NCBI GenBank assembly: GCA_903888485.1
Contig: CAISTS010000032.1
Location: 1 to 64,000 of the forward strand
Length of the DNA stretch: 64,000 nt
Source of the DNA: an uncultured bacterium
GTDB lineage: Bacteria; Pseudomonadota; Alphaproteobacteria; Rhodospirillales; Rhodospirillaceae
Reading direction: 5' to 3'
Part shown: positions 1 through 64,000 of the stretch, piece after piece
Layout of the letters: each line of letters opens with the position of its first letter
Numbering within the stretch: the stretch's first letter is position 1
Made by a program: the position numbers and the translations under genes
The notes under the pieces: model-generated
The model's input: the letters and a program-made list of their open reading frames with translations, nothing else
The model's database searches: none
What the model was told of the DNA's origin: nothing

Positions 1-277
1 AAACCTCCACGACATACATCCCTTCGGCTTCCCTTCGTCCCGAGGACAAAGGAATGCCTTACCACTGGCTGGATTTTACTCCGCCGCAGCCGCAAATCGC
101 CGCCGCTCCAGTGGAAGACTTTGTCACCGCCGCCTCCAATCGATTCTCAACTTGCCGGAAAGCCGGACCGGGAGATGGTGTTAGATTGCGCGGGGGAGGC
201 CGCATGCGAGGCATGGTCCGGCGTCGGTACATGGGGGGGGACACGCCTGGCAACGCGATGCGCGGCATCATGTTCGC
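1..277. other. Left edge, no assignable gene
   Basis: These bases precede the receptor remnant. Short open frames exist on both strands but none gives a recognisable domain. They may be further decayed receptor sequence, since the barrel frame continues upstream of 278 for a short distance without a usable start. I see no promoter or repeat that can be supported. Confidence 0.4.
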
Positions 278-975
278 GTGCGTGCTGGAGAGCAGTTCCA
301 GGACGCGAATGGTGCACTCGCGCCGGTAGCGCTATTCGACGCCGACGCCAAGGTCAGCGAAACGCGCCTCGAGTCCTTCACCCGCTACTCGTGGCAGTTC
401 TCGCGCGCGCCGTATCTCGAAGGGTCCATCGACACCGCATATTCAAAGCTCAGGCAGCGCGGCAATGACGTCAGCACCGACCGCAGTTTCTTCTACCCCA
501 AGCCGCGTCTCGATCTGCGCTACCAGATCGAGACGCGCGGCAAACTGAATGCGCGTATTTTCCGCACTGTCAGTCAGCTCGACTTCGCCAACTTTGTCTC
601 GAGCATAAGTTCGAGCGACGTGCGTTTCGGCGTCATTCAGGCAGGCAACCCCAATCTCGTGCCGGAGAAGACCTGGACCTTCGCGAAGCTACGGGCCAGC
701 AGCGGCTTGGCGGCGACCAAGGTACGGTCTCCGTGCGCGCCTATTACAACGACATCACCGACACCATCGACAAGATTGTTATCGCGCCCGATGTGGCGGG
801 CGCCGGCAACATTGGTCACGGCAAGTCCTATGGCGCCGAACCGAAAGTAGGATTGCGCTTGGGCTGGCTCGGCCTTCCGGGCGCGACCATCGACGCGAGC
901 GGTACGCGCCAGCACGCTTCCGTGCGCGACACCTTCGACACAACGGTGAAGTTCATCGTCAAAGGGACTTTCTAA
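278..975 (+). pseudogene. TonB-dependent receptor remnant (frameshifted, internally deleted)
   Basis: This is the C-terminal beta-barrel part of an outer-membrane TonB-dependent receptor. It carries barrel-like text such as RSFFYPKPRLDLRY and the familiar NPNLVPEKTW segment. The reading frame breaks at about 683-684, where two extra bases (gc) separate WTF from EATGQQRLGGDQG; after the break the other frame runs VRAYYNDITDTIDK to the stop at 973-975. The end is abrupt: QHASVRDTFDTT passes straight into VKFIVKGTF, so the last strands of the barrel look deleted, though a final Phe typical of the family remains. No convincing plug or signal sequence was found in bases 1-277. A sequencing error could explain the frameshift but not the missing barrel segment. 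Confidence 0.75.
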
Positions 976-1083
976 CACGCATCTGAAACACTATGCGCAA
1001 TTGCAAAGGCGCGGGGCGTTGTATTGCCAGCGTAAATCCCGTCTAATACGTCCTCGCGCCGCAACGACGAGTGCACCCAACAC

Positions 1084-2475
1084 ATGGCCCGATGGCATGC
1101 TCTTTGGCTGAAGCCCGACCTCACGCCCGAGATCGAGCGCGAGGTCAATATCGAGCGCCTCATGACCATGGCGCGCCACCAACCCGTCGCGGCGCCGGCC
1201 CACGCCATCAATTCGATCATTCTCGCGGTGGCCGCGTGGCCGTTCGTGACGCAGCGCTGGCTGCTGCTCGCCATCGTTGCGCTGTTCCAGTTGGCCGGCG
1301 TTTGGCAGCTCCGCGCTTGGTGGAAGCACCGCAAAGTCGCGCGCCCTTCGAATGTCAGCGACCGCACCATCACGCGCGCGACAATGTGGTCGGTCTACTT
1401 CGGCGGGGTCTGGGGCGTGCTGAGCGCGCTTCTGCTCCTGTCCGCCCCATCGCGCGACGTCGATCTTCTGATTTTCACCATCATCGCCGGCATTTCTGCC
1501 GGCGGCGTCATGATGCTGTACCCCGTGCCCGCGGGCATGCTGTTGTTCCTGATCGCCTCGCTCACGCCGCCCTGGTTTGTGGTGGCGTTCATCGCCGATT
1601 TCGATTTCTCAGGCGCGCTGCTCATATATACGTTCGTCTACATCGCCTTCCTGCTGGTCACGGGACGTTACAGCTACCAGAACTTCGTCGAAGGGGTGCG
1701 GCTGCGCATGCTGAACGCCGAGCTCGCCTACAAAGCGGAGGCCGCCAACCGCGACAAGTCGCGTTTCCTTGCCAATATGAGCCACGAGCTGCGCACGCCG
1801 CTGAACGCCATCATCGGCTTTGCCGAGGTCATCCATAACCAGTTCAAGGGTCCGGTCGGTAATCCGCAGTACGTCGATTTCGCGCGCTCGATCCATGAGA
1901 GCGGGCGTCACCTCGTCGGCATCATCAACGACATCCTCGATCTTTCGAAAGTAGAAGCCGGCAAGGTCGATCTTGAGGTTGCGCCGATCGATATCCAAAA
2001 TCTCTTCGCTAAGGCCACGGCGCTAATGGGGCATTCGATCACCAAGGCGCAGCTCGGCCTCGACGTGGTTGTCGAGCCCACCTTGCCGCCGGCGCTGGTC
2101 GATGCCGGCAAACTCGGCCAAGTTCTGTTGAACCTGATCTCTAACGCGGTCAAGTTCACGCCCGCCGGCGGTCGTTTGCGCCTCGAAGGCAAACGCGCCC
2201 CTGATGGGGGCATCGACATCCTTGTCGCCGACACCGGCATCGGCATCGCCGACGACGAGCTCACCGAAGTGCTGAAGCCCTTCGTGCAGAGCCGCGATAC
2301 CGAGCGCAGCCGCGTGCAAGGCACCGGCCTCGGCCTGCCGCTGGCCGATGAGCTGGTCAAGTTGCATGGCGGCACCATGACCCTCGCCAGCATCCGCGGC
2401 GTCGGCACCACGGTGACGGTGCATTTACCCAATTCATGTGTGATGCAGCGTCCCGCGCTGAAGGCCTTCGGCTGA
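1084..2475 (+). CDS. Membrane sensor histidine kinase
   Basis: This is a 463-residue two-component sensor kinase in the inner membrane. About six hydrophobic segments lie between residues 35 and 195, with no sizeable periplasmic loop, so it probably senses something in or near the membrane. The dimerisation/phosphoacceptor domain follows (FLANMSHELRTPLNAIIGF), with His234 as the phosphorylation site. The HATPase domain has an N box (NLISNAVKFTP), a G1 box (DTGIGI) and a G2 box (GTGLGLPL). No HAMP, PAS or receiver domain is visible, and no response regulator is adjacent, so it is an orphan kinase. The SHELRTPLNAI style is common in alphaproteobacterial cell-cycle and stress kinases. Its signal is unknown. 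Confidence 0.9.
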   Translation: MARWHALWLKPDLTPEIEREVNIERLMTMARHQPVAAPAHAINSIILAVAAWPFVTQRWLLLAIVALFQLAGVWQLRAWWKHRKVARPSNVSDRTITRATMWSVYFGGVWGVLSALLLLSAPSRDVDLLIFTIIAGISAGGVMMLYPVPAGMLLFLIASLTPPWFVVAFIADFDFSGALLIYTFVYIAFLLVTGRYSYQNFVEGVRLRMLNAELAYKAEAANRDKSRFLANMSHELRTPLNAIIGFAEVIHNQFKGPVGNPQYVDFARSIHESGRHLVGIINDILDLSKVEAGKVDLEVAPIDIQNLFAKATALMGHSITKAQLGLDVVVEPTLPPALVDAGKLGQVLLNLISNAVKFTPAGGRLRLEGKRAPDGGIDILVADTGIGIADDELTEVLKPFVQSRDTERSRVQGTGLGLPLADELVKLHGGTMTLASIRGVGTTVTVHLPNSCVMQRPALKAFG

Positions 2476-2544
2476 AGTTGTGCGCCTCGCTTGAATCCGG
2501 TTTAATGCGCGGCTTCCGGCCCCTCACCTAGGCGCTTCCAAAAC

Positions 2545-4347
2545 ATGTGCGGCATTGCAGGCATCCTTCAGTTCCGGCCCGATGCAGGGCCGGCCGATGC
2601 CCTGAGCGTCGTCGGGCGGATGAACGATAGCCAGCGCCACCGCGGACCCGATGCGGATGGCCTGTGGTCCAGCACAAGCGGGCTCTGTCACCTTGGGCAT
2701 CGCCGCCTCAGCGTCATCGACCTGTCGACGGCGGCCAACCAGCCGATGCTGGGCGGTGGCGGGCGCTACGCCTTGGTCTTCAACGGCGAGGTCTACAATT
2801 TCAAGGACCTGCGGGCGCGGCTGGAAGCGCGCGGCAAACGGTTCCAGACGCATTCAGATACTGAGGTCCTGCTGGAAGGCTTCATCGCCGAGGGTCCGGC
2901 GATCTTCAAAAGTATCGACGGCATGTTCGCGGTCGCTATCTACGACAGCCAAACCGGCACGCTGACCCTCGCGCGCGATGGCGCCGGCGAGAAGCCGCTG
3001 TATTTCTATCGCGGTGATGGTTTCTTTGCCTTCGCGTCGGAGCTGCGCCCGCTCCTCGGCATCCCGGGCCAGGGCTTCCGCATGTCGGAAGCCGGCCTCG
3101 CGCTTTACATGGCGCTGCGTTACGTCCCGCCGCCGCATTCGATCGTCAAAAACGTACATAAGGTGGCGCCGGGAACGGTCATGCAGGTGTCCCGCGACGG
3201 CACGCTCACTGCGGGCCGCTTCTTCTCGTTCTCCGCCGAGCCGTTCGCCCCGGACCCGAGTCAGAGCCCCGAGGCTTACGCCGCGGCGGTCGAAGACGCG
3301 CTTGCGGCATCGCTCGAGGCGCGGCTCAACAGCGATGTGCCGCTCGGCGCATTTCTCTCGGCGGGCGTCGACTCCGCCCTCGCCTGCGCGATACTGACCA
3401 AGCGTCTGAAGCAGCCCCTGAAGACCTTCACGGTCGGTTTCGAAGGTGATCCCGGCAGCGAGCACATCGCCGCCGCCGACATCGCGCGTACCCTGGGCAC
3501 CGAACACCGCGAGTTCATCTTCGGGCCCGCCGCTTTCGAGCAGATCTGCGGCAGCATCGGCACGCTGCTCGACGAGCCCAACGGCGACCGCAGTTGCGTG
3601 CCGACCTATCTGCTCTCGCAGTTCGCGCGCGAGCATGTGACCGTCGCGATCTCGGGCGACGGCGGCGACGAACTGTTCGCCGGCTATTCGCGCTATCTCG
3701 GTTTCGCCAACCTCGCCGGCAAACAAACCTGGCCCGACGCGGCGTCCGTGGTGCGCGCCTATTTCCAGCAGGCTTTGGGTGTGTTCCCCTGGCAGGCGAT
3801 TCCGGAAGTCGCGCGCCACGAAGCAGGAGCCGTTCTCACCTTCACCGACTCCTTTGCGCCGATCTTCGCCGCGCCGGGACGCTCGCTGCTCGATGCCCAG
3901 CGTATCCTCGACTTCGAGACCTACATGCCGGGCGCGGTGCTGGCCAAGGTCGACCGCATGAGCATGCGCCACGCGCTCGAAGTGCGCACGCCCTACCTCA
4001 CAGCGTCGCTTTATGACCTCAGCCGCAAGGCCAGCCTGCCGATGCTGCTGGGGCCTGAGGGTCAGAAAGCGACGCTGCGGCGGCTCCTGGCCAAGCACTT
4101 GCCGATGAACCACGTCACCGCCCCCAAGAAAGGCTTCGGCATGCCGCCTTCGGTGTTCCTCAACAACAAGGACCGCGTCATCGCCGAACTGGGCAAGGCG
4201 CACGGCATTCTGTCGCAGACGGCTTTCTTCAAGGAACGGCCCGGCACGGCCGAAGCTTTGGCGAAGTGGGCGCCCAACAACACCAACTCGATCTGGGCGA
4301 CGATAGCCCTGGCGAAATGGGTTGAGTCGGTCGGCGCCTGGCTCTAG
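2545..4347 (+). CDS. asnB: Asparagine synthase (glutamine-hydrolysing)
   Basis: A 600-residue class B asparagine synthetase or close paralogue. It begins MCGIAGIL, which exposes Cys2 as the glutaminase nucleophile after Met removal. The N-terminal amidotransferase half includes RHRGPDADG and FNGEVYNF. The C-terminal synthetase half has a pyrophosphate loop at residues 272-277 reading SAGVDS, where SGGxDS is usual, and a later SGDGGDELFAGY segment. The known reaction uses ATP and glutamine to amidate aspartate. Family members also sit in polysaccharide clusters where they amidate other substrates; a GT61 glycosyltransferase lies two genes downstream but on the other strand, so I favour the ordinary asparagine role. 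The gene stands alone, with a 25-base gap to the pirin gene. Confidence 0.92.
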   Translation: MCGIAGILQFRPDAGPADALSVVGRMNDSQRHRGPDADGLWSSTSGLCHLGHRRLSVIDLSTAANQPMLGGGGRYALVFNGEVYNFKDLRARLEARGKRFQTHSDTEVLLEGFIAEGPAIFKSIDGMFAVAIYDSQTGTLTLARDGAGEKPLYFYRGDGFFAFASELRPLLGIPGQGFRMSEAGLALYMALRYVPPPHSIVKNVHKVAPGTVMQVSRDGTLTAGRFFSFSAEPFAPDPSQSPEAYAAAVEDALAASLEARLNSDVPLGAFLSAGVDSALACAILTKRLKQPLKTFTVGFEGDPGSEHIAAADIARTLGTEHREFIFGPAAFEQICGSIGTLLDEPNGDRSCVPTYLLSQFAREHVTVAISGDGGDELFAGYSRYLGFANLAGKQTWPDAASVVRAYFQQALGVFPWQAIPEVARHEAGAVLTFTDSFAPIFAAPGRSLLDAQRILDFETYMPGAVLAKVDRMSMRHALEVRTPYLTASLYDLSRKASLPMLLGPEGQKATLRRLLAKHLPMNHVTAPKKGFGMPPSVFLNNKDRVIAELGKAHGILSQTAFFKERPGTAEALAKWAPNNTNSIWATIALAKWVESVGAWL

Positions 4348-4372
4348 CGTCTACGTCTTCATGTGAGGGGCG

Positions 4373-5263
4373 ATGACCGCGATTGAACAGATCATTGCGC
4401 CGCGGCGCCGCGACCTCGGCGGCTTCGAGGTCAGCCGCGTACTGCCGTTCATGAACCGCCGCAGCGTCGGGCCCTTTGTGTTCTTCGATCATATGGGTCC
4501 AGTCGACTTCGCGCCCGGCAAAGGCATCGACGTGCGGCCTCATCCGCATATCGGCTTGGCCACGGTCACGTTTCTCTTTGACGGCGCCTTCATGCACCGC
4601 GACAGCCTGGGCACGGTGCAAAAGATCGTGCCCGGCGACGTCAATTGGATGACCGCTGGCCGGGCCATCGTGCATTCCGAGCGTTCGCCCGACGACCTGC
4701 GCGCCACCGGACACAAAGTGCACGGCATCCAGTCCTGGGTGGCATTGCCCAAAGATAGGGAAGAGATCGCGCCCAGCTTTGCGCATCATCCGGCGGCCAG
4801 CCTGCCACGCATCGAACGCGGTGGTGCCGCGCTGCGGGTTATCGCCGGCAGCGCCTTCGGCGTCATCTCGCCTGTGCAAGTGCTCACCGACACGCTCTAT
4901 GTCGCCGCCGATCTTGAGGCGGGCGGCACCGTGACGCTGGAGCCGACCCACGCGGAGCGGGCCATCTACGCCGTGGATGCGCCTCTGCGTATCGACGACA
5001 ACGACCTACCCGCCATGCAGATGGCAGTGATTACACCCGGCGCGACCGTGACCATCTCCGCGCGCGACAAAGCGCGCTGCATGATCCTGGGCGGCGCACC
5101 GCTCGATGCGCCGCGGCTGATGTGGTGGAACTTCGTGGCGAGCTCCGAGGACCTGATGGACCGCGCCAAGGCCGAGTGGCGCGCCGGGCCCGGTGAACAA
5201 TGGCAAGGGACTTTCGGTTTGCCGCCGGGCGAGCGCGAATTTATTCCGCTGCCGGAGTCATAA
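4373..5263 (+). CDS. Pirin family bicupin protein
   Basis: A 296-residue pirin-like cytoplasmic protein. The N-terminal cupin holds the metal-site text RPHPHIGLATVTFLFDG and, further on, AIVHSERS, which supply the His/His/His/Glu ligand set of pirins. The C-terminal cupin is more divergent. Family members bind iron and some have quercetinase-like activity or regulate metabolic enzymes; the sequence does not tell which applies here. It lies 25 bases after asnB on the same strand and may be co-transcribed. Its stop codon overlaps the stop of the convergent GT61 gene by 6 bases. Confidence 0.9.
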   Translation: MTAIEQIIAPRRRDLGGFEVSRVLPFMNRRSVGPFVFFDHMGPVDFAPGKGIDVRPHPHIGLATVTFLFDGAFMHRDSLGTVQKIVPGDVNWMTAGRAIVHSERSPDDLRATGHKVHGIQSWVALPKDREEIAPSFAHHPAASLPRIERGGAALRVIAGSAFGVISPVQVLTDTLYVAADLEAGGTVTLEPTHAERAIYAVDAPLRIDDNDLPAMQMAVITPGATVTISARDKARCMILGGAPLDAPRLMWWNFVASSEDLMDRAKAEWRAGPGEQWQGTFGLPPGEREFIPLPES

Positions 5264-6385
5264 GGCGGCGGTAGCTGCCTTCACCGCGGCTTCGAGCGCA
5301 TCAAGGTCGGCGCTGAAATCGGCGAACAGGATGTCGTCGTTCCTATCGTTGGCCACCGCATCGGCCACGATGCAGGCAAAGTTGAGCCCCGCCGCGCCGG
5401 CGACCTCGTGATAGGTCCAGACCACGCGCTTGTCGTGGGTCAGCTCGATCAGCGCGCCGCCCGCCCCCATGAACACCGCGTTCGTAAGACCCGCACCGTG
5501 GGCGCCGACAACGATCTCGGCATCCGCGAACAACGCCACTTGATCGGCGAACGACAACGCGCCGGGATTCACCGCCGTAAAACCGTGGCCCTTGAGAAGC
5601 TGTTCCACCGCCGCTTCATTGAGTACGCGCCGGCGCGGCGCCGCACCGCGCGAGACATAGATGCGCTGCTTGCCGCGCGGTTTGCCCGCGACACCCATGG
5701 CGCTTCGCAAGTACTCCGCTTTCCAGGGGCTCATGCCGGTGTCGCGCTTGGGGAAAATAATCTTCCTGCAGAACAGCAGCGTGCCGTCGGTGGGCTGCAT
5801 CTCGGACGGCGCGAGGCCGGCCATGGACATAGCCGCACCCATGAACGGCAGAATCGCTTCGGCGGCCGGCGGATAGCCGCTGACGATGAGCTTGGCGGCG
5901 CGCAAGGCCGGCGCACGCGTGCGCCAATGCAGCTGACCCAGCGCGTCAGTGAGGAAATGGAAGTAGTTGTTGGATGAATAGCTGTTGGCGGCGAACACAA
6001 CGCCGTCCGCCGCCGTCCAGGGAATATGCGTGCCGGGAAGCTGACCTTTGAAATGGCCGAAGGTGTATTCGAGCGAGGCAGCGTCGAGATTGACCGCCGA
6101 CTGACGGATGAGCTGTCCGTTCGGCAACACGACGTAGCCGAAGGGTCCCATGAGGAAACAGCTCTCGGCGGCGCACAGCATTTGCGGATAACGCGGGACG
6201 GAACCGTGCGGAAACACCTTGGCGAACTGCGGCCGGTTCAGGAGCAGCGGCTTGGGTAGCACCAGCGGCGGCGCATCAACCTTCGCAAAAGTGAGTGGGC
6301 CATCGTGCAGGCCGAGTTCCGCCAAGGGCACCTCTTTGCCGCCGGCAGTAATGTCAAAAAGGTGAAGGACTTTTTCGGCGCACAT
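5258..6385 (-). CDS. Glycosyltransferase family 61 protein
   Basis: A 375-residue protein of the GT61 (DUF563) family. The diagnostic C-terminal stretch reads VVGAHGAGLTNAVFMGAG, followed by ALIELTHDK. The N-terminal part is poorly conserved, as is usual for the family, and there is no signal peptide or clear membrane segment, so it probably acts at the cytoplasmic face. Bacterial members are found in capsule, lipopolysaccharide and exopolysaccharide synthesis and transfer pentoses or hexoses. Nothing adjacent identifies the acceptor. Transcription converges on the pirin gene with a 6-base overlap of stop codons. Confidence 0.82.
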   Translation of the reverse strand: MCAEKVLHLFDITAGGKEVPLAELGLHDGPLTFAKVDAPPLVLPKPLLLNRPQFAKVFPHGSVPRYPQMLCAAESCFLMGPFGYVVLPNGQLIRQSAVNLDAASLEYTFGHFKGQLPGTHIPWTAADGVVFAANSYSSNNYFHFLTDALGQLHWRTRAPALRAAKLIVSGYPPAAEAILPFMGAAMSMAGLAPSEMQPTDGTLLFCRKIIFPKRDTGMSPWKAEYLRSAMGVAGKPRGKQRIYVSRGAAPRRRVLNEAAVEQLLKGHGFTAVNPGALSFADQVALFADAEIVVGAHGAGLTNAVFMGAGGALIELTHDKRVVWTYHEVAGAAGLNFACIVADAVANDRNDDILFADFSADLDALEAAVKAATAAL

Positions 6386-6755
6386 GCGAGAGAAATGTCT
6401 TCCTAACTAGAGATTGCGGTCAGGGTGACCGCGCTGAGGGGAAGTCACCAGATGTAGTATGTACCACCCTCGCGTAAAGCGCGAACTCCACAAGGCCCGA
6501 ATGAGCCGAAAACCACTGTCGTGCCGAGGGGCGGGAAATGCAAGAAAGCCTTGTGTACCTTGACTCTTTAGCGCTGGGTTGGCTTGATTTAGGGGCAATC
6601 GAGTTTTGGCCCTGACCTGCTAGTCAGCTCTCGAACCGCGGCGACCATCCACCGTGGCAGAGGCGCGCTCAAGGCGCCGGACAAACTACAGGTTGCCGGA
6701 CGCCGTGCGACGTGTGCGCGGTATTTCGCGCGCTTGCGCATCGACGGAGAGAAGA
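6386..6755. promoter_or_regulatory. Intergenic leader and promoter region of the cold-shock gene
   Basis: This gap of 370 bases lies between two divergent genes and has no convincing coding sequence. A TTGACT box at 6560-6565 is followed 17 bases later by a weak cttgat hexamer, which would give a 5-prime leader of roughly 160 bases before the cold-shock ATG at 6756. Long structured leaders are usual for cspA-type genes and control translation by temperature. The ribosome-binding site is ggagagaag just before the ATG. The assigned promoter is a guess; the region also has to hold the GT61 promoter on the minus strand. Confidence 0.4.
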
Positions 6756-6959
6756 ATGGCTTCAGGAACTGTGAAGTGGTTCAACAAGGTGAAGGGCTAC
6801 GGTTTCATTCAGCCCGGTGACGGCGGCAAAGACGTGTTCGTGCATATCACGGCCGTTGAGCGCGCCGGCATGGATACGCTGGTTGAAGGGCAGAAGGTCA
6901 GCTACGACATGGTCAGCGAACGCGGCAAGACCGCCGCGGCTAATCTGAAGGCCGGCTGA
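6756..6959 (+). CDS. CspA-family cold-shock protein
   Basis: A 67-residue single cold-shock domain. It begins MASGTVKWFNKVKGYGF, and both nucleic-acid-binding motifs are present: RNP1 as KGYGFIQP and RNP2 as DVFVHITAV. The protein is expected to act as an RNA chaperone that melts secondary structure and often as an antiterminator. The start is set by a purine-rich Shine-Dalgarno sequence 2-10 bases upstream; a longer in-frame start at 6654 would add 34 residues unlike the family. It stands alone between a long leader and a strong factor-independent terminator at 7023-7060. Which paralogue it is cannot be told. Confidence 0.95.
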   Translation: MASGTVKWFNKVKGYGFIQPGDGGKDVFVHITAVERAGMDTLVEGQKVSYDMVSERGKTAAANLKAG

Positions 6960-6971
6960 GTTAAGCCACCA

Positions 6972-7060
6972 GCCCCAAAAAAGGGGCGACAAGACCTCGC
7001 GGCATCTCGGGATGCCGCCTTGGCGGTGACGCCCCACAGGGCGCACCGCTTTTATTTTGC
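6972..7060 (+). terminator. Stacked hairpins ending in a factor-independent terminator
   Basis: Three hairpins follow the cold-shock stop codon. The first is gcccc-aaaaaa-ggggc (6972-6987). The second is gcggcatc-tcgg-gatgccgc (6999-7018). The third pairs gcggtg plus cgccc (7023-7034) with gggcg plus caccgc (7039-7049), an 11-pair stem with one bulged A, followed directly by cttttattttg. The third has the stem and U-tract of a classic terminator; the first two may stabilise the transcript end. Confidence 0.8.
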
Positions 7061-7126
7061 CCGTTTAGTTTCGCCCGAGGGCAAGGAGTGGAGCCGGCGC
7101 GGTCACCGGCCCCTCCTTCGCGAGCT

Positions 7127-9640
7127 TTAGAACGCCAGCGACGCGCCGAGGTGGACACCATGGCTGGTGCGTTCGTCCATCGTGACGCGCGCGGTGTAGC
7201 CCAGGTGCCAGCCGACGGTGCCCGCAGTACCCTGCAGGCCCAAGCCGGCTTCGACGTAGTTGTCGTTGAAGGCCGGAACGACGATGTTTGCCGTGCCCAT
7301 GGCGTTCTGCGCGCTGGCAAGGCTGAGTGTCACGTTGCGCGGATCATTCTTGAGCTCCGCGTTGTAGGTGACGCGGGCATAAGGGACGATCAGGTTGTCG
7401 CCCATGGGCGCGGCGGCGAACATCTCGCCGCCGAACACCAGCCGCGCGGATTGAAGCGTGTGACGAGGTACGGCGATGTTGCCGCCGGCCGCGCCGGTTT
7501 CGGCGTAGGCGTTGAGGCGCGTACGGCCGCCCTGGAAACCGACCACCGGCCCCGCTTTCACGGCTGCATCGCCCATCGGACCGAGGTCGAAGGTGTAGCC
7601 GCCTTCGGCGAAGTAGCTATGCGTGGTGCCACTGGTGCGACCCATGGCGGTCGTACCATAAGCCGCAACACGGGCGATGTTGTCGAGATCGACGTGACCG
7701 ATGGCGTAGCCGGCTTCGGCGTAGAAGCCCTCGCTCGCGTAGCGCAGATAACCGCCAAAGCTGTAGCCGTCGGCGTCGAGGCTAACGCCGGCCGCTTCGC
7801 CCTTTTCATCGCCGTAGCTGACGGCCGCGCCGACGGCGAAACCGGGGGCCACGGGAAAGTCAGCACCGACCGTGCCGCGCCAGCCTTCGGCCTTTGCCTC
7901 GGGCACGCCGGCAGCGTAGTCCCAAACGTCGGACGTGTAGGTGCCGCTAGTCCAGGCGCTGATGCCTTCCGGCGCACGCGCCTGCAGGCGGCGCTGCGCC
8001 CCGATCTGCCCAAGCACCCCCGTTGTGGTCGCGCTGCCGATCGAGGCCGCCGTCTGGCTGGAGATCTCCATCATCGCCGGAGCGACGGCGTTCATGGCGG
8101 CGAGGTATTGAGGATCGACATAGGTCGGCAGCGTCAGGCGGTAGATCAGCACGTGCGCGTCGCTGTCGACAGCCTGGGAGCAATCCTGACTGTTGACGTT
8201 GCAGTTGGTCGCAAGGAAGTCATTGTCGTTGCCGACGAACAGGAAGAAATCCTGCGGCGCTGCGTCATCTAGCACTGGCGCGAGGGCCAGGCCTTCCCAC
8301 TTCTCGCCCAGCGTCAGGCGGTTCGGCGTGACGTTGTTGAGATTCTCACCGAATTTTGCGAGCTGGGTGGAATTCAGCATATTCACCAGTTCCACTTGCT
8401 GGAGCGGAACGATGGTGGAGACCAGTGTGCCGTTAGTCGCGAGCGGGGTATAGCTGGTCTCATACGTCGTGCCGGCGAGGTTGGTCGCGCCGGCGGTGTC
8501 GACCAATAAAACACTCTTGTAGACCGAATTGCCCGTGGCGAGGCCAAGACCGAGGCCGTCACGCGCCAATACCAGGAACTGCGTATCGTTCAAGGCCAAG
8601 AGCTCCGACTGCGCGGCTGTGCGGTTGGGTGCGCCGGTGCCGGTGGCATTGAAGATCGGCAACTGCAGAACGTAATCGCCGATCGGGTTCGCCGGCGTCT
8701 TGCTCGACGTGATGTCATAGATCATCAGGCGCGTGTTGTTGCGCGTCTGCTGGCTGGTGCCGGTGGTGTCCTGATAGGTCGCGCTCTGCAGCAAAGTCAC
8801 GAGCTTCTTGCCGTCGGGCGTGATGCCCATGCCTTCCATGCCCTGGTTGAAGCGCCGGCCGGTAGCCTGATCGGCGGTCGAGGTGTAGGAAATATTCCCC
8901 TGGGCGTCGCGCGGGATCAGCGACGCGGGAGGCTTGATGACGCCCTTCAGATTGCCGGCGGCATCGAAGTAGTAAGCGTTGGCGCCGTATTCGTCGGAGA
9001 CGTAAAACGACTTGTCAGCGAGAAAGCGCACCGCTTCCGCATCGAGGCTGATCTTGCCAGCGGCAGCACCCGTGGTTGGGCCGGGAAGCGTGATGCCGTT
9101 CTGCGTGATGATACCGGCCGCCCCCACACCCGGATCGAAGCCTGTGGTGACGTTGCCGTTGAAGTCGCGGAGCACGATGCCACCGGCGCCGGCTAGAACC
9201 AGCTGATTTTGCGAGGTGACGGCGGCCGGCAGATTGGCCGTGCCGGTGTAAGGCGCAAACGCCATGCTGTATTGGCTCACGCGGCCGGCGTAGTCGCTGA
9301 AGCTGACAGTACCAATGCCGTTGGGCCCGCGATCAGGAAGCGCGAACAGCGTGCCGGTGTAACCGTTGGCAGTCTTGCGCCAGGACGAAAGGTCGATATC
9401 CATGCCTGAGAAAGCGCCGAACGTGCCGCCGAGGAAATCCTTGGTGCCTGCCGCAATACGTCCCATGCCCTGCAGACCTTGGTTGACAAACGTCTGACCG
9501 TTCAGCGTCGCCGAGGTCGATCCTGCTGTCGCGATGACATTCGGCGCGGCGATAACAGTCGAGGCGGCCCAGGCGGCATTCGCCGACAGCGCGGACAAAG
9601 CGACCGAGACCGCGAGCGCGGCTTTGTATTTTGCGTACAT
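7127..9640 (-). CDS. Autotransporter with esterase-like phytase passenger
   Basis: An 837-residue type V secreted protein. Residues 1-26 form a signal peptide ending AAWAA. The passenger (about residues 30-510) matches the esterase-like-activity-of-phytase family, with text such as ALPDRGPNG, DAEAVRF and YVSDEYG, followed by a short linker. From about residue 560 to the C-terminus lies an autotransporter beta-domain ending GVHLGASLAF, whose last Phe is the usual outer-membrane signature. The passenger family is named from a phosphate-ester activity seen in few members, so the substrate here is open. A hairpin at 9652-9678 sits just before the start codon. Confidence 0.88.
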   Translation of the reverse strand: MYAKYKAALAVSVALSALSANAAWAASTVIAAPNVIATAGSTSATLNGQTFVNQGLQGMGRIAAGTKDFLGGTFGAFSGMDIDLSSWRKTANGYTGTLFALPDRGPNGIGTVSFSDYAGRVSQYSMAFAPYTGTANLPAAVTSQNQLVLAGAGGIVLRDFNGNVTTGFDPGVGAAGIITQNGITLPGPTTGAAAGKISLDAEAVRFLADKSFYVSDEYGANAYYFDAAGNLKGVIKPPASLIPRDAQGNISYTSTADQATGRRFNQGMEGMGITPDGKKLVTLLQSATYQDTTGTSQQTRNNTRLMIYDITSSKTPANPIGDYVLQLPIFNATGTGAPNRTAAQSELLALNDTQFLVLARDGLGLGLATGNSVYKSVLLVDTAGATNLAGTTYETSYTPLATNGTLVSTIVPLQQVELVNMLNSTQLAKFGENLNNVTPNRLTLGEKWEGLALAPVLDDAAPQDFFLFVGNDNDFLATNCNVNSQDCSQAVDSDAHVLIYRLTLPTYVDPQYLAAMNAVAPAMMEISSQTAASIGSATTTGVLGQIGAQRRLQARAPEGISAWTSGTYTSDVWDYAAGVPEAKAEGWRGTVGADFPVAPGFAVGAAVSYGDEKGEAAGVSLDADGYSFGGYLRYASEGFYAEAGYAIGHVDLDNIARVAAYGTTAMGRTSGTTHSYFAEGGYTFDLGPMGDAAVKAGPVVGFQGGRTRLNAYAETGAAGGNIAVPRHTLQSARLVFGGEMFAAAPMGDNLIVPYARVTYNAELKNDPRNVTLSLASAQNAMGTANIVVPAFNDNYVEAGLGLQGTAGTVGWHLGYTARVTMDERTSHGVHLGASLAF

Positions 9641-9651
9641 AATAAAGGAAA

Positions 9652-9678
9652 CCCCACAATGAAATATCTACCGTGGGG
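9652..9678 (-). terminator. Hairpin in the leader of the autotransporter gene
   Basis: On the minus strand gccccac (9679-9673) pairs with gtgggg (9657-9652) around a 15-base loop and is followed by a T-rich run reaching the autotransporter ATG at 9640. It could terminate the upstream minus-strand gene that stops at 9744, or act as an attenuator in the autotransporter leader, because its 3-prime arm contains the only G-rich ribosome-binding-like sequence. The two roles cannot be separated by sequence. Confidence 0.45.
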
Positions 9679-9743
9679 CTTTTACCGGCGACGTGTGACA
9701 GCTTGGCGAGTGTTCCGTGTCACCACCGTGACAGCTGCGAAAA

Positions 9744-10019
9744 TCAGGTCGAACGACCGCGCAGGTTGGTCCAGACGATGCCAACAATGATGAGGACGAA
9801 GGCAGCGAGACGGATGAGATAGATCCAGCTCTGCTCCTCGCGCGGGATCTGTGTGGCGCCGAGAAGAAAGTAACTCGTCGCGAGCAGAGCGAAGGCCAGC
9901 GAGAAGATCAGGAGCAGCGGTGCCTTCGTGCGGCCATAGAAGCGCAAGAAGAACGCCGCGACGACGAAAAAGCCGGCGGCGAATGCGCCGTAAAAGACAT
10001 TGAGGAGGGCGGCGTCCAT
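9744..10019 (-). CDS. Small membrane protein, DUF5985-like
   Basis: A 91-residue integral membrane protein with three hydrophobic helices (LLNVFYGAFAAGFFVVAAFF, PLLLIFSLAFALLATSYFLL and WIYLIRLAAFVLIIVGIVW) and the conserved loop PREEQSWIYL. It resembles DUF5985 family proteins, which have no known function. The ATG at 10019 overlaps the TAA of the upstream gene in the string TAATG, so translation is probably coupled. An upstream start in the same frame exists but would add 78 residues of non-conserved text. It forms a group with the next two minus-strand genes. Confidence 0.8.
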   Translation of the reverse strand: MDAALLNVFYGAFAAGFFVVAAFFLRFYGRTKAPLLLIFSLAFALLATSYFLLGATQIPREEQSWIYLIRLAAFVLIIVGIVWTNLRGRST

Positions 10020-10285
10020 TAGTCGACCTCCCAGATGAATCCGAAGAGCAGCACCACCAGGGCCGCGCCCGTGGGCAGCCGGCGCAGCGGCATCAGATTG
10101 ATGTCGGGAAAGACAATGGTGTCGAGAGTCAGGAAGAGGTTGTTGAGCGCGAGCCCGACGAAACACAGCGCGCTCCAGAACAATAGCTTCACCCGCGTGC
10201 GCCTGTAGCCGCGCGCCAGCAGCACCATTCATACGATGCTGGTGAGCAGACACAGACTGTAAACCAAGGCAGGCGCGATCATCAT
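10019..10285 (-). pseudogene. Small membrane protein interrupted by in-frame TGA
   Basis: Read from the ATG pair at 10285/10282, this frame encodes MMIAPALVYSLCLLTSIV, then TGA at 10231-10229, then an ATG and a continuous membrane-protein sequence to the TAA at 10019. The whole reads as one 88-residue protein with three hydrophobic helices of the DUF5985-like type, with the stop falling inside the first helix. A cysteine is a likely ancestral residue at that position because TGC and TGT differ from TGA by one base, but I infer this and cannot align it. Restart at the ATG directly after the stop would give a 69-residue product lacking helix one. Sequencing error is possible. Confidence 0.7.
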
Positions 10286-10289
10286 GGCG

Positions 10290-10679
10290 CTAGTCCTTTT
10301 TTACCCGGAAGGCGTCGATGAAGGTGTGCAGCTTCTCGTTGGGAGAGAGCGCGATCTCGGCGATCACCGTTACGGGCCGCTCGGCGTAGATCTGCATCAA
10401 CTCGGCGACGGTTCCGTCGAGCGCGTTGTCCGCGGCGTAGCGCCAGCTCCCATCATGCTCGCTCACGAGGCTCCAGCGCTTTAGGCCAGGCAGGATCTCC
10501 TCGACCATTTTGAGTGTACCGCGCAATTCGGCGCTCAGCATCGCAGGTGTCCAGCTGCGATCGGGTGCGCTCTTGAGAAGGCGCAGGGCGTCGAGCGCCC
10601 AGGTCGAGGGGATACCGGTACGGAGAAAATCTGCGATGTGGTTCGGGATCACGCCAAGCGTCCTCGCACGCACTTTCAA
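10290..10679 (-). CDS. Hypothetical winged-helix-like protein
   Basis: A 129-residue protein of unknown function starting with TTG. The central part (residues 42-85: WTPAMLSAELRG, then VEEILPGLKRWSLVSEHDG) has the helix-turn-helix-plus-wing pattern of small winged-helix DNA-binding proteins, with the trailing WRYAADNA resembling the wing. The C-terminal half is alpha-helical. Its stop lies 5 bases before the start of the interrupted membrane protein, so the three genes 10679-9744 form one operon. A role as regulator of the two membrane proteins is an inference from position only. Confidence 0.6.
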   Translation of the reverse strand: MKVRARTLGVIPNHIADFLRTGIPSTWALDALRLLKSAPDRSWTPAMLSAELRGTLKMVEEILPGLKRWSLVSEHDGSWRYAADNALDGTVAELMQIYAERPVTVIAEIALSPNEKLHTFIDAFRVKKD

Positions 10680-10806
10680 AAGTACGAAAATGCGGCCAGC
10701 CCTGCGGTAAGTGGTCCCCTGTTCACCTCAGGACGACGGCCAGTCGAATCGGTAATGCGCCGTTTTTGCACATGTCGCCGGCTGATCCATCCCCTAATCC
10801 CAGACC

Positions 10807-11805
10807 TCAAAGCCGGGGCAGCGACCCGTGCAGCCTGAACCACGCAATGGCATCATGAAGCGCATCGTCAACGGGCCGCGCCGCATAGCCCAGGTCACGC
10901 GTCGCCTTCGCATGCGTGAAAAACATGCGCTTCTTCGCGAGCTTGATTCCATCGACGGTCATGAAGGGCTCGCCCGTGCGCAGAAGTTTGGCGGCAAACT
11001 CCACGACGTAGGCGAGCGGTAAAATAGCCCCATGCGGCAACTTGATCGTCGGCGCCTTGCCCCCTGTGAGCACCGCGATGCGCGTGAGGATTTGCTGCAA
11101 GGTCAGATTCTCGCCGCCGAGGATGTAGCGTTCGCCGACGGCACCCTTGTCGTGCGCGAGCAGATGCCCTTCGGCGCAATCGTCCACGTGCACGAGGTTA
11201 AGACCGGTATCGACAAAAGCCGGCATGCGACCGGCAGCAGCTTCGATCACCGTACGGCCTGTCGGCGTCGGCTTGACGTCGCGCGGGCCTACGGGCGCAG
11301 TGGGGTTGACGATCACCACCGGCAAGCTTTCCTCGCGCGCCAGGCCGCGCACGGCCTCCTCGGCGAGATATTTCGAACGCTTGTAGGGGCCAATCATGTC
11401 GGTTAGCAGCACCGGCGTGTCTTCGGTCGCCGGCGTACCGTCGGCGGGAATGCCGAGCGTCGCAACGCTGCTGGTGTAGACGATGCGGTCCGCGCCGGCA
11501 TCGGCGGCGCGGCGCAGGAGATCAGTGGTGGCATCGACGTTGGTCGCGTACATCGCCGCGGGATCAGGCACCCACAGGCGATAGTCGGCGGCGACGTGAT
11601 AGAGGCTGCTGATGCCGGCGCAAGCAGCACGGCGCGCCGCCTCATCACGCAAATCGCCCTCGACGATCTCGACATCGAGTTCGGCCAGATTGCGCCGGTC
11701 GCCGCCCTTGCGCGCCAGCACGCGCACCGCCTCGCCGCGCGCCAGCAGCTTACGCGCCACGGCCGAGCCGATGAAACCCGTCGCCCCGGTGACGAGCGCG
11801 GTCAT
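10807..11805 (-). CDS. hpnA: Hopanoid-associated sugar epimerase HpnA
   Basis: A 332-residue extended short-chain dehydrogenase. The NAD(P)-binding loop TGATGFIG lies at residues 7-14, and the catalytic YxxxK motif appears as YKRSK. The mid-region text ADYRLWVPDP and VTGPRDxKPTPTG-like segment (here APVGPRDVKPTPTG) match HpnA of hopanoid clusters. The product is thought to be a dihydroflavonol-4-reductase-like sugar epimerase, but its exact substrate is not established. Its ATG overlaps the TGA of the upstream acetyltransferase in the string ATGA, so the two are co-translated. The hopanoid genes hpnK and hpnN lie just upstream on the other strand, supporting the call. Confidence 0.9.
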   Translation of the reverse strand: MTALVTGATGFIGSAVARKLLARGEAVRVLARKGGDRRNLAELDVEIVEGDLRDEAARRAACAGISSLYHVAADYRLWVPDPAAMYATNVDATTDLLRRAADAGADRIVYTSSVATLGIPADGTPATEDTPVLLTDMIGPYKRSKYLAEEAVRGLAREESLPVVIVNPTAPVGPRDVKPTPTGRTVIEAAAGRMPAFVDTGLNLVHVDDCAEGHLLAHDKGAVGERYILGGENLTLQQILTRIAVLTGGKAPTIKLPHGAILPLAYVVEFAAKLLRTGEPFMTVDGIKLAKKRMFFTHAKATRDLGYAARPVDDALHDAIAWFRLHGSLPRL

Positions 11806-12227
11806 GCGAAATCCTTTTTCAGGAAATAGCGTGCGTGACCGGGGGGGAAATTTTCTATCGCGCCAAACACACTATAGCCGAGCTTCTCGTAGAAGCCGCG
11901 CGCTTGGAAGCTGAAGGTGTCGAGCCACACGCCGCGGCACGCGCGCGCCCGGGCTTCTTCCTCCGCCGTCGCCATCATCTTGCGGCCCAACCCATTTCGG
12001 CGCATCTCTTCGGGTATGAACAGGAGTTCGACAAACAACCAGGTGCCCGCGGTCCTTCCCCACAGGCCGCCCATCGGCGCACCCGTCTCGGGATCGCTCA
12101 GCACAACCGCCAGCGGACGCGAGGCCATGCCCGGCACCGCCGCCTCGTTGAAGGCGCCGAGCCCGCGGATGATCGCATCACGCGCCTCTGTTGTGGGCTT
12201 GTCGGTCAGTTCGATCTTGGGGATCAT
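11802..12227 (-). CDS. GNAT-family N-acetyltransferase
   Basis: A 141-residue acetyltransferase of the GNAT fold. The acetyl-CoA loop reads RRNGLGRKMMATAEEEA, and the C-terminal segment has TFSFQARGFYEKLGYSVFG, where the Tyr and the FYEKLGY motif are typical. The acceptor is unknown. Three in-frame ATGs are available (12257, 12242, 12227), the first two created by a 15-base direct repeat; the last one starts the conserved sequence. The gene overlaps hpnA by 4 bases and is divergent from hpnK with only 54 bases between them. It could acetylate a hopanoid amino group, but this is only suggested by its place. Confidence 0.8.
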   Translation of the reverse strand: MIPKIELTDKPTTEARDAIIRGLGAFNEAAVPGMASRPLAVVLSDPETGAPMGGLWGRTAGTWLFVELLFIPEEMRRNGLGRKMMATAEEEARARACRGVWLDTFSFQARGFYEKLGYSVFGAIENFPPGHARYFLKKDFA

Positions 12228-12233
12228 GGTACT

Positions 12234-12260
12234 TTCTAACATGGGGAGTTCTAACATGGG
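12234..12260. repeat. 15-base tandem direct repeat in a divergent promoter
   Basis: The sequence ttctaacatggg occurs at 12234-12245 and again at 12249-12260, a 15-base offset. The repeat lies in the short gap between the acetyltransferase and hpnK. On the minus strand each copy contributes an ATG in frame with the acetyltransferase, so copy number changes the N-terminus by five residues (MLELP, MLEST). Confidence 0.6.
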
Positions 12261-12281
12261 CAGGCGCGCCCTTAAACCCGC

Positions 12282-13082
12282 ATGAAACACGTCATCTTCA
12301 CCGCCGACGACTTCGGCATGGCGCTCGAGGTCAACGAGGCCATTGCGCAGGCGCATCGGGGCGGCGTTCTCAGCGCCGCGAGCCTGATGGTCGCCGCGCC
12401 GGCGGCGGCCGATGCGGTCGCGCGCGCCAAGCAGATGCCAAAGCTGCGCGTGGGCCTGCACCTCACATTGGTCGATGGCCGTCCACTGTTGCCGCCTTCG
12501 GAGATTCCCGCACTGGTGGGCGCAGACGGCGCCTTTCCCACCAATCTCGCCGCCGCCGGCGTGCGCTGGTTCTTCTCGCCCGCCGCGCGGCGCGATCTGC
12601 GCAAGGAGATCACGGCGCAGTTCGCTGCATTTCGTGCGAGCGGCCTGCCCCTCGATCACGTCAATGCTCACAACCATATGCACCTTCACCCGACGGTGCT
12701 CGGCATCATCATCGAACTCGCGCGTGAATATGGCGTGACGGCGGTGCGGCTGCCGGCCGAACCGCCGCAGCTGGGTCTTGCCCCGTGGCTTGCGTTGATG
12801 CGCGCGCGCCTGGCCCGCGCGGGGCTTAAGCATAATGATGTACTGGTGGGTTTACGCGCGAGCGGCCACCTCACCGAAGCGCGCGTGCTCTCGGCCCTCG
12901 ACCACCTTCACGAGGGTGTCAGCGAATTCTATTTCCATCCGGCCACGACCGTAACGCCGGCGCTCGCAACGGCTGCCCCGGGTTATGACCGCACCGGCGA
13001 GTTGCATGCGCTCACCAGCCGGCCCGTGGCCTTGCGCCTGGCCGCGCTTGGCCTGGTTCCGTGCGGCTTCCGTGACCTATAA
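12282..13082 (+). CDS. hpnK: Hopanoid deacetylase HpnK (YdjC/ChbG family)
   Basis: A 266-residue carbohydrate deacetylase-like protein. Metal ligands are visible in TADDFGM (residues 7-13) and in the cluster NAHNHMHLHP; GLHLTLVDGRP is another conserved family segment. In hopanoid producers HpnK removes the acetyl group from N-acetylglucosaminyl bacteriohopanetetrol made by HpnI, giving glucosaminyl bacteriohopanetetrol. The companion genes hpnI and hpnJ lie 7-8 kb downstream in the same window. A dioxygenase-like gene and hpnN follow on the same strand with gaps of 83 and 46 bases, so they probably share a transcript. Confidence 0.9.
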   Translation: MKHVIFTADDFGMALEVNEAIAQAHRGGVLSAASLMVAAPAAADAVARAKQMPKLRVGLHLTLVDGRPLLPPSEIPALVGADGAFPTNLAAAGVRWFFSPAARRDLRKEITAQFAAFRASGLPLDHVNAHNHMHLHPTVLGIIIELAREYGVTAVRLPAEPPQLGLAPWLALMRARLARAGLKHNDVLVGLRASGHLTEARVLSALDHLHEGVSEFYFHPATTVTPALATAAPGYDRTGELHALTSRPVALRLAALGLVPCGFRDL

Positions 13083-13165
13083 GTCACGTTCTTTCACTTT
13101 GTTTTTCAGGGTCTTGCATTCCTCCTCTTGGCCGATAGGATGGCTTGGCTAAAACGCGGGGACGC

Positions 13166-13978
13166 ATGAAGGCCAGCCTTTTGACTTCGAACGGATCACC
13201 GATTCCGTTCTCACCGCAGTACTTCTCAGAACTCAAGGCGACCGATCCGGGGCTTGATGCGGGCACACTGCGCGCGCGTTTTGCCGAAGACGGCTACGTG
13301 CTGCTGCGCGGCGCCATTCGGGCGGACGTCGCGCGCCGCACGCGCGCCGCCTACCTCAGCCTTTTTGACGGCCGCACCGATTTACCGGCGCACGGGTTCC
13401 GCGGTCATCCGGCCTACGATTTCGTGCGCTCGGACGACTTCCGCGCCTTTGCCGACATGCCTGTGTTCCGCCAGATCGCGGAGACGTTTTTCGATGCGCC
13501 CGCCGCGCGCATCCACCGTACCCCGCTGCGCCAATTCATTCCGGGCCGCAAGATCGCCAGCCGCGCCCATATGGACCGCACCTATATTGACGGCGTCGCC
13601 GCCGATGTGGTGACCCTCTGGGTGCCGCTGGGCGACAGCCCGTTGGTCTCCGGCGGGCTTATTTATTTGGAAGACTCGCACAAAGACTGCGATCTCGAAG
13701 TCACCGTGCGCGCCGAAGCGCCGCGCGACCGCGCCGCCGACATGCGACCACTCACCCACGACCTCAAATGGGTGGCCGACCGCACGCAGCGCCGCTGGCT
13801 GTGGGCCGACTATCAGGCGGGCGACGTGGTCGTGCATTCGCCCACCATCGTGCACGCCTCGACCGACCCGGGCGAAACCACGCACATGCGCATTTCGACC
13901 GACATTAGGTTCCATCGCTGCGGCAGCCCGATCGATCCGCGTTGGTCCAAGGACTGGTCCGCCGACGACGGGTATTAG
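13166..13978 (+). CDS. Phytanoyl-CoA dioxygenase-like oxygenase
   Basis: A 270-residue non-haem iron(II) and 2-oxoglutarate-dependent oxygenase of the PhyH family. The iron triad is visible as His135-x-Asp137 (RAHMDRTY) and a distal His230 in GDVVVHSPTIVHAS; a late Arg in THMRISTD could bind 2-oxoglutarate. I chose ATG 13166, preceded by cgggga, over an in-frame TTG at 13145. The family hydroxylates or halogenates lipids, alkaloids and other small molecules. It sits between hpnK and hpnN on one strand, so a hopanoid-hydroxylating role is attractive, but I know of no assigned Hpn letter for it and the substrate is inferred only from context. Confidence 0.82.
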   Translation: MKASLLTSNGSPIPFSPQYFSELKATDPGLDAGTLRARFAEDGYVLLRGAIRADVARRTRAAYLSLFDGRTDLPAHGFRGHPAYDFVRSDDFRAFADMPVFRQIAETFFDAPAARIHRTPLRQFIPGRKIASRAHMDRTYIDGVAADVVTLWVPLGDSPLVSGGLIYLEDSHKDCDLEVTVRAEAPRDRAADMRPLTHDLKWVADRTQRRWLWADYQAGDVVVHSPTIVHASTDPGETTHMRISTDIRFHRCGSPIDPRWSKDWSADDGY

Positions 13979-14024
13979 GCGCTTGGTTTAACCGATCGCT
14001 GGGTCCTGCTATCTTCCCGCTGCA

Positions 14025-16637
14025 ATGTTAGGCACCCTTTTCGAGCGACTTGTGCGCGCCTGCCGGTGCGCGCCGCTGGCGGCCACGGCGCTGATCTTAC
14101 TGATCGCAGCGCTGGCCGCCTTCGGCGCCGTCCGCACGCTCGGCATGAACACCGACTCCCTCGCGCTCTTCGGTGAAGGCCTCGATTTCCGCGCCGCCGA
14201 AGCGGAATTTGACCGGCAGTTTCCGGGCGAGGTCGAGCTGATCGTTGCCGTCATCGATGGCCCGTCCGCGCCCGCGGCCCAGGCCGCTGCCGACAAGCTG
14301 GCCGCGCACCTGGCCCCGCGCACCGACATCTTCCACAGCGCCCACAACCCGACCGGCGGCGCGTTCTTCGCCAACAACGGACTTCTTTATCTATCGACCC
14401 AGGAGCTTGAACAGCTCACGACCGAACTCGCACGCGCGCAGCCGTTCCTCGGCGCCATCGCCACCGACCGCAATGCGCGCGGCCTGTTCCGCCTGTTTGA
14501 GCTGGCCTTCACAGCCGCCGCCCAGGGCGAGACGGCGGTCGCCGCCATTGCACCCGCCGCCGACCAAACGAGTGACGTCATCGAAGCGCTCCTCGCCGGC
14601 AAACCGGCGACCATGAACTGGGGCAATCTCTTTAGCGGCCTCGCCCCGCCCGGGGTTTCCAACCGTGCGATGGTGCTGGCGCAGCCGAAGCTCGACCTCA
14701 CGGCTCTTGAACAAGGTGCGCCCGCAACGGCTTTCATCCGCGAAGGCGCACGCGAACTGGGCCTTACACCGGAAAACGGCTATCGCGTGCGGCTCACGGG
14801 ACAAGTTCCGCTCAACGACGAAGAACTCGCGACCGTCGCCGAGGGCACCGGCATCTCCGGCATTCTCTCCGTCGTACTCGTGACCATCCTGCTTTTCATG
14901 GGCTTGGGATCGGGTCGCTTGGTTTTCGCGACATTGGTCACGCTCGTCGTCGGTCTCGTGCTGACCCTCGGCTGGGCGGCGATCTCGGTGGGCGAGCTCA
15001 ATATGATCTCGGTCGCCTTCGCCGTGATGTTCGTCGGCATCGCCGTCGACTTCGGCATCCAGTTTTGCATGCGCTACCGCGCCGAACGCCACGCGCGCGG
15101 CGACGATGCCGTCAGCCTCGATCAATCCCTCGATGCGTCCGGACGAGCAATGGCCAAACCCTTGACCCTGGCGGCGGCCACCACGGCGCTGGGATTCTTT
15201 TCATTCCTGCCCACTGATTATCGCGGCGTCTCGCAGCTCGGCATGATCGCCGGCGGCGGCATGATCATCGCCATGCTGCTGAGCTTCACGTTGTTGCCCG
15301 CGCTGCTGCGCCTCTTGCGCGCGCGCGGAGAAAAGGGCGAGGTGGGCTACGCCTGGGCTGCGCCGATCAACCAGACTCTGGTGACGCACCGCTATGCCGT
15401 ACTGGCGGGCGCCGCGCTGTTTGCGCTTCTCTCGCTCGCGGCGCTGCCGCGCCTGGTATTCGATTTCGACCCCCTGAAGCTCAAGGACCCCGACACGGAA
15501 TCCATGTCGACGGCGATTGAGCTGATGAACGACCCCTTGGTCAATCCGAACACGCTCAACTCGTTGGTGAAGACGCCGGAAGAAGCGCGCGCACTGGCCG
15601 GTAAGCTGAGCGCCCTGCCCGGTGTCAGCCATGCCATCACCATCTTCGATGTGATCCCCGAGGATCAGGACGCCAAACTGGCGATGCTCGAAGAACTTTC
15701 GTTCCTGATGGGTCCGGTGTTTCAGCCGCAGGAAGCCAAGCCCGCGCCGACGCGCGATGAAGCCGCAGCCGCGGCGCGTGCCGCACGTGACGCGGCGCAG
15801 ATGTATGCGAGCGCGCCCAGCGCCGCCGATCCTTTGCGCGCCGCAGCGCAGCGCCTCGTCGCAGCCATTGACATGATACTGGCATCAAGCGATCCGGCGA
15901 TCTTCGACAAGTTCTCGGCGGCGGTGTTGAACGGCTTCGACGAAGCGCTCGCGCCGCTGGCGGCCGGCCTCAATGCCGCGCCGGTGACGCTGCAGAGCTT
16001 GCCATCCGAGCTGCGCGCGACGTTCATATCCGTGGATAGGCGATATCGCGTGCAGGCGTTCCCCAAGCTTGAGGGTTCACAAGCGCCGACTCTGTCGGAA
16101 TTCCTCACACAGGTCCGCAGCGTGACGCCGGACACCATCGGCGCGCCGCTGGTGATTGAGGAAAGCGGGCGCATCGTCACCGGCGCTTTCCGCACCGCGG
16201 CGCTGCTGGCGCTGGTCGCTATTGGTATCGTCCTGTTCATCGTGTTGCGCCGCCCCGGCGATGTCGCGCGCGTGTTGGCACCTTTGCTGCTTGCAGGACT
16301 GTTGACCCTCGGCACCTGCGCGCTGATTGGATTGCCCATCAACTTCGCCAACATCATCGCCTTGCCGCTGCTGCTGGGCGTTGGCGTCACCTTCCCGATT
16401 TATTTCGTCACCGCCTGGCGCGAAGGCGAAGCCGTGCTGCTGGCCTCGCCCACCGGCCGCGGCATGCTCTACAGCGCGCTCACCACAGCGGCGGCCTTCG
16501 GCAGCCTCGCCATCTCGACCCACACCGGCACATCGACCATGGGCATCCTGCTGACACTCGCCCTATTCTATACGCTGCTCGCAACACTGATCGTGTTGCC
16601 GGCACTGCTGGGTCCGCCGCCATCTCCACAACGCTAA
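14025..16637 (+). CDS. hpnN: Hopanoid RND transporter HpnN
   Basis: An 870-residue MMPL/RND-type inner-membrane transporter. The architecture is one N-terminal membrane helix, a periplasmic domain (residues about 40-270), five or six helices, a helix near residue 460, a second periplasmic domain (about 490-720) and a final helical bundle. Membrane cores include FAVMFVGIAVDFGIQF and GVGVTFPIYFVTAW. HpnN is known to move hopanoids from the inner to the outer membrane. It ends 20 bases before a palindromic hairpin and converges on hpnM. Length and two-fold repeat fit the family. Confidence 0.93.
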   Translation: MLGTLFERLVRACRCAPLAATALILLIAALAAFGAVRTLGMNTDSLALFGEGLDFRAAEAEFDRQFPGEVELIVAVIDGPSAPAAQAAADKLAAHLAPRTDIFHSAHNPTGGAFFANNGLLYLSTQELEQLTTELARAQPFLGAIATDRNARGLFRLFELAFTAAAQGETAVAAIAPAADQTSDVIEALLAGKPATMNWGNLFSGLAPPGVSNRAMVLAQPKLDLTALEQGAPATAFIREGARELGLTPENGYRVRLTGQVPLNDEELATVAEGTGISGILSVVLVTILLFMGLGSGRLVFATLVTLVVGLVLTLGWAAISVGELNMISVAFAVMFVGIAVDFGIQFCMRYRAERHARGDDAVSLDQSLDASGRAMAKPLTLAAATTALGFFSFLPTDYRGVSQLGMIAGGGMIIAMLLSFTLLPALLRLLRARGEKGEVGYAWAAPINQTLVTHRYAVLAGAALFALLSLAALPRLVFDFDPLKLKDPDTESMSTAIELMNDPLVNPNTLNSLVKTPEEARALAGKLSALPGVSHAITIFDVIPEDQDAKLAMLEELSFLMGPVFQPQEAKPAPTRDEAAAAARAARDAAQMYASAPSAADPLRAAAQRLVAAIDMILASSDPAIFDKFSAAVLNGFDEALAPLAAGLNAAPVTLQSLPSELRATFISVDRRYRVQAFPKLEGSQAPTLSEFLTQVRSVTPDTIGAPLVIEESGRIVTGAFRTAALLALVAIGIVLFIVLRRPGDVARVLAPLLLAGLLTLGTCALIGLPINFANIIALPLLLGVGVTFPIYFVTAWREGEAVLLASPTGRGMLYSALTTAAAFGSLAISTHTGTSTMGILLTLALFYTLLATLIVLPALLGPPPSPQR

Positions 16638-16642
16638 TTGTC

Positions 16643-16662
16643 ATCCCCGCGTAAGCGGGGAT
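16643..16662. repeat. REP-like palindrome between hpnN and hpnM
   Basis: The perfect inverted repeat atccccgc-gtaa-gcggggat is flanked by tc and ccatcg. This unit, read in protein form as IPAYAGMT on the minus strand, is a common dispersed intergenic repeat in proteobacteria. Between two convergent genes it may serve as a bidirectional transcript end, although no T-run follows. Confidence 0.7.
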
Positions 16663-16758
16663 CCATCGCGCAGAACTTTTGACCTCGAGGTTTGAGCCGT
16701 GAATCGGGATCGCGCGGCACGCTGCGCAGCTTGTCCGGGTTGACAAGTCGTGAAGCGA

Positions 16759-17379
16759 CTAACTCCCCTTATTCGCTTCAGCCGCCAGTTTGTTCATGTG
16801 CGCAACAAGGTCGGCGGGTGTGCCTTTGCTGAGCACGGTGGCGAATTGCGCGCGGAACGTCGCGAGTTGGCTGATGGCGCCGTCGAGGAAAATATCGACC
16901 GCCTTCCAGGTCTCGCCTGATTTCTGCATGCGGTAATTGAAGGCGACCGGTGCCATGCCATTCGGGATGAGCTGCGTGTTGACGAGAACATTGCCCTTCC
17001 CGTCCTCGGGCGTCTGGCTTTTGGTGACGAAGCTTTCGCCGTCAAAGGCGCTGAAGTTTCCGGCGTAGCTCGCCGTCGTCCACTTCGCGAAGGCTTCCGT
17101 GATGGCCGCTTTGTCGGCGTCGGACAAATTCGCCCAGGCCGCCGCACCCGTGGAGATGCGCGCCATGGTGGGGATATCGAAGGTCTCTTTGATGATCGGC
17201 TCGAGCTTGGCGCGGCGGCCCTCAAAACCGAGCGCTTTGCCGTTCTTCATGTTGTCGATGAGCGCCGCATGAAAACGCTCGATACTCGCCGTCTGCGGCT
17301 CGGCGGCCTGCACCGGCCCCAGCGCGAAGAACGCGACGAGACCCAAAAGCCACATTCTCATGAATAAGCTGAGAATCAT
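16759..17379 (-). CDS. hpnM: Hopanoid-associated periplasmic protein HpnM (MlaC-like)
   Basis: A 206-residue exported protein of the MlaC/Ttg2D superfamily. A signal peptide spans residues 1-25 (core MWLLGLVAFFALG, cleavage near VQA-AEP). The rest is the lipid-carrier domain, with ETFDIPTMARISTG and AITEAFAKW segments typical of the family. HpnM is thought to carry hopanoids or other lipids across the periplasm together with HpnN. I took ATG 17379, which has a ggggtt Shine-Dalgarno site at 5-10 bases, over GTG 17412. The gene faces hpnN and is divergent from the radical SAM gene at 17480. Confidence 0.88.
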   Translation of the reverse strand: MILSLFMRMWLLGLVAFFALGPVQAAEPQTASIERFHAALIDNMKNGKALGFEGRRAKLEPIIKETFDIPTMARISTGAAAWANLSDADKAAITEAFAKWTTASYAGNFSAFDGESFVTKSQTPEDGKGNVLVNTQLIPNGMAPVAFNYRMQKSGETWKAVDIFLDGAISQLATFRAQFATVLSKGTPADLVAHMNKLAAEANKGS

Positions 17380-17479
17380 CAGCAAACCCCATCTGTTGGT
17401 GCTGTACTGCACCGCAAAACCTTGTCATTTATAAGACGATTATAGGCACCTTGGGTCGGGTGCCCAGAAATAGATTTCA

Positions 17480-18634
17480 ATGAACCACGTCGAACATCCC
17501 GCGCAGTTACGCGTAGAAGCCAAACCCGCGAAGCCGCAGCGGCCCGGAACAAATCCGGTGTCCCTCGACACGCTGCGCCTCGTGCTCGGCAAGGGCGGCC
17601 CTGGGTTCTGCCAGTTCGCGCTTAACAACGCCTGCAACGCCAACTGCGGCTTCTGCAACTTCGCGCGTGATAAGTTCCCGAAGTCGCAGTGGAAGTACGT
17701 GGAGCGCGAAGGCGCGCTGGCGGCTATCGATACGCTCTACAAGAACGGCGTGCGCTATTTGGTGTGGACCGGCGGCGAGCCGACGCTGCACCCCGACTTG
17801 ATCGAGTTCACCGAACACGCCGCTGGCCTCGGCATGAAAGTGATGCTGGTGTCCAACGGCGGGCTGTTCAAGCCCGAGAAGATCAAGCGCCTGTATGAAG
17901 CCGGCACGTCGAGCTTCATTATCTCCATCGATGCCGCTGAAGTTGAAGCCCACGAGAACAATCGCGGCCTGCCCGGCGTCTGCGAGAAAATCAAAGAAGC
18001 CAACAAAGTCCTCCAGAGCCTCGGCGTGCAGTCGACCGCTTCGGTCACCATGAGCCGCCTGCTCGACTACGAAAAGCTGCCGGCGTTCCTGAAGGAACTC
18101 GGCTTCGGCGCGGTGACCTTCTCCTATCCGGTGACGGAACTCGGCTCCAACTTCCTCGGCTTTTCCACCTCCGATCTGGTGAACTACTCGAAGGAAGAAC
18201 TTCTCGCCGCTTTCGACAAAGTCAAAGCGCTGAAAAAATCCGACATCCAGGTGTTGAACCCGACGGCGGGCCTCGATGAAATGAAGCGTTATATCCAAGG
18301 CGGCGAGCAGAAGTTCCCGTGCCTCGGCGGCTATCGCTACTTCTATCTCGATTGGGACCTGATGCTGTGGCGCTGTCACTATTGGGCCGAGCCCATGTGC
18401 CACATCAGCGAATTCGACGAGACCAAGACCGTGCGTGACGGCTGCACGAAATGCATGATCGACTGTTACCGCGATTCTTCCGTCATGCATCACATCGGCG
18501 TCTCGGTGCACGACTCCTATCAAGCGTTTAAGCGCGGCGACATCGGCGCCGGGGTCAAGGCCTTGACGCGCAAAGGGAATCTCGGCTCTTTGGGCGCGGT
18601 GATGGAAGAGCTGCCGTGGCTCATCCGGTTCTGA
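17480..18634 (+). CDS. Radical SAM protein with Cys-rich C-terminus, hopanoid-associated
   Basis: A 384-residue radical SAM enzyme of unassigned function. The [4Fe-4S] site is Cys52-x3-Cys56-x2-Cys59 (CNANCGFC), followed by the SAM-binding GGEP in VWTGGEPTLHPD. The C-terminus holds further cysteines (PCLGGY, RCHYW, PMCHIS and GCTKCMIDC), which resembles a SPASM or twitch domain binding auxiliary clusters. It is not HpnH, which is present elsewhere in the window, and lacks the B12-binding domain of HpnJ. It heads an operon: hpnJ follows after 42 bases, then hpnI, an epimerase and hpnL. A step in the head-group cyclitol-ether chemistry, or maturation of another protein, would fit; neither is shown. 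Confidence 0.85.
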   Translation: MNHVEHPAQLRVEAKPAKPQRPGTNPVSLDTLRLVLGKGGPGFCQFALNNACNANCGFCNFARDKFPKSQWKYVEREGALAAIDTLYKNGVRYLVWTGGEPTLHPDLIEFTEHAAGLGMKVMLVSNGGLFKPEKIKRLYEAGTSSFIISIDAAEVEAHENNRGLPGVCEKIKEANKVLQSLGVQSTASVTMSRLLDYEKLPAFLKELGFGAVTFSYPVTELGSNFLGFSTSDLVNYSKEELLAAFDKVKALKKSDIQVLNPTAGLDEMKRYIQGGEQKFPCLGGYRYFYLDWDLMLWRCHYWAEPMCHISEFDETKTVRDGCTKCMIDCYRDSSVMHHIGVSVHDSYQAFKRGDIGAGVKALTRKGNLGSLGAVMEELPWLIRF

Positions 18635-18676
18635 TAATTTATTCTGGAAAGACAGTGACTTAGAGGGACTGCCGTC

Positions 18677-20128
18677 ATGATGAAAACCTTGTTTTTGAAC
18701 CCCCCGTCTTTTGAGGGTTTCGACGGCGGCGCCGGCTCGCGCTACCAGGCCAAGCGCGAGATCCGCTCCTTCTGGTACCCCACCTGGCTCGCCCAGCCGG
18801 CGGCCCTTGTGCCAGGCTCGAAGCTGGTGGACGCGCCGGCCAGCGACAAAACCCTCGACGATGCGCTGCCCATGGCCAACGATTACGAGCTGTTGGTGAT
18901 GCACACCTCCACGCCGTCATTCCCGTCCGATGTGCGCGTTGCCCAGGCGTTCAAGGCCAAGAATCCCAAGCTCATGATCGGCGTGGTCGGCGCTCACGTC
19001 GCCGTCGATCCCTATCAGTCCATGAAGGGCGCGCCGGACCTCGATTGGGTCGCGGGCAGCGAGTTCGATTTCACCTGCAAGGAAGTCGCCGAAGGCAAAG
19101 CGCTGTCCGAGATCGACGGCCTCACCTACCGCAACGCCAAGGGCGAGATCATCCGCAACAAGCCGCGCGAGCTTCTGCACAACATGGACGAACTGCCGCA
19201 CGTGGTGGATGTCTACAAGCGCGACCTGAAGATCGAAGACTACTTCATTGGCTACCTGAACCACCCGTACCTGTCGGTCTATACAGGGCGCGGCTGCAAG
19301 TCGCGCTGCACCTTCTGCCTGTGGCCGCAGACCATCGGCGGCCACGTTTATCGCACGCGCAGCGTCGAACACGTGCTGGCCGAGATGAAGAAGGCCAAGG
19401 AATACTTCCCGCAGGTGAAGGAGTTCTTCTTCGACGACGACACCTTCACCGACGACCTGCCGCGCGCCGAAGAGATCGCCAAGGGCCTCGGCAAACTCGG
19501 CATCATGTGGTCGTGCAACGCCAAGGGCAACGTGCCGCGCAAGACGCTGGAGGTCTTCAAGGACAACGGCATGCGTCTGATGGTCTGCGGTTACGAGTCC
19601 GGCAACCAGCAGATCCTGCACAACATCAAGAAGGGCATGCGCGTCGAGCAGCTGCGCGAGTTTTCCAAGAACTGCCGCGACCTCGGCCTCAAGATCCACG
19701 GCACCTTCATCGTCGGCCTGCCCGGCGAAACCAAAGAGACCATCAAGCAGACCATCGACTTCGCCAAGGAAGTGAACCCCTACACCATTCAGGTCTCCCT
19801 CGCCGCCGCGTATCCCGGCACGTATCTCTACAACCAGGCCAAGCAAAATGGCTGGCTGCTGGAGGAAGACAACGGCGGACGCCTGGTGGCCGAGCAGGGC
19901 ATTCAGGTGAGCTCGATCACCTATCCGCACCTGTCGCACGACGACATCTTCGCGGCGGTCGATGAGATGTACTCGGCCTATTACTTCCGCCCCGGCAAGA
20001 TCTGGGAGATCACCTCCGAGATGCTGACGGATTGGGAAATGATGAAGCGCCGTCTGCGCGAAGGCGCCGAATTCATGAAGTTCCGCAAGACCCGTCAGAA
20101 CCGCGAAGCCAAGCAGACCGCAGCCTAA
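18677..20128 (+). CDS. hpnJ: Hopanoid radical SAM protein HpnJ
   Basis: A 483-residue radical SAM protein with an N-terminal B12-binding-like Rossmann domain (residues about 1-150; MIGVVGAHVAVDPYQS). The iron-sulfur site is Cys207-x3-Cys211-x2-Cys214 (CKSRCTFC), and FFFDDDTFTDD is the typical SAM-proximal segment. HpnJ is required to convert glucosaminyl bacteriohopanetetrol into the bacteriohopanetetrol cyclitol ether, a ring contraction of the sugar. It lies between the unassigned radical SAM gene (42 bases upstream) and hpnI (23 bases downstream). The start MMKTLFLNPP follows a gaggg ribosome-binding site. Confidence 0.92.
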   Translation: MMKTLFLNPPSFEGFDGGAGSRYQAKREIRSFWYPTWLAQPAALVPGSKLVDAPASDKTLDDALPMANDYELLVMHTSTPSFPSDVRVAQAFKAKNPKLMIGVVGAHVAVDPYQSMKGAPDLDWVAGSEFDFTCKEVAEGKALSEIDGLTYRNAKGEIIRNKPRELLHNMDELPHVVDVYKRDLKIEDYFIGYLNHPYLSVYTGRGCKSRCTFCLWPQTIGGHVYRTRSVEHVLAEMKKAKEYFPQVKEFFFDDDTFTDDLPRAEEIAKGLGKLGIMWSCNAKGNVPRKTLEVFKDNGMRLMVCGYESGNQQILHNIKKGMRVEQLREFSKNCRDLGLKIHGTFIVGLPGETKETIKQTIDFAKEVNPYTIQVSLAAAYPGTYLYNQAKQNGWLLEEDNGGRLVAEQGIQVSSITYPHLSHDDIFAAVDEMYSAYYFRPGKIWEITSEMLTDWEMMKRRLREGAEFMKFRKTRQNREAKQTAA

Positions 20129-20151
20129 ATCGCCCCGCCTAAACGGAAGCA

Positions 20152-21345
20152 ATGGCCCTCGACATCCTACAGCTCATCCTGCTTCTGCCGGTTCTCGGCG
20201 GCAGCATCTATGGCGTGCTGTGTGTGTGGGCCGCGGCGCGTTTCTTCGTGCGGCCGCACGCGGGCGGCGAGTACCGCCCGCCGATCACCGTGCTGAAACC
20301 GCTCTACGGCCTCGACAAGGGCTTGGAAGAAAATCTGCTCAGCTTGTGCCGGCAAGATTATCCCGACTTCCAGATCGTCATGGCGGTGCAGCGTACTGAC
20401 GATCCGGCGCTGCCGCTGCTCCGCCGCCTCGCTGCCGAATACCCGAGCCGCGTGACGCTCGTGATCAAGCCGAGCGAGCCGGTTGTGAACGGCAAGGTGC
20501 AGAACCTGGTGAACGCGCTCGCCGCCGCCAAGCACGAGATCCTGCTCATCAGCGATAGCGACGTGAGGGTGGCTCCGGGCTACCTCCGCGCCATGGTCGC
20601 GCCGCTGGCAAATGAAAGCGTCGGCTATACCTGCTCGCTGTATCGGTCCGTGGGCGCGAAGCGCTGGTTCGAGAAGCTGGAGCTGCTCAACCTCAATGCC
20701 GACTTCGTGCCCAGCTTGATCTTCTCGACCGTGACGGGCGCTGCACACTTCTGTGTCGGCGCTTCGGTGGCCTTCAGGCGCAGCGATCTGGAACGCATCG
20801 GCGGCATGGCGGCGCTGTCGGACTATCTGGTCGAGGACTACGAACTCGGCCGGCGCTTGAAGAACCTCGGCAAGGACATGGTGCTGGTGCCCGAGATCGT
20901 CGAGGTGGTCGCCGATTTCCCCAACGCCGCGCGCTGGTGGCATCACCAGGTCTATTGGGACCAGAACACCTGGGCCGCCAACCCTACCGGCTTTGCGCTC
21001 ACCATCCTCGCGCGCGCCGTGCCCTTCGCGCTGCTCTTTGCCGCCGTCCGCGGCTTCGACATGACGGGCGTCAACGTGTTCCTGGCCGCCGTGATGGTGC
21101 GCATCGCCACCGCGCGCTGGGTGGCGGAAGGTTACCTCAAGGACAAGGAAGGCGTCGGCGCGCTTTGGCTATTGCCCTTACGCGACTTGATGGCGCTGGT
21201 GTCCTGGTACGCGGCGCTCACCCGCCGTTCCTTCGAATGGCGCGGCCACCGCTTCGGCCTGACCAAGGAGGGAAAGATCGTACCTCGCGAAGGTGTAATC
21301 CTTCCGACACGCGTGACCGATGAAGAGGCGCCGCAGACGCCATGA
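20152..21345 (+). CDS. hpnI: Hopanoid glycosyltransferase HpnI
   Basis: A 397-residue membrane glycosyltransferase of the ceramide-glucosyltransferase-like (GT21/GT2) type. One helix leads (ILQLILLLPVLGGSIYGVL), then the catalytic domain with TVLKPLYGLD, the DxD-like LLISDSDVRV, and YLVEDYELGRRL containing the catalytic acidic residue, followed by C-terminal membrane helices. HpnI transfers N-acetylglucosamine to bacteriohopanetetrol; HpnK then deacetylates and HpnJ rearranges it. The gene begins 23 bases after hpnJ and overlaps the following epimerase by 4 bases, consistent with coupled expression. Confidence 0.92.
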   Translation: MALDILQLILLLPVLGGSIYGVLCVWAAARFFVRPHAGGEYRPPITVLKPLYGLDKGLEENLLSLCRQDYPDFQIVMAVQRTDDPALPLLRRLAAEYPSRVTLVIKPSEPVVNGKVQNLVNALAAAKHEILLISDSDVRVAPGYLRAMVAPLANESVGYTCSLYRSVGAKRWFEKLELLNLNADFVPSLIFSTVTGAAHFCVGASVAFRRSDLERIGGMAALSDYLVEDYELGRRLKNLGKDMVLVPEIVEVVADFPNAARWWHHQVYWDQNTWAANPTGFALTILARAVPFALLFAAVRGFDMTGVNVFLAAVMVRIATARWVAEGYLKDKEGVGALWLLPLRDLMALVSWYAALTRRSFEWRGHRFGLTKEGKIVPREGVILPTRVTDEEAPQTP

Positions 21346-22340
21346 CCGAGCCGCAGCACATCCTGGTGACGGGCGGCGCTGGCTTTATCGGCAGCCATGC
21401 GGTCGATGTGTTGATGCGCCTCGGCCACTGTGTCACGGTATTCGATAATCTCTCCACCGGCTACCTCGCCAACCTGGAGCAGTGGGAAGCCAATCCGCGC
21501 TTCCGCTTCATCCACGCCGATATCGCCGCGGATCTGACCGACGCCTTCAATCGCGCCGTGCTCGGCTTCGGGCGCATCACGCGCATCGCCCACTTCGCCG
21601 CCCAAACGGCTGTGCCGCTGTCCATGGACGACCCCGTCGCCGACATCGGCGCTAATGTCACAGGCTTGGTGCGCGTCCTCGAATACGCGCGGCGCAATAA
21701 AGTGGCAAAAGTGTTCTTCGCCTCAAGCTCGGCGATCTATGACGACGACGCACCTGTGCCCGTGAGCGAGACCTCCAGCGCGCGGCCGAGCTCGCCCTAC
21801 GGCATCAATAAGCTCACCGGCGAGTTCTACCTCGATTATTACGCGCGCTTGAATGGCCTGACGTTCACCGCGCTGCGCTTCATGAATGTTTACGGCCCGC
21901 GCCAGGACCCCAAGAGCTGGTACTCGGGCGTGATTTCGATCTTCCTCGACCGCGCCGTCACCGGCCAGCCGATCACCATCTTCGACGACGGCGAGCAGAC
22001 GCGCGACTTCGTCTACGTCACCGACGTCGCCGAAGCGGTCACCCACGCCCTGCTCACGGGCGCCGGCCACAACGCCGTCATCAACATCGGCACCGGCGTC
22101 GAGGTGACCATTAACACCCTTGCGCGCACCATCCTCTCTCTCGCGGGCTCGGCCTCGCCCGTGCGCCACGAACCGGCGCGGGCCGGCGACATCCGCCGCT
22201 CGGTCACGACCATGGACCAGGCCGAAGCGCTGCTCGCGTTCCGCCCGCGTGTGAACCTGCAGGCCGGCCTGCAAGCGACGCTGACCTGGCTGCGTCAGGA
22301 AAAGAGCCGCGCACCGTCGCGTTCCGGCTCGGCGGCCTAG
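21342..22340 (+). CDS. NAD-dependent sugar epimerase/dehydratase
   Basis: A 332-residue extended short-chain dehydrogenase of the UDP-glucose 4-epimerase type. The NAD loop is TGGAGFIGSH near the N-terminus; the catalytic Ser region is FFASSSAIY and the Tyr-Lys pair lies in SSPYGINKLTG. The segment DDGEQTRDFVYV is typical of UDP-sugar epimerases. Its ATG overlaps the hpnI stop by 4 bases and hpnL follows after 7 bases, so it is firmly inside the operon. It may make or alter the UDP-amino-sugar donor used by HpnI, for example by C4 epimerisation; the true substrate is unknown. It is distinct from HpnA, which is elsewhere in the window. Confidence 0.88.
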   Translation: MTEPQHILVTGGAGFIGSHAVDVLMRLGHCVTVFDNLSTGYLANLEQWEANPRFRFIHADIAADLTDAFNRAVLGFGRITRIAHFAAQTAVPLSMDDPVADIGANVTGLVRVLEYARRNKVAKVFFASSSAIYDDDAPVPVSETSSARPSSPYGINKLTGEFYLDYYARLNGLTFTALRFMNVYGPRQDPKSWYSGVISIFLDRAVTGQPITIFDDGEQTRDFVYVTDVAEAVTHALLTGAGHNAVINIGTGVEVTINTLARTILSLAGSASPVRHEPARAGDIRRSVTTMDQAEALLAFRPRVNLQAGLQATLTWLRQEKSRAPSRSGSAA

Positions 22341-22347
22341 CACCTTC

Positions 22348-23343
22348 ATGATGGCAAAGCTGCTCAAGCTCGCGATGCTGGTTGCGGGCCTCGCTTTGTT
22401 TGTCTGGCTGCTGGCCGACGCCGATCTCGGCGCCGTCGGCGAAAATGTCGCGGCCATCGGCGGCTTCGGCGCATTCGCCATCGTCATCGCCTTCAGTGTT
22501 GGCTTTGCCGCCGATGTCGGCTCGTGGCTCTTGATGTTTCGCAGCATCGCGGTGTCGTGGGCCTGGGCGGGACGATTGCTGCTGGTGCAACTCGTCGGCG
22601 AGGCGCTGAATGTCGTCACGCCCTTCGGCTCCATGGGCGGCGAGCCCTTCAAGGGGCTGCTTCTTAAGAAGCACTACGACATCACTTACACCGAAGGCAC
22701 CGCCTCTTTGCTGCTCGTGCAGGCCGTCAACAGCATGGCGATGGTGCCGTTCATTCTTGTTGGCGCGGTGTTGGGACTTGGGCGCGGAATCCTCGCGCCT
22801 GAGCTGGAGGTTGCCGCCTTTGCCGCAGCACTGGTCATCACCGCCTTTATGCTGCTGGTCTATACCGCGCTTCACTTGCGCGCGCTCGCGACGCTGGAGC
22901 AACGTCTTGGTCAAAGCCGCTGGGCGCACCGCCTCGCGGACGCGCTAGGATTCATGCGCGAGATCGACGAGCAGATGTTCGCTTTCGTGCGCCGCACGCC
23001 GGGACGCTTCGCCGTTTCTGTCGTGCTCGCTTTCCTCAACTGGTTCTTCGGCGCCGTCGAGATGTTCCTGATCTTCCTGTTCCTCGGCCATCCCATCAGC
23101 TTTGCGGATGCCTGGATGGTCGAAGCCAGCGTGGTTTTGGTGCGCGCGGCGACGTTTTTTATCCCCGGCCATCTGGGCGTTCAGGACGGCGCCATCGCCA
23201 TCATGGGCGAAGCCCTCGCGGGATCGCCTGAAATCGGCCTTACCGTGGCCTTGCTCAGGCGTGGCCGCGAAATGGTCTGGAGCGCGATCGGTCTTGCCAT
23301 CGGCGCCTGGTTCGGCCTCAGGAAACGTCCCCTAACCGCTTGA
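22348..23343 (+). CDS. hpnL: Hopanoid-associated membrane protein HpnL (flippase-like)
   Basis: A 331-residue integral membrane protein with about eight helices, of the lysylphosphatidylglycerol-synthase-type flippase-like family (UPF0104). Conserved text includes PFGSMGGEPFKGLLL and HLGVQDGAIAIMG. The TIGRFAM-type HpnL is found only beside hopanoid genes. A lipid-flipping role is inferred from the family; the molecule moved is not established. It is the last gene of the radical SAM-hpnJ-hpnI-epimerase-hpnL operon. The next gene is 177 bases downstream. Confidence 0.9.
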   Translation: MMAKLLKLAMLVAGLALFVWLLADADLGAVGENVAAIGGFGAFAIVIAFSVGFAADVGSWLLMFRSIAVSWAWAGRLLLVQLVGEALNVVTPFGSMGGEPFKGLLLKKHYDITYTEGTASLLLVQAVNSMAMVPFILVGAVLGLGRGILAPELEVAAFAAALVITAFMLLVYTALHLRALATLEQRLGQSRWAHRLADALGFMREIDEQMFAFVRRTPGRFAVSVVLAFLNWFFGAVEMFLIFLFLGHPISFADAWMVEASVVLVRAATFFIPGHLGVQDGAIAIMGEALAGSPEIGLTVALLRRGREMVWSAIGLAIGAWFGLRKRPLTA

Positions 23344-23520
23344 AGAGTCGCCAAATACCGAGGGGCCTGTGCAGCGCCGTCCTGCGCGCGCCGGCAACCT
23401 GCGACGGGTTTCGGCGTTAGCCCCGTAATGTCACGAACGTAAGGTAGCGCGCTCGGACAAGCGCTTTGTGTTCCCCCCGAATTTGAATACGCTCAGAGTA
23501 CCTTAAGGGATCAGCCGCAC

Positions 23521-24474
23521 ATGAAACGCGTAAGTCTCTATAGCCAATCCCGCCGCCTGGGCGCCTATGACAGACCGGGGGCCAGCGTGTCCCTTGGCAT
23601 CTCCAGGGCCGCGGCCGATGCGGCTGCAGCGGCGGCGGCTGAGGCCGAAGCGCCTCCGCCTCCCTCCCGCATGACTCTGGCCTTGCGCCGCTTCCGTGAG
23701 CGCCATGCCCGTAAGCTGTCGATGGCGGCCAGCGTCCTGGTGACCCTGGCCATCGTCGCCGCCTACGACAAGGTGACCGCGCCGCGTCCGATCACCCAGA
23801 ACGACATCGACCAGGCCGTCCTGCACACCCTCGACAAGCAGCCGCCCGAGCCGTCGCACGCCTCCGTGGCTTACGACATCATCCGCCCCTCGGTGGTGCG
23901 GGTGAATCAGGTAGGCCTCGAAGAGAGCGACGACACCGAGCGCGCCGTGGGTACGGGCGTGGTGATCGAAGAAAGCGGCACGATCCTGACCAACATCCAC
24001 GTCGTCGCCGGCGCCGAGCGCATCTCGGTGACGTTCCACGACGGCACCAAGTCCGACGCCCATGTCGTCGGCGTGCAGCCCGACGACGACCTGGCCGTGC
24101 TTAAAGTCGATACCGTGCCGGATGATTTGAAGCCCGCGACCCTACGCTCCACGGGCGGCCTCAAGCTCGGCGATGAAGTGATCGCCGTCGGCCATCCCTT
24201 CGGCATCGGCCCCTCGGTGTCCTCGGGCATCGTCTCGGGCATGCGCCGCGACTACGTCAACCCGAAGGGCAAGCGCACGCTGACCAACCTGATCCAGTTC
24301 GACGCCGCTGCCAATCCCGGCAACTCGGGCGGCCCCTTGGTGACGTCGGACGGCGAAGTGGTGGGTATTGTCACCGCGATCCTCAATCCGACGGACCAGC
24401 GCGTGTTCATCGGCATCGGTTTCGCCGTGCCCATTGAAAATGCCGCCGCGGCGGCCGGCCTATCGCCGTTCTAA
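23521..24474 (+). CDS. Membrane-anchored HtrA-like serine protease without PDZ
   Basis: A 317-residue S1C (DegP/HtrA-like) protease. A cytosolic N-terminal tail rich in Ala/Glu/Pro (residues 1-72) precedes one membrane helix (MAASVLVTLAIVAAY), so the protease domain faces the periplasm. The catalytic triad is His160 (NIHVVAGAE), Asp190 (DDDLAVLKV) and Ser269 (GNSGGPLV). No PDZ domain follows; the protein ends shortly after the protease fold. It precedes the moxR-type operon by 53 bases on the same strand. Its substrates are unknown; envelope quality control is the family role. Confidence 0.9.
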   Translation: MKRVSLYSQSRRLGAYDRPGASVSLGISRAAADAAAAAAAEAEAPPPPSRMTLALRRFRERHARKLSMAASVLVTLAIVAAYDKVTAPRPITQNDIDQAVLHTLDKQPPEPSHASVAYDIIRPSVVRVNQVGLEESDDTERAVGTGVVIEESGTILTNIHVVAGAERISVTFHDGTKSDAHVVGVQPDDDLAVLKVDTVPDDLKPATLRSTGGLKLGDEVIAVGHPFGIGPSVSSGIVSGMRRDYVNPKGKRTLTNLIQFDAAANPGNSGGPLVTSDGEVVGIVTAILNPTDQRVFIGIGFAVPIENAAAAAGLSPF

Positions 24475-24527
24475 TGGCCGAACGACAAAACTAAAAACGC
24501 ATCACTCTAACTTATTCCGGGAGCACC

Positions 24528-25544
24528 ATGACCGACACAGCCCCCCAAGGCGCCGAAGTTGCCACGCTGATGCAGCGTGTCCTTTACGAAGTGAAGAAGG
24601 TCATTGTCGGCCAGGATCACTTCCTTGAGCGCGTGCTCGTCGCCATCCTCGCTGAAGGCCACCTCTTGGTGGAAGGCGTGCCCGGCCTTGCCAAGACCCT
24701 GACGGTCAACACTCTCGCCAAGACCATCCGGGGCAACTTCAAGCGCATCCAGTTCACGCCTGACCTGGTGCCTGCCGACTTGGTTGGCACGCGTATTTAC
24801 AACCAGAAGACCGGCGACTTCGCGACCTCGCTGGGTCCGGTGTTCACCAACCTGCTGCTGGCCGACGAAATCAACCGCGCACCCGCCAAGGTGCAAAGCG
24901 CCCTCTTGGAAGTCATGCAGGAGCGCCAGGTCACCATCGCCGGCGAGACCCATAAAGTCCCGCATCCGTTCCTGGTCATGGCGACCCAGAACCCGATCGA
25001 GACCGAAGGCACCTATCCGCTGCCGGAAGCCCAGGTCGACCGCTTCATGATGAAAGTCATCGTCGGCTATCCGACCGAAGAAGAAGAGTTCGTCATCGTC
25101 GGCCGCGTCACCGGCGTCCAGCACGCGGTCTCCTCGGTCTGCACCACGGACCAGCTGCTCGCGCTGCAGAAAGAATGCCAAATGTCCTACGTGGATCCGT
25201 CGCTGATCCAGTACGCCGTCAAACTCGCCGCCGCGTCGCGCAATCCCGATAAGTACGGTATCGCCGACGTCGGCCGCTACCTGCAATTCGGCGCATCTCC
25301 GCGCGCACCGATCCACCTGATCGAAGGCGCCCGCGCACTCGCGTTCCTGCGCGGCCGCTCTTACGTACTGCCCGAAGACGTCACCGACCTCGTCACCGAC
25401 GTCTTCCGCCACCGCCTTGTGCTCTCCTACGAAGCGCTGTCGGACGGCATCAATGCCGACCAGGTCATGCAGCGCGTCATGTCGCAGATCCCTGCACCCG
25501 AAAAGCCGTTGGAGACGCATGTCAAAGTCGCAGCGCACGTCTGA
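24528..25544 (+). CDS. MoxR-family AAA+ ATPase
   Basis: A 338-residue MoxR-type AAA+ ATPase. Walker A is in VEGVPGLAKTLTV, Walker B in LLLADEINRAP, and sensor-like text MATQNPIETEGTYPLPEAQ is characteristic. MoxR proteins act as chaperones together with VWA-domain proteins to insert cofactors or assemble complexes. The next gene (DUF58) starts inside its last 26 bases, and a VWA protein follows, giving the canonical MoxR-DUF58-VWA arrangement. The order matches the Bacteroides-type aerotolerance operon, although only one VWA gene is present. Confidence 0.95.
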   Translation: MTDTAPQGAEVATLMQRVLYEVKKVIVGQDHFLERVLVAILAEGHLLVEGVPGLAKTLTVNTLAKTIRGNFKRIQFTPDLVPADLVGTRIYNQKTGDFATSLGPVFTNLLLADEINRAPAKVQSALLEVMQERQVTIAGETHKVPHPFLVMATQNPIETEGTYPLPEAQVDRFMMKVIVGYPTEEEEFVIVGRVTGVQHAVSSVCTTDQLLALQKECQMSYVDPSLIQYAVKLAAASRNPDKYGIADVGRYLQFGASPRAPIHLIEGARALAFLRGRSYVLPEDVTDLVTDVFRHRLVLSYEALSDGINADQVMQRVMSQIPAPEKPLETHVKVAAHV

Positions 25545-26493
25545 GTCCATCCTCCGGCGCCTGGAGTGGACCGTCCTGCGCAGGCTGGACGGTGTGCTCC
25601 ATGGCGACTATCGGACGCTGGTCCGCGGCTTCGGGCTCGATCTAGCCGGCTTGCGCGAGTACCAGCTGCACGACGACGTACGCCACATCGACTGGAATGT
25701 GACGGCGCGCCTGCAGCAACCGTACGTGCGCCAGTTCAACGAAGACCGCGAGGTCACGGCCTGGTTCCTGCTCGACATCAGCCCGTCGGTTGACTTCGGT
25801 TCGGAGCAGATCAAGAAGCTGCAGGTACTGCTCGACTTCGTCGGCGTGCTTTCCCGCATCCTTACCCGGCACGGCAATAAGGTGGGTGCGCTTCTCTATA
25901 CCGGCGGCGCCAAGGGTCATATCGATCAGATGATCCCGCCGCGCGCCGGCCGCCGCCACGTGCTGCACCTTCTCAACAGCCTGATGAGCCGGCCAGCGCT
26001 GCCGAAATCGCCCGAAACCAACCTCGGCGATTTTCTGCGCGCGTCCTTGCAGGTCGTCAAACGCCGCTCGCTGGTGTTCGTGGTTTCCGACTTCATCAGC
26101 GCGCCCGGCTGGGAAGAGCCCCTGGCACACATGGCCATGCGCCACGAAGTGCTGGCGGTGCGCCTGTTCGATACCCTCGAGATGGAATTGCCGGACCTTG
26201 GTCTCTTGGTCATGCAGGATGCGGAAACCGGCGAGCAGATTTTCGTCGACACCACCGACCGCGGTTTCCGCAAGCGCTTCACCGCCATGGCCGAGAAGCG
26301 CGAACACGAACTGCGCGACGCCTTCGGAAAAGCCGGCGTCGACGCCCTGGAACTCTCCACCACCGACGACCTGGTTGACGTCATCCTGCGCTTCGCCGAC
26401 TTGCGCAAGCGACGCAGCCAGTTGGCTGCGGGTGGCGGCATGCCGGGCCATCTTACGGCTAGACCCCGTGACATTGCGGAAGCACGTCCATGA
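25519..26493 (+). CDS. DUF58 domain protein
   Basis: A 324-residue cytoplasmic DUF58 protein. The diagnostic sequence is GRDLAxLREYxxxDDVRxIDW, seen here as LAGLREYQLHDDVRHIDW, followed by a VWA-like fold in which WFLLDISPSVDFG occupies the metal-site position. I chose ATG 25519, preceded by ggaga, which starts MSKSQRTSES; the longer frame upstream overlaps moxR and has no conserved residues. It overlaps moxR by 26 bases and the following VWA gene by 4. The family is a constant partner of MoxR; its molecular role is unsettled. Confidence 0.9.
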   Translation: MSKSQRTSESILRRLEWTVLRRLDGVLHGDYRTLVRGFGLDLAGLREYQLHDDVRHIDWNVTARLQQPYVRQFNEDREVTAWFLLDISPSVDFGSEQIKKLQVLLDFVGVLSRILTRHGNKVGALLYTGGAKGHIDQMIPPRAGRRHVLHLLNSLMSRPALPKSPETNLGDFLRASLQVVKRRSLVFVVSDFISAPGWEEPLAHMAMRHEVLAVRLFDTLEMELPDLGLLVMQDAETGEQIFVDTTDRGFRKRFTAMAEKREHELRDAFGKAGVDALELSTTDDLVDVILRFADLRKRRSQLAAGGGMPGHLTARPRDIAEARP

Positions 26494-27542
26494 CCTTCCT
26501 TTGGCCCCAGATGCTTTGGCTGCTGCTGACCGTCCCTGTGCTGGTCGGCCTCTATTTCCTGCTGCTGCGCCGGAAGAAGAAAGCGGCGGTGCGCTACGCC
26601 AGCCTCGCCATGGTCAAGAACGCCATGGGGGTGGGCGCGGGCTTCCGCCGGCATGTGCCGCCGATCCTGTTCCTCGCCGCCCTGACGGTGATGATCGCCG
26701 CCATCGCGCGCCCGGCCGCGGTCGTCAGCCTGCCCTCGCAGCGCTCGACCGTAATCCTGGCCATGGACGTTTCTGGCAGCATGAGCGCCGAGGACGTCGA
26801 GCCGAACCGCTTTGAGGCCATGAAGACCGCGGCTAAGGCCTTCATTGAAGAACAGCCGCGCGACACCCGCGTTGGCATTGTTGCCTTCGCCGCTTCGGCT
26901 CTCCTGGTTCAGGCGCCGACCAACAACCGTGAAGATCTGTATGCCGCCGTCGACCGCTTCCAGACTCAGCGCGGCACGGCCATCGGCTCGGGCATCCTGG
27001 TTTCGCTCCAGACCCTGTTTCCCGGCGAGAACTTCGACGTGCAAATGCCGGAGTACGAACGGCGCCGCCAACGACCGACCCGCGGCTCGTCGCTGGATTC
27101 AGGCCCCGCGCAGCAGCCTGCCGAGCCAAAGATCGTTCCGCCCGGCTCCTTCCAGTCGGCGGTAGTCATTCTTCTGACCGACGGCCAAGCGACCACCGGC
27201 CCCGATCCGGTCGAGACCGCGCGCATCGCCGCCAACAAGGGTGTACGGGTGTACACGGTGGGTGTGGGTTCGACCGAAGGTACGATTTTGGGCTACGAGG
27301 GTCGCTCGATGCGCGTGCAACTCGACGAAGAGACGCTGCAGACGGTCGCTGACCTGACGCGCGGCCAATACTTCCGTGCCGGCAACGCCAAGGATCTGAA
27401 GAAGATCTACGATGCCATGAACGCCCAGCTCATCATGGAAAAGCAAAAGACCGAGGTCACCGCCGGCTTCTCCGCGGTCGCGGCGCTGCTGGCGCTGCTG
27501 TCGGTAGCTTTGTCGATGCTGTGGTTTAACCGGATCCTCTAA
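26490..27542 (+). CDS. VWA-domain membrane protein (BatA-like)
   Basis: A 350-residue membrane protein with two N-terminal helices (MLWLLLTVPVLVGLYFLLL and PPILFLAALTVMIAAIA), a von Willebrand A domain, and a C-terminal helix (VAALLALLSVALSMLWF). The MIDAS metal site is DVSGSMS, with a later LLTDGQATTG. This is the topology of BatA, whose VWA domain faces the periplasm. It completes the MoxR-DUF58-VWA operon. A proline/serine-rich insert (residues about 185-220) interrupts the VWA fold, longer than usual. No BatB, BatC or BatD follows. Confidence 0.88.
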   Translation: MTFLWPQMLWLLLTVPVLVGLYFLLLRRKKKAAVRYASLAMVKNAMGVGAGFRRHVPPILFLAALTVMIAAIARPAAVVSLPSQRSTVILAMDVSGSMSAEDVEPNRFEAMKTAAKAFIEEQPRDTRVGIVAFAASALLVQAPTNNREDLYAAVDRFQTQRGTAIGSGILVSLQTLFPGENFDVQMPEYERRRQRPTRGSSLDSGPAQQPAEPKIVPPGSFQSAVVILLTDGQATTGPDPVETARIAANKGVRVYTVGVGSTEGTILGYEGRSMRVQLDEETLQTVADLTRGQYFRAGNAKDLKKIYDAMNAQLIMEKQKTEVTAGFSAVAALLALLSVALSMLWFNRIL

Positions 27543-27570
27543 GCGGGATCCGTCTTCCCCGTTTTATCTT

Positions 27571-27603
27571 CTAGCTGCCGGTCCGGCCGGGCCCGGCAGC
27601 TAG
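27571..27603. other. Large palindrome after the VWA gene
   Basis: ctagctgccgg (27571-27581) and ccggcagctag (27593-27603) form an 11-pair stem around a GC-rich loop, 28 bases after the VWA stop. There is no T-run on either side, so it is either a transcript-stabilising hairpin or a Rho-assisted end point. Confidence 0.55.
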
Positions 27604-27646
27604 CATCACATCCTCAATCAGCTTCACCGCTGAAAAAGTCGCTGTC

Positions 27647-27760
27647 TCAGACAACGATCCAGGTGACGAAGCTCACGAGCAGGAGCGCAGCCAGCACGTC
27701 GCCGAAGCTGCGCGGCAGCGCCCGTTCCCAAACATCAAAGAAGCGATCCAGACTTTCCAT
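27647..27760 (-). CDS. Possible 37-residue single-helix membrane protein
   Basis: An ATG at 27760 opens a frame of 37 codons ending TGA at 27647. The peptide begins MESLDRFFDVWERALPRS and ends in a clean hydrophobic helix (VLAALLLVSFVTWIVV), the layout of a small membrane-anchored peptide. The amphipathic start and helix are unlikely by chance in this GC-rich context, but no clear ribosome-binding site precedes the ATG. It is too short for ordinary gene finding. Function unknown. Confidence 0.45.
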   Translation of the reverse strand: MESLDRFFDVWERALPRSFGDVLAALLLVSFVTWIVV

Positions 27761-27914
27761 GACACAAACTCAAATCATTTCATCCAAAAGCAGTTGTGAC
27801 TGCCTAACTGCTATATGAAACGTCATGAACACGGTTGAGTTGCGGACTCCTCAAGGTGATTCTGGGGCAATGCGGGCAACTTTAGGGCGCTTTCCCCGGA
27901 ACAAAGGAGTTGGG

Positions 27915-27978
27915 ATCGGCATTAGCCGGGCCCCACAAGCAATCGGCCGCACCTACCAGATGCGGCCGAAATGCCGAT
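27915..27978 (-). terminator. Nested hairpin downstream of the 89-residue gene
   Basis: Outer arms atcggcat (27915-27922) and atgccgat (27971-27978) enclose an inner stem tcggccgca (27943-27951) with tgcggccga (27961-27969). It lies just past the stop of the minus-strand gene at 27993 and could end its transcript; the inner stem is followed on the minus strand by ttgcttg, a weak U-tract. Confidence 0.5.
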
Positions 27979-27992
27979 AAAACCTAGATAAC

Positions 27993-28262
27993 TTAGCTGT
28001 GGAGCCAGGAGGTCAGGCGCGAGCGTTTGCGGGCGGTGAGGCCCACCATGCGCGCGAGCTGCGGGGCCTGGCCGACGACCTTGCTGGCGGCGAGGACGGT
28101 GGCGGCGGCTTTGCCGGCCTTGCCGATCATCTTGACGGCGCCCTTACGGCGCGACGGATTGTTGAGCAGGCTGAAAGCGCCGGCGGCGGCCAGGGCGGCC
28201 ATGACCATCTTCATCTTATTGCTGGAGCCATTCTTACGCTTGGCGGCGACGCGCGTAGCCAT
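27993..28262 (-). CDS. Small basic alanine-rich protein, unknown function
   Basis: An 89-residue protein starting MATRVAAKRKNGSSNK. It has a basic N-terminus, a hydrophobic stretch (MKMVMAALAAAGAFSLL), then an Ala/Lys/Arg-rich region ending RKRSRLTSWLHS. The start at 28262 is supported by a cataagagg-type ribosome-binding site; an upstream start at 28307 would add 15 residues. The composition suggests a membrane-associated or nucleic-acid-binding small protein. I recognise no family. Confidence 0.6.
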   Translation of the reverse strand: MATRVAAKRKNGSSNKMKMVMAALAAAGAFSLLNNPSRRKGAVKMIGKAGKAAATVLAASKVVGQAPQLARMVGLTARKRSRLTSWLHS

Positions 28263-28371
28263 GTGTGTGTACCTCTTATGACGGGTGAGTTGCAGATGCC
28301 AACCCAACGCGATCCCCGCCCCCGAGTTCCAAACGAATGGAGAATGCCGCCAGCTCGCGTAGCGGTAGATG

Positions 28372-28725
28372 CTACTTGAACGTCACCACCATGAACGTGA
28401 ACGGCTTGTCGCCGGCATTGGCGTATTTGTGCAAAGTCGTCGGCGACAGCCAATAGACCTTGCCGGGTTCAACCTTGCCCTTTTCGGTCCAGGTCTTGCC
28501 GTTCTCGGAGAATTCGACTTCGACAATCCCTTCCGTGATCATGGTCAGGATCTGGCCGGTGCCCGGCGGCGGATGCAGCTTCGCCTGGCGCTCGCCCGCC
28601 GGATAGGTAACGCGCTGGATCGTGAAGCGCTCGTTTTCGACGATCATGGTGCGTTCGGCGGCGGCGAAGGCGTTGCCGGTGAACACGGCGGCGGCAACCG
28701 CCGCAGCGCATACGATACGTAACAT
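28372..28725 (-). CDS. Exported cupin-domain protein
   Basis: A 117-residue protein with a signal peptide (VCAAAVAAAVFTGNAFA) and one small beta-barrel cupin domain: PAGERQAKLHPPPGTGQ, then GIVEVEFSENGKTW and SPTTLHKYANAGDKPF. Only a few histidines are in metal-binding positions, so binding is uncertain. A G-rich ribosome-binding site precedes the start. It belongs to no obvious operon: a 62-base gap separates it from the aminotransferase gene, which lies downstream of nothing but shares its strand. A second exported cupin is at 59210. Confidence 0.78.
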   Translation of the reverse strand: MLRIVCAAAVAAAVFTGNAFAAAERTMIVENERFTIQRVTYPAGERQAKLHPPPGTGQILTMITEGIVEVEFSENGKTWTEKGKVEPGKVYWLSPTTLHKYANAGDKPFTFMVVTFK

Positions 28726-28787
28726 GGCTTATCTCCCCTTTGGTCCCTGCGGGGCAAAGGATAGACCCAGGCCCTTCCGGCGAGAAG

Positions 28788-29936
28788 CTAGAGAATGCCC
28801 GCCTGGTGGGCGGCTTTCACACCCGCGATGACCTGGTCGGCCTGGGCGTCGGTCATGCTGGCGAAGATCGGCAGGCAAAGCTGGCGGCCGCAAGCGGTCT
28901 CGGACCCTGTGAGATCGCCCGGATCCAGGTGCTTCAGCACCTCATTTTTATGCAACGGCACTTCGTAGACCTCGCCCGAGCAATTGACGCCGCGTTCGTC
29001 GCGCAGCCAGGTCTTGGCCTTCTTGCGGTCGGTGCCGTCCGCCAGCATGACGACGTACTTGTAGTAATTCGACACGCAGCCCTTGGGCGCGGGCAGCGGA
29101 CGCAAACCGTAAGCTCCGCCCGCCAGCGCCGCATCGTAGCGCGCCGCGATGCGCTGACGGTTCTTGATCATGTCGGGCAGGTTCTGGTGATGGCGCAAAC
29201 CGATCACCGCATGCGGCTCGGACATGCGCCAGTTGTAGCCCATGCGGATGTGGGTGTTCTGCAGGAAGCTGGCCTTGCCCTGGTCGCGGTAAAGCTTGGC
29301 TTCGGTGGCCATGCGATCGTCGTCGGTGACGATCACGCCGCCTTCGGCACTGGTCATCACCTTGGTCGGATAGAAACTGAAGGAACCCGCGAGTCCAAAA
29401 GTGCCGGCGGATTTGCCATCCAGCGTGGAGCCTTGGGCATGGGCCGCGTCTTCCATCAGCCACAGACCTTTAGCTTTGGCGAGGGCGGCGATGTCAGGCA
29501 TCTCGGCGGTGATGAAGCCGGCGATGTGCACGATCATGATGCCGACGGTCTTGGGTGTGAGGCGGCGCTCGATTTCTTTCACGCTGGTCGACAGCGTTGT
29601 GACGTCCGTATCCATCAACACCGGATTGCCGCCGGCGGCGATCACCGCTGCGGCGGTGGCGAAGAACGTATTGGCCGGCACCAACACGTCTTTGCCGGCG
29701 ACATCCATGGCGCGCAGCATAATCTCCAGCGACGCCGTGCCGCTGTTGACGGTGACCGCGTGCTTCACGCCCATGCTGCGTGCGAGCTCGGCTTCAAATT
29801 GTTCACCGAAGGGTCCGAGCGTGAGGCGACCGCTTTCGAGAACCTCGATGATGCGCGCGGCGATCCACGCCCGGTCTTCGGGCGAGAAATCGATTTTGGT
29901 CGGAGGCACTTGCGGCATGGACATGGCCGAGACCAT
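28788..29936 (-). CDS. DegT/DnrJ/EryC1/StrS-family aminotransferase
   Basis: A 382-residue pyridoxal-phosphate aminotransferase of the sugar type. Lys192 in SFYPTKVMTSAEGG is the cofactor lysine and Asp163 in LMEDAAHAQG contacts its ring nitrogen; VNSGTASLEIML is the phosphate-binding segment. Family members transaminate keto-sugar nucleotides, and some act as dehydratases. Start candidates are 29936, 29924 and 29918; I chose the first. It lies 29 bases after the diiron ferritin-like gene on one strand, next to divergent hpnC. It is not the class III type of the hopanoid aminotransferase HpnO, which I do not find in the window. A role in an aminated hopanoid head group is speculative. Confidence 0.88.
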   Translation of the reverse strand: MVSAMSMPQVPPTKIDFSPEDRAWIAARIIEVLESGRLTLGPFGEQFEAELARSMGVKHAVTVNSGTASLEIMLRAMDVAGKDVLVPANTFFATAAAVIAAGGNPVLMDTDVTTLSTSVKEIERRLTPKTVGIMIVHIAGFITAEMPDIAALAKAKGLWLMEDAAHAQGSTLDGKSAGTFGLAGSFSFYPTKVMTSAEGGVIVTDDDRMATEAKLYRDQGKASFLQNTHIRMGYNWRMSEPHAVIGLRHHQNLPDMIKNRQRIAARYDAALAGGAYGLRPLPAPKGCVSNYYKYVVMLADGTDRKKAKTWLRDERGVNCSGEVYEVPLHKNEVLKHLDPGDLTGSETACGRQLCLPIFASMTDAQADQVIAGVKAAHQAGIL

Positions 29937-29965
29937 AGCGGCCCGGCGTTCCGGATCAAGCGCCT

Positions 29966-30823
29966 TTAGCGCATGAACAGGCGCGCGGTCTTGATCAAAC
30001 GCGGCATGATCATGGGCCGCTTGAGGCGCGGGTCCAGCAGCGCCATGCGCCGGGTGTTTTCTGACAAGCACAGGTCCATAAAAGCCGCGAGTTCGAAATC
30101 GACGCCCACCGATTCCTTCCCGTGGACCGCAAAGTTGTCCCCGCCCTCGGGCACGACGCCGATACGGGCGATGCCGTTGAGCGCGAGGTGAGCCAGCCGC
30201 TTGGCCGCAAAGGCCAACCTCTTCAGCCACGGCGTATTGGCCTGGGCATAAGCCGCCCAGTTGACGAAGAAGACGATGTGGCGCGCCTCTTCCTGGATGA
30301 CCGGCTCGAAGGTCTCGACCAGTTCTTCTGGGAAAAATCCCGAGCGCTTGGCAAGCTCGAACAGGACGAAGGCGAAGAAGGAGTCGAGACACTCGCCGTA
30401 GCCGGTCGACATGAAGTTCCAAAGGGTGCGCGCGTCAGGCCGGTAGGGCTGCGGATCGATCTTGATGCCGTAGCGCATGATAAGGGCATCGAGCACCTTC
30501 CTATGCCGGCTCTCTTCGAAGGCCATGAGCTCGAGCGCTTGGCGCAGCAGCGGATCGGCCGTCACCCTGGCCATGGCGGCGATGTGCGCCGAAGCCTTGT
30601 CTTCGGTCTCCACCGCGATAGTCCAGATCGGCAGGCCGGTGAGGCGCGCCAGCGCATCGGGCGCAAGCTCGGGCCAATCGATCACTGCGGGTTTATAAGG
30701 GTTGAAGGTCTCGAGCAGCATGCCGCAGAAGGCCTGCTTGTGGGCTTCCGATCCGATGCGGAAAGCCGGCGTCGAGACAAGATCGCTCGCAGCGGAAGCG
30801 AGCTGAGGACCAACAATGCTCAT
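29966..30823 (-). CDS. Ferritin-like diiron protein, hopanoid-cluster associated
   Basis: A 285-residue four-helix-bundle protein. Two ExxH motifs are clear: Glu104-x2-His107 (FEESRHRKV) and Glu179-x2-His182 (QEEARHIVFF). Additional carboxylates at helix positions near Glu74 and Glu144 complete a possible diiron site. Such proteins can be oxygenases, N-oxygenases or desaturases. The start at 30823 faces hpnC with 177 bases between, and its stop is 29 bases from the aminotransferase start. The pairing suggests oxidation of an aminotransferase product or of a hopanoid, but the substrate is unknown. Confidence 0.75.
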   Translation of the reverse strand: MSIVGPQLASAASDLVSTPAFRIGSEAHKQAFCGMLLETFNPYKPAVIDWPELAPDALARLTGLPIWTIAVETEDKASAHIAAMARVTADPLLRQALELMAFEESRHRKVLDALIMRYGIKIDPQPYRPDARTLWNFMSTGYGECLDSFFAFVLFELAKRSGFFPEELVETFEPVIQEEARHIVFFVNWAAYAQANTPWLKRLAFAAKRLAHLALNGIARIGVVPEGGDNFAVHGKESVGVDFELAAFMDLCLSENTRRMALLDPRLKRPMIMPRLIKTARLFMR

Positions 30824-30922
30824 AACAAACTCAGCAACAAACTAACGGACTGACGAACTGAAACACGCTGCGCGTCCTCCTACGCGCGGGAAAAAAATAC
30901 TTGTGCGCCAGCCGCTCCATCA

Positions 30923-30980
30923 AGTGTGATAACGCCCGGATTCCTTGAACGCCGGCGAGGTGTGTCGTATTGATCACACT
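30923..30980. promoter_or_regulatory. Divergent promoter with paired inverted half-sites upstream of hpnC
   Basis: The 177-base gap between the diiron gene and hpnC contains agtgtgat at 30923-30930 and its exact complement atcacact at 30973-30980, 50 bases centre to centre, about five helical turns. A candidate promoter is ttgaac (30945-30950) with tattga 17 bases later (30968-30973). The spacing would suit a protein binding both sites on one face of the helix. Regulator unknown. Confidence 0.4.
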
Positions 30981-31000
30981 CCATTCCGTGGGGAACCCTC

Positions 31001-31840
31001 TTGGATATGCAGGCCGAAACACCTTCTGGCAAAGGCGCCGCGGATGAGAATTTCCCGGTGGGCTCCTGGCTTATTCCGCCTGCGCTACGCCCGCATGTGG
31101 CGGCCTATTACGCTTTCGCGCGCGCCATTGATGACATTGCCGACAATCCGGCGCTGGCGCCGCACGACAAGATCGCGCGGCTGGAAGGCTTCGCGCAGGC
31201 GCTCGAAGGCAACGACCCCGCGCCGATTTATGCGAAGGCGCACGCTTTGCGCGCAACCATGCTGGCGACGGGCATCACGACGCGGCATGGTCTCGATCTG
31301 ATCTCGGCCTTCAAACAAGATGCGGTGAAGCCGCGCTACGAAACCTGGGACGAGCTCATCGACTATTGCCTGCGCTCGGCGTCGCCAGTGGGCCGGTTCC
31401 TCTGCGATCTGCACGGCGAGGACAAGGCGCTGTATCCGCTATCCGACACGCTGTGCAACGCTCTGCAGGTTATCAACCATCTGCAGGACTGCGCCAAGGA
31501 CTTCGCCGAGATGGACCGCGTTTATTTGCCCGAGGAGTGGATGCGCGCCGAAGGGACGACTGTCGCCGATCTCGCGCTGCCCGCGGCGACACCAGGCTTG
31601 CGCCGTGTTCTACGCCGGTGCGTCGCCGGCACGGAAAGCCTGATGATCGAAGCGCGCAAACTGCCGGGCGCCATGAAACACCCGCGCCTCGCCGCCGAGA
31701 CCGCGGTGATCGTTTCGGTCGCCGGGAAACTCACGCGGCGCTTGGGTCGAGAGGATCCCTTGGCCAAGCGTGTCGCCCTCGGCCCCGTTGGCTATCTCAG
31801 CGCCATGATCGGCGGCCTCGCGAGGCTCTGGCTGCGATGA
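31001..31840 (+). CDS. hpnC: Squalene synthase HpnC
   Basis: A 279-residue trans-isoprenyl diphosphate synthase (squalene/phytoene synthase fold). Aspartate motifs are AIDDIADNP and LQDCAKDFAEMD. HpnC with HpnD and HpnE replaces eukaryotic-type squalene synthase: HpnD makes presqualene diphosphate, HpnC converts it to hydroxysqualene, and HpnE reduces it to squalene. Start is TTG 31001 or ATG 31007, both near a gtgggg ribosome site. Its stop overlaps the hpnB start (ATGA), and hpnD and hpnE lie 3-4 kb on. Confidence 0.92.
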   Translation: MDMQAETPSGKGAADENFPVGSWLIPPALRPHVAAYYAFARAIDDIADNPALAPHDKIARLEGFAQALEGNDPAPIYAKAHALRATMLATGITTRHGLDLISAFKQDAVKPRYETWDELIDYCLRSASPVGRFLCDLHGEDKALYPLSDTLCNALQVINHLQDCAKDFAEMDRVYLPEEWMRAEGTTVADLALPAATPGLRRVLRRCVAGTESLMIEARKLPGAMKHPRLAAETAVIVSVAGKLTRRLGREDPLAKRVALGPVGYLSAMIGGLARLWLR

Positions 31841-32973
31841 TCATCTTCATCGCGGTCTTCGGCCTCGCGGCCTGGACCTATCTTTTGTTTTTCCATCATG
31901 GGTTTTGGCGCGCCGATCAGCGTCTGCCGGCAAAGCCCGCGCCCGTGGAGCCGTGGCCTTCGGTGGTCGCCATCGTGCCCGCACGCAACGAAGCCGAGAG
32001 CATCGGCCAGGCGGCGTCCGCTCTGCGCGCGCAGAACTACGCGGGTCCATTTCGCGTCATCGTGGTCGACGACGCCAGCAGCGACGGCACCGCCGAGATC
32101 GCGCGTACCGCCGGCGGTAAACATGCCCTCGATGTCATCACCGCCCCGCCGTTGCCGGCGGGTTGGACCGGCAAGCTGGCCGCACTCGAGGCCGGGCTCA
32201 CCCAAGCGGGCACGCCCGACTACGTCTGGTTCACCGACGCCGATGTGATGCATCCGCCCGCGACACTCACGCAGCTCGTATCGAAAGCGGTCAACGACAA
32301 ACGCGATCTTGTCTCGCTGATGGTGCGCCTGCGCTGCGAGAGCTTCTGGGAACGCCGCCTAATCCCGGCGTTCATCTTCTTCTTCCAGATGCTCTATCCC
32401 TTCCGCGCGGCCAACAGCGACAAGAGCCGCCTCGCCGCCGCCGCCGGTGGTTGTGTGCTCCTGCGGCGCGAGGCCCTTCTCCGCGCCGGCGGCCTTGAAG
32501 CCATCCGCGGCGATGTCATCGACGACTGCGCCCTGGCGGCGGCGGTGAAGGGCAGCGGCGGGCGCATCTGGCTGGGCCTCACCGACACCAGCCATTCCCT
32601 GCGCCGCGCCGACAGCCTCGGACCTTTATGGAGCATGGTGCGTCGCACGGCCTTCACCCAGCTGCGCCATTCATGGCTGCTGCTGGCGCTGACCGTCGTT
32701 GGATTGGGACTGGTCTTCCTGGGGCCGCCCGTGGCGGTCCTAACGACCCCCTGGCACCGTGATATTCTTGCAACGGTCGCGGGGGCTATCGGCTGGTTCT
32801 TCATGAGCATGGCCTATGCGCCGACCCTCATCGATTACCGGCGCAAACCCGGCGCAGGCTTGGTTTTGCCCCTGATCGCGGCCCTTTATGCGGCCATGAC
32901 CGTGGATTCCGCCCTGGCCCACCTCGCCCGGCGCGGCGGGTCGTGGAAGGGTCGAAACTATGGGCCTTCATAG
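31837..32973 (+). CDS. hpnB: Hopene-associated glycosyltransferase HpnB
   Basis: A 378-residue family 2 glycosyltransferase with membrane helices. The N-terminal helix is followed by the GT-A core (AIVPARNEAESIG, IVVDDASSDGT and WFTDADVMH), and three C-terminal helices. The start at 31837 overlaps the hpnC stop. HpnB is a recurrent hopanoid-cluster glycosyltransferase whose acceptor is unproven. It is distinct from HpnI in sequence and position. Length is typical for the family. Confidence 0.88.
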   Translation: MIIFIAVFGLAAWTYLLFFHHGFWRADQRLPAKPAPVEPWPSVVAIVPARNEAESIGQAASALRAQNYAGPFRVIVVDDASSDGTAEIARTAGGKHALDVITAPPLPAGWTGKLAALEAGLTQAGTPDYVWFTDADVMHPPATLTQLVSKAVNDKRDLVSLMVRLRCESFWERRLIPAFIFFFQMLYPFRAANSDKSRLAAAAGGCVLLRREALLRAGGLEAIRGDVIDDCALAAAVKGSGGRIWLGLTDTSHSLRRADSLGPLWSMVRRTAFTQLRHSWLLLALTVVGLGLVFLGPPVAVLTTPWHRDILATVAGAIGWFFMSMAYAPTLIDYRRKPGAGLVLPLIAALYAAMTVDSALAHLARRGGSWKGRNYGPS

Positions 32974-33108
32974 CGGCCGGTTAATCTGGCAAAATTCTCG
33001 TGGAAACAAGTCATTGTGGGCAGTCCGGGAGCCACGGGGGGTCGAAAAGGGGCCAGCCGGACAAAAGAAGGGCTGGGTTTCAACAAATTTCAGTCGTACA
33101 GGGAACGC

Positions 33109-33151
33109 GGCGCCTGTAAAAGCCGCGGCCTGTTACGGCTGCAGAGGCGCC
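33109..33151 (+). promoter_or_regulatory. Structured leader upstream of dxs
   Basis: In the 215-base gap before dxs, ggcgcc at 33109-33114 pairs with ggcgcc at 33146-33151, and agccg (33121-33125) pairs with cggct (33136-33140), forming a two-part stem-loop that ends 38 bases before the dxs start. A ribosome-binding site follows. It could be a regulatory leader for the first enzyme of isoprenoid synthesis; I recognise no known riboswitch consensus. Confidence 0.4.
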
Positions 33152-33188
33152 AGGTAAGGCTCCCCCGCAGGGAAGAAGGCATAAGGTT

Positions 33189-35072
33189 TTGGCACAACTT
33201 TCGACACCGCTGCTCGACAGCGTCGATACCGTACGCAAGCTCCGCGCGCTGCCGCGCGCCCAGCTCCGCCAGTTCTCCGACGAGTTGCGCGCCGAGACCA
33301 TCGACGCCGCCTCCGTTACCGGCGGGCACTTCGGCGCCGGACTTGGCGTGGTCGAACTGACCGTGGCCCTGCACTACGTTTATGACACGCCGGCTGACCG
33401 CCTGATCTGGGATGTCAGCCACCAGGCCTATCCGCACAAGATCCTGACCGGCCGGCGCGCCGGCATGCGCGCGATCCGCAAGAAGGGCGGCCTCTACGGC
33501 TTCACCCTGCGCAAGGAAAGCGAATTCGATCCCTTCGGGACCGCGCACAGCTCGACCTCGATCTCCGCTGCCTTGGGCATGGCCATCGCGCGCGACCACA
33601 AGGCCAAGGACAACCACGTCGTCGCGGTGATTGGCGACGGCGCCATGAGCGCCGGTATGGCTTACGAAGCGCTCAACAACGCCGGTTCCCACGGGAGCCG
33701 CCTGACCGTGATCCTCAATGACAACGGTATGTCGATCGCGCCGTCCGTCGGGGCGCTCACCGACTACCTCAAGGACCTCGTAGGGGCGCGGCCGATGCTG
33801 ACCCCCGCCGAGATCCAGACTTGCATGAGCGGTCAATGCGACAAGCTCAAAGCCAACGCGACATTGTTCGAGCAACTGGGTTGCACTTATGTCGGTCCCA
33901 TCGACGGCCACAACGTCGAACACCTTGTCGATGTGTTGTCGATCATCCGCGGCAAGCAAACCGGCCCCGTGGTGCTGCACGTCGTCACCGAAAAGGGCAA
34001 AGGCCATCCGTTCTCGGCGCCGAACGGCGAGAACTATCACGCCGTCGACCGCTTCGATCCGACCACCAAAGAGATCTTCAAAGCCAAAGCCGCCGCGCCG
34101 ACCTATACCAAGGTCTTCGCCCAGTCGCTGATCGAAGAGGCCGAGCGCGACGCAGATGTCGTTGCGATTACGGCAGCCATGCCGAGCGGCACGGGGCTTG
34201 ATGCCTTCCAGAAGCGTTTTCCAAAGCGTTTCTTCGACGTCGGTATCGCCGAACAGCATGCGGTGACTTTCGCGGCTGGCCTTGCCACAGAAGGCATGAA
34301 GCCCGTGTGCGCGATCTATTCGTGCTTCCTGCAGCGCGCCTATGACCAGGTCGTGCACGACGTGGCGCTGCAGAAGCTGCCCGTGCGCTTTGCCATCGAC
34401 CGCGCCGGTCTTGTCGGCAATGACGGCCCGACCCACGCCGGCAGCTTCGATGTGGCTTACCTCGCGTGCCTGCCCGATATTGTGGTGATGGCCGCCGCCG
34501 ACGAAGCCGAGCTCAAGCACATGGTGGCGACCTCACTCGCCATCGATGACCGTCCGTCTGCATTCCGCTTCCCGCGCGGCGAGGGATTCGGCGTCGCCCT
34601 ACCCGAACGGGGCGAAGTGCTGCCCATAGGCAAGGGCCGTGTGCTGCGCGAAGGTACCGCCATCGCCATTTTGTCGCTGGGCGGACGTTTGATCGAATGC
34701 CTGCAGGCCGCCGATGAACTCGGCTTGCGTGGCCTCTCGGCCACCGTCGCCGATGCGCGTTTTGCCAAGCCCCTGGATGAGGACCTCATCCTGCGCCTCG
34801 CGCGCGAACATGAAGTGTTGATCACGGTCGAGGAAGGCAGCATCGGCGGGTTCGGGTCGCATGTGCTCGGCCTCTTGGCCGCCAAGGGCGCGCTCGACGC
34901 CGGCCTTAGGATCAGAACCATGACCCTGCCCGACCGCTTTGTCGATCATGGGAAACCCGAAGAGCAATACGCCGACGCCGGCTTGCAGGCGCGGCATATC
35001 GTCGAGACCGCGGTGACCGCGCTGGGTGCGGCCAAGCATGTCCGTGAAGTAGCGGCGTTGCGTTCGCGCTAA
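33189..35072 (+). CDS. dxs: 1-Deoxy-D-xylulose-5-phosphate synthase
   Basis: A 627-residue thiamine-diphosphate enzyme that condenses pyruvate and glyceraldehyde 3-phosphate, the first step of the MEP pathway. The TPP-binding motif appears as [18 protein letters not shown], and the catalytic-domain segment is [15 protein letters not shown]. Start is TTG 33189, following an aagg site, and gives a normal N-terminus. The gene sits between hpnB and hpnD, all on the plus strand, so isoprenoid precursor and hopanoid production are physically linked. The gap to hpnD is 17 bases. Confidence 0.96.
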
Positions 35073-35089
35073 CGCGCGAGGGATTCAAA

Positions 35090-35983
35090 ATGGGATTGGC
35101 GCAGATCAAGACCGAGCCGGTTATGAAAGCCGCGCCCACGGCCGACAGTGATTTTATCCGCGCCAAGGTGCAGGCCGCGGGCTCGTCGTTCTATTGGGCC
35201 ATGCGTTTTCTGCCCGCGCAAAAGCGCGCAGCGCTGTTTGCCATCTATGCCTTCTGCCGCGAGGTCGACGACATCGCCGACGGCGAGATGCCGCGCGAGG
35301 ACAAGATTGTCGAACTCGACCGCTGGCGGCGCAAGATCGAGAACCTCTATGCCGGGCGTCCGGGCGATGAGATCACCCGTGCGCTCGGGCCGGCGGTGAC
35401 CGCCTACAAGCTGCGCAAGAAGGACTTCATTGCCGTCATCGAAGGCATGGAGATGGACGCGCGCGGCCCCATCGTCGCGCCCTCCCTGGAAGAGCTCGAC
35501 CTCTATTGCGATCGTGTCGCGTCCGCCGTGGGCCGGCTGTGCATCCATGCCTTTGGCGAGCCGACGCCCTGCGGCGAGCGCGTCGCCACGCATTTGGGCC
35601 GCGCCCTGCAGCTCACCAACATCATGCGCGATGTGGGCGAAGACGCTGCCATCGACCGGCTGTACCTGCCGGCTGAACTCCTAAGCCAGGCGGGCATCGC
35701 GAGTTCCGATCCGCGCGCTGTCGCGTCGGATGCGCGCCTGCCGCACGTCATCGCCGCCGTGGGCGACCTTGCGGAAAAACACTTCTCCGAATCCGAAGCG
35801 GCTTTGGCCCAATGTAATAAAGATGCCGTGCGTCCCGCCGTCATCATGATGCGTGTCTACCGCCAGCATTTCGAACGCCTGCGCGACAACCATTGGAACC
35901 CGGTCCCGCCGCTCAAAGGGCTCGCACGCCTCAAGTCCAATGCCTTCAAGCTGTGGACCGCCATTCACGTCGGTCTATTCTAG
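35090..35983 (+). CDS. hpnD: Presqualene diphosphate synthase HpnD
   Basis: A 297-residue isoprenoid synthase with aspartate motifs EVDDIADGE and MRDVGEDAAIDRLYLP. It condenses two farnesyl diphosphates to presqualene diphosphate, which HpnC and HpnE carry on to squalene. Seventeen bases separate it from dxs, and its stop shares one base with the hpnE GTG start (TAGTG). The DxxxD pattern and length fit the family closely. The paralogue HpnC in this window differs in its aspartate motif spacing. Confidence 0.94.
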   Translation: MGLAQIKTEPVMKAAPTADSDFIRAKVQAAGSSFYWAMRFLPAQKRAALFAIYAFCREVDDIADGEMPREDKIVELDRWRRKIENLYAGRPGDEITRALGPAVTAYKLRKKDFIAVIEGMEMDARGPIVAPSLEELDLYCDRVASAVGRLCIHAFGEPTPCGERVATHLGRALQLTNIMRDVGEDAAIDRLYLPAELLSQAGIASSDPRAVASDARLPHVIAAVGDLAEKHFSESEAALAQCNKDAVRPAVIMMRVYRQHFERLRDNHWNPVPPLKGLARLKSNAFKLWTAIHVGLF

Positions 35984-37239
35984 TGGCCCGCGTGCACATC
36001 ATCGGCGCCGGCATGGCGGGCCTCGCCGCCGCGGTGCGCCTGCGGCCCCTGGGCGCTGCGCTCACGCTTTACGAAGCCGCGCCGCGTGCAGGTGGACGTT
36101 GCCGCTCCTATCACGACCGCGAACTCGATTGTATCATCGACAACGGCAACCACTTGCTGCTCAGCGGCAACAGCGCGGCGATGGCCTATCTGGATGAGAT
36201 CGGCGCGCGCGATAGGTTGGCCGGCCCCACTGATGCCGTCTTTCCCTTTGTCGATGTGGCTAACGGCGCGCGGTGGACTGTGCGCCCCGGCGATAGCCGC
36301 ATTCCGTGGTGGATCTTTGACGCCACGCGCCGCGTGCCCGGCACACGTCCCAGCGACTATCTATCCGTTCTTAGACTGCTAAATGCGACCGGCACCGTAG
36401 CCGAGAGTGTCGGCACAACGGGCGCGCTCTACCGTGCTTTCTGGGAGCCGTTGACCGTCGGCGCCATCAACACCGCGCCTGAACGCGCCGCCGCCGCGCT
36501 GATGGCGCCGGTGCTGCGCGAGACCTTCCTGAAAGGCGCCGCCGCCTGCCGGCCGTTGATCGCGAGAGAGAGCCTTGCCGACACCTTTATCGATCCCGCG
36601 ATTGCGACACTGACGCAAGCGGGCGTCGATGTGCGCTTCGCCGCGCGTGTGCGCGCCCTCGGATTTGCGCAAGGGCGCATCGCCACGCTGGATGTGGACG
36701 GAACCGAAGTGGCCGTCACCGCCGATGATACCGTCATCCTCGCCACGCCGGCGTGGATCACCGAAACCCTGGCGCCGAACCTCAAAGTCCCAGCGGCAGG
36801 CGAGCCCATCGTCAACGTGCATTATCGCCTGAACGCCATGACCGATGTTCGCATTATCGGCGTGATCGGCGGCCTGGCGCAGTGGGTGTTCACACGACCT
36901 GGCCTCGCCTCGGTCACCATCAGCGCGGCCGGCGCGGTGGTCGATGATACCGCTGAAGCGATCGCCGCGCGTTGCTGGCGCGATGTCGCGTTGGCGCTGG
37001 AGTTGGGCGATATGCCTGCCCCGCCCAGCCGGGTGGTCAAGGAACGCCGCGCCACCTTCGCCCAGACGCCCGCCGACCTTGCGCTCAGGGCCGACGCCGT
37101 TACACCCTGGCCGAACCTCTTGCTTGCCGGGGATTGGACGGCTACAGGTCTGCCGGCCACCATCGAGGGCGCGCTGCGCTCGGGCTTCCGTGCCGCCGCC
37201 CTCGTCGGGCAACGCGCGCCTTACCGCAAAGCGGCTTGA
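35983..37239 (+). CDS. hpnE: Squalene-associated FAD-dependent desaturase-like HpnE
   Basis: A 418-residue flavoprotein starting with GTG at 35983. The FAD-binding loop is IIGAGMAGLAAAVRL, and the C-terminal segment LLLAGDWTATGLPATIEGA is the second conserved dinucleotide motif. HpnE reduces hydroxysqualene to squalene in the HpnCDE route. It overlaps hpnD by one base and ends two bases before squalene-hopene cyclase (TGA, then ATG), which is the tightest part of the cluster. Confidence 0.93.
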   Translation: MARVHIIGAGMAGLAAAVRLRPLGAALTLYEAAPRAGGRCRSYHDRELDCIIDNGNHLLLSGNSAAMAYLDEIGARDRLAGPTDAVFPFVDVANGARWTVRPGDSRIPWWIFDATRRVPGTRPSDYLSVLRLLNATGTVAESVGTTGALYRAFWEPLTVGAINTAPERAAAALMAPVLRETFLKGAAACRPLIARESLADTFIDPAIATLTQAGVDVRFAARVRALGFAQGRIATLDVDGTEVAVTADDTVILATPAWITETLAPNLKVPAAGEPIVNVHYRLNAMTDVRIIGVIGGLAQWVFTRPGLASVTISAAGAVVDDTAEAIAARCWRDVALALELGDMPAPPSRVVKERRATFAQTPADLALRADAVTPWPNLLLAGDWTATGLPATIEGALRSGFRAAALVGQRAPYRKAA

Positions 37240-37240
37240 T

Positions 37241-39166
37241 ATGAATATCGACGTCACCGCACCCGCAATTGCCCTCGACCGCGTGATCACCGAAGCGCGC
37301 GAGGCCTTGCTGCGCCGCCAGCGCCCCGACGGCCATTGGGTCTTCGACCTCGAAGCCGACGCGACGATCCCGTCCGAATACATCATGCTCGGCCACTATC
37401 TGGATGAGCGCGAGCCCGACGTCGAAGCCAAGCTCGCGGATTACATCCGTAGCATCCAGGAGGATCACGGCGGCTGGCCCCTGTTCCACCGCGGCGACTT
37501 CGATATGAGTGCCACGGTGAAGGCGTACTTCGCCTTGAAGCTCGCCGGCGACGACATCGATGCGCCGCATATGAAGCGCGCGCGGGAGGCCGTTCACGCC
37601 CGCGGCGGCGCGGAGAAATCCAACGTCTTCACGCGCTATGCCCTCGCGCTGTTCGGCGAAGTGCCGTGGCGCGCTGCGCCGGTGATGCCTGTGGAACTGA
37701 TGCTCGCGCCGAAGTGGTTCCCGGTCACCATCTTCCGCATCTCCTACTGGTCGCGCACGGTCGTTGCGCCGCTGTTGATCCTTGCAGCCTTGAAGCCGCG
37801 CGCCAAGAACCCCCTGGGCGTGCGTATCCAGGAACTGTTCCTCACGCCGCCCACGAAGATCACGCGCTGGCTGAATAATCCCACGGGGCATTGGGGCGGC
37901 ACGTTCTTCCTTCTTCTCGATAAAGTGCTGCGCGTCATCGAACCGCACGCGCCCAAAGCCATGCGCAAGCGCGCCATCGACAAGGCCCTGAACTTCTTCA
38001 CCGAGCGCCTGAACGGCGAGGACGGCCTCGGGGCCATCTTCCCGGCCATGGCCAATTCGGTGATGGCGATGGAAGCCCTGGGTTTCCCGAAGGATCACCC
38101 GGCATTGGTGACCGCCAAGAAATCGATCAAGCTTTTGCTCACGCCCGGCGAAGGGAAAACCTTCTGTCAGCCTTGCGTCTCGCCGATCTGGGACACGGGC
38201 TTGACCGCGCTCGCGATGATGGAAGCCGGCGCGACCGATCAGTCCATCGGCGCGAGCTGCGATTGGCTCAAGGACAAGCAGATCCTGGATGTGAAGGGCG
38301 ACTGGATCGAAAAGCGCCCGCACGTGCGTCCCGGCGGCTGGGCCTTCCAGTACAACAACGCGCACTACCCGGACGTCGACGACACCGCCGTTGTCGGCAT
38401 GGCGCTGCACCGCGCCGATGCCGCCAAGTACGCCGAGCCCATTGCCCGCGCCGCCGAATGGATCGAAGGCATGCAGAGCACCAACGGCGGTTGGGGCGCT
38501 TTCGATGTCGATAATGCCGACGCCTATCTCAATCACATTCCCTTCGCCGACCACGGCGCACTGCTCGACCCGCCGACGGCCGACGTCTCGGCGCGCTGCG
38601 TCAGCTTTCTCGCGCAGATTGGATATGAGCGCAGCCATCCGGTTGTGGCGCGCGGCATCGAATTTCTGAAGAAAGACCAGGAAACCGACGGCAGTTGGTT
38701 CGGCCGCTGGGGCACCAATTACATCTACGGCACCTGGTCGGCGCTGAACGCCCTCAACGCCGCGGGCGAAGACATGCAGCAGCCCTACATCCGCCGCGCG
38801 GTCGAGTGGCTGCTACGGCACCAGAACAGCGACGGCGGCTGGGGCGAGGACGGCGCGACCTATTGGAAAGAGCGCCGTTATGAAAGCAAGGCCAGCACAC
38901 CCTCGCAAACGGCTTGGGCTGTGCTCGGACTCATGGCCGCCGGCGAGGTCGATCACGCCCAGGTCAAACGCGGCGTCGAATGGCTGACCAATGCTCCGCG
39001 CAGTATCGATGGCCGCTGGGTCGAGCCCTGGTTCACCGCCGTAGGCTTTCCGCGCGTGTTCTACCTGCGCTATCACGGCTACGCCGCGATCTTTCCGCTG
39101 CAGGCCCTCGCGCGCTACCGCGACTTGAAGGCCAGCAACAGCAAGGCCGTGCGCCACGGGATGTGA
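37241..39166 (+). CDS. shc: Squalene-hopene cyclase
   Basis: A 641-residue triterpene cyclase (HpnF). The catalytic DxDD motif is Asp378-Val-Asp-Asp381 in YPDVDDTAVVG, and QW repeats are visible as QSTNGGWGAFD, DGSWFGRWG and NSDGGWGED. It cyclises squalene to hopene and diplopterol on the inner membrane face. The start at 37241 is the first ATG after the hpnE stop. Two bases after its stop, a metallopeptidase-like gene begins, so the five genes from hpnD share an operon. It is slightly shorter than the 660-residue norm. Confidence 0.96.
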   Translation: MNIDVTAPAIALDRVITEAREALLRRQRPDGHWVFDLEADATIPSEYIMLGHYLDEREPDVEAKLADYIRSIQEDHGGWPLFHRGDFDMSATVKAYFALKLAGDDIDAPHMKRAREAVHARGGAEKSNVFTRYALALFGEVPWRAAPVMPVELMLAPKWFPVTIFRISYWSRTVVAPLLILAALKPRAKNPLGVRIQELFLTPPTKITRWLNNPTGHWGGTFFLLLDKVLRVIEPHAPKAMRKRAIDKALNFFTERLNGEDGLGAIFPAMANSVMAMEALGFPKDHPALVTAKKSIKLLLTPGEGKTFCQPCVSPIWDTGLTALAMMEAGATDQSIGASCDWLKDKQILDVKGDWIEKRPHVRPGGWAFQYNNAHYPDVDDTAVVGMALHRADAAKYAEPIARAAEWIEGMQSTNGGWGAFDVDNADAYLNHIPFADHGALLDPPTADVSARCVSFLAQIGYERSHPVVARGIEFLKKDQETDGSWFGRWGTNYIYGTWSALNALNAAGEDMQQPYIRRAVEWLLRHQNSDGGWGEDGATYWKERRYESKASTPSQTAWAVLGLMAAGEVDHAQVKRGVEWLTNAPRSIDGRWVEPWFTAVGFPRVFYLRYHGYAAIFPLQALARYRDLKASNSKAVRHGM

Positions 39167-39168
39167 AT

Positions 39169-40143
39169 ATGAAGCGGCTTTTCGCGTTTCTTTTCGCCCT
39201 CTGCTTCCTGTACGCGCCGCGGGCTGATGCGGCGGTTCCCGCCTTCGCCTTCGCCACGATCGACCAAGCCAAGGCCGTTCTTACGGCACGAGATGAATTC
39301 GTGCAGCGCTTAAGCCCGTTCGACCGTGCCGCGCGCCTCAAAACCAATGCGGATGTTTCGGAGGCACAGTATCTGATCTTCGTCGGCACGCAGGCGGCGG
39401 CGTGGAGCGAGGCCGACAAGGCGCAGGTCCAGGCGGTCCTCGCCGATCTCACCCCGCGTCTTGCGGCGATGCCGCTGCCATGGCCGGCGACGGTGCTGCT
39501 CATCAAGACCACGGGGCAGGAAGAAGGCGGCGCACCGTACACGCGCGCCAACGCGATCATTCTACCGGCCACTGTTTTGAGCCGCGCGCCCAGGGGCGAG
39601 CTGCAGGAGATGGTGGCGCATGAGCTTTTCCATATTCTCACCCGGCAGAGCCCGGCACTTAAGGAAAAGCTGTATGCCGCCATCGGCTTCAAGCCCTGCG
39701 GGGAAGTCGCATTTCCCTTAGTGCTGCGGTCGCGCAAGATTACCAGTCCCGACGCCCCGAAGAATGATCACTGCATCCGCCTCGATTTCGCGGGCGAAGA
39801 GGCGTGGGCAATCCCATTGCTGTTCGCCACATCCGAGCGCTACGACCCCGCGCGCGGCGGCGAATTCTTTGCCTATCTCGAGCTTTCGTTCCTGAAAGTC
39901 GAGGGGGGCGGCGCGGAGCCTCCGGCCAAGGCCACTTACGACAACGCGCAGCTTTATCTGGTGCCGGTGACGGCCATCAGGGGGTTCACCGAGCAGGTCG
40001 GGCGCAACACGGAATACATCATTCATCCGGAAGAAATTCTGGCGGACAATTTCTCGCTGCTGCTGGCGCAGGATAAGGCCGTCGCTTCGCCCGACGTGCT
40101 GCAGAAAATCCGCGCCATCTTGCTTGCGGCAAAGCCCTCGTGA
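39169..40143 (+). CDS. Exported HExxH metallopeptidase-like protein
   Basis: A 324-residue protein of unknown family, with a signal peptide (FAFLFALCFLYAPRADA) and a zinc motif at His151-Glu-Leu-Phe-His155 (MVAHELFHILT). A late Glu in PEEILADNFSLLLAQ could be the third metal ligand, as in gluzincins. It begins two bases after shc and overlaps the HAD gene by four (TGA inside GTGACA). Neither gene has a known hopanoid role. It could process an envelope protein needed for hopanoid transport, or merely share the promoter. The call is from the motif alone. Confidence 0.65.
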   Translation: MKRLFAFLFALCFLYAPRADAAVPAFAFATIDQAKAVLTARDEFVQRLSPFDRAARLKTNADVSEAQYLIFVGTQAAAWSEADKAQVQAVLADLTPRLAAMPLPWPATVLLIKTTGQEEGGAPYTRANAIILPATVLSRAPRGELQEMVAHELFHILTRQSPALKEKLYAAIGFKPCGEVAFPLVLRSRKITSPDAPKNDHCIRLDFAGEEAWAIPLLFATSERYDPARGGEFFAYLELSFLKVEGGGAEPPAKATYDNAQLYLVPVTAIRGFTEQVGRNTEYIIHPEEILADNFSLLLAQDKAVASPDVLQKIRAILLAAKPS

Positions 40144-40790
40144 CATCCCCCCGTGACGTCGATCTGGTCGTCTTCGACTTCGACGGTGTGCTCAACCGCA
40201 GTTATGACGCGGGCGGCTTTCTTTGGGCCCGCAATCTTGAGCGCGATCTTGGGTTCACCAGCACCGCGCTCGATGCCGTTCTGTTTCTGAACGACTTCAA
40301 GTCCATCGTCGTCGGGGCTCGCGATCTTGCCGCCGTGCTTGACGAGGTTCTGCCCACGATCAACGCGCGCTGCACAACCGCCGAGTTCATGGACTACTGG
40401 TTCCGCAGCGATCTCATCCCTTGTCACGAGCTGCTCGGTTTCATCGACCGGCTGCGCGCTGCCGGTATCTGCTGCGTGCTCGGCACCAACAACGAACGCC
40501 ACCGCGCGGGCTATATTTGGGACACGCTGCTCAAAACCCGCATGGACGCGCTCTACAGCTCAGGCCTCATGGGCGTGGCCAAGCCCGATACGTGTTTCTT
40601 CCAGCGCATTCAGGACGAGGCGGGCTGCGCGCCCGGGCGCATTCTCCTGATCGACGACATCGCCGAGAACGTCGCCGCCGCGCGGACGCTCGGCTGGCAA
40701 GCCGTGCAATACGGCAACTTCGCCAAGGGCTTGCTGGGCCAGCCCGGCGACCTCTATGCGCTCTTCCCGGCGCATCGCCCCGCCGGTTAA
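40140..40790 (+). CDS. HAD-superfamily hydrolase
   Basis: A 216-residue haloacid-dehalogenase-type phosphatase or related enzyme. The nucleophile motif is VFDFDGVLN near the N-terminus, motif II is CVLGTNNER, the lysine is in GVAKPDTCFF, and motif IV is LLIDDIAENV. The start is GTG at 40140, overlapping the preceding gene. A cap domain of about 60 residues is inserted after motif I. The substrate is unknown; because it ends the hopanoid operon, dephosphorylation of a side-chain intermediate is a possible but untested role. Confidence 0.8.
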   Translation: MTSPRDVDLVVFDFDGVLNRSYDAGGFLWARNLERDLGFTSTALDAVLFLNDFKSIVVGARDLAAVLDEVLPTINARCTTAEFMDYWFRSDLIPCHELLGFIDRLRAAGICCVLGTNNERHRAGYIWDTLLKTRMDALYSSGLMGVAKPDTCFFQRIQDEAGCAPGRILLIDDIAENVAAARTLGWQAVQYGNFAKGLLGQPGDLYALFPAHRPAG

Positions 40791-40900
40791 ACGGCAATTT
40801 ATCCCCTGCCGAAACGAAACGCCGCCACTCGCGTTGTAGTCGTAGTTTGGTGCCTCATTTAACGAGCACGCCGTTTTGCGCGCCCCTCAAGGAGAGAACG

Positions 40901-41791
40901 ATGAATATTAAATTTGCAGCCCTGACGGGTGCTGTGGCGCTCCTGATGAGCGGCAGTGCTCTGCCTCAAAGCCGAAACGACGTCTTCCCCGGCCGCGACG
41001 GCTATCGTCAGGAAGTGCGCGGGCCCGTCTACTTCTCGCGAGGCGACCGCGTGCCGCCGCGTTACCGCGACAACGAGTACCGTGTACGCGACATCCGCGG
41101 CAACAATCTGCCGCGCCCGAATACCCGTTCCTCCTATTGGGTGCGTGTGAACAACCAGTTCCTGTACATCGATTCCGGCAACGGCATCGTCCGCGCCGTC
41201 ATCAAGATCGAGGACCGCAGGGACAAGGACTGGGGCAATGACTGGCGCCGTCCGAACCGTGAATTTCCGGACCGTGGCCCGCCGCCGCGCATCCACGACC
41301 GTGGCGACCAGGAAGCACGCTGGCGCGAACGCTATCACGCGCAGTACACGGCCGACTCCGATCCGTTCTATCGCGAATGCCGCAACAAGGTTGACCCCGC
41401 CGCCGCCATCGTCGGCGCCGTGCTCGGCGGCCTGCTTGGCAACGCCGCCGGCGGACGCGGCAGCAACCAGACCGGCGCCACCATCGCAGGCGTGTTCGCG
41501 GGCGGCGCCATCGGTGCTGCGCTTAGCGGCAATCTCGATTGCGAGGACCGCGTCTACGCTTATCAGACCTACGGCGACGGATTCAATGCGGGCCGCGAGA
41601 ACGCCAAATACGAATGGCGCAACCCGAATAACGGCCGCCGCGGCGAACTGCTGGTGCGCGACTACTACGACGATCCGGATGGCTTCCGCTGCGCCGACTT
41701 CTCGCAGACCATCTACATCGATGGCCGCCCGCGCGAGGGTAAAGGCAAGGCGTGCCGCCAGCCCAACGGCAGCTGGGCGATTGTCGGCTAA
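40901..41791 (+). CDS. Exported RcnB-like protein with glycine zipper
   Basis: A 296-residue exported protein with a signal peptide (ALTGAVALLMSGSALP). The first half is rich in Arg/Asp/Pro and contains a YWVRVNNQFLYID segment resembling the RcnB domain. Residues about 165-195 form a glycine-zipper pair (AIVGAVLGGLLGNAAGG and AGVFAGGAIGAALSG), a membrane-inserting motif seen in outer-membrane lipoproteins. A strong aaggagag site precedes the ATG. It is not obviously part of the hopanoid operon and ends at a terminator. Confidence 0.72.
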   Translation: MNIKFAALTGAVALLMSGSALPQSRNDVFPGRDGYRQEVRGPVYFSRGDRVPPRYRDNEYRVRDIRGNNLPRPNTRSSYWVRVNNQFLYIDSGNGIVRAVIKIEDRRDKDWGNDWRRPNREFPDRGPPPRIHDRGDQEARWRERYHAQYTADSDPFYRECRNKVDPAAAIVGAVLGGLLGNAAGGRGSNQTGATIAGVFAGGAIGAALSGNLDCEDRVYAYQTYGDGFNAGRENAKYEWRNPNNGRRGELLVRDYYDDPDGFRCADFSQTIYIDGRPREGKGKACRQPNGSWAIVG

Positions 41792-41840
41792 AGCCTTCTA
41801 AGAATTGAGGCCGTCTTCCTTAAGGGACGCGCTTCGTTAG

Positions 41841-41878
41841 ACACGGGTCAGCCAGATATGGACTGACCCGTGTTCTTT
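41841..41878. terminator. Bidirectional terminator hairpin
   Basis: acacgggtcag (41841-41851) and ctgacccgtgt (41863-41873) form an 11-pair perfect stem with an 11-base loop, followed by tctttt on the plus strand. It ends the transcript of the glycine-zipper protein; hpnG starts 33 bases later at 41906. Confidence 0.8.
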
Positions 41879-41905
41879 TGTGAAGCGTCGCGATAAAAAG
41901 GCGCC

Positions 41906-42592
41906 ATGGCGCGCCTCGGCATCATCACCGGCATGGCCTTCGAGGCCGATATCCTGCACAGCGCTGCGGCTCGCTTGAGCGAAGAGCAGCGGCCGCTGAT
42001 CGTCTGTCATGGCTTCGGACGCAGCGCCTCGCGCCGCGCGGCACTGGAAGCCGTCAACAGTGGCGCGGAAGCACTGCTCAGCTTCGGTATCTGCGGCGGC
42101 CTCGACCCGGCCGCTAAAGCTGGCGATGTCCTTACCGCCCGGGAAGTGCGCGACGGTACACAGAATCTCGCCGCCGACGCCGGCTGGACCGACCGCATGT
42201 ATGCGCGCCTCGGTGGCGGCTTGCGCGGCGCTATCGCTCACGGGCCCCGCGTGCTGACGACGCCCGCCGAGAAGCGCGCGCTCTTCGAGACCAGCAAGGC
42301 TTCCGCCGTCGATATGGAAAGCTTCGGCGTCGCCGAGATCGCGGCCATGCGCGGGGTTCCCTTCGCCGCCCTGCGTGTAGTGGCCGATACCGCGGCCGAC
42401 GAGCTGCCCGACGTGGCCGTCGCCGCCGTCACAGCCGAGGGGCACGTGCGCGTGATGAAATCGGTGATGGGGGCCCTCGCCCATCCCCAGCAGATTCCGT
42501 CGCTGATCTGGCTGGGGCGGCGCACCAAAGCGGCGCGGGGCGTTTTGGTCGGGTTAGCCGACCTTGGCCTGGCGCGCGGCTTCTTTTTGTGA
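41906..42592 (+). CDS. hpnG: Adenosylhopane nucleosidase HpnG
   Basis: A 228-residue phosphorylase/nucleosidase of the purine and MTA/SAH-nucleosidase type. Conserved parts include [17 protein letters not shown] and the purine-site segment [15 protein letters not shown]. HpnG removes adenine from adenosylhopane made by HpnH, leaving ribosylhopane, the precursor of bacteriohopanetetrol. It and hpnH are convergent and their coding ends overlap by 39 bases (42554-42592). The start ATG follows a short upstream region and the family N-terminus fits. Confidence 0.92.
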
Positions 42593-43717
42593 GGGCGGCA
42601 GCGAGTCCGTCAGCGCCTTGACCTGCTTCTCGAAGACGTATTGCGCCGGGCGCTGCTTATCGAGCGCGATCTCCGGCGCCATGGGGCCTTCGGTGTTCAC
42701 GCCCTTCAGCATGACCATCAGCGCCTGGAGCGGGTGCTTGGCGGTTTCGATCACCGAAGTCGGTTCGAAGCCCGAGTGCACCATGCAGTTGGCGCATTTC
42801 TCGTAGTTGCCGACCCCGTAGTCGTCCCAGGCCGTGGTCTCCATCAGCTCCTTGAAGCTTTTCACGTAGCCTTCGCCGACGAGGTAGCAAGGGCGCTGCC
42901 AGCCGAAGACGTTGCGCGTCGGGTTACCCCACGGCGTACAGGCGTAGGTCTGGTTGCCGGCGAGGAAGTCGAGGTACAGGCTCGACTGGTTGAACACCCA
43001 CTTCTTCATGCCTTTGTCGAGGCGTTCCTTGCCGAGACGGAAGATGCTGCGGAACAGCTCCTTGGTCTTACTGCGCGACAGGAAGTGATCCTGAACGGGC
43101 GCGCGCTCGTAGGCATAACCCGGCGCCATGGTGACGCCTTCGACGCCAAGCTGCATGGCGTAGTCGATGAATTCCGCGACGCGCTCGGGCACGGCGTTGT
43201 TGAACAGCGTGCAGTTGATGGTGATACGGAAGCCGCGCTTCACCGCCTCTTGGATCGCTTCAACCGCGCGGTCGAACGTACCCGGCTGCGAAACGGCGTG
43301 GTCGTGCTCTTCGCGCAGGCCGTCTAGATGGATGGACAGCGTGAGGTACGGGCTCGGCTTGAATTGATCGAGCTTCTTCTTGAGCAACAGCGCGTTGGTG
43401 CAGAGATAGACGAACTTCTTGCGCGCAACGATGCCCTCGACGATTTCGACGATCTCTTTGTGCAGAAGCGGCTCGCCGCCCGGGATCGAGACCACCGGTG
43501 CGCCGCATTCATCCACGGCCTGGAAGCATTCTTCCGGCGAGAGGCGGCGATTGAGGATGCTGTCGGGGTAGTCGATCTTGCCGCAGCCCGCGCAAGCGAG
43601 ATTGCAGCGGAACAACGGCTCGAGCATTAGCACCAGCGGATAGCGCTTATTGCCGAGCAGCTTCTGCTTGACGATATAAGCGCCGACACGGACTTGCTGA
43701 ATGACGGGAACGGCCAT
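42554..43717 (-). CDS. hpnH: Adenosylhopane synthase HpnH (radical SAM)
   Basis: A 387-residue radical SAM enzyme. The iron-sulfur motif is Cys38-x3-Cys42-x2-Cys45 (CNLACAGC), with [13 protein letters not shown] as the SAM-binding strand. HpnH adds a 5-prime-deoxyadenosyl radical to hopene (diploptene) to form adenosylhopane. The C-terminal part carries further cysteines (CANCMVHSG) as usual. It runs opposite to hpnG, overlapping it by 39 bases, and its start is 14 bases downstream of the ispH stop on the same strand, so ispH-hpnH is a pair. Confidence 0.95.
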
Positions 43718-43731
43718 TTCTTTTTCTTTTC

Positions 43732-44676
43732 TTACTGTGCCGCCGCGGCGGCAATTTCCTTGAGCTGCTTAGGCAGCTTGAAGTGGATGTTCTCGGTCAC
43801 GCCGTCGAGCGGCTCGACCTGGATGTCGGCCAGCGTGCGCAGCTTGGCGATCAGTTCGTCCACCAGCGCTTCCGGCGCCGAGGCGCCGGCGGTGATGCCC
43901 ACGGTCTTCTTGCCGGCAAGCCATGCTGATTCCAATCCGCCGGCATCGTCGATGAGGTAACTGGGCACGCCCATGTCTTCGCCGAGATCGCGCAGTCGGT
44001 TGGAGTTGGAGCTGTTCTTGGCGCCGAGCACCAGGATTACGTCGGACTTCTCGGCCAACTCGCGCATGGCATGCTGGCGGTTTTGCGTCGCGTAGCAAAT
44101 GTCTTTCACATCCGGTCCGTGGATGGCCGGGAAGCGCGCCCGCAGCGCGGCGATGATGTCGCGGGTGTCGTCCACCGACAGCGTGGTCTGGGTGACATAA
44201 GCGAGCTTGTCGGGATCGGTGACCTTGAGCGTGGCAACGTCGGCGACGTTGCCAACCAGATGCACCTTGCCGTCGATTTGCCCGAGCGTGCCTTCGACTT
44301 CGGCGTGACCAGCGTGGCCGATGAGCACGACCTCGAAACCGTCCATGGCGTAGCGCTGGCCTTCGGTGTGCACGCGTGCCACCAAAGGGCAGGTTGCATC
44401 CAGCACCTCGAGGCCGCGCAGGCCTGCGTCGCTTACCACCTTGCGCGAGACGCCGTGGGCCGAGAACACCGTGATGGCGCCTTTGGGGATGTCGCTGACC
44501 TCATCGACGAAGACCGCGCCCTTGGCGCGCAGGTCATCGACCACGCGCTTGTTGTGCACGATCTCGTGCCGCACATAGACCGGCGGACCGAATTTCTTCA
44601 GCGCGAGCTCGACGATTTCGACGGCGCGCACGACGCCGGCACAAAAACCGCGCGGCTGCGCGAGCAAGACTTTCAT
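43732..44676 (-). CDS. ispH: 4-Hydroxy-3-methylbut-2-enyl diphosphate reductase
   Basis: A 314-residue iron-sulfur enzyme of the last MEP-pathway step, reducing HMBPP to IPP and DMAPP. The three cluster cysteines are Cys12 (PRGFCAGV), Cys96 (LDATCPLV) and Cys194 (KDICYATQ), at the family positions. I chose ATG 44676, which gives the usual [12 protein letters not shown] start, over an ATG five codons earlier. The gene ends 14 bases before hpnH on one strand. Together with dxs it ties precursor supply to hopanoid synthesis. Confidence 0.96.
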
Positions 44677-44781
44677 AGGGAAGCGCCCCATAAACCACTG
44701 ATAGGGCTAGTTATACAGAGTGCGGCGCAGCACACCAGCCCCGAACCGATTTGCGACAGAAAATTTAATGGTTACAGTCTG

Positions 44782-46035
44782 TTAAGCGCCTTCGAGGGCC
44801 GCTTTCATCCGCGTCCGGTCGAGGTCTTTCTCCCAATGGGCCACAAAGACCGTGGCCACCCCGTTGCCGATGAAATTGGTCAACGCTCGGCACTCGCTCA
44901 TGAAGCGGTCGATGCCGAGGATGAGCGCCATGCCTTCGATGGGGATGGTGGGCACCACCGCCAACGTCGCGGCTAGGGTGACGAAGCCCGAACCGGTGAC
45001 TCCCGCCGCGCCCTTGGAGGTGATCATGGCCACGGTCAGCAGCGTAAGCTGCTGGAAGAGCGTGAGCTCCACGTTGGTCGCCTGGGCGACAAACAGCGCC
45101 GCCATGGTCATGTAGATATTCGTGCCGTCGAGGTTGAAGGAATAACCCGCCGGCACGACCAGGCCCACCACCGGTTTCGCGCAGCCCATGCGCTCGAGCT
45201 TTTCCATGAGCGACGGCAACGCGCTTTCGGACGAGCTGGTGCCGAGCACGATCAGCAGCTCCTCTTTGATGTAGGCAATGAACTTGAAGATGCTGACGCC
45301 AACCGAGCGCGCGATCAGCCCGAGGACCACGATCACGAACAACAGCGCGGTGATGTAGAAGCCGGCCATGAGTTTCAATAAAGGAATGAGCGCGGCCAGG
45401 CCGTAGCGCCCGATGGTGAAGGCCATCGCCCCGAACGCACCAATCGGCGCCAAGCGCATGATGAAGCCCAGCAGCTTGAAGATCACATGGGCAAGGCTGT
45501 CGATGCCGGTGCGAATGCCGTCACCGCGCGCCCCCAAGGCCGACAGCGCAAAGCCAAACAGGATGGCGAACAGCAGCACCTGCAACACATCGCCCGAAGC
45601 AAAGGCATCAACGACGGTGTTAGGGATAATGTTGAGCAGGAAATCGACGATGTGCTGGCTCTCGGCGCGCTTGGTGTAGTCGCTGACCGCCGAGGCATCC
45701 ATGGTGGCCGGATCGGCGTTGAAGCCGTCGCCGGGACGCAGCACGTTGGCGACGACGAGGCCGATAATAAGCGCGATGGTCGAGACCACTTCAAAGTAGA
45801 TGATCGCCTTAGCGCCGACGCGCCCGACCTTCTTCGCGTCCTGCATTCCGGCGATACCCGAGACCACGGTGCAGAAAATCACCACCGGGATGATCATTTT
45901 GATGAGCTTGATGAAGGCATCGCCCAGCGGCTTCATGGCCGCGCCCCAGGCCGGCATGAAATAGCCAAGCAAAATGCCGATCGTGATGGCGATCAGCACC
46001 TGAACGTAGAGCACTTTGTAGAACGGCTTTTTCAT
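44782..46035 (-). CDS. C4-dicarboxylate/cation symporter DctA-like
   Basis: A 417-residue sodium- or proton-coupled dicarboxylate/amino acid symporter with about eight helices and two re-entrant hairpins. Signature regions are [17 protein letters not shown] and [21 protein letters not shown]. The start at 46035 is preceded by a run of G residues as ribosome site. DctA-type proteins import succinate, fumarate and malate. It stands alone, downstream of two repeat palindromes and about 100 bases from ispH. The substrate class is confident; the exact substrate is not. Confidence 0.92.
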
Positions 46036-46107
46036 GATCCCCCCCGAAGGCTCCTGCATAGCACGGTTTTGCGGCTGGAGCACCGCTCGTCCCTCAAACG
46101 CGCTGTC

Positions 46108-46251
46108 GTCCTGGGGCTTGTCCCCAGGACCCAGGGTAACAACGCACACGGCCTTTGAGCCGCCGCCGTTTGCAACATGCGCCCACGATCTTGGCCGCCC
46201 TTCTTCGATGCGGCCCTGGATCCTTGGGGACGCGCTGCTCGCGCCCAAGGA
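46108..46251. repeat. Two REP-like palindromes
   Basis: gtcctgggg-cttgt-ccccaggac (46108-46130) and a larger unit at 46221-46251 in which tccttggg pairs with cccaagga around a cgcg/cgcg inner stem. These resemble dispersed intergenic palindromes of proteobacteria. A third palindrome of similar style is at 16643-16662. They lie in the 647-base gap between the symporter and the ABC-F gene. Confidence 0.65.
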
Positions 46252-46385
46252 TGACGGTTGTGACTTATGCCTGAGGGCGTGCATCGCGGGAACAATTCTC
46301 GCCTGAACGGGCGCTGGAATTGTATAATGAATTTCGTCAACGGTATCCTTGAGGCGCATCTTTCAGCATTGGATAGCGAGACGAA

Positions 46386-46577
46386 ATGCGTGATCTCTTA
46401 CGTCAGATCCGGCCTTGCATTGGCGCCGGACTAGTGGCTCTGACATTGCTGCCATCGATCAGCCGCGCGGCAGATACGGCACGACCGAACAAGCGGACAA
46501 CCGGATTAAACGAAAAAGTGCGCGCAAGCTCTCGTCGTTCTTTTGGTTTCCCGACGAACTCGCCGCCACATACCTAG
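46386..46577 (+). CDS. Possible small exported protein, perhaps frameshifted
   Basis: A 63-codon frame begins MRDLLRQIRPCIGAGLVALTLLPSISRAA, which looks like a signal peptide. After about residue 30 the sequence loses character, while a second frame (to 46663) continues with a plausible segment (FFWFPDELAATYLEIAP), so the gene may be frameshifted or the signal-like start may be chance. I give it low confidence and no function. Confidence 0.3.
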   Translation: MRDLLRQIRPCIGAGLVALTLLPSISRAADTARPNKRTTGLNEKVRASSRRSFGFPTNSPPHT

Positions 46578-46682
46578 AAATTGCGCCTTCTAAGGAGCCC
46601 GCACCAGAGCCGTATCGCTACTTCCCGGGATGCGGAGAGACGTGGCGATCATGCCCGCGGTGAGTGGCAGTGCACAGCACCA

Positions 46683-48497
46683 TCACCCCTCCAACTCCTC
46701 CCGCAGAATCTCCAGCGCCAGCCATTCGTCTTCGCCTTTGACGAGGGTGGCTTGGGTAGCTTCCAATTCGGCGGCGGTTTGGGTGAAGGCGCCGGGGTCG
46801 CGGGCGAAGAGCGAGGGGTCGTTTAATTTCACCTGAAGGCGCGCGATGTCGGCCCGTAGCCCCGCGAGCTTCTTAGGCAGCGTTTCCAAGGCGTGTTTTT
46901 CCTTGAAGCCCAGTTTGCGTTTGGCTTGCGCGGCGCGCTCAGCCGTCGGCTCTTTCGGCTTCGCGGTCTTCGCCGCCCCGCCGTTGTCGCGCACCCGCGC
47001 CTGCACGCCGACGCCGCGCTGGGCCACCATGTCCGAATAGCCGCCGGCATAGGCCATCCACTTGCCGTCGCCTTCATAGGCGATGGTGGCGGTGACGACG
47101 CGGTCGAGGAAATCGCGGTCGTGACTGACCAGGAGAACGGTGCCGGCGTAGTCGGCCAGCATCTCCTGCAGCAAATCGAGCGTTTCGAGATCGAGATCGT
47201 TGGTGGGTTCGTCGAGCACCAGAAGGTTCGAGGGGCGCGCGAGCGCGCGGGCCAGCATCAGCCGGCCGCGCTCGCCGCCCGACAGCCGCATGACCGGCGT
47301 GTTAGCCTGCTCGGGAATGAACAAGAAGTCCTTCATATAGCCGACGACGTGTTTGCGCGACTCACCCACCGTAACCATGTCGCCGTGACCTTGGGTGAGA
47401 ACTTCCTTCAGCGTCTCGTCGGGATGCAATGACTCACGCTTCTGATCGAGCGTGACCATCTTGAGGTTCGCACCCAGCTTCACCGTGCCGCTGTCGGGCT
47501 CCAGCGCGCCGGTCAGCATATTGAGCAGTGTCGTTTTGCCCGCACCGTTGGGGCCGACGATGCCGATGCGGTCGCCGCGCGCGACGCGGATAGATGCATT
47601 CTTGACGATGACGCGCTCGCCGAAAGCCTTGGCGATGTTCTTGGCTTCGATCACCAACTTCGCCGCGCTCTCGGCTTCGGCAACGCTCATGCTCACCGTA
47701 CCGGTTGCGCCGCGATACTCACGGCGCTCCTGGCGCAGCTTGTGCAGATCTCCGAGGCGTTTCTGGTTGCGCTTCCTTCGGCCCGAGACGCCGTAGCGCA
47801 CCCAGTCTTCCTCGCGCGCGATCTTGCGGTCGATCTTGTGCTGGGCGACTTCCTCCTGCGCCAGCATCTCGTCGCGCCAGGCCTCGAACGCACCGAACCC
47901 CTGATCGAGCTTCCGCACGCTGCCGCGATCGATCCAGGCGGTAGAGCGCGTGAGGTTGGTGAGGAAGCGCCGGTCGTGGCTGATGAGCACCAGCGCCGAG
48001 CGCAGGCCCTTCAGTTCGCCTTCCAGCCATTCGATGGCCGGCAGATCGAGATGGTTGGTGGGCTCGTCCATCAAAAGAATATCGGGACCGGGCGCCAGCG
48101 CACGGGCGAGCGCCACACGGCGCATTTCGCCACCCGAAAGCCGCGATGGACCTTCCTCGCCCGTGAATCCGAAATTGCCCAGCAGCGTGCGCGCGTGATG
48201 CGGATCGTCGTGCGTCCCCAGTCCTGCAGCAACGTAGTCCCAGGTCGTCGCGAAACCACCGAAGTCCGGCTCCTGCGGCAGATACCGAATGCTCGTCCCC
48301 TGCTGTAGCGCGCGCTCGCCGCGGTCGGGCTCGATCATGCCGGCGGCGATCTTGAGCAGCGTCGATTTGCCCGAGCCGTTACGGCCCACCAGCGCCAGGC
48401 GCTCGCCCTCGCCCACGGTCAACTCGGCCCCGTCCAATAGGACTGGGCCTCCAAAGGTCAGGTGGATATCGCGCAGAAGGAGGAGCGGTGCGGCCAT
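46683..48497 (-). CDS. ABC-F family ATPase, Uup-like
   Basis: A 604-residue protein with two ABC ATPase domains, without membrane helices. Domain 1 has Walker A GRNGSGKST and signature LSGGEMRRVALARAL; domain 2 has GPNGAGKTT and LSGGERGRLMLARAL, each followed by an LDEPTN Walker B. The C-terminal coiled coil (residues about 530-604) is typical of Uup, which binds ribosomes or DNA-related structures. The start at 48497 (MAAPLLLL) fits homologues better than the ATG at 48533. It stands alone on the minus strand. Confidence 0.92.
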   Translation of the reverse strand: MAAPLLLLRDIHLTFGGPVLLDGAELTVGEGERLALVGRNGSGKSTLLKIAAGMIEPDRGERALQQGTSIRYLPQEPDFGGFATTWDYVAAGLGTHDDPHHARTLLGNFGFTGEEGPSRLSGGEMRRVALARALAPGPDILLMDEPTNHLDLPAIEWLEGELKGLRSALVLISHDRRFLTNLTRSTAWIDRGSVRKLDQGFGAFEAWRDEMLAQEEVAQHKIDRKIAREEDWVRYGVSGRRKRNQKRLGDLHKLRQERREYRGATGTVSMSVAEAESAAKLVIEAKNIAKAFGERVIVKNASIRVARGDRIGIVGPNGAGKTTLLNMLTGALEPDSGTVKLGANLKMVTLDQKRESLHPDETLKEVLTQGHGDMVTVGESRKHVVGYMKDFLFIPEQANTPVMRLSGGERGRLMLARALARPSNLLVLDEPTNDLDLETLDLLQEMLADYAGTVLLVSHDRDFLDRVVTATIAYEGDGKWMAYAGGYSDMVAQRGVGVQARVRDNGGAAKTAKPKEPTAERAAQAKRKLGFKEKHALETLPKKLAGLRADIARLQVKLNDPSLFARDPGAFTQTAAELEATQATLVKGEDEWLALEILREELEG

Positions 48498-48620
48498 GAG
48501 CTCTTGGTTCGAAAAGGGGCCGTCTTGTAACACCCCCTTTACCGTTCAGCCCATAGCGGATACGGCCCCGGCAGGCTAGGGTACGCCCCGCTTCAGGCCT
48601 CCAGGGGGATCACCGGTTTC

Positions 48621-49217
48621 ATGCGTAAGTTCGCGATCTTGGCCATCAGTTGTTGGTCGGGCTTTCTTTTGATGTCCTTGGAGCTGCTGTCGGGCCGCAT
48701 CCTCGCGCCAACCTTCGGTAGCAGCATCTATGTCTGGGGCGCAGTGATCACCATCTTCATGCTGGCGCTGTCGATCGGCTATTTGATCGGCGGGCGCTAT
48801 TCCATGAACTCGCCCCGGCTCAGCGTCCTGTGCGCCTTGCACCTGGCCTCGGGCCTTTTGATCCTGCCGATCATCGCCTTCGAACTGCCCGTGCTTGACG
48901 GGATTTTCGAGTACACCCAAGACCCGCGGTTGGGCTCGCTGCTCGCCAGCGTCATTCTGTTCTTTCTTCCCGCCGTGGTCTGCGGCACAGTCGCCCCTTA
49001 TGCGGTGCGGTTGCTGGTCGAAGACTCGCAAGCCGCCGGTTTTTACGCCGGCCTGCAATACTTCTTCTCGACGGCGTTCAGCGCCGCGGGAACGCTGCTG
49101 ACGTCGTTTTATTTCGTGCTGATCTTTGAAGTGGATCAGATCCTTATGCTGCTTTTGGGCGTGACGGTGGTCGTGGCCGGGGGCGCCTTCGTGATGTCGA
49201 AACGGATTGCACCATGA
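48621..49217 (+). CDS. Membrane protein of the fused-MFS/spermidine-synthase type
   Basis: A 198-residue membrane protein with about six helices. Its start FAILAISCWSGFLLMSLELLSGRILAPTFG-like opening and the PYAVRLLVED segment match the membrane part of proteins in which a transporter-like domain is fused to a spermidine-synthase domain. Here the catalytic half is encoded by the next gene, whose ATG overlaps this stop by 4 bases (ATGA). So a fusion family appears split into two co-translated genes. The substrate is unknown. Confidence 0.8.
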   Translation: MRKFAILAISCWSGFLLMSLELLSGRILAPTFGSSIYVWGAVITIFMLALSIGYLIGGRYSMNSPRLSVLCALHLASGLLILPIIAFELPVLDGIFEYTQDPRLGSLLASVILFFLPAVVCGTVAPYAVRLLVEDSQAAGFYAGLQYFFSTAFSAAGTLLTSFYFVLIFEVDQILMLLLGVTVVVAGGAFVMSKRIAP

Positions 49218-50134
49218 GTTCCAAGATCATGAATACCCCTTTCAAGAAACTCGCGCTGCCCCTCACCGTTGCGCTTGGCGCGCTCTGTGCCACCGCGCCG
49301 GCCTATGCGCTGAAGACCATCCATTCCGAGCGCTCGCTGTACCGCAATCTCTTCGTCACCGAAGACGGCGATCTGCGCTGCCTGACGTTCCGGCGCGCCA
49401 CCGCCGGCACGCGCCAGACCTGCTTCGATAAGACGCAGCCGGATTTTCTCTACTTCCCCTACGCGCGCATGATGATCGGCTCGCTTTATCTCAACCCCAA
49501 TCCGGGCCGCATCCTGATTGTCGGCCTTGGCGGCGGCACGCTGCCCATGACGATGCGCGGCATCCTGCCGAATGCCACGATCGATGTTGTTGAGATCGAC
49601 CCCGCCGTCACCAAGGCGGCGAAGGAATTCTTCAACTTCAAGGAAGACGACAAACTCAAGGTCACCGAAGAGGACGGCCGCGTCTTCGTGAAGAAGGCGA
49701 TAAAAGCCGGCACGCAGTACGACTTGATCATGCTCGACGCCTTCGAGGACGATTACATCCCCGAGCACATGCTGACGCGCGAGTTCCTGCAGGAGATCAA
49801 GACGATCCTGGTGCCAGGCGGCGTGGTCGCCGCCAACACGTTCTCTTCCAGCGGCCTCTATCCTTACGAGTCCGCCACCTACGCCGAGGCCTTCGGTAAA
49901 TTCTATAACCTAAAGGCCGCCAACCGGGTCATGTGGGCCCAGAACGGCCCGCTCGCGGCCCAGGAGACCCTCGATGCAAATGCAAAGGCCCTGGAGCCCG
50001 AGCTAGAAAAACGCGGTGTAAAGTCGGGAATGTTGTTCCTGATGCTCAATGCCAGGCAGGATTGGCCGGACGACGCGCGCGTCCTGACCGATCAGTTCTC
50101 CCCGTCTAACCTATTGAATACCCGCGTGAAATAG
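49214..50134 (+). CDS. Exported spermidine-synthase-like protein
   Basis: A 306-residue Rossmann-fold protein related to spermidine synthases: ILIVGLGGGTLPM is the SAM-site loop, VVEIDP the acidic ribose-binding residue, and LIMLDAFEDDYIPEH the catalytic-loop equivalent. Unusually it begins with a signal peptide (LALPLTVALGALCATAPAYA), which would place it in the periplasm, where SAM-dependent propylamine transfer is not expected. It follows a membrane protein gene by a 4-base overlap. It may bind a ligand or process a substrate outside the cytoplasm; true polyamine synthase activity is doubtful. Confidence 0.82.
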   Translation: MSSKIMNTPFKKLALPLTVALGALCATAPAYALKTIHSERSLYRNLFVTEDGDLRCLTFRRATAGTRQTCFDKTQPDFLYFPYARMMIGSLYLNPNPGRILIVGLGGGTLPMTMRGILPNATIDVVEIDPAVTKAAKEFFNFKEDDKLKVTEEDGRVFVKKAIKAGTQYDLIMLDAFEDDYIPEHMLTREFLQEIKTILVPGGVVAANTFSSSGLYPYESATYAEAFGKFYNLKAANRVMWAQNGPLAAQETLDANAKALEPELEKRGVKSGMLFLMLNARQDWPDDARVLTDQFSPSNLLNTRVK

Positions 50135-50186
50135 CCGCTTTTCACTTTCGGCATGCCAGCTATACGGGTCCGTCGATTGACCCGCA

Positions 50187-50201
50187 TATTGCATTGCAAT
50201 A
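50187..50201. promoter_or_regulatory. 15-base perfect palindrome in an intergenic region
   Basis: tattgca-t-tgcaata is a perfect odd palindrome about 95 bases before the start of a small exported protein. It stands in a short AT-rich patch in otherwise GC-rich DNA, suggesting a protein-binding or promoter site. A hairpin cgggtc/gacccg lies just before it (50165-50184). Confidence 0.4.
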
Positions 50202-50295
50202 ATAACCCCCCATCTCACGACCGGGCGCCGCGATGCGGCTCTCAAAGCGCCGGACGAGCAATGGTGGAGCCGCAGGTTTTTCAAAGGGTCGTGTC

Positions 50296-50553
50296 ATGTT
50301 AGTTCGTTCCACCCTCGCGGGTCTTATCATGGCGGTGGCTTTCGTCTCCGCCGCATCGGCCGAAGTCCTCAATGAAGGCATGCCGGCGAAAGCCAGCGAA
50401 CTCGCGCGTATCTGCGAGAGCGCGCGCCTGACGGACGTCGAGCGCCGCGAGTGCCGCGCTGCTTTCAAGACGGCGGTCAACGCCGATGCGCGCCAGGATG
50501 CCTATGAAGTGTTCTACGAACGCATCAACGGGCCGGCCATCGTCCGGCGCTAA
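50296..50553 (+). CDS. Small exported protein, unknown function
   Basis: An 85-residue protein starting MLVRSTLAGLIMAVAFVSAASA, a signal peptide with an AxA-type cleavage site. The mature part (about 60 residues, mostly helical) contains one cysteine pair (ARICESARLTDVERRECRAA). I chose ATG 50296; an upstream in-frame start at 50233 would mask the signal. No family is recognised. Confidence 0.6.
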   Translation: MLVRSTLAGLIMAVAFVSAASAEVLNEGMPAKASELARICESARLTDVERRECRAAFKTAVNADARQDAYEVFYERINGPAIVRR

Positions 50554-50643
50554 CACGCGATTGCAGAGTTGAACGGAAGCTGGCGGGCGCGTCCCGCCGG
50601 CTTTTGTTTTGCGCGGAGCCCGCGATCCGCGCGATAACAGCCC

Positions 50644-51012
50644 ATGACGCTGATCCCGGTGGTCCACTGCCACTCCATGCACCACGCCGTCACCTTCTAT
50701 ACCAAGGTGCTGGACTTCGAACTCATCGGCCGTTGGCCCGACCTGGGCGATCCGGCGCTCAGTCTTTTGATGCGGGAAGGCTATGAATTGCATCTCTCCA
50801 GCCACCGCGGCGATGGCGTCGCCGGGCAAGCGATCATTGTGCTCACCAAGGATATCGACGCCTTGTTCATGAAATTCCGTGTGCGCGGCCTGGTGCCTGT
50901 GTCGGACTCGCTGGTGCATCTCGGTCCCACCGACCAGACCTCGGGCACACGCGAGTTCTATGTCGACGATCCCTCCGGCAACACCTTGCGCTTTGTGCAG
51001 CGACCCACATGA
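50644..51012 (+). CDS. VOC/glyoxalase-like protein
   Basis: A 122-residue vicinal-oxygen-chelate fold protein. It begins MTLIPVVHCHSMHHAVTFYTKVLDF, the common opening of glyoxalase/bleomycin-resistance-like proteins, and ends REFYVDDPSGNTLRFVQ, with the C-terminal Glu/Asp region. The metal ligands are not all obvious. The gene overlaps the DTW gene start by four bases, so the two are probably co-transcribed. Substrate unknown. Confidence 0.82.
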   Translation: MTLIPVVHCHSMHHAVTFYTKVLDFELIGRWPDLGDPALSLLMREGYELHLSSHRGDGVAGQAIIVLTKDIDALFMKFRVRGLVPVSDSLVHLGPTDQTSGTREFYVDDPSGNTLRFVQRPT

Positions 51013-51656
51013 CGACAGACGCCTGCCCCCATTGCCAGAAGCCGTCGGCGCTATGCGTTTGCGCCGAAGTGCCCGCGCCCATCGATAACAAGATTGAGGT
51101 TCTTTTCCTTCAGCATCCGCAGGAGCAAGACGTCGAACTGGGCACCGCACGACTGGCGGCGCGGCATTTCACGAAGGCCCAGGTGAAGGTCGGTTTGTCG
51201 TGGCCAAGCCTCGGCAAACTGATCGGCCGGACCGCCGATCCCAAGCGCTGGGGGGTGTTGTACCTCGGTTCGGTGAAGGCAGCGGAAGTCGCCCCCGGAC
51301 GCGAAATTGTCGCGCTCACCAAGAAAGGCGCGGCCGCCCCCAATCAAGACGCCGTTCTTTCGCAACTCGAAGGCGTCATCCTGCTCGACGGCACCTGGAG
51401 CCAGGCCAAGGCGCTGTGGTGGCGCAACGCCTGGATGCTGAAGACGCAACGCATCGCCCTCAATCCCAAAAGGCCCTCACGGTATGGCAATATCCGCAAG
51501 GAGCCGCGGCGCGATGCGCTCTCGACCCTGGAATCCGCCGCGCTGCTGCTGAGCCGGCTGGAAAATAAACCCGAGATCGAAACGACTCTGGTCGCCAGCT
51601 TCGAGAAGATGCTGTCGCGTTACCGCGCTTTCCGAGCCTTATCCAAAGACTCTTGA
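51009..51656 (+). CDS. DTW-domain protein (tRNA aminocarboxypropyltransferase family)
   Basis: A 215-residue DTW-domain protein. The zinc-like start CPHCQKPSALCVCAE and the motif LLDGTWSQAKALWW identify the family, whose studied members use SAM to attach a 3-amino-3-carboxypropyl group to a tRNA uridine. The end overlaps the convergent TPR gene by 37 bases. The start overlaps the VOC gene. RNA substrate is inferred from the family. Confidence 0.85.
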   Translation: MTTDACPHCQKPSALCVCAEVPAPIDNKIEVLFLQHPQEQDVELGTARLAARHFTKAQVKVGLSWPSLGKLIGRTADPKRWGVLYLGSVKAAEVAPGREIVALTKKGAAAPNQDAVLSQLEGVILLDGTWSQAKALWWRNAWMLKTQRIALNPKRPSRYGNIRKEPRRDALSTLESAALLLSRLENKPEIETTLVASFEKMLSRYRAFRALSKDS

Positions 51657-52249
51657 ATGTCCGCGCGCCGGCCGGTGTCGGCGCGTTCGTGGCCCGGGCG
51701 CACCGGCGCCTGGAAGGCGCTCTCAAGAAACGGAATCGCTTCACGCCCGCGTCCGGTCATCACCAGATAATCCCCGAAGAAATAGTTGGTTTCCTGGCCC
51801 TCGGGATCGATCTTCAGCGCCTGTTCGAGGTAGCCGCTCGCGCGGCTCTTGTTGCCGAAACCGATGGGCCAGCCTGGCGTCTCGTAATAGAGCATACCCA
51901 GCGTCGTTTGGATCATGCCTTCCAACGCACGGGGGTCGATGCTTTCCGCTTGCTCCAGTGTACGTCGCGCTTCCTTGACCATGCCGAGCGCCGAGAAGTC
52001 GGCGCGGATATCGGCTTCCACCAGCAGCGCCTTGGCCAGCCAAATCAGCGGTTCGGGTTTTCCCGTCTGCTCAGCAACGAGCGTGCGCGCTTCGCCCACC
52101 AGGGCCCGCGCCGCTTCCAGGCGCTGCTTCTTGTCCTTCATTTCATAATTGATCTCGGCCCAGCGGTCCTCAATGCGCCGCAGCGCATCGTCCGCAGCGA
52201 AAGCCGGTGTGCAGAGCAGCACAAGCAGAATGAGGGCGCGGTTTAACAA
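51620..52249 (-). CDS. Exported TPR-like protein
   Basis: A 209-residue protein with a signal peptide (RALILLVLLCTPAFA) and helical tetratricopeptide-like repeats (AARALVGEARTLVAEQTGKPEPLIWLAKALL, then two further units to PFLESAFQAP). I chose a TTG start at 52249, after an aggag site; an in-frame frame reaching 52627 lies antisense in the DUF3095 gene and is unlikely. TPR proteins assemble complexes; the partner is unknown. It converges on the DTW gene with a 37-base overlap and is divergent from DUF3095. Confidence 0.75.
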   Translation of the reverse strand: MLNRALILLVLLCTPAFAADDALRRIEDRWAEINYEMKDKKQRLEAARALVGEARTLVAEQTGKPEPLIWLAKALLVEADIRADFSALGMVKEARRTLEQAESIDPRALEGMIQTTLGMLYYETPGWPIGFGNKSRASGYLEQALKIDPEGQETNYFFGDYLVMTGRGREAIPFLESAFQAPVRPGHERADTGRRADIQESLDKARKAR

Positions 52250-52324
52250 AGCGGTGACTCTCCTCGGACGCGTTCTCCTGGTATGTAATACCAGCTCCGT
52301 GGCGTAACAGAGGCAGGGGATCGG

Positions 52325-53506
52325 ATGCTCGTCCCAGAGGGGATCGCAAAGGATACGTCCTTGAGAACGTCGTTCTACGACGCGCTGACGCCCATGCGCG
52401 ACCCGGCCGACGTATACGACAGCCGGCACTATGCGCTGGTGCCGCCCGAGTGGTTCATCGCCGTCTCGGACATCAAGGGCTCCACCGCCGCCGTTGAAGG
52501 CGGCAAACACGCCGACGTCAACTTCGCCGCCGCCGCCATGATCGCGGCGCTCAACAACCTCTGCGGCGGCACCATTCCCTATCAGTTCGGCGGCGACGGC
52601 GCGGTGGCGCTGATCCCGCCGCAGCACGCCAAGGCCGCGCGCCGTTCGCTCGCGCAGGTGCGCCGCTTTGCGCTGGCGGAGTTCAAGCTGGACCTACGCG
52701 TGGGGCTTGCGCCGATCACGGCCATCGCCGAGCGCAATACCGAGGTGCGCGTCGGACGCTACGAGCCGCAGCCGCAAAGCGCCTATGCCGTCTTCCTCGG
52801 CGACGGCATCGAGCTCATGGAGAATTCGGTGAAGGGCCGCGCCGACGACGCTCTCGCCGCCCTCGCCATGATCGGCGACGCCGACGATGACGGACAGGCG
52901 CCGGACCTCACAGGCCTATCCTGCCGCTGGACGCCGCTGAAATCGGCGCGCGGCAAGATGGTGGCGCTGGTCATCCGCGGGCCCGACCACGGCACCTTGC
53001 ACCGCGAACTCACCGCCGTTGCCGGCGTACCGGCGCTGAACGCCGCATCCATGGAAGGCCTGCAGACGCGCTGGCCGCCGAAGGGATTGCTGCGCGAAGC
53101 GCGCGCACGCAAACGCAAAGGAATGCTGTGGCCCATGACGCTGCGCGTCGCCATTGAAACTTTCGTCGCTTATCTTTTCTTCAAGAACAACTGGAACGCC
53201 GGCAAGTTCAACGCGCGGCGCTACAAGAACGAACTCCTCAAGGGCGCCGTCGACTTCGCGCGCTCGGGCAAAACGCTCGCCCTGGTGTTTGATTGCCCCG
53301 TCGATCGCATCGACGCGGTGCAGCAGTTCCTAGAAAAACGCTCACAGCGCGGCGAGCTGCAGTACGGCATGCACGTCAGCGACCACGCCGTTATGACCTG
53401 CTTCGTCACCTCGACCGAGGAGAAGCACGTCCACTTCGTCGACGGCGGCGACGGCGGCTATACAAAGGCGGCCACGCAGCTGAAGGCAAGGTTGAAGGCG
53501 GGTTGA
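52325..53506 (+). CDS. DUF3095 protein with adenylate-cyclase-like catalytic region
   Basis: A 393-residue cytoplasmic protein. The N-terminal half resembles class III nucleotidyl cyclases: metal-site Asp49 in AVSDIKGSTAAVEGG and Asp91 in QFGGDGAVAL, with the GST text of the family. The C-terminal half is specific to DUF3095 (ARRYKNELLKGAVDFARSG, CFVTSTEEKHVHFVDGG). Activity has not been assigned. The gene stands alone, divergent from the TPR gene with 75 bases between starts. Confidence 0.85.
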   Translation: MLVPEGIAKDTSLRTSFYDALTPMRDPADVYDSRHYALVPPEWFIAVSDIKGSTAAVEGGKHADVNFAAAAMIAALNNLCGGTIPYQFGGDGAVALIPPQHAKAARRSLAQVRRFALAEFKLDLRVGLAPITAIAERNTEVRVGRYEPQPQSAYAVFLGDGIELMENSVKGRADDALAALAMIGDADDDGQAPDLTGLSCRWTPLKSARGKMVALVIRGPDHGTLHRELTAVAGVPALNAASMEGLQTRWPPKGLLREARARKRKGMLWPMTLRVAIETFVAYLFFKNNWNAGKFNARRYKNELLKGAVDFARSGKTLALVFDCPVDRIDAVQQFLEKRSQRGELQYGMHVSDHAVMTCFVTSTEEKHVHFVDGGDGGYTKAATQLKARLKAG

Positions 53507-53699
53507 ACGCTTAGCACACGCCCCACTGGTATCGCGCCTTTGTATGGGCCGCCGGTCGGCCAAAACTTCTATGTACATCAATAACTTACCTGGCACGCCC
53601 TGAACCCGCCGGCCAGCGCACATTAGAGAAAAGTGAAAGTGCCTTCCCCGGTTCTGCGGTACACTGCCGGCCATCGTTCCATCTGGGAGGAAAGAGGAC

Positions 53700-54812
53700 G
53701 TGACTCAGCGCCGTGCCGCGTTTCCTTTGGCGTCTCTGCTCGCTGCCGCTTACGCCGGGCTGACCTGCAGTTCGGCCTATGCCGAGACGCGCACCTTTGC
53801 GGTGGGCTACTTCGGCCAGGCCACATATTCGCAAGACAGCGACTGCCCGCTCGGGGTCAACCCCGACGTCACGGTGCAGTACATCAAGAACCTTTCCGAT
53901 CTCGGCCTTCCGCAAGCGAAGATCGACGAGATCGCCAAGAAGTCGGCCGACGCCGAAGGCAACGCCGAACTCAACGAGCTGATGCAATACCGCGGCCGCA
54001 TCGACGGCAAACCGGTCAGCGCCTACACCTATCCCGCCGCCGTGAAGGACCCAAACCTGCACGCGCTCGTCGGGCATGAGGCCTACGGCTTCAATCTCGA
54101 CGGCAAAACGGGCGCCAGCGACTTCACCGATCCCGAAACCAAAGAGACCGGCGTCGACGATGCTCTTGCCAGGGCGTTTGGCTGCATGCGTCCATTCCGC
54201 GGCACGCTCGCCGGCAAGTCGACTTATTGGGCGTGGGCGTGGGGCCAACTCAAGGACTCCCAGCCCGCCTGGCTTATCACCATCGAGGGCGCGGACCTTT
54301 CCAAGGACGGCGATGTCACCATCACCTTCGACCGCGCGCTGCATTACCTAAAGCACAACATCGACAGCACGCCGCGTCACGATGTCACCTACACCATCGA
54401 TCCCGACGCGCGCTCGCACAATGTGCTGAAGGGCCGCATCGTCAACGGCGTGGTCGAAGTGCACGACGGCGGGGCTTTCCGCATGTTGCAGAATCCCATG
54501 GTGGTGAACGACTTCCAACTCACCAACACCAAGCTGCGCATCAAGATAAAGCCCGACGGCACGCTCGAGGGCATCATGGGCGGCTACCAGCTGTGGGCCG
54601 ATATCTACTCCGGCTTCGCCAGCGGCGCGCCGGCCATGGAGATCTGCATTACCGGCGATATCCCGGGTCTTTATTACCTTCTGAAGAAACACGCCGATGC
54701 GAGCCCGGACCCCAAGACCGGCGAAAACATGGCGATCTCGACGGCTTACCACTTCGAAGCCGTGCCGGCCTTCATCGTCGGCGCCGACGGCAAACTGGTG
54801 GCGGGACCATGA
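53700..54812 (+). CDS. Exported protein of unknown family (first gene of DUF1592/DUF1552 module)
   Basis: A 370-residue protein with a signal peptide (LASLLAAAYAGLTCSSAYA) and no domain I can name. It is beta-rich, with a pair of Cys positions (SDCPLGVN, EICITGD). The start is GTG 53700, after gggaggaaagagg. Its stop overlaps the DUF1592 lipoprotein start (ATGA at 54809), and three more genes follow with 4-base overlaps, so it belongs to one transcript. Because the DUF1592/DUF1552 pair is a recognised envelope module, it is probably an exported partner of that pair. Confidence 0.7.
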   Translation: MTQRRAAFPLASLLAAAYAGLTCSSAYAETRTFAVGYFGQATYSQDSDCPLGVNPDVTVQYIKNLSDLGLPQAKIDEIAKKSADAEGNAELNELMQYRGRIDGKPVSAYTYPAAVKDPNLHALVGHEAYGFNLDGKTGASDFTDPETKETGVDDALARAFGCMRPFRGTLAGKSTYWAWAWGQLKDSQPAWLITIEGADLSKDGDVTITFDRALHYLKHNIDSTPRHDVTYTIDPDARSHNVLKGRIVNGVVEVHDGGAFRMLQNPMVVNDFQLTNTKLRIKIKPDGTLEGIMGGYQLWADIYSGFASGAPAMEICITGDIPGLYYLLKKHADASPDPKTGENMAISTAYHFEAVPAFIVGADGKLVAGP

Positions 54813-56458
54813 GGATGCGCGCGACACTCGCCCTCGCGGCAAGCGCGTTCGCGCTGCTGACGTCCTGCGCCGGCGATACACCACGCACGGCGGCAGTCGA
54901 CACCCAAATTGTCGCACGCGACATCACCACGCGCCGCCTGACGCCTGAGCAATACGAAAACATTGTCGCCGATGTCTTCGGCCCGGCCATCGCGCTCGGC
55001 GGCCGCTTCGAACCCGAAGTGCGCGTGAACGGCCTGCTGGCGGTCGGCACCGGCACCGTGAGCGTCACGCCCGCCGGCATGGAGCAGTACGACGTGATGG
55101 CGCGCAAGGTCGCTGCTCAGGTGGTCGATACCAGCAACCGCAAGATCATGATCCCCTGCACGCCGGCCAATGCGAAGGCGCCCGACGATGCCTGCGTTGC
55201 GCAGTTCATGGGTAAGGTGGGCCGCCTGATTTATCGCCGCCCGCTCGCGGATGCGGAGTTGAAGGCCTACGTCGCTGCCGCCCGCGTGGGCGCTGAGAAG
55301 ACCGGTGATTTCTACACGGGCCTGTCGCTCAGTCTCGGCGCCATGCTGTCCTCGCCCAAGTTCCTATTCCGCACCGAACAGGTCGAAGCCAATCCGAAAG
55401 GTGGATACCGTCTCGACGCCTATTCCAAGGCGCAACGCCTCAGCTTCTTCCTCTGGAACGCCGGCCCGGATCTGCAGCTCCTCGATGCCGCCGCCAACGG
55501 CGAGCTCGATACGGCCAAGGGCCTCGCCAAGCAGGTTGACCGCATGCTGGCCTCGCGCCGGCTCGAAACCGGCGTGCGTGCTTTTTTCATCGACAACTTC
55601 GGCTTTGATGAATTCGGCTTGCTCACCAAGGATCCGGCGCTATTTCCTAAGTTCAGCGCCCAGGTCGCCGCCGATGCGCAGGAGCAGACCCTCAAGACCA
55701 TCGTCGATCTTCTCCTGGCGAATAAGGGCGACTACCGCGACATCTTCACCACTAAGAAGACCTTCCTCACCCAGGAACTGGGCGCGATCTACCGCGTGCC
55801 GGTGATCAACGACGGGCCGAACGGCGCGCCCGACACCTGGCAAACCTTTGAATTCGCGGCCGACGATCCGCGCGGCGGCATCCTGACGCAGATCGCCTTC
55901 ACCTCGCTGCACTCGCCGCCGGGCCGCGGATCTCCCACGCTGCGCGGCAAAGCACTGCGCGAAGTGATTCTCTGCCAGAAAGTGCCGGCCCCACCGGCCG
56001 CGGTGAACTTCAGCGTCGTCGAGAGCAACGCGCATCTGTACAAGACCGCGCGCGACCGCCTGAACGCCCACGCCACGGAATCCATGTGCACGGGCTGCCA
56101 TAAGATCATCGACCCCATGGGCCTCGCGCTCGAGAACTTCGACGGCGCGGGAGCCTACCGCACCACAGAAAACGGCGCGGCGCTCGACACCTCCGGGGCC
56201 CTCGACGGCATCCCCTTCAAAGGCGCGGCTGAACTTGGGAAAGTAATCCACGACCATCCCGCCACCGCGAAATGCCTGGTCAATCGCCTATCGTCTTACG
56301 CTTTGGGCCAGACGCTCACCGCCAACGATCCCTGGCTAAAGCAGTCGGAAACATTCTTTGCGCAGAACGGCTATCGCCTGCCGGACCTGATGCGGGCCAT
56401 CGCGACCAGCGAGAGCTTCACCCGCGTCAAGCCGATCAACGAAGGACCACGCCCATGA
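54809..56458 (+). CDS. DUF1592/DUF1588 lipoprotein with CxxCH motif
   Basis: A 549-residue exported protein with a lipobox (ALLTSCAGD), so probably lipid-anchored at Cys20. The conserved block LTPEQYENIVADVFG starts the first DUF1592-type domain, and the second contains Cys427-x2-Cys430-His431 (MCTGCHKIIDPMGLA), a single c-type haem-binding motif. The family is known from Planctomycetes and other bacteria as a partner of DUF1552; function is unknown, with electron transfer a reasonable idea because of the CxxCH. It overlaps both neighbours by 4 bases. Confidence 0.88.
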   Translation: MRMRATLALAASAFALLTSCAGDTPRTAAVDTQIVARDITTRRLTPEQYENIVADVFGPAIALGGRFEPEVRVNGLLAVGTGTVSVTPAGMEQYDVMARKVAAQVVDTSNRKIMIPCTPANAKAPDDACVAQFMGKVGRLIYRRPLADAELKAYVAAARVGAEKTGDFYTGLSLSLGAMLSSPKFLFRTEQVEANPKGGYRLDAYSKAQRLSFFLWNAGPDLQLLDAAANGELDTAKGLAKQVDRMLASRRLETGVRAFFIDNFGFDEFGLLTKDPALFPKFSAQVAADAQEQTLKTIVDLLLANKGDYRDIFTTKKTFLTQELGAIYRVPVINDGPNGAPDTWQTFEFAADDPRGGILTQIAFTSLHSPPGRGSPTLRGKALREVILCQKVPAPPAAVNFSVVESNAHLYKTARDRLNAHATESMCTGCHKIIDPMGLALENFDGAGAYRTTENGAALDTSGALDGIPFKGAAELGKVIHDHPATAKCLVNRLSSYALGQTLTANDPWLKQSETFFAQNGYRLPDLMRAIATSESFTRVKPINEGPRP

Positions 56459-57792
56459 CGAATGTCGCACAACAACTCATGAAAAGACGCAATGTCCTGC
56501 GCGGCATGATGGGTGCCGGTGCGGTCACGGTGGGTTTACCGTTCCTCGATTGCTTCCTGAACAGCAACGGCACTGCCCTCGCCGCCACCGGCGCGGCTCT
56601 GCCCGCCTGCTTCGGCACCTGGTACCAGGGCCTCGGCTTCAACCTCGGCCGTTGGCTGCCGAACAAGACGGGCCGTGATTACGAGAACAACATCGAGCTC
56701 AAGTGTTTCGACAAGTTCAAGTCGCGCATGAACCTGATCAGCGGCACCAAGTACTTCATGGACGGCCGCCCGCTCGAGACCCACACCACCGGCTGGCAGA
56801 TCGCCTCCACCGGCATGATCCCCCTCGGCAACATCTCCGGCCCCAGTCTCGACAGCCAGATCGCCGATGTCATCGGCACGCGCACGCGTTTCCGTTCACT
56901 GGAGATCTCGCTGGACGGGAGCCGCTCGAGCTACTCCTTCCGCAGCGGCAGCGCGCGCAATCCGTCCGAGCCCTCGCCGGCAGCGCTGTATACGCGCATC
57001 TTCGGACCGGAATTCAAGGACCCCAACGCCGCCGATTTCACGCCGGATCCTCTCGTGATGGCGCGCCAGAGCGTGCTGTCGGCCGTCGCGGACGAACGCA
57101 GAAGTCTAGTGAGCCAGGTGGGCGCCGCCGACCGCGCACGCCTCGAGGAATACTTCGCCTCGGTGCGCCAGATCGAGAACCAGCTCGATCTCGAAATGCA
57201 GAAACCCCAGCCCCTTCCGGCTTGCACCATGCCCGAAGCCGTCGCGGAGACCGAAACCGGCCGCACGGTGGGCGAAGCGGAGGTCAGCAACAAGCTGTTC
57301 TCCAAGCTCATGGCGCACGCGCTCGCCTGCGGGCAGACGCGCGTGTTCAACGTGCAGACCGGCGCCAACGGCCTGCGCAAGCCGGGTTCGACGCAGACCT
57401 GGCATAGCTGGACCCACGAAGAACCCATCGACGCAAAGACCGGCGTTCAGCCCGAGGTCACCTGGTTCATCAACTGGACGAACCAGCAGCTCGTGCTGTT
57501 CTTGGACGCCCTCGACTCCATCAAGGAAGGCGGCGGCACCGTGCTCGACCGCACCGTCGTGCTTTGGCAGACCGACCACGGCTACGCCCGCACCCACACC
57601 ATGGACATGCTGCCGATCTTCACCTTTGGCGGCGGCGGCGGACGCATCAGAAACGGCCAGCACATTGCACTGCTCGGCGACCCGGCGACGCGCGTTGGCC
57701 TCACGCTCCAGCAGGCATTCGAAGTGCCGATCACCACCTGGGGCGCGCTTTCGAACCAGACCTCCAAGACCGTGACGGAGCTGCTCGCATGA
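56455..57792 (+). CDS. Tat-exported DUF1552 protein
   Basis: A 445-residue protein beginning with a twin-arginine signal (MKRRNVLRGMMGAGAV), so it is exported folded, and the rest matches DUF1552 (YQGLGFNLGRWLPNK, HSWTHEEP, LPIFTFGGGGGRI). The fold is related to alkaline-phosphatase-like and sulfatase-like proteins (DUF1501 relatives). Its role is unknown but it is nearly always paired with a DUF1592 protein. The start is the ATG overlapping the DUF1592 stop, and its own stop overlaps the next gene. Tat export implies a cofactor or complex. Confidence 0.9.
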   Translation: MTNVAQQLMKRRNVLRGMMGAGAVTVGLPFLDCFLNSNGTALAATGAALPACFGTWYQGLGFNLGRWLPNKTGRDYENNIELKCFDKFKSRMNLISGTKYFMDGRPLETHTTGWQIASTGMIPLGNISGPSLDSQIADVIGTRTRFRSLEISLDGSRSSYSFRSGSARNPSEPSPAALYTRIFGPEFKDPNAADFTPDPLVMARQSVLSAVADERRSLVSQVGAADRARLEEYFASVRQIENQLDLEMQKPQPLPACTMPEAVAETETGRTVGEAEVSNKLFSKLMAHALACGQTRVFNVQTGANGLRKPGSTQTWHSWTHEEPIDAKTGVQPEVTWFINWTNQQLVLFLDALDSIKEGGGTVLDRTVVLWQTDHGYARTHTMDMLPIFTFGGGGGRIRNGQHIALLGDPATRVGLTLQQAFEVPITTWGALSNQTSKTVTELLA

Positions 57793-59123
57793 GAACTCTT
57801 CTTTTCCTCACCGTTTCGCTGATCGCTTCACCGGCCTTCGCGGCAGCCGATGCGCCGCTGGCGACGCCCCCCGGCATCACGCTGCAGCCCCTTGGGAAGG
57901 CGCAGGGCTACGACCTCAGCAAGCAGACGGCTGCGGCGCTGCCGCGCGACGAAGTCGCCTACACCGACGCCAAGGGCCTGACGCTTTACACGTCCGACAA
58001 AGACCCTGTCGGAAAGTCGGTCTGCACCGCCGAATGCGAGCTGTTCTGGATTCCCATCGCAGCGCCCGCCAACGCAAAACCCGTCGGCGCATGGTCGGCG
58101 ATCCGACGTGATGATGGGCGCCTGCAGTGGGCCCTCGCCGGTAAACCGGTCTACCGCTACGTCAAAGACGTGGACCCCGGTTCTCTTGCTGGTAACAGTC
58201 CGGCACGCACCGGTGCCAAGCGCCGCGACGGCGCGGGCAATCCTATCGGCTACGACGGACGCATGGGCGGGCGGCGTGAACCGCCGAAGGACGATCCGCT
58301 TCCCGAAGGCTGGCATCCGGCGCTTCTGTATCCCTCCACGCTTTCCGTACCGACGGGACTGAAAGTGCGCGAAGTCGCCGATGCGACAGCTCTGGTATTG
58401 ATCGATCACCGCGAACGCACGCTCTATGCCTTCACCGGAAAGCGCGACAACAGCGGCGCGGAATGGGAGCCGGTGCCCGCGCCGCAGCTGGCCGAACCCA
58501 TGGGCGACTTTGCCGCCGTCGTGCGCAGCGACGGCATACGCCAGTGGACCTACAAAGGTCAGCCGCTCTACGCCTACGTCAACGATCATGTGTACGGCGA
58601 CGCGAACGGCATCGGCGTCTCCAAGCAGCACGAGGTCGCGGCTGTGGCGCGCTACTTCATGCCGGCGGGCGTGACCATGGCGCGCACCGCCAGCCAAGGT
58701 AAAGTGCTCGCCAATGCCAAGGGCATGACGCTGTATCGGCGCGACGGCAACATCTGGCAGTCGGGCGGCGGCCATTCACTGCGCCGCGGCCAGCCGGCGC
58801 GCCCGGCCGTGGGCCGGGACATCGGCACCGAAGCGCACTGCACCGAACAGTGCGCCAAGGAATGGCATCCGCTCCTTGCGCCCGCCGACGCCCAGCCGCA
58901 GGGCTATTGGACCGTGGGCCTGCGCTCCGACGGATCGAAGCAATGGGAGTACCAGGGCTATGCCCTGTGGACCTACGACGGCGACAAGAAACCCGGCGAC
59001 ATGAACGGCAACGACACCTACGATTTCCGCTTCAGCAACCAGGCCGGCCCGCAAAAGATGCTCGACGTGGGCACGCCCATGGACGGCATTCCGGGCCTGT
59101 ATTGGGCCGTTCAGGCCCCCTAA
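57789..59123 (+). CDS. Exported Yx4D secreted-repeat protein (COG4315-like)
   Basis: A 444-residue exported protein with a signal peptide (LFLTVSLIASPAFAA) and three copies of the secreted-repeat motif: GLTLYTSDKDPVGKSVC, RTLYAFTGKRDNSG and GMTLYRRDGN, with cysteine pairs CTAEC and CTEQC. The repeat family occurs in small lipoproteins and is thought to bind something in the periplasm; its role is not settled. The start overlaps the DUF1552 stop by four bases. A terminator at 59146 ends the operon. Confidence 0.85.
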   Translation: MRTLLFLTVSLIASPAFAAADAPLATPPGITLQPLGKAQGYDLSKQTAAALPRDEVAYTDAKGLTLYTSDKDPVGKSVCTAECELFWIPIAAPANAKPVGAWSAIRRDDGRLQWALAGKPVYRYVKDVDPGSLAGNSPARTGAKRRDGAGNPIGYDGRMGGRREPPKDDPLPEGWHPALLYPSTLSVPTGLKVREVADATALVLIDHRERTLYAFTGKRDNSGAEWEPVPAPQLAEPMGDFAAVVRSDGIRQWTYKGQPLYAYVNDHVYGDANGIGVSKQHEVAAVARYFMPAGVTMARTASQGKVLANAKGMTLYRRDGNIWQSGGGHSLRRGQPARPAVGRDIGTEAHCTEQCAKEWHPLLAPADAQPQGYWTVGLRSDGSKQWEYQGYALWTYDGDKKPGDMNGNDTYDFRFSNQAGPQKMLDVGTPMDGIPGLYWAVQAP

Positions 59124-59145
59124 TTCCGCATTCTGAGCCATTTCG

Positions 59146-59174
59146 AAAGGCCCGCGCATCCCGCGGGCCTTTTT
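59146..59174 (+). terminator. Factor-independent terminator after the DUF1592 operon
   Basis: aaaggcccgcg pairs with cgcgggccttt to form a GC-rich stem around a 5-base loop, followed by a run of T residues. It lies 22 bases after the last stop codon and 36 bases before the cupin start. Confidence 0.85.
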
Positions 59175-59209
59175 GTTATGCTTGGGCATCACACATTGGG
59201 GAGGCTCTC

Positions 59210-59602
59210 ATGAAAAAACTGATTCTCTGCGCCGCCGCTGCGGTCATTTCCATCGGCGCGGCTTATGCCGCCGACGCGCCCGCCGCCGTTCGCCGCGTCG
59301 AGCTCCAGAGCTCGGCGGTGCCGGGCAGCAAGTACGTCGCCAAGGTCATGCGCGTCGAGATCGACCCGAACGGCAAGCTCGATATGCACACCCATCCGGG
59401 AGATGAAGTCGGCGTTGCGGTCAGCGGTCAATTGACACTGTCAGTGCAGGGCCAGCCCGACCGCGTGGTGAAGCCGGGCGAGTCCTATCTCGTCAAGGCC
59501 GGCACCCCGCATGCCGCGCACAATGCCGGCACGGTGGGCTACGTCGGCGTCGCCAACTACATCGTGGAATCGGACAAGCCGCTTTCGACCCCGGTTAAAT
59601 AG
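59210..59602 (+). CDS. Exported cupin-domain protein
   Basis: A 130-residue protein with a signal peptide (LILCAAAAVISIGAAYA) and a cupin barrel. Metal-type ligands appear in DMHTHPGDEVGVAVSG and GTPHAAHNAG (His, His, Glu, His), so a metal is likely. The ATG follows a ggggagg ribosome site. It is downstream of the terminator and therefore a separate unit from the DUF1592 operon. It is similar in plan to the exported cupin at 28372 but has more metal ligands. Substrate unknown. Confidence 0.82.
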   Translation: MKKLILCAAAAVISIGAAYAADAPAAVRRVELQSSAVPGSKYVAKVMRVEIDPNGKLDMHTHPGDEVGVAVSGQLTLSVQGQPDRVVKPGESYLVKAGTPHAAHNAGTVGYVGVANYIVESDKPLSTPVK

Positions 59603-59621
59603 TAGGACGAAGCACCCTCAC

Positions 59622-60104
59622 GTGGCTGCTCTGACTGTTGTTCATGTTGTTGTCAGTCTGATTGCGTTGGGAGCGGGCGCAGGCGTGCTCGCTCTCATGC
59701 TGCGCGGGCGTGACCACCCCGCGCTCACGCCCTTTTTCCTCGCCACCACCATCGCCGCGAGCGGCACGGGCTTCCTGTTCCCGATCGGCGAGACGCTCAT
59801 GCCGGGCCACATCGTCGGCTTGATTTCGCTGGCGGTGCTGGTGATCGCCACGGCCAGCTACTACGGCTACCGGCTTACCGGCGCATGGCGTTGGATTTAC
59901 GCCGTCGCGGCGGTGACGGCGTTCTACCTCAACTGTTTCGTCGCCATGGCGCAGGCCTTTCTGAAGATCGAAGCGCTACAGGCGCTGGCCCCGACCGGCA
60001 CGGAGCCGCCTTTCGTAGCGGCCCAGCTGGCCCTGCTCGCGGCGTTCATCGCATTAGGCTTTTCCGCCGTAAGGCGTTTCCACCCGGCGCTGCAGACAAC
60101 TTAA
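59622..60104 (+). CDS. Small integral membrane protein, unknown function
   Basis: A 160-residue membrane protein with four hydrophobic helices (VVHVVVSLIALGAGAGVLALM, FFLATTIAASGTGFLFPIG, IYAVAAVTAFYLNCFVAMA and AAQLALLAAFIALGFSAV). I chose GTG 59622; the frame upstream has no conserved start. It overlaps the M56 gene on the opposite strand by 4 bases at 60101. The family is not recognised with confidence. Confidence 0.6.
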   Translation: MAALTVVHVVVSLIALGAGAGVLALMLRGRDHPALTPFFLATTIAASGTGFLFPIGETLMPGHIVGLISLAVLVIATASYYGYRLTGAWRWIYAVAAVTAFYLNCFVAMAQAFLKIEALQALAPTGTEPPFVAAQLALLAAFIALGFSAVRRFHPALQTT

Positions 60105-61996
60105 AGCTGGTGCACGGTTCCCCAGCCGCTGATCGACGTGCGCAGGCGCGCCGGCGTGCCGACATAGTGCACACGCGCCGAGCCGCTGATGTCGACGTCG
60201 AGGACGCCTTTGGAGTTTATCGTGGCGTTGCCGGAACCGCTGATATTGACCTCGGCGTTCTCGGCTAACAGCTGCGGCATCTCGGCCGTGCCCGCACCGC
60301 TGATATTGAGCGTCAGTTTGTCGAGGCGGCCGCGCGCCTCGACCACGCCGCTCCCCGAGACCTTGATGGCGGTTTCGCCGCCGTTCAGCCCGGCAAGCTG
60401 AATACGGCCGACGCCTGAAAGGCTGACGGCCTTCAAGCTTGGCAGCGTGATACGGGCCGTGATGCGGCCAACACTGGGCGGCGTCCCGGACGGGGTGCGG
60501 TCGCGGTCGATCACCAGCGTGCCGTGACGCACGTCGGCCCGCACGCGCCTCAGCGTCTCTTCGTCGCCTTCCAGCACCAGCGAGGCCTTGGGGCCGACCT
60601 CGACGATGAGATCGCCAAAACCTACGGCCAGCGCGATGGCGCTGAATTCACCGACGTTGCGGTTTTCCTTAATCGGGTTCAGCGGCTCGCGCCCGCCGAC
60701 TTTTTCCACCGCGTCAGCGACCTTTGCCTCTACGCTGCTACGAACAGCCGGGTTGGCATTGTTATCGTCTTTGTCGTTTTTGTTGGCGCGGTCGCGCTCG
60801 GCCTTTTGCTTCAGGCGTCCGGCGGCGCGTTCGCGGGCGGGTTCGACGAGGCGCCGGGTGCGCTCTTGGACTTCGCCGTTATCGATCTCTATGCCGGGCA
60901 CGGGCGGAAGGGCTGCGGGGGCCGGCGCGATAGGCACACGCGGCACGTCAGGCAGCACCGGGGGCACCAGCAACGCCGGTGCTTGCAGGGCCGTCTGGGC
61001 AAGGGGTGGCAAGGGGATTTGCGTTACAGGTGCTTGTGCGAAGCTGACCGCCGCGCCCAGCACCAGCGGCACAACCGCGGCAGCAATGCCGGCTTGCGCG
61101 CGGCGCGGGATACGCGTGGGCAGAACAGTCTCGGCCAGAATGCGCTCGATGCGCCGGCGCACGGTCTCGCGGCGCGCCATGCCGACGGCGATCAGGCCCG
61201 CCCGGCGCGGTTTGGCAGCGAAATCGAGCAGGATGGCAGCGTAGGACGCACGTTTCTCCAGGGTGCCCGCCGCTTCGGCGTCGCTGGCGACTTCAGCCAG
61301 GTCCGCGAGCCGGTCATGCAGCCACCACGCCAGCGGGCTGAACCAGAAGAGCGCGCGGTAGACGCCCGCCATGACTTGGAAGTGGAAGTCGCCGCGCGCG
61401 GCATGGGCGCTTTCATGCGCCAGTACGGCGCGGCGCTGCTCGTCGCTCCACGCGGCGTAATCGGCCGGAATGAGAATGGTCGCACCGACGGTGACTGGCG
61501 CATGCAGGGCTTCACTCACGCGCACGTCCGCATCCGCCGTCCAGTTTTCGCGCACGGGATACGCCGCGCCGCGCAAACGCCACGTCAAGAACAGGCCAAT
61601 CCCGAGACGCAGCAACATCGCCCCGGCAACCAGCGCATAAACCGGCAGGATGAGCACATGCCAGTCGAAGGGCGCGGCATTGGCAACCACATCCGGCGGG
61701 ACGTATTCACCAAAGGAGGGGCCGATCGGCGGAATTGTGAAGGTCGGCGCACTTGCCACAGGCGCAGGCGCAGGCAGGACGCGCAACACCGCAAACGGCA
61801 TGACGAGCGGCAGGGCGATCGCGCCGATAAGCACCGCCCGCCATACCGCGAGCTGGACGTGCGGGTTGTGGATGCGCATGACTCGCATGACGAGCCCGAT
61901 GACGAGCGCGAGCGCGAGGGCCCTCAGGGCTGCTTCCGCAAACACGAACTGCAGCGCTTCTGCGGTCACGAACCCGGTTTCAAGTACAGAGGTCAT
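60101..61996 (-). CDS. M56 peptidase (BlaR1-like) fused to a GIN domain
   Basis: A 631-residue membrane protein. The first about 320 residues are an M56 sensor-protease with four or five helices, and the zinc motif His194-Glu-Ser-Ala-His198 (VLAHESAHAARG), plus the downstream acidic residues in LADLAEVASDAEA. A Pro-rich and charged linker (residues about 330-430) follows, then a C-terminal GIN/DUF2807 beta-domain (about 440-631) in place of the penicillin-binding domain of BlaR1. This fusion suggests sensing of something other than a beta-lactam. Its start overlaps the BlaI-type repressor stop (ATGA), the usual partner order. Confidence 0.85.
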   Translation of the reverse strand: MTSVLETGFVTAEALQFVFAEAALRALALALVIGLVMRVMRIHNPHVQLAVWRAVLIGAIALPLVMPFAVLRVLPAPAPVASAPTFTIPPIGPSFGEYVPPDVVANAAPFDWHVLILPVYALVAGAMLLRLGIGLFLTWRLRGAAYPVRENWTADADVRVSEALHAPVTVGATILIPADYAAWSDEQRRAVLAHESAHAARGDFHFQVMAGVYRALFWFSPLAWWLHDRLADLAEVASDAEAAGTLEKRASYAAILLDFAAKPRRAGLIAVGMARRETVRRRIERILAETVLPTRIPRRAQAGIAAAVVPLVLGAAVSFAQAPVTQIPLPPLAQTALQAPALLVPPVLPDVPRVPIAPAPAALPPVPGIEIDNGEVQERTRRLVEPARERAAGRLKQKAERDRANKNDKDDNNANPAVRSSVEAKVADAVEKVGGREPLNPIKENRNVGEFSAIALAVGFGDLIVEVGPKASLVLEGDEETLRRVRADVRHGTLVIDRDRTPSGTPPSVGRITARITLPSLKAVSLSGVGRIQLAGLNGGETAIKVSGSGVVEARGRLDKLTLNISGAGTAEMPQLLAENAEVNISGSGNATINSKGVLDVDISGSARVHYVGTPARLRTSISGWGTVHQL

Positions 61997-62400
61997 TTCT
62001 TCTCCCCGTCCTTTGTTTCACGCGCTTTTTCGATCTTCTTGGCGAGCGCCTCGAGCTGGCGCTTGTCGAGCATCTTGGAATCGACCATGCCCACCAGAAC
62101 TTCCTCAACCGAGCCGTTGCAGAACCAGTCGACGATGCGTTTGACCGCCTTGGCGGCGACGCGCCCGCGCGCTTCGGCGGCGCGGTAGATGTAGGCGCGG
62201 TTCTCGACGGTGTGGGTGACAAAGCCCTTGTCCTCGAGCCGGCGCAGCACGGTACGGATGGTGGATTCTTTCAATGGGCGCGCGAGCTTCTCGCGCACAG
62301 CCTCGGCGCTGATCGGGCCTTTGGCCCAGACGAGCTGCATCACCGCGCGCTCAAGATCACCCAAGCCTTTGGCGAGGTCTTTGGCTTCGTCTTTCGTCAT
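61993..62400 (-). CDS. BlaI/MecI/CopY-family repressor
   Basis: A 135-residue winged-helix repressor. The DNA-binding part is LGDLERAVMQLVWAKGPISAEAVREKL and RRLEDKGFVTHTVENRAYIY, and the helical C-terminus dimerises. I chose ATG 62400, with an aagggg ribosome site at 9 bases, over the TTG at 62406. In the known systems the M56 sensor cleaves the repressor and frees the operator. It overlaps the M56 gene and is preceded by a 17-base palindrome at 62417-62433, a probable self-operator. Confidence 0.92.
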   Translation of the reverse strand: MTKDEAKDLAKGLGDLERAVMQLVWAKGPISAEAVREKLARPLKESTIRTVLRRLEDKGFVTHTVENRAYIYRAAEARGRVAAKAVKRIVDWFCNGSVEEVLVGMVDSKMLDKRQLEALAKKIEKARETKDGEKK

Positions 62401-62416
62401 GCGCAATCCCCTTAAC

Positions 62417-62433
62417 TGCTACGAATCGTAGCA
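62417..62433. promoter_or_regulatory. Probable BlaI-type operator (17-base palindrome)
   Basis: tgctacga-a-tcgtagca is a perfect 8+1+8 palindrome with a TACG/CGTA core, lying 16 bases upstream of the repressor ATG. BlaI and MecI operators are similar palindromes with TAC and GTA arms. It overlaps the expected promoter position, consistent with autorepression of the repressor-sensor operon. Confidence 0.75.
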
Positions 62434-62455
62434 CACACGCCAATCTTCGGACAAA

Positions 62456-62560
62456 TCAAAAGTCCGCCGCCAGCGTCGCGACGAAGCGGCGTGACGCGCG
62501 GAGTTGGAAGTTTCCGGTATTGCTGGCATTCCGGGCGAACGTATTCATTACGTTCCGCCG
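62456..62560 (-). pseudogene. Second TonB-dependent receptor C-terminal tail (partial duplicate)
   Basis: On the minus strand the last 32 codons before TGA at 62456 read NVMNTFARNASNTGN...ASRRFVATLAADF. They align column by column, without gaps, with the tail of the neighbouring receptor (NVTNAFGWN...APRRLSFTFAADF). No barrel precedes them. They look like the end of a duplicated or recombined receptor gene, left between the repressor promoter and the broken receptor. Confidence 0.6.
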
Positions 62561-62657
62561 ACGACTCGGCGCGCGCTCCCCCCTGGAGCCGATGGCCACG
62601 ACGGTGCTGATCACGGGTTTTTGGTGCGCGCCGCCAAGCATCGCCTTAGCGGTGCTT

Positions 62658-64000
62658 TTAGAAATCGGCGGCGAAGGTGAATGAGAGCCGGCGGGGCGCC
62701 TTTGGGAAAAAGCCGCCCGAGGAGCCGATGTTCCATCCGAAGGCATTGGTGACGTTTTATACCTGGGCGCGCACCGATGCCGGCACCTCCGCGACCTTGA
62801 ATCTATAGCGTGCGCCGATATTCAGCATCGTTGTGCCGTCGATCTTGAAGCTGTTGTCCGCAGTCGCCACTTGGTCGGAAGTGCTGTTGAGCTGGGAGTC
62901 GATACTGAAACCACCCCAGGCGGGCGGCTGATACTGCACGCTGAACTGCAAGGTGCGCGGCACTTGCCCCAGGGGGACGGGCCCGATCAGCCCGCGCGCC
63001 ACGGTGTCGCCGGAGACGCGTGGCTGCAGCAGGATCAATCCGCCCACAATGGTCAGTCCCTGGGTGAAGGCCCGGCCCGTGAGCGAAACCTCGACGCCGC
63101 GGTGACGCACCTGGCCCAAAGGTCCGTAGACGTTCGCGGTGTTGACGTTGAAATAGGGCCGCTTAACCTCAAACACGCCGGCAACCAGGCGCAAGTTCGG
63201 CGTGATGGCGTAGCGCAGCCCGGCGTCGCGTTGACGCGTGATGCTCGCCGGCATGGCTTCGCCGCGGTTGTTGGCGACGAACGGTGCGGTGCCGGTCTCC
63301 TCCAAGCCACGCGCATAGCCCAGGTAGAGCGCAAAATCTGGACCCAGGAGGGCGTTGGCGCTGAGGTTGACGAGCCAAGGTTCGTCGCGCGTGGCGGCTA
63401 CGGGCAGGCCCGGCGCTGCCGTATCGCGGCGGTAAAACGACTTTTGCGCGCCGATGCCGATGCCGCCGACACCGGCCCATAGACCCGCGTAAGACACGCC
63501 GACCGTCTTTTGGCGGGTGTGGTCGTCGGTGACAGCGCCCGGCGTGAACACCGGCTCGGCGATAACCTCGCGCACGCCGACGCGTCCAATACCGAAGCTG
63601 CGCACGTCGGCGCCGCCGAACTGGCGCTGCACGTCGCGGGCGCGCACCACGAAGTCGACCGTATGCCGGCGCGCGCCGTCGCTGACGATTTTGCTCGCGC
63701 GGATCTCACCTGAGTAGGAGACGAAGCTCTGTTCGGGCTGCTTGAAGATCGAATGCTGCGCGGTGCCGTCCGGCTGGATATTGCGCAGGAAATCACCGTA
63801 GAAGAATTGCGCCGAGCCGGAACGGAAGCCTCCTGCGCGCAGCGTCCAGTCGCCTGGCAGAGTGACCCGTCCGAGCACGCCGGTGTTGCTGTCGCGGCAA
63901 GCGCCGCGCGACCAGTCCTGACCGAAGTAGGTATGGCGCTTGAATCGCGGCGGCGCATAAGGCCCGGCCGTGAACAGTCCCGGCTGCTGACCGTTGTTGC
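62658..64000 (-). pseudogene. TonB-dependent receptor with in-frame stop, truncated by the window edge
   Basis: The minus-strand frame enters the window at 64000 and runs through the C-terminal barrel of a TonB-dependent receptor (for example RHTYFGQDWSRGA, LGPDFALYLGYARGLEETG, GEAMPASITRQRDAGLRYA) to a TAA at 62759-62757. Beyond the stop the same frame continues for 32 codons, NVTNAFGWN to SFTFAADF, ending at 62658 with a natural receptor C-terminus. So the TAA falls inside what should be QVYNVTNAFG, probably replacing a Tyr codon by one base. The 5-prime half lies outside the window. Without the last strand the protein is unlikely to insert. Confidence 0.8.

Follow-up and report, generated by a model that had tools for sequence, protein, structure and literature searches.

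A near-complete hopanoid gene cluster with a putative variant cyclitol-ether module and a candidate hopanoid-dedicated diiron enzyme in a draft alphaproteobacterial genome

The window, the whole 64,000-nucleotide stretch of DNA analysed here, comes from a draft alphaproteobacterial genome and carries hpnA-E, shc, hpnG-N, dxs and ispH, all within 10.8-44.7 kb. Gene calls in the window were checked against the curated cut-offs of Pfam and NCBIfam, and the profile matches bear out the near-complete hopanoid set described in an earlier note on this DNA. HpnA, K, N, J, I, C, B, D, E, Shc, H and M all score over the curated NCBIfam cut-off, and these include Shc, HpnC, D, E and HpnH, the combination by which we recognise a hopanoid cluster. 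HpnG falls under its cut-off, and its top match and synteny still agree with the name; the HpnL call is also under its cut-off and we therefore refer to it as HpnL-like. NCBIfam gave none of the names HpnO, HpnP and HpnR to the subset of window ORFs scanned with it, which, within that scope, agrees with the earlier note. The genes considered here are as follows (coordinates, strand, identity and evidence; scores are in bits, against the cut-off where one is given).

10807..11805, minus: hpnA, hopanoid-associated sugar epimerase (TIGR03466, 485.6 vs 367.65)
12282..13082, plus: hpnK, BHT-GlcNAc deacetylase (TIGR03473, 354 vs 232.6)
13145..13978, plus: PhyH-type Fe(II)/2-oxoglutarate oxygenase, which may tailor the cyclitol ether (PF05721, 47.4 vs 22)
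14025..16637, plus: hpnN, hopanoid transporter (TIGR03480, 934.5 vs 751.85)
16759..17412, minus: hpnM, MlaC-like (TIGR03481, 170 vs 160.1)
17480..18634, plus: rSAM2, SPASM-like second radical SAM protein, proposed HpnJ partner (PF04055)
18677..20128, plus: hpnJ, cyclitol-ether synthase (TIGR03471, 800 vs 577.6)
20152..21345, plus: hpnI, divergent glycosyltransferase (TIGR03472, 324.7 vs 310)
21342..22340, plus: GalE-like NAD-dependent epimerase, which may supply the sugar donor of HpnI (PF01370)
22348..23343, plus: hpnL-like flippase-type membrane protein (TIGR03476, 120.8 vs 195.65; PF03706)
28788..29936, minus: DegT/DnrJ/EryC1/StrS aminotransferase, start approximate (PF01041, 311.6)
29966..30823, minus: ferritin-like diiron protein, proposed hopanoid hydroxylase (E/H motif residues; no Pfam or NCBIfam cut-off reached)
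31001..31840, plus: hpnC (TIGR03464, 274 vs 250)
31834..32973, plus: hpnB, start approximate (TIGR03469, 501.5 vs 379)
33189..35072, plus: dxs (PF13292, 337.5)
35090..35983, plus: hpnD (TIGR03465, 309.5 vs 278.6)
35980..37239, plus: hpnE, start approximate (TIGR03467, 387.6 vs 283)
37236..39166, plus: shc/hpnF, start approximate (TIGR01507, 761 vs 431)
39169..40143, plus: exported HExxH protein (motif and signal peptide recognised by visual inspection; unmatched in Pfam and NCBIfam)
40140..40790, plus: HAD hydrolase, judged outside the pathway
41906..42592, plus: hpnG (TIGR03468 best match, 166.2 vs 187.1)
42554..43717, minus: hpnH, adenosylhopane synthase (TIGR03470, 554 vs 225)
43732..44691, minus: ispH (PF02401, 310.7)

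The extra genes seen earlier are indeed there: the radical SAM protein, the PhyH oxygenase, the epimerase, the DegT aminotransferase, the diiron protein, the exported HExxH protein and the HAD hydrolase. Their description as lying inside the operons holds only in part, as the DegT and diiron genes are both divergent from hpnC and outside the hpn operon. Two features absent from the earlier note were also observed: a GNAT gene adjoining hpnA and, at 23.5-27.5 kb, a block of four genes (trypsin-like/MoxR/DUF58/VWA). In the comparisons that follow, several loci represent one genome fetched twice (e.g., L042/L157, L039/L162, L085/L166) and were counted once.

The window shares with the BHT cyclitol-ether pathway all three of its genes, hpnI, hpnK and hpnJ, which are clustered, accompanied by hpnL-like, hpnM and hpnN, and over cut-off, HpnI narrowly. 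It differs from that pathway in that HpnI is divergent (two HpnI proteins of family f35 score 424 and 450 against TIGR03472, compared with 324.7 here) and in that the epimerase, rSAM2 and the PhyH oxygenase have been added to the unit. In relatives, hpnK, PhyH, rSAM2, hpnJ, the divergent hpnI, the epimerase and hpnL-like genes occur together, and in two of them they are missing or decayed together. Neither of these two same-genus genomes, G011 and G008, has an HpnJ match anywhere in the genome; in the stretches read, hpnI, the epimerase and hpnL were seen in neither, and hpnC, D, E, shc, G, H, M and N were retained in both. In G011, rSAM2 is reduced to a remnant (residues 16-113), as is HpnK (242-266, 25 residues), and the PhyH gene is disrupted; none of these three was found in the G008 stretches read. 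The losses exceed the module: in the stretches read, hpnB is reduced to a fragment and dxs is missing in G011, and hpnA is missing in G008. Because rSAM2, the PhyH oxygenase and the epimerase were lost, in the stretches read, with hpnI, J, K and L in two relatives, we regard their assignment to the cyclitol-ether module as well supported by genome comparison.

The epimerase has UDP-glucose 4-epimerases and their kin as its best PDB matches, and its SSS and YxxxK residues are invariant (13 rows, 10 genomes). The NAD-binding and SSS/YxxxK residues are common to GalE/WbpP-type UDP-sugar 4-epimerases; however, the window protein scores under the NCBIfam galE cut-off (174.2 vs 262.3), with its catalytic residues retained, and it is linked to a divergent HpnI. 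The PhyH protein combines the PF05721 match with an HxD...H motif, of which H142, D144 and H237, presumably the iron ligands, are invariant in six sequences. Since a search of 385 class genomes at E <= 1e-20 matched the window's genome and just two more, at 34-36% identity, we consider this oxygenase lineage-specific. A role as a general hopanoid enzyme was ruled out on the same count of 3/385.

The second radical SAM protein contains invariant C52, C56 and C59 together with C281, C299, C322, C325 and C329 (36-sequence alignment), that is, the CxxxCxxC core and the C-terminal cysteines of SPASM proteins, which would hold auxiliary clusters. Its predicted model (pLDDT 84) is most similar in the PDB to BlsE, a SPASM radical SAM sugar enzyme with the same two cysteine groups, but identity to BlsE is only ~19% and no NCBIfam cut-off was reached among the best 25 matches listed. 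BtrN-type dehydrogenases, too, are sugar-acting radical SAM enzymes of the SPASM type. Next to rSAM2 stands hpnJ in 11/11 close-relative loci, and the epimerase lies between hpnI and hpnL in all nine close-relative genomes whose stretch extends there. Kin of rSAM2 are found in Verrucomicrobia and other phyla, and HpnJ lies within the rSAM2 locus in 7/43 loci of other groups, including a planctomycete run I-J-rSAM2-K-L (L043). When 40 of these 43 genomes were searched (L058, L060 and L069, on short contigs, were left out), 38 had an HpnJ match (E <= 1e-60), a raw figure uncorrected for how common HpnJ is in those groups, and 37 an HpnH-like match (E <= 1e-20); two lacked HpnJ, and several HpnJ matches were fragmentary or only 44% identical. 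Neighbour clustering around rSAM2 in these groups gave nothing informative. In a sample of 150 genomes from the order, rSAM2 occurs in three and HpnH in 87, so rSAM2 is no general hopanoid step. One genome, G144 (88% complete), has rSAM2, with HpnJ on another contig, yet no HpnH match.

The frequent company of rSAM2 and HpnJ in other groups, and their joint loss, could also mean that rSAM2 is an accessory of the HpnJ step, or an alternative route, and that the pathway ends in the BHT cyclitol ether already known. We find this explanation doubtful. Four loci from genus g89 (L173, L178, L182 and L183) carry HpnJ on a stretch where rSAM2 has no match. Furthermore, in the relevant sections of a 2025 survey hpnI, J and K were present in 31/36 strains with cyclitol-ether-type lipids, and the scheme given there does without rSAM2 (PMC12583986).

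The DegT protein, a possible member of the pathway, matches PF01041 and has the PLP lysine, K191, which is invariant in 10 rows from nine genomes; its best PDB match is perosamine synthetase. The gene is syntenic in the family, lying between hpnL and hpnC in several relatives. It is kept in G011, where the cyclitol-ether genes are lost, and was not seen in the G008 stretches read, and on these grounds a strict partnership with the cyclitol-ether module was ruled out. It resembles HpnO as an aminotransferase near hopanoid genes but belongs to the DegT family, HpnO being of a different aminotransferase class. Its position and its retention in G011 would nevertheless suit an HpnO analogue that aminates ribosylhopane to 35-aminobacteriohopanetriol, and amino hopanoids have been found in strains without hpnO (PMC12583986, section 4.1.2.5). 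However, by sequence it is related to nucleotide-sugar aminotransferases, perosamine synthetase among them, and G008 keeps the hopanoid core without a DegT gene in the stretches read; we think such a role unlikely.

The diiron protein has two E...ExxH motifs, E74-X29-E104xxH107 and E144-X34-E179xxH182, and E74, E104, H107, E144, E179 and H182 are invariant in 40 rows. The motifs are common to ferritin-like diiron oxygenases (MiaE, AurF, rubrerythrin-like). The Rubrerythrin profile matches 26/40 members at E <= 1 (best 1.6e-6), part of the family gives weak Rubrerythrin, Ferritin_2 and AurF matches, and a MiaE-like PDB match is marginal (E 0.028); a model predicted from a four-sequence alignment failed (pLDDT 44.6). 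In contrast to those families, the window protein meets no family cut-off (18.5 bits against Rubrerythrin, cut-off 22.8) and its strong matches are, in the samples searched, confined to HpnH genomes. At E <= 1e-20 it is found in 27/385 class genomes, all 27 among the 106 with HpnH (naive hypergeometric 5e-17, phylogeny ignored; by genus 18/18 vs 75/277, 1e-11, phylogeny again ignored). Across three surveys, which overlap, HpnH is present in 31/31 distinct diiron genomes (E <= 1e-20). Weak matches in G078 and G109 (E about 6e-4) were excluded; G109 has HpnH and G078 is not among the 87 order genomes that carry it.

Genomic context was read in 20 of the 26 other class genomes carrying the diiron gene: hpn genes flank it in five, four of which are of one genus (f35 g89), and 15 loci are not near hpn genes. 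It is also surrounded by hpn genes in G026 and in Cupriavidus metallidurans CH34, its neighbours in the latter being hpnB, hpnA and hpnH, and in Caballeronia zhejiangensis some 180 bases separate it from hpnJ. G015 and G016 carry the module, and no diiron gene was found in their cluster stretches read. Neighbour clustering of diiron genes gave nothing informative, and placing the diiron-bearing families by flanking proteins yielded one weak sphingomonad hint only (f35). Three unlinked diiron genes are each followed by an alanine dehydrogenase-like gene. Because strong matches in the samples searched occur only in HpnH-bearing genomes, we place the diiron protein in the hopanoid pathway; this membership appears well supported, and the protein would be a hopanoid-dedicated O2-using enzyme, its reaction being a hypothesis.

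As to that reaction, the protein is a good candidate for the bacteriohopanepentol/hexol hydroxylase, or for a ring desaturase, as ferritin-like diiron enzymes include desaturases. The gene is present in one Burkholderia cenocepacia strain, and for a different strain, K56-2, a bacteriohopanepentol cyclitol ether has been reported by MS annotation (PMC8560942). Since B. cenocepacia is reported in the same paper to make the 6-ene as well, the protein could be a hopanoid ring desaturase (6-ene, 11-ene) and not a hydroxylase, with two paralogues giving two double bonds; the desaturase genes are likewise described as unknown in section 4.1.2.7 of PMC12583986. However, that survey, in the portion drawn on here, places pentol cyclitol ethers in Rhodospirillales and Sphingomonadales and unsaturated ones in Rhodospirillales only, and the diiron-linked family f35 may be sphingomonad, although this rests on weak matches of one flanking protein. 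We consider desaturation rather improbable and favour hydroxylation.

A search of 94 loci, among them those of nine family genomes whose fetched stretches carry both shc and hpnG, gave no convincing match to the exported HExxH protein or the HAD hydrolase; in G015 other ORFs occupy the shc-hpnG interval, and in G002, which appears as both L039 and L162, a 23% match to the HAD hydrolase was taken as generic. Both were left out of the pathway for lack of a convincing match in the relatives examined, and the idea that all the extras are pathway genes was thereby ruled out. Together with the trypsin-like/MoxR/DUF58/VWA block, which G008 keeps though the module is missing, they look unrelated to the pathway. 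For these genes a chance neighbourhood is likely the truth. That every extra gene is a chance neighbour, and only known products are made, seems to us very improbable given the joint loss, the cross-phylum co-occurrence and the restriction of the diiron gene to HpnH genomes; for rSAM2, the PhyH oxygenase, the epimerase and the diiron protein it is already contradicted, as far as genome comparison can do so.

With somewhat more confidence than doubt, we read the locus as a hopanoid cluster that combines a variant cyclitol-ether module with a hopanoid-dedicated diiron enzyme. The modified bacteriohopanepolyol suggested by the earlier note is supported as regards rSAM2, the PhyH oxygenase and the epimerase, lost with hpnI, J, K and L, and as regards the diiron protein; the exported peptidase and HAD hydrolase lend it no support. 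Pathway membership of those four proteins is well supported and their reactions are hypotheses; judging from the genes, the product is most likely a tailored cyclitol-ether head group together with a further-oxidised hopanoid. We propose that the epimerase would act on the UDP-hexosamine donor of the divergent HpnI, for instance by turning UDP-GlcNAc into UDP-GalNAc. HpnI would then glycosylate bacteriohopanetetrol, HpnK would deacetylate the product and HpnJ would contract the ring to an aminocyclopentitol. Subsequently, rSAM2, as a sugar dehydrogenase or epimerase, would tailor the head group, as would the PhyH oxygenase by hydroxylation, and DegT might add a second amine to a ketone made by this tailoring. 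The diiron protein would most likely hydroxylate the C35 side chain to give bacteriohopanepentol, and a second paralogue elsewhere may perform the next hydroxylation, to the hexol. The full combination, in which the new diiron family makes pentols and hexols and the head group is re-epimerised and oxidised by rSAM2 and the oxygenase, perhaps to a diaminocyclitol via DegT, is offered as a tentative possibility.

Bacteriohopanepolyols are major biomarkers in sediments. The 2025 survey, covering >6000 alphaproteobacterial genomes and giving lipid profiles of 54 strains, describes pentols, hexols and unsaturated forms as lacking known genes and states that no candidates for the pentol and hexol steps turned up close to the clusters (PMC12583986). 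The diiron family, with its strict HpnH co-occurrence in the samples searched, provides a candidate for that step that can be deleted. From rSAM2, PhyH and the epimerase we predict a cyclitol-ether head group that is as yet uncharacterised and may be one of the structurally unassigned isomers in that survey (PMC12583986). If true, the window would hold two new parts of hopanoid biology, a diiron enzyme family and a cyclitol-ether variant.

The contig carrying the window (C32) belongs to a draft genome of 3.49 Mb in 89 contigs that is 91% complete. Pfam and NCBIfam scans placed hpnA, B, C, D, E, shc, G, H, I, J, K, L, M and N, together with dxs and ispH, at 10807-44691, verifying the near-complete hopanoid set that an earlier note had described in one span; HpnG and the HpnL-like protein fell under the curated cut-offs and HpnI was barely over. 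The cluster is broken up at 23521-27542 by serine (trypsin-like) peptidase, MoxR AAA ATPase, DUF58 and VWA/BatA genes. The five extra gene sets that the note had placed inside the operons all exist, but those for DegT and the diiron protein are oriented away from hpnC:

13145-13978, plus strand: PhyH, an Fe(II)/2-oxoglutarate oxygenase
17480-18634, plus strand: rSAM2, a second radical SAM protein (SPASM-like), 5' of hpnJ
21342-22340, plus strand: GalE-like epimerase
28788-29936, minus strand: DegT aminotransferase
29966-30823, minus strand: diiron (ferritin-like) protein
39169-40143 and 40140-40790: exported HExxH protein (putative peptidase) and HAD hydrolase

Elsewhere in the window, a short GNAT acetyltransferase gene (11802-12269) overlaps hpnA, and locus L034 and genome G011 hold a matching gene next to their hpnA; a small ORF downstream of DegT (28372-28725, minus strand) bears a weak likeness to (R)-mandelonitrile lyase, and 7127-9640 encodes an autotransporter beta-domain fused to a phytase-like esterase.

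Sequence comparison supports well the view that rSAM2, PhyH and the epimerase belong with the cyclitol-ether genes (hpnI, hpnJ, hpnK and partners) rather than with the hopanoid core. With rSAM2 as query we collected 54 loci, 11 from close relatives and 43 from other groups. In all 11 of the former hpnJ directly follows rSAM2, and hpnI, the epimerase and hpnL come next in every relative genome with a long enough stretch (9/9). Five of the loci show both hpnK and hpnN, with PhyH between the two; it has this place in G016 and G020 as well, in the last about 5 kb from hpnN. Among 19 genomes of the genus, 17 encode HpnH and only 10 a full rSAM2, plus one fragment. Two genomes with no full rSAM2 copy, G008 and G011, whose stretches could be read across the cluster, provide a natural experiment. 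Both retain hpnC, D, E, shc, G, H, M and N; neither has an HpnJ match genome-wide at E <= 1e-60, and hpnI, the epimerase and hpnL were not seen in their cluster stretches. G011 keeps remnants of rSAM2 (residues 16-113) and HpnK (residues 242-266) and a PhyH gene broken across two frames with part of it gone, and none of these three was seen in the G008 stretches read. The loss is not perfectly clean, as G011 has only an hpnB fragment and no dxs in its stretch, and G008 no hpnA. Given this joint loss, rSAM2, PhyH and the epimerase track the cyclitol-ether genes, not the core. DegT is retained in G011 and was not seen in G008. Since G008 retains the MoxR block despite losing the cyclitol-ether genes, that block is not tied to them.

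Across the order rSAM2 is seldom present, occurring in 3/150 genomes (E <= 1e-30) compared with 87/150 for HpnH (E <= 1e-60). Its kin, at 45-54% identity, come from records whose titles name Verrucomicrobia, Planctomycetota, Bryobacteraceae, Armatimonadetes, Omnitrophota and others. HpnJ lies in the rSAM2 locus in 7 of the 43 other-group loci, and a planctomycete locus (L043) carries the run hpnI, hpnJ, rSAM2, hpnK, hpnL. Of the 40 genomes searched behind these 43 loci, 38 gave HpnJ matches (E <= 1e-60), a number of which are contig-end fragments and two only 44% identical; 37 have an HpnH-like protein (E <= 1e-20), mostly as two weaker pieces. In G144, an alphaproteobacterium of another family, rSAM2 (60%), HpnI (48%), an HpnL-like protein and an FAD oxidoreductase are grouped (L170, contig C479) with a DegT protein (39%), perhaps of another subfamily; HpnJ (70%) is on a separate contig and HpnH gave no match in this genome. 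L170 also holds a third radical SAM protein. Seven records titled Candidatus Marinimicrobia (L034, L035, L037, L039, L041, L042, L076) share the hpn synteny of the alphaproteobacterial genus, and several have contigs equal in length to ones from its genomes (19339, 41891 and 337802 bases, for instance), so they appear to be mistitled. The titles Akkermansia and Klebsiella (L056, L060, L083) look doubtful.

The predicted structure of rSAM2 (pLDDT 84) has BlsE as its closest solved structure. We infer that rSAM2 is a partner of HpnJ, with either the aminocyclitol or the sugar from which it is made as substrate. In 2-deoxystreptamine formation the radical SAM dehydrogenase BtrN is paired with the DegT aminotransferase BtrS; by analogy, rSAM2 and DegT might produce a diamino head group. 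HpnJ itself is listed among cobalamin-dependent radical SAM enzymes in PMC13142503.

The diiron protein has two E...ExxH motifs, invariant across 40 aligned rows. The window protein reaches no Pfam or NCBIfam cut-off; at E <= 1, the 40 members match Rubrerythrin (26/40), AurF (23/40) and Ferritin_2 (11/40), at best with 1.6e-6. Across 385 genomes of the class, 27 encode it (E <= 1e-20) and 106 encode HpnH (E <= 1e-60), and all 27 fall inside the 106; adding G002, G025, G026 and G750 makes 31/31. That count excludes two weak matches (E ~6e-4), one in the HpnH-bearing genome G109 and one in G078, a genome outside the 87 with HpnH in the order. A naive hypergeometric test, which ignores phylogeny, gives 5e-17 when genomes are counted and 1e-11 when genera are.

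Among 20 class loci read, hpn genes surround the diiron gene in five: L186, and L173, L178, L182 and L183, which belong to a single genus (f35 g89) and show hpnI and hpnJ too. Three of the five carry two diiron copies, and three second copies form a separate clade in the tree. In G026, from a third family, hpnN and hpnM flank the gene. In three families the gene immediately after the unlinked diiron gene is alanine dehydrogenase-like (L174:9934-11049, L185:10280-11383, L177:8059-9183). On plasmids and chromids the protein occurs in 13 records, all Burkholderiaceae, 11 of them with HpnH. It adjoins hpnB, hpnA, ispH, hpnH, hpnM and hpnN in Cupriavidus metallidurans CH34, and in Caballeronia zhejiangensis lies about 180 bases from an hpnJ match; the other three named stretches (two Burkholderia, one Caballeronia) have no hpn gene within 20 kb of it. 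Twenty such records have HpnH without the diiron protein (Mycetohabitans 9, Azospirillum 7, Streptomyces 2, Roseomonas 1, Methylobacterium 1), weak evidence of its absence, as their other replicons lie outside the collection.

PMC12583986 confines pentol and hexol derivatives to Rhodospirillales and Sphingomonadales, and describes their genes as unknown, with no candidates noticed near clusters. According to PMC8560942, B. cenocepacia makes cyclitol ethers of both tetrol and pentol, along with the corresponding 6-enes (MS annotation), the saturated pentol in strain K56-2 only; we found the diiron gene in a different B. cenocepacia strain. The distribution of the protein and the reported lipids are compatible with a hydroxylase or a desaturase, and we modestly favour the hydroxylase. 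No publication among the matches listed, in a search covering few subscription papers, assigns these extra genes.

The note had taken the extra genes to suggest a modified bacteriohopanepolyol. This finds no support for the HExxH protein and HAD hydrolase, which had no convincing match in 94 loci searched, a set including nine genomes of the family whose fetched stretches carry shc and hpnG (G002, G007, G008, G009, G011, G012, G015, G016, G020); in G015 the shc-hpnG interval holds an RcnB-like ORF (likeness by eye) and another ORF. It is supported for rSAM2, PhyH and the epimerase, through their joint loss, and for the diiron protein, through its restriction to HpnH-bearing genomes. The reactions and products of these genes are predictions; that all four belong to the pathway is well supported.
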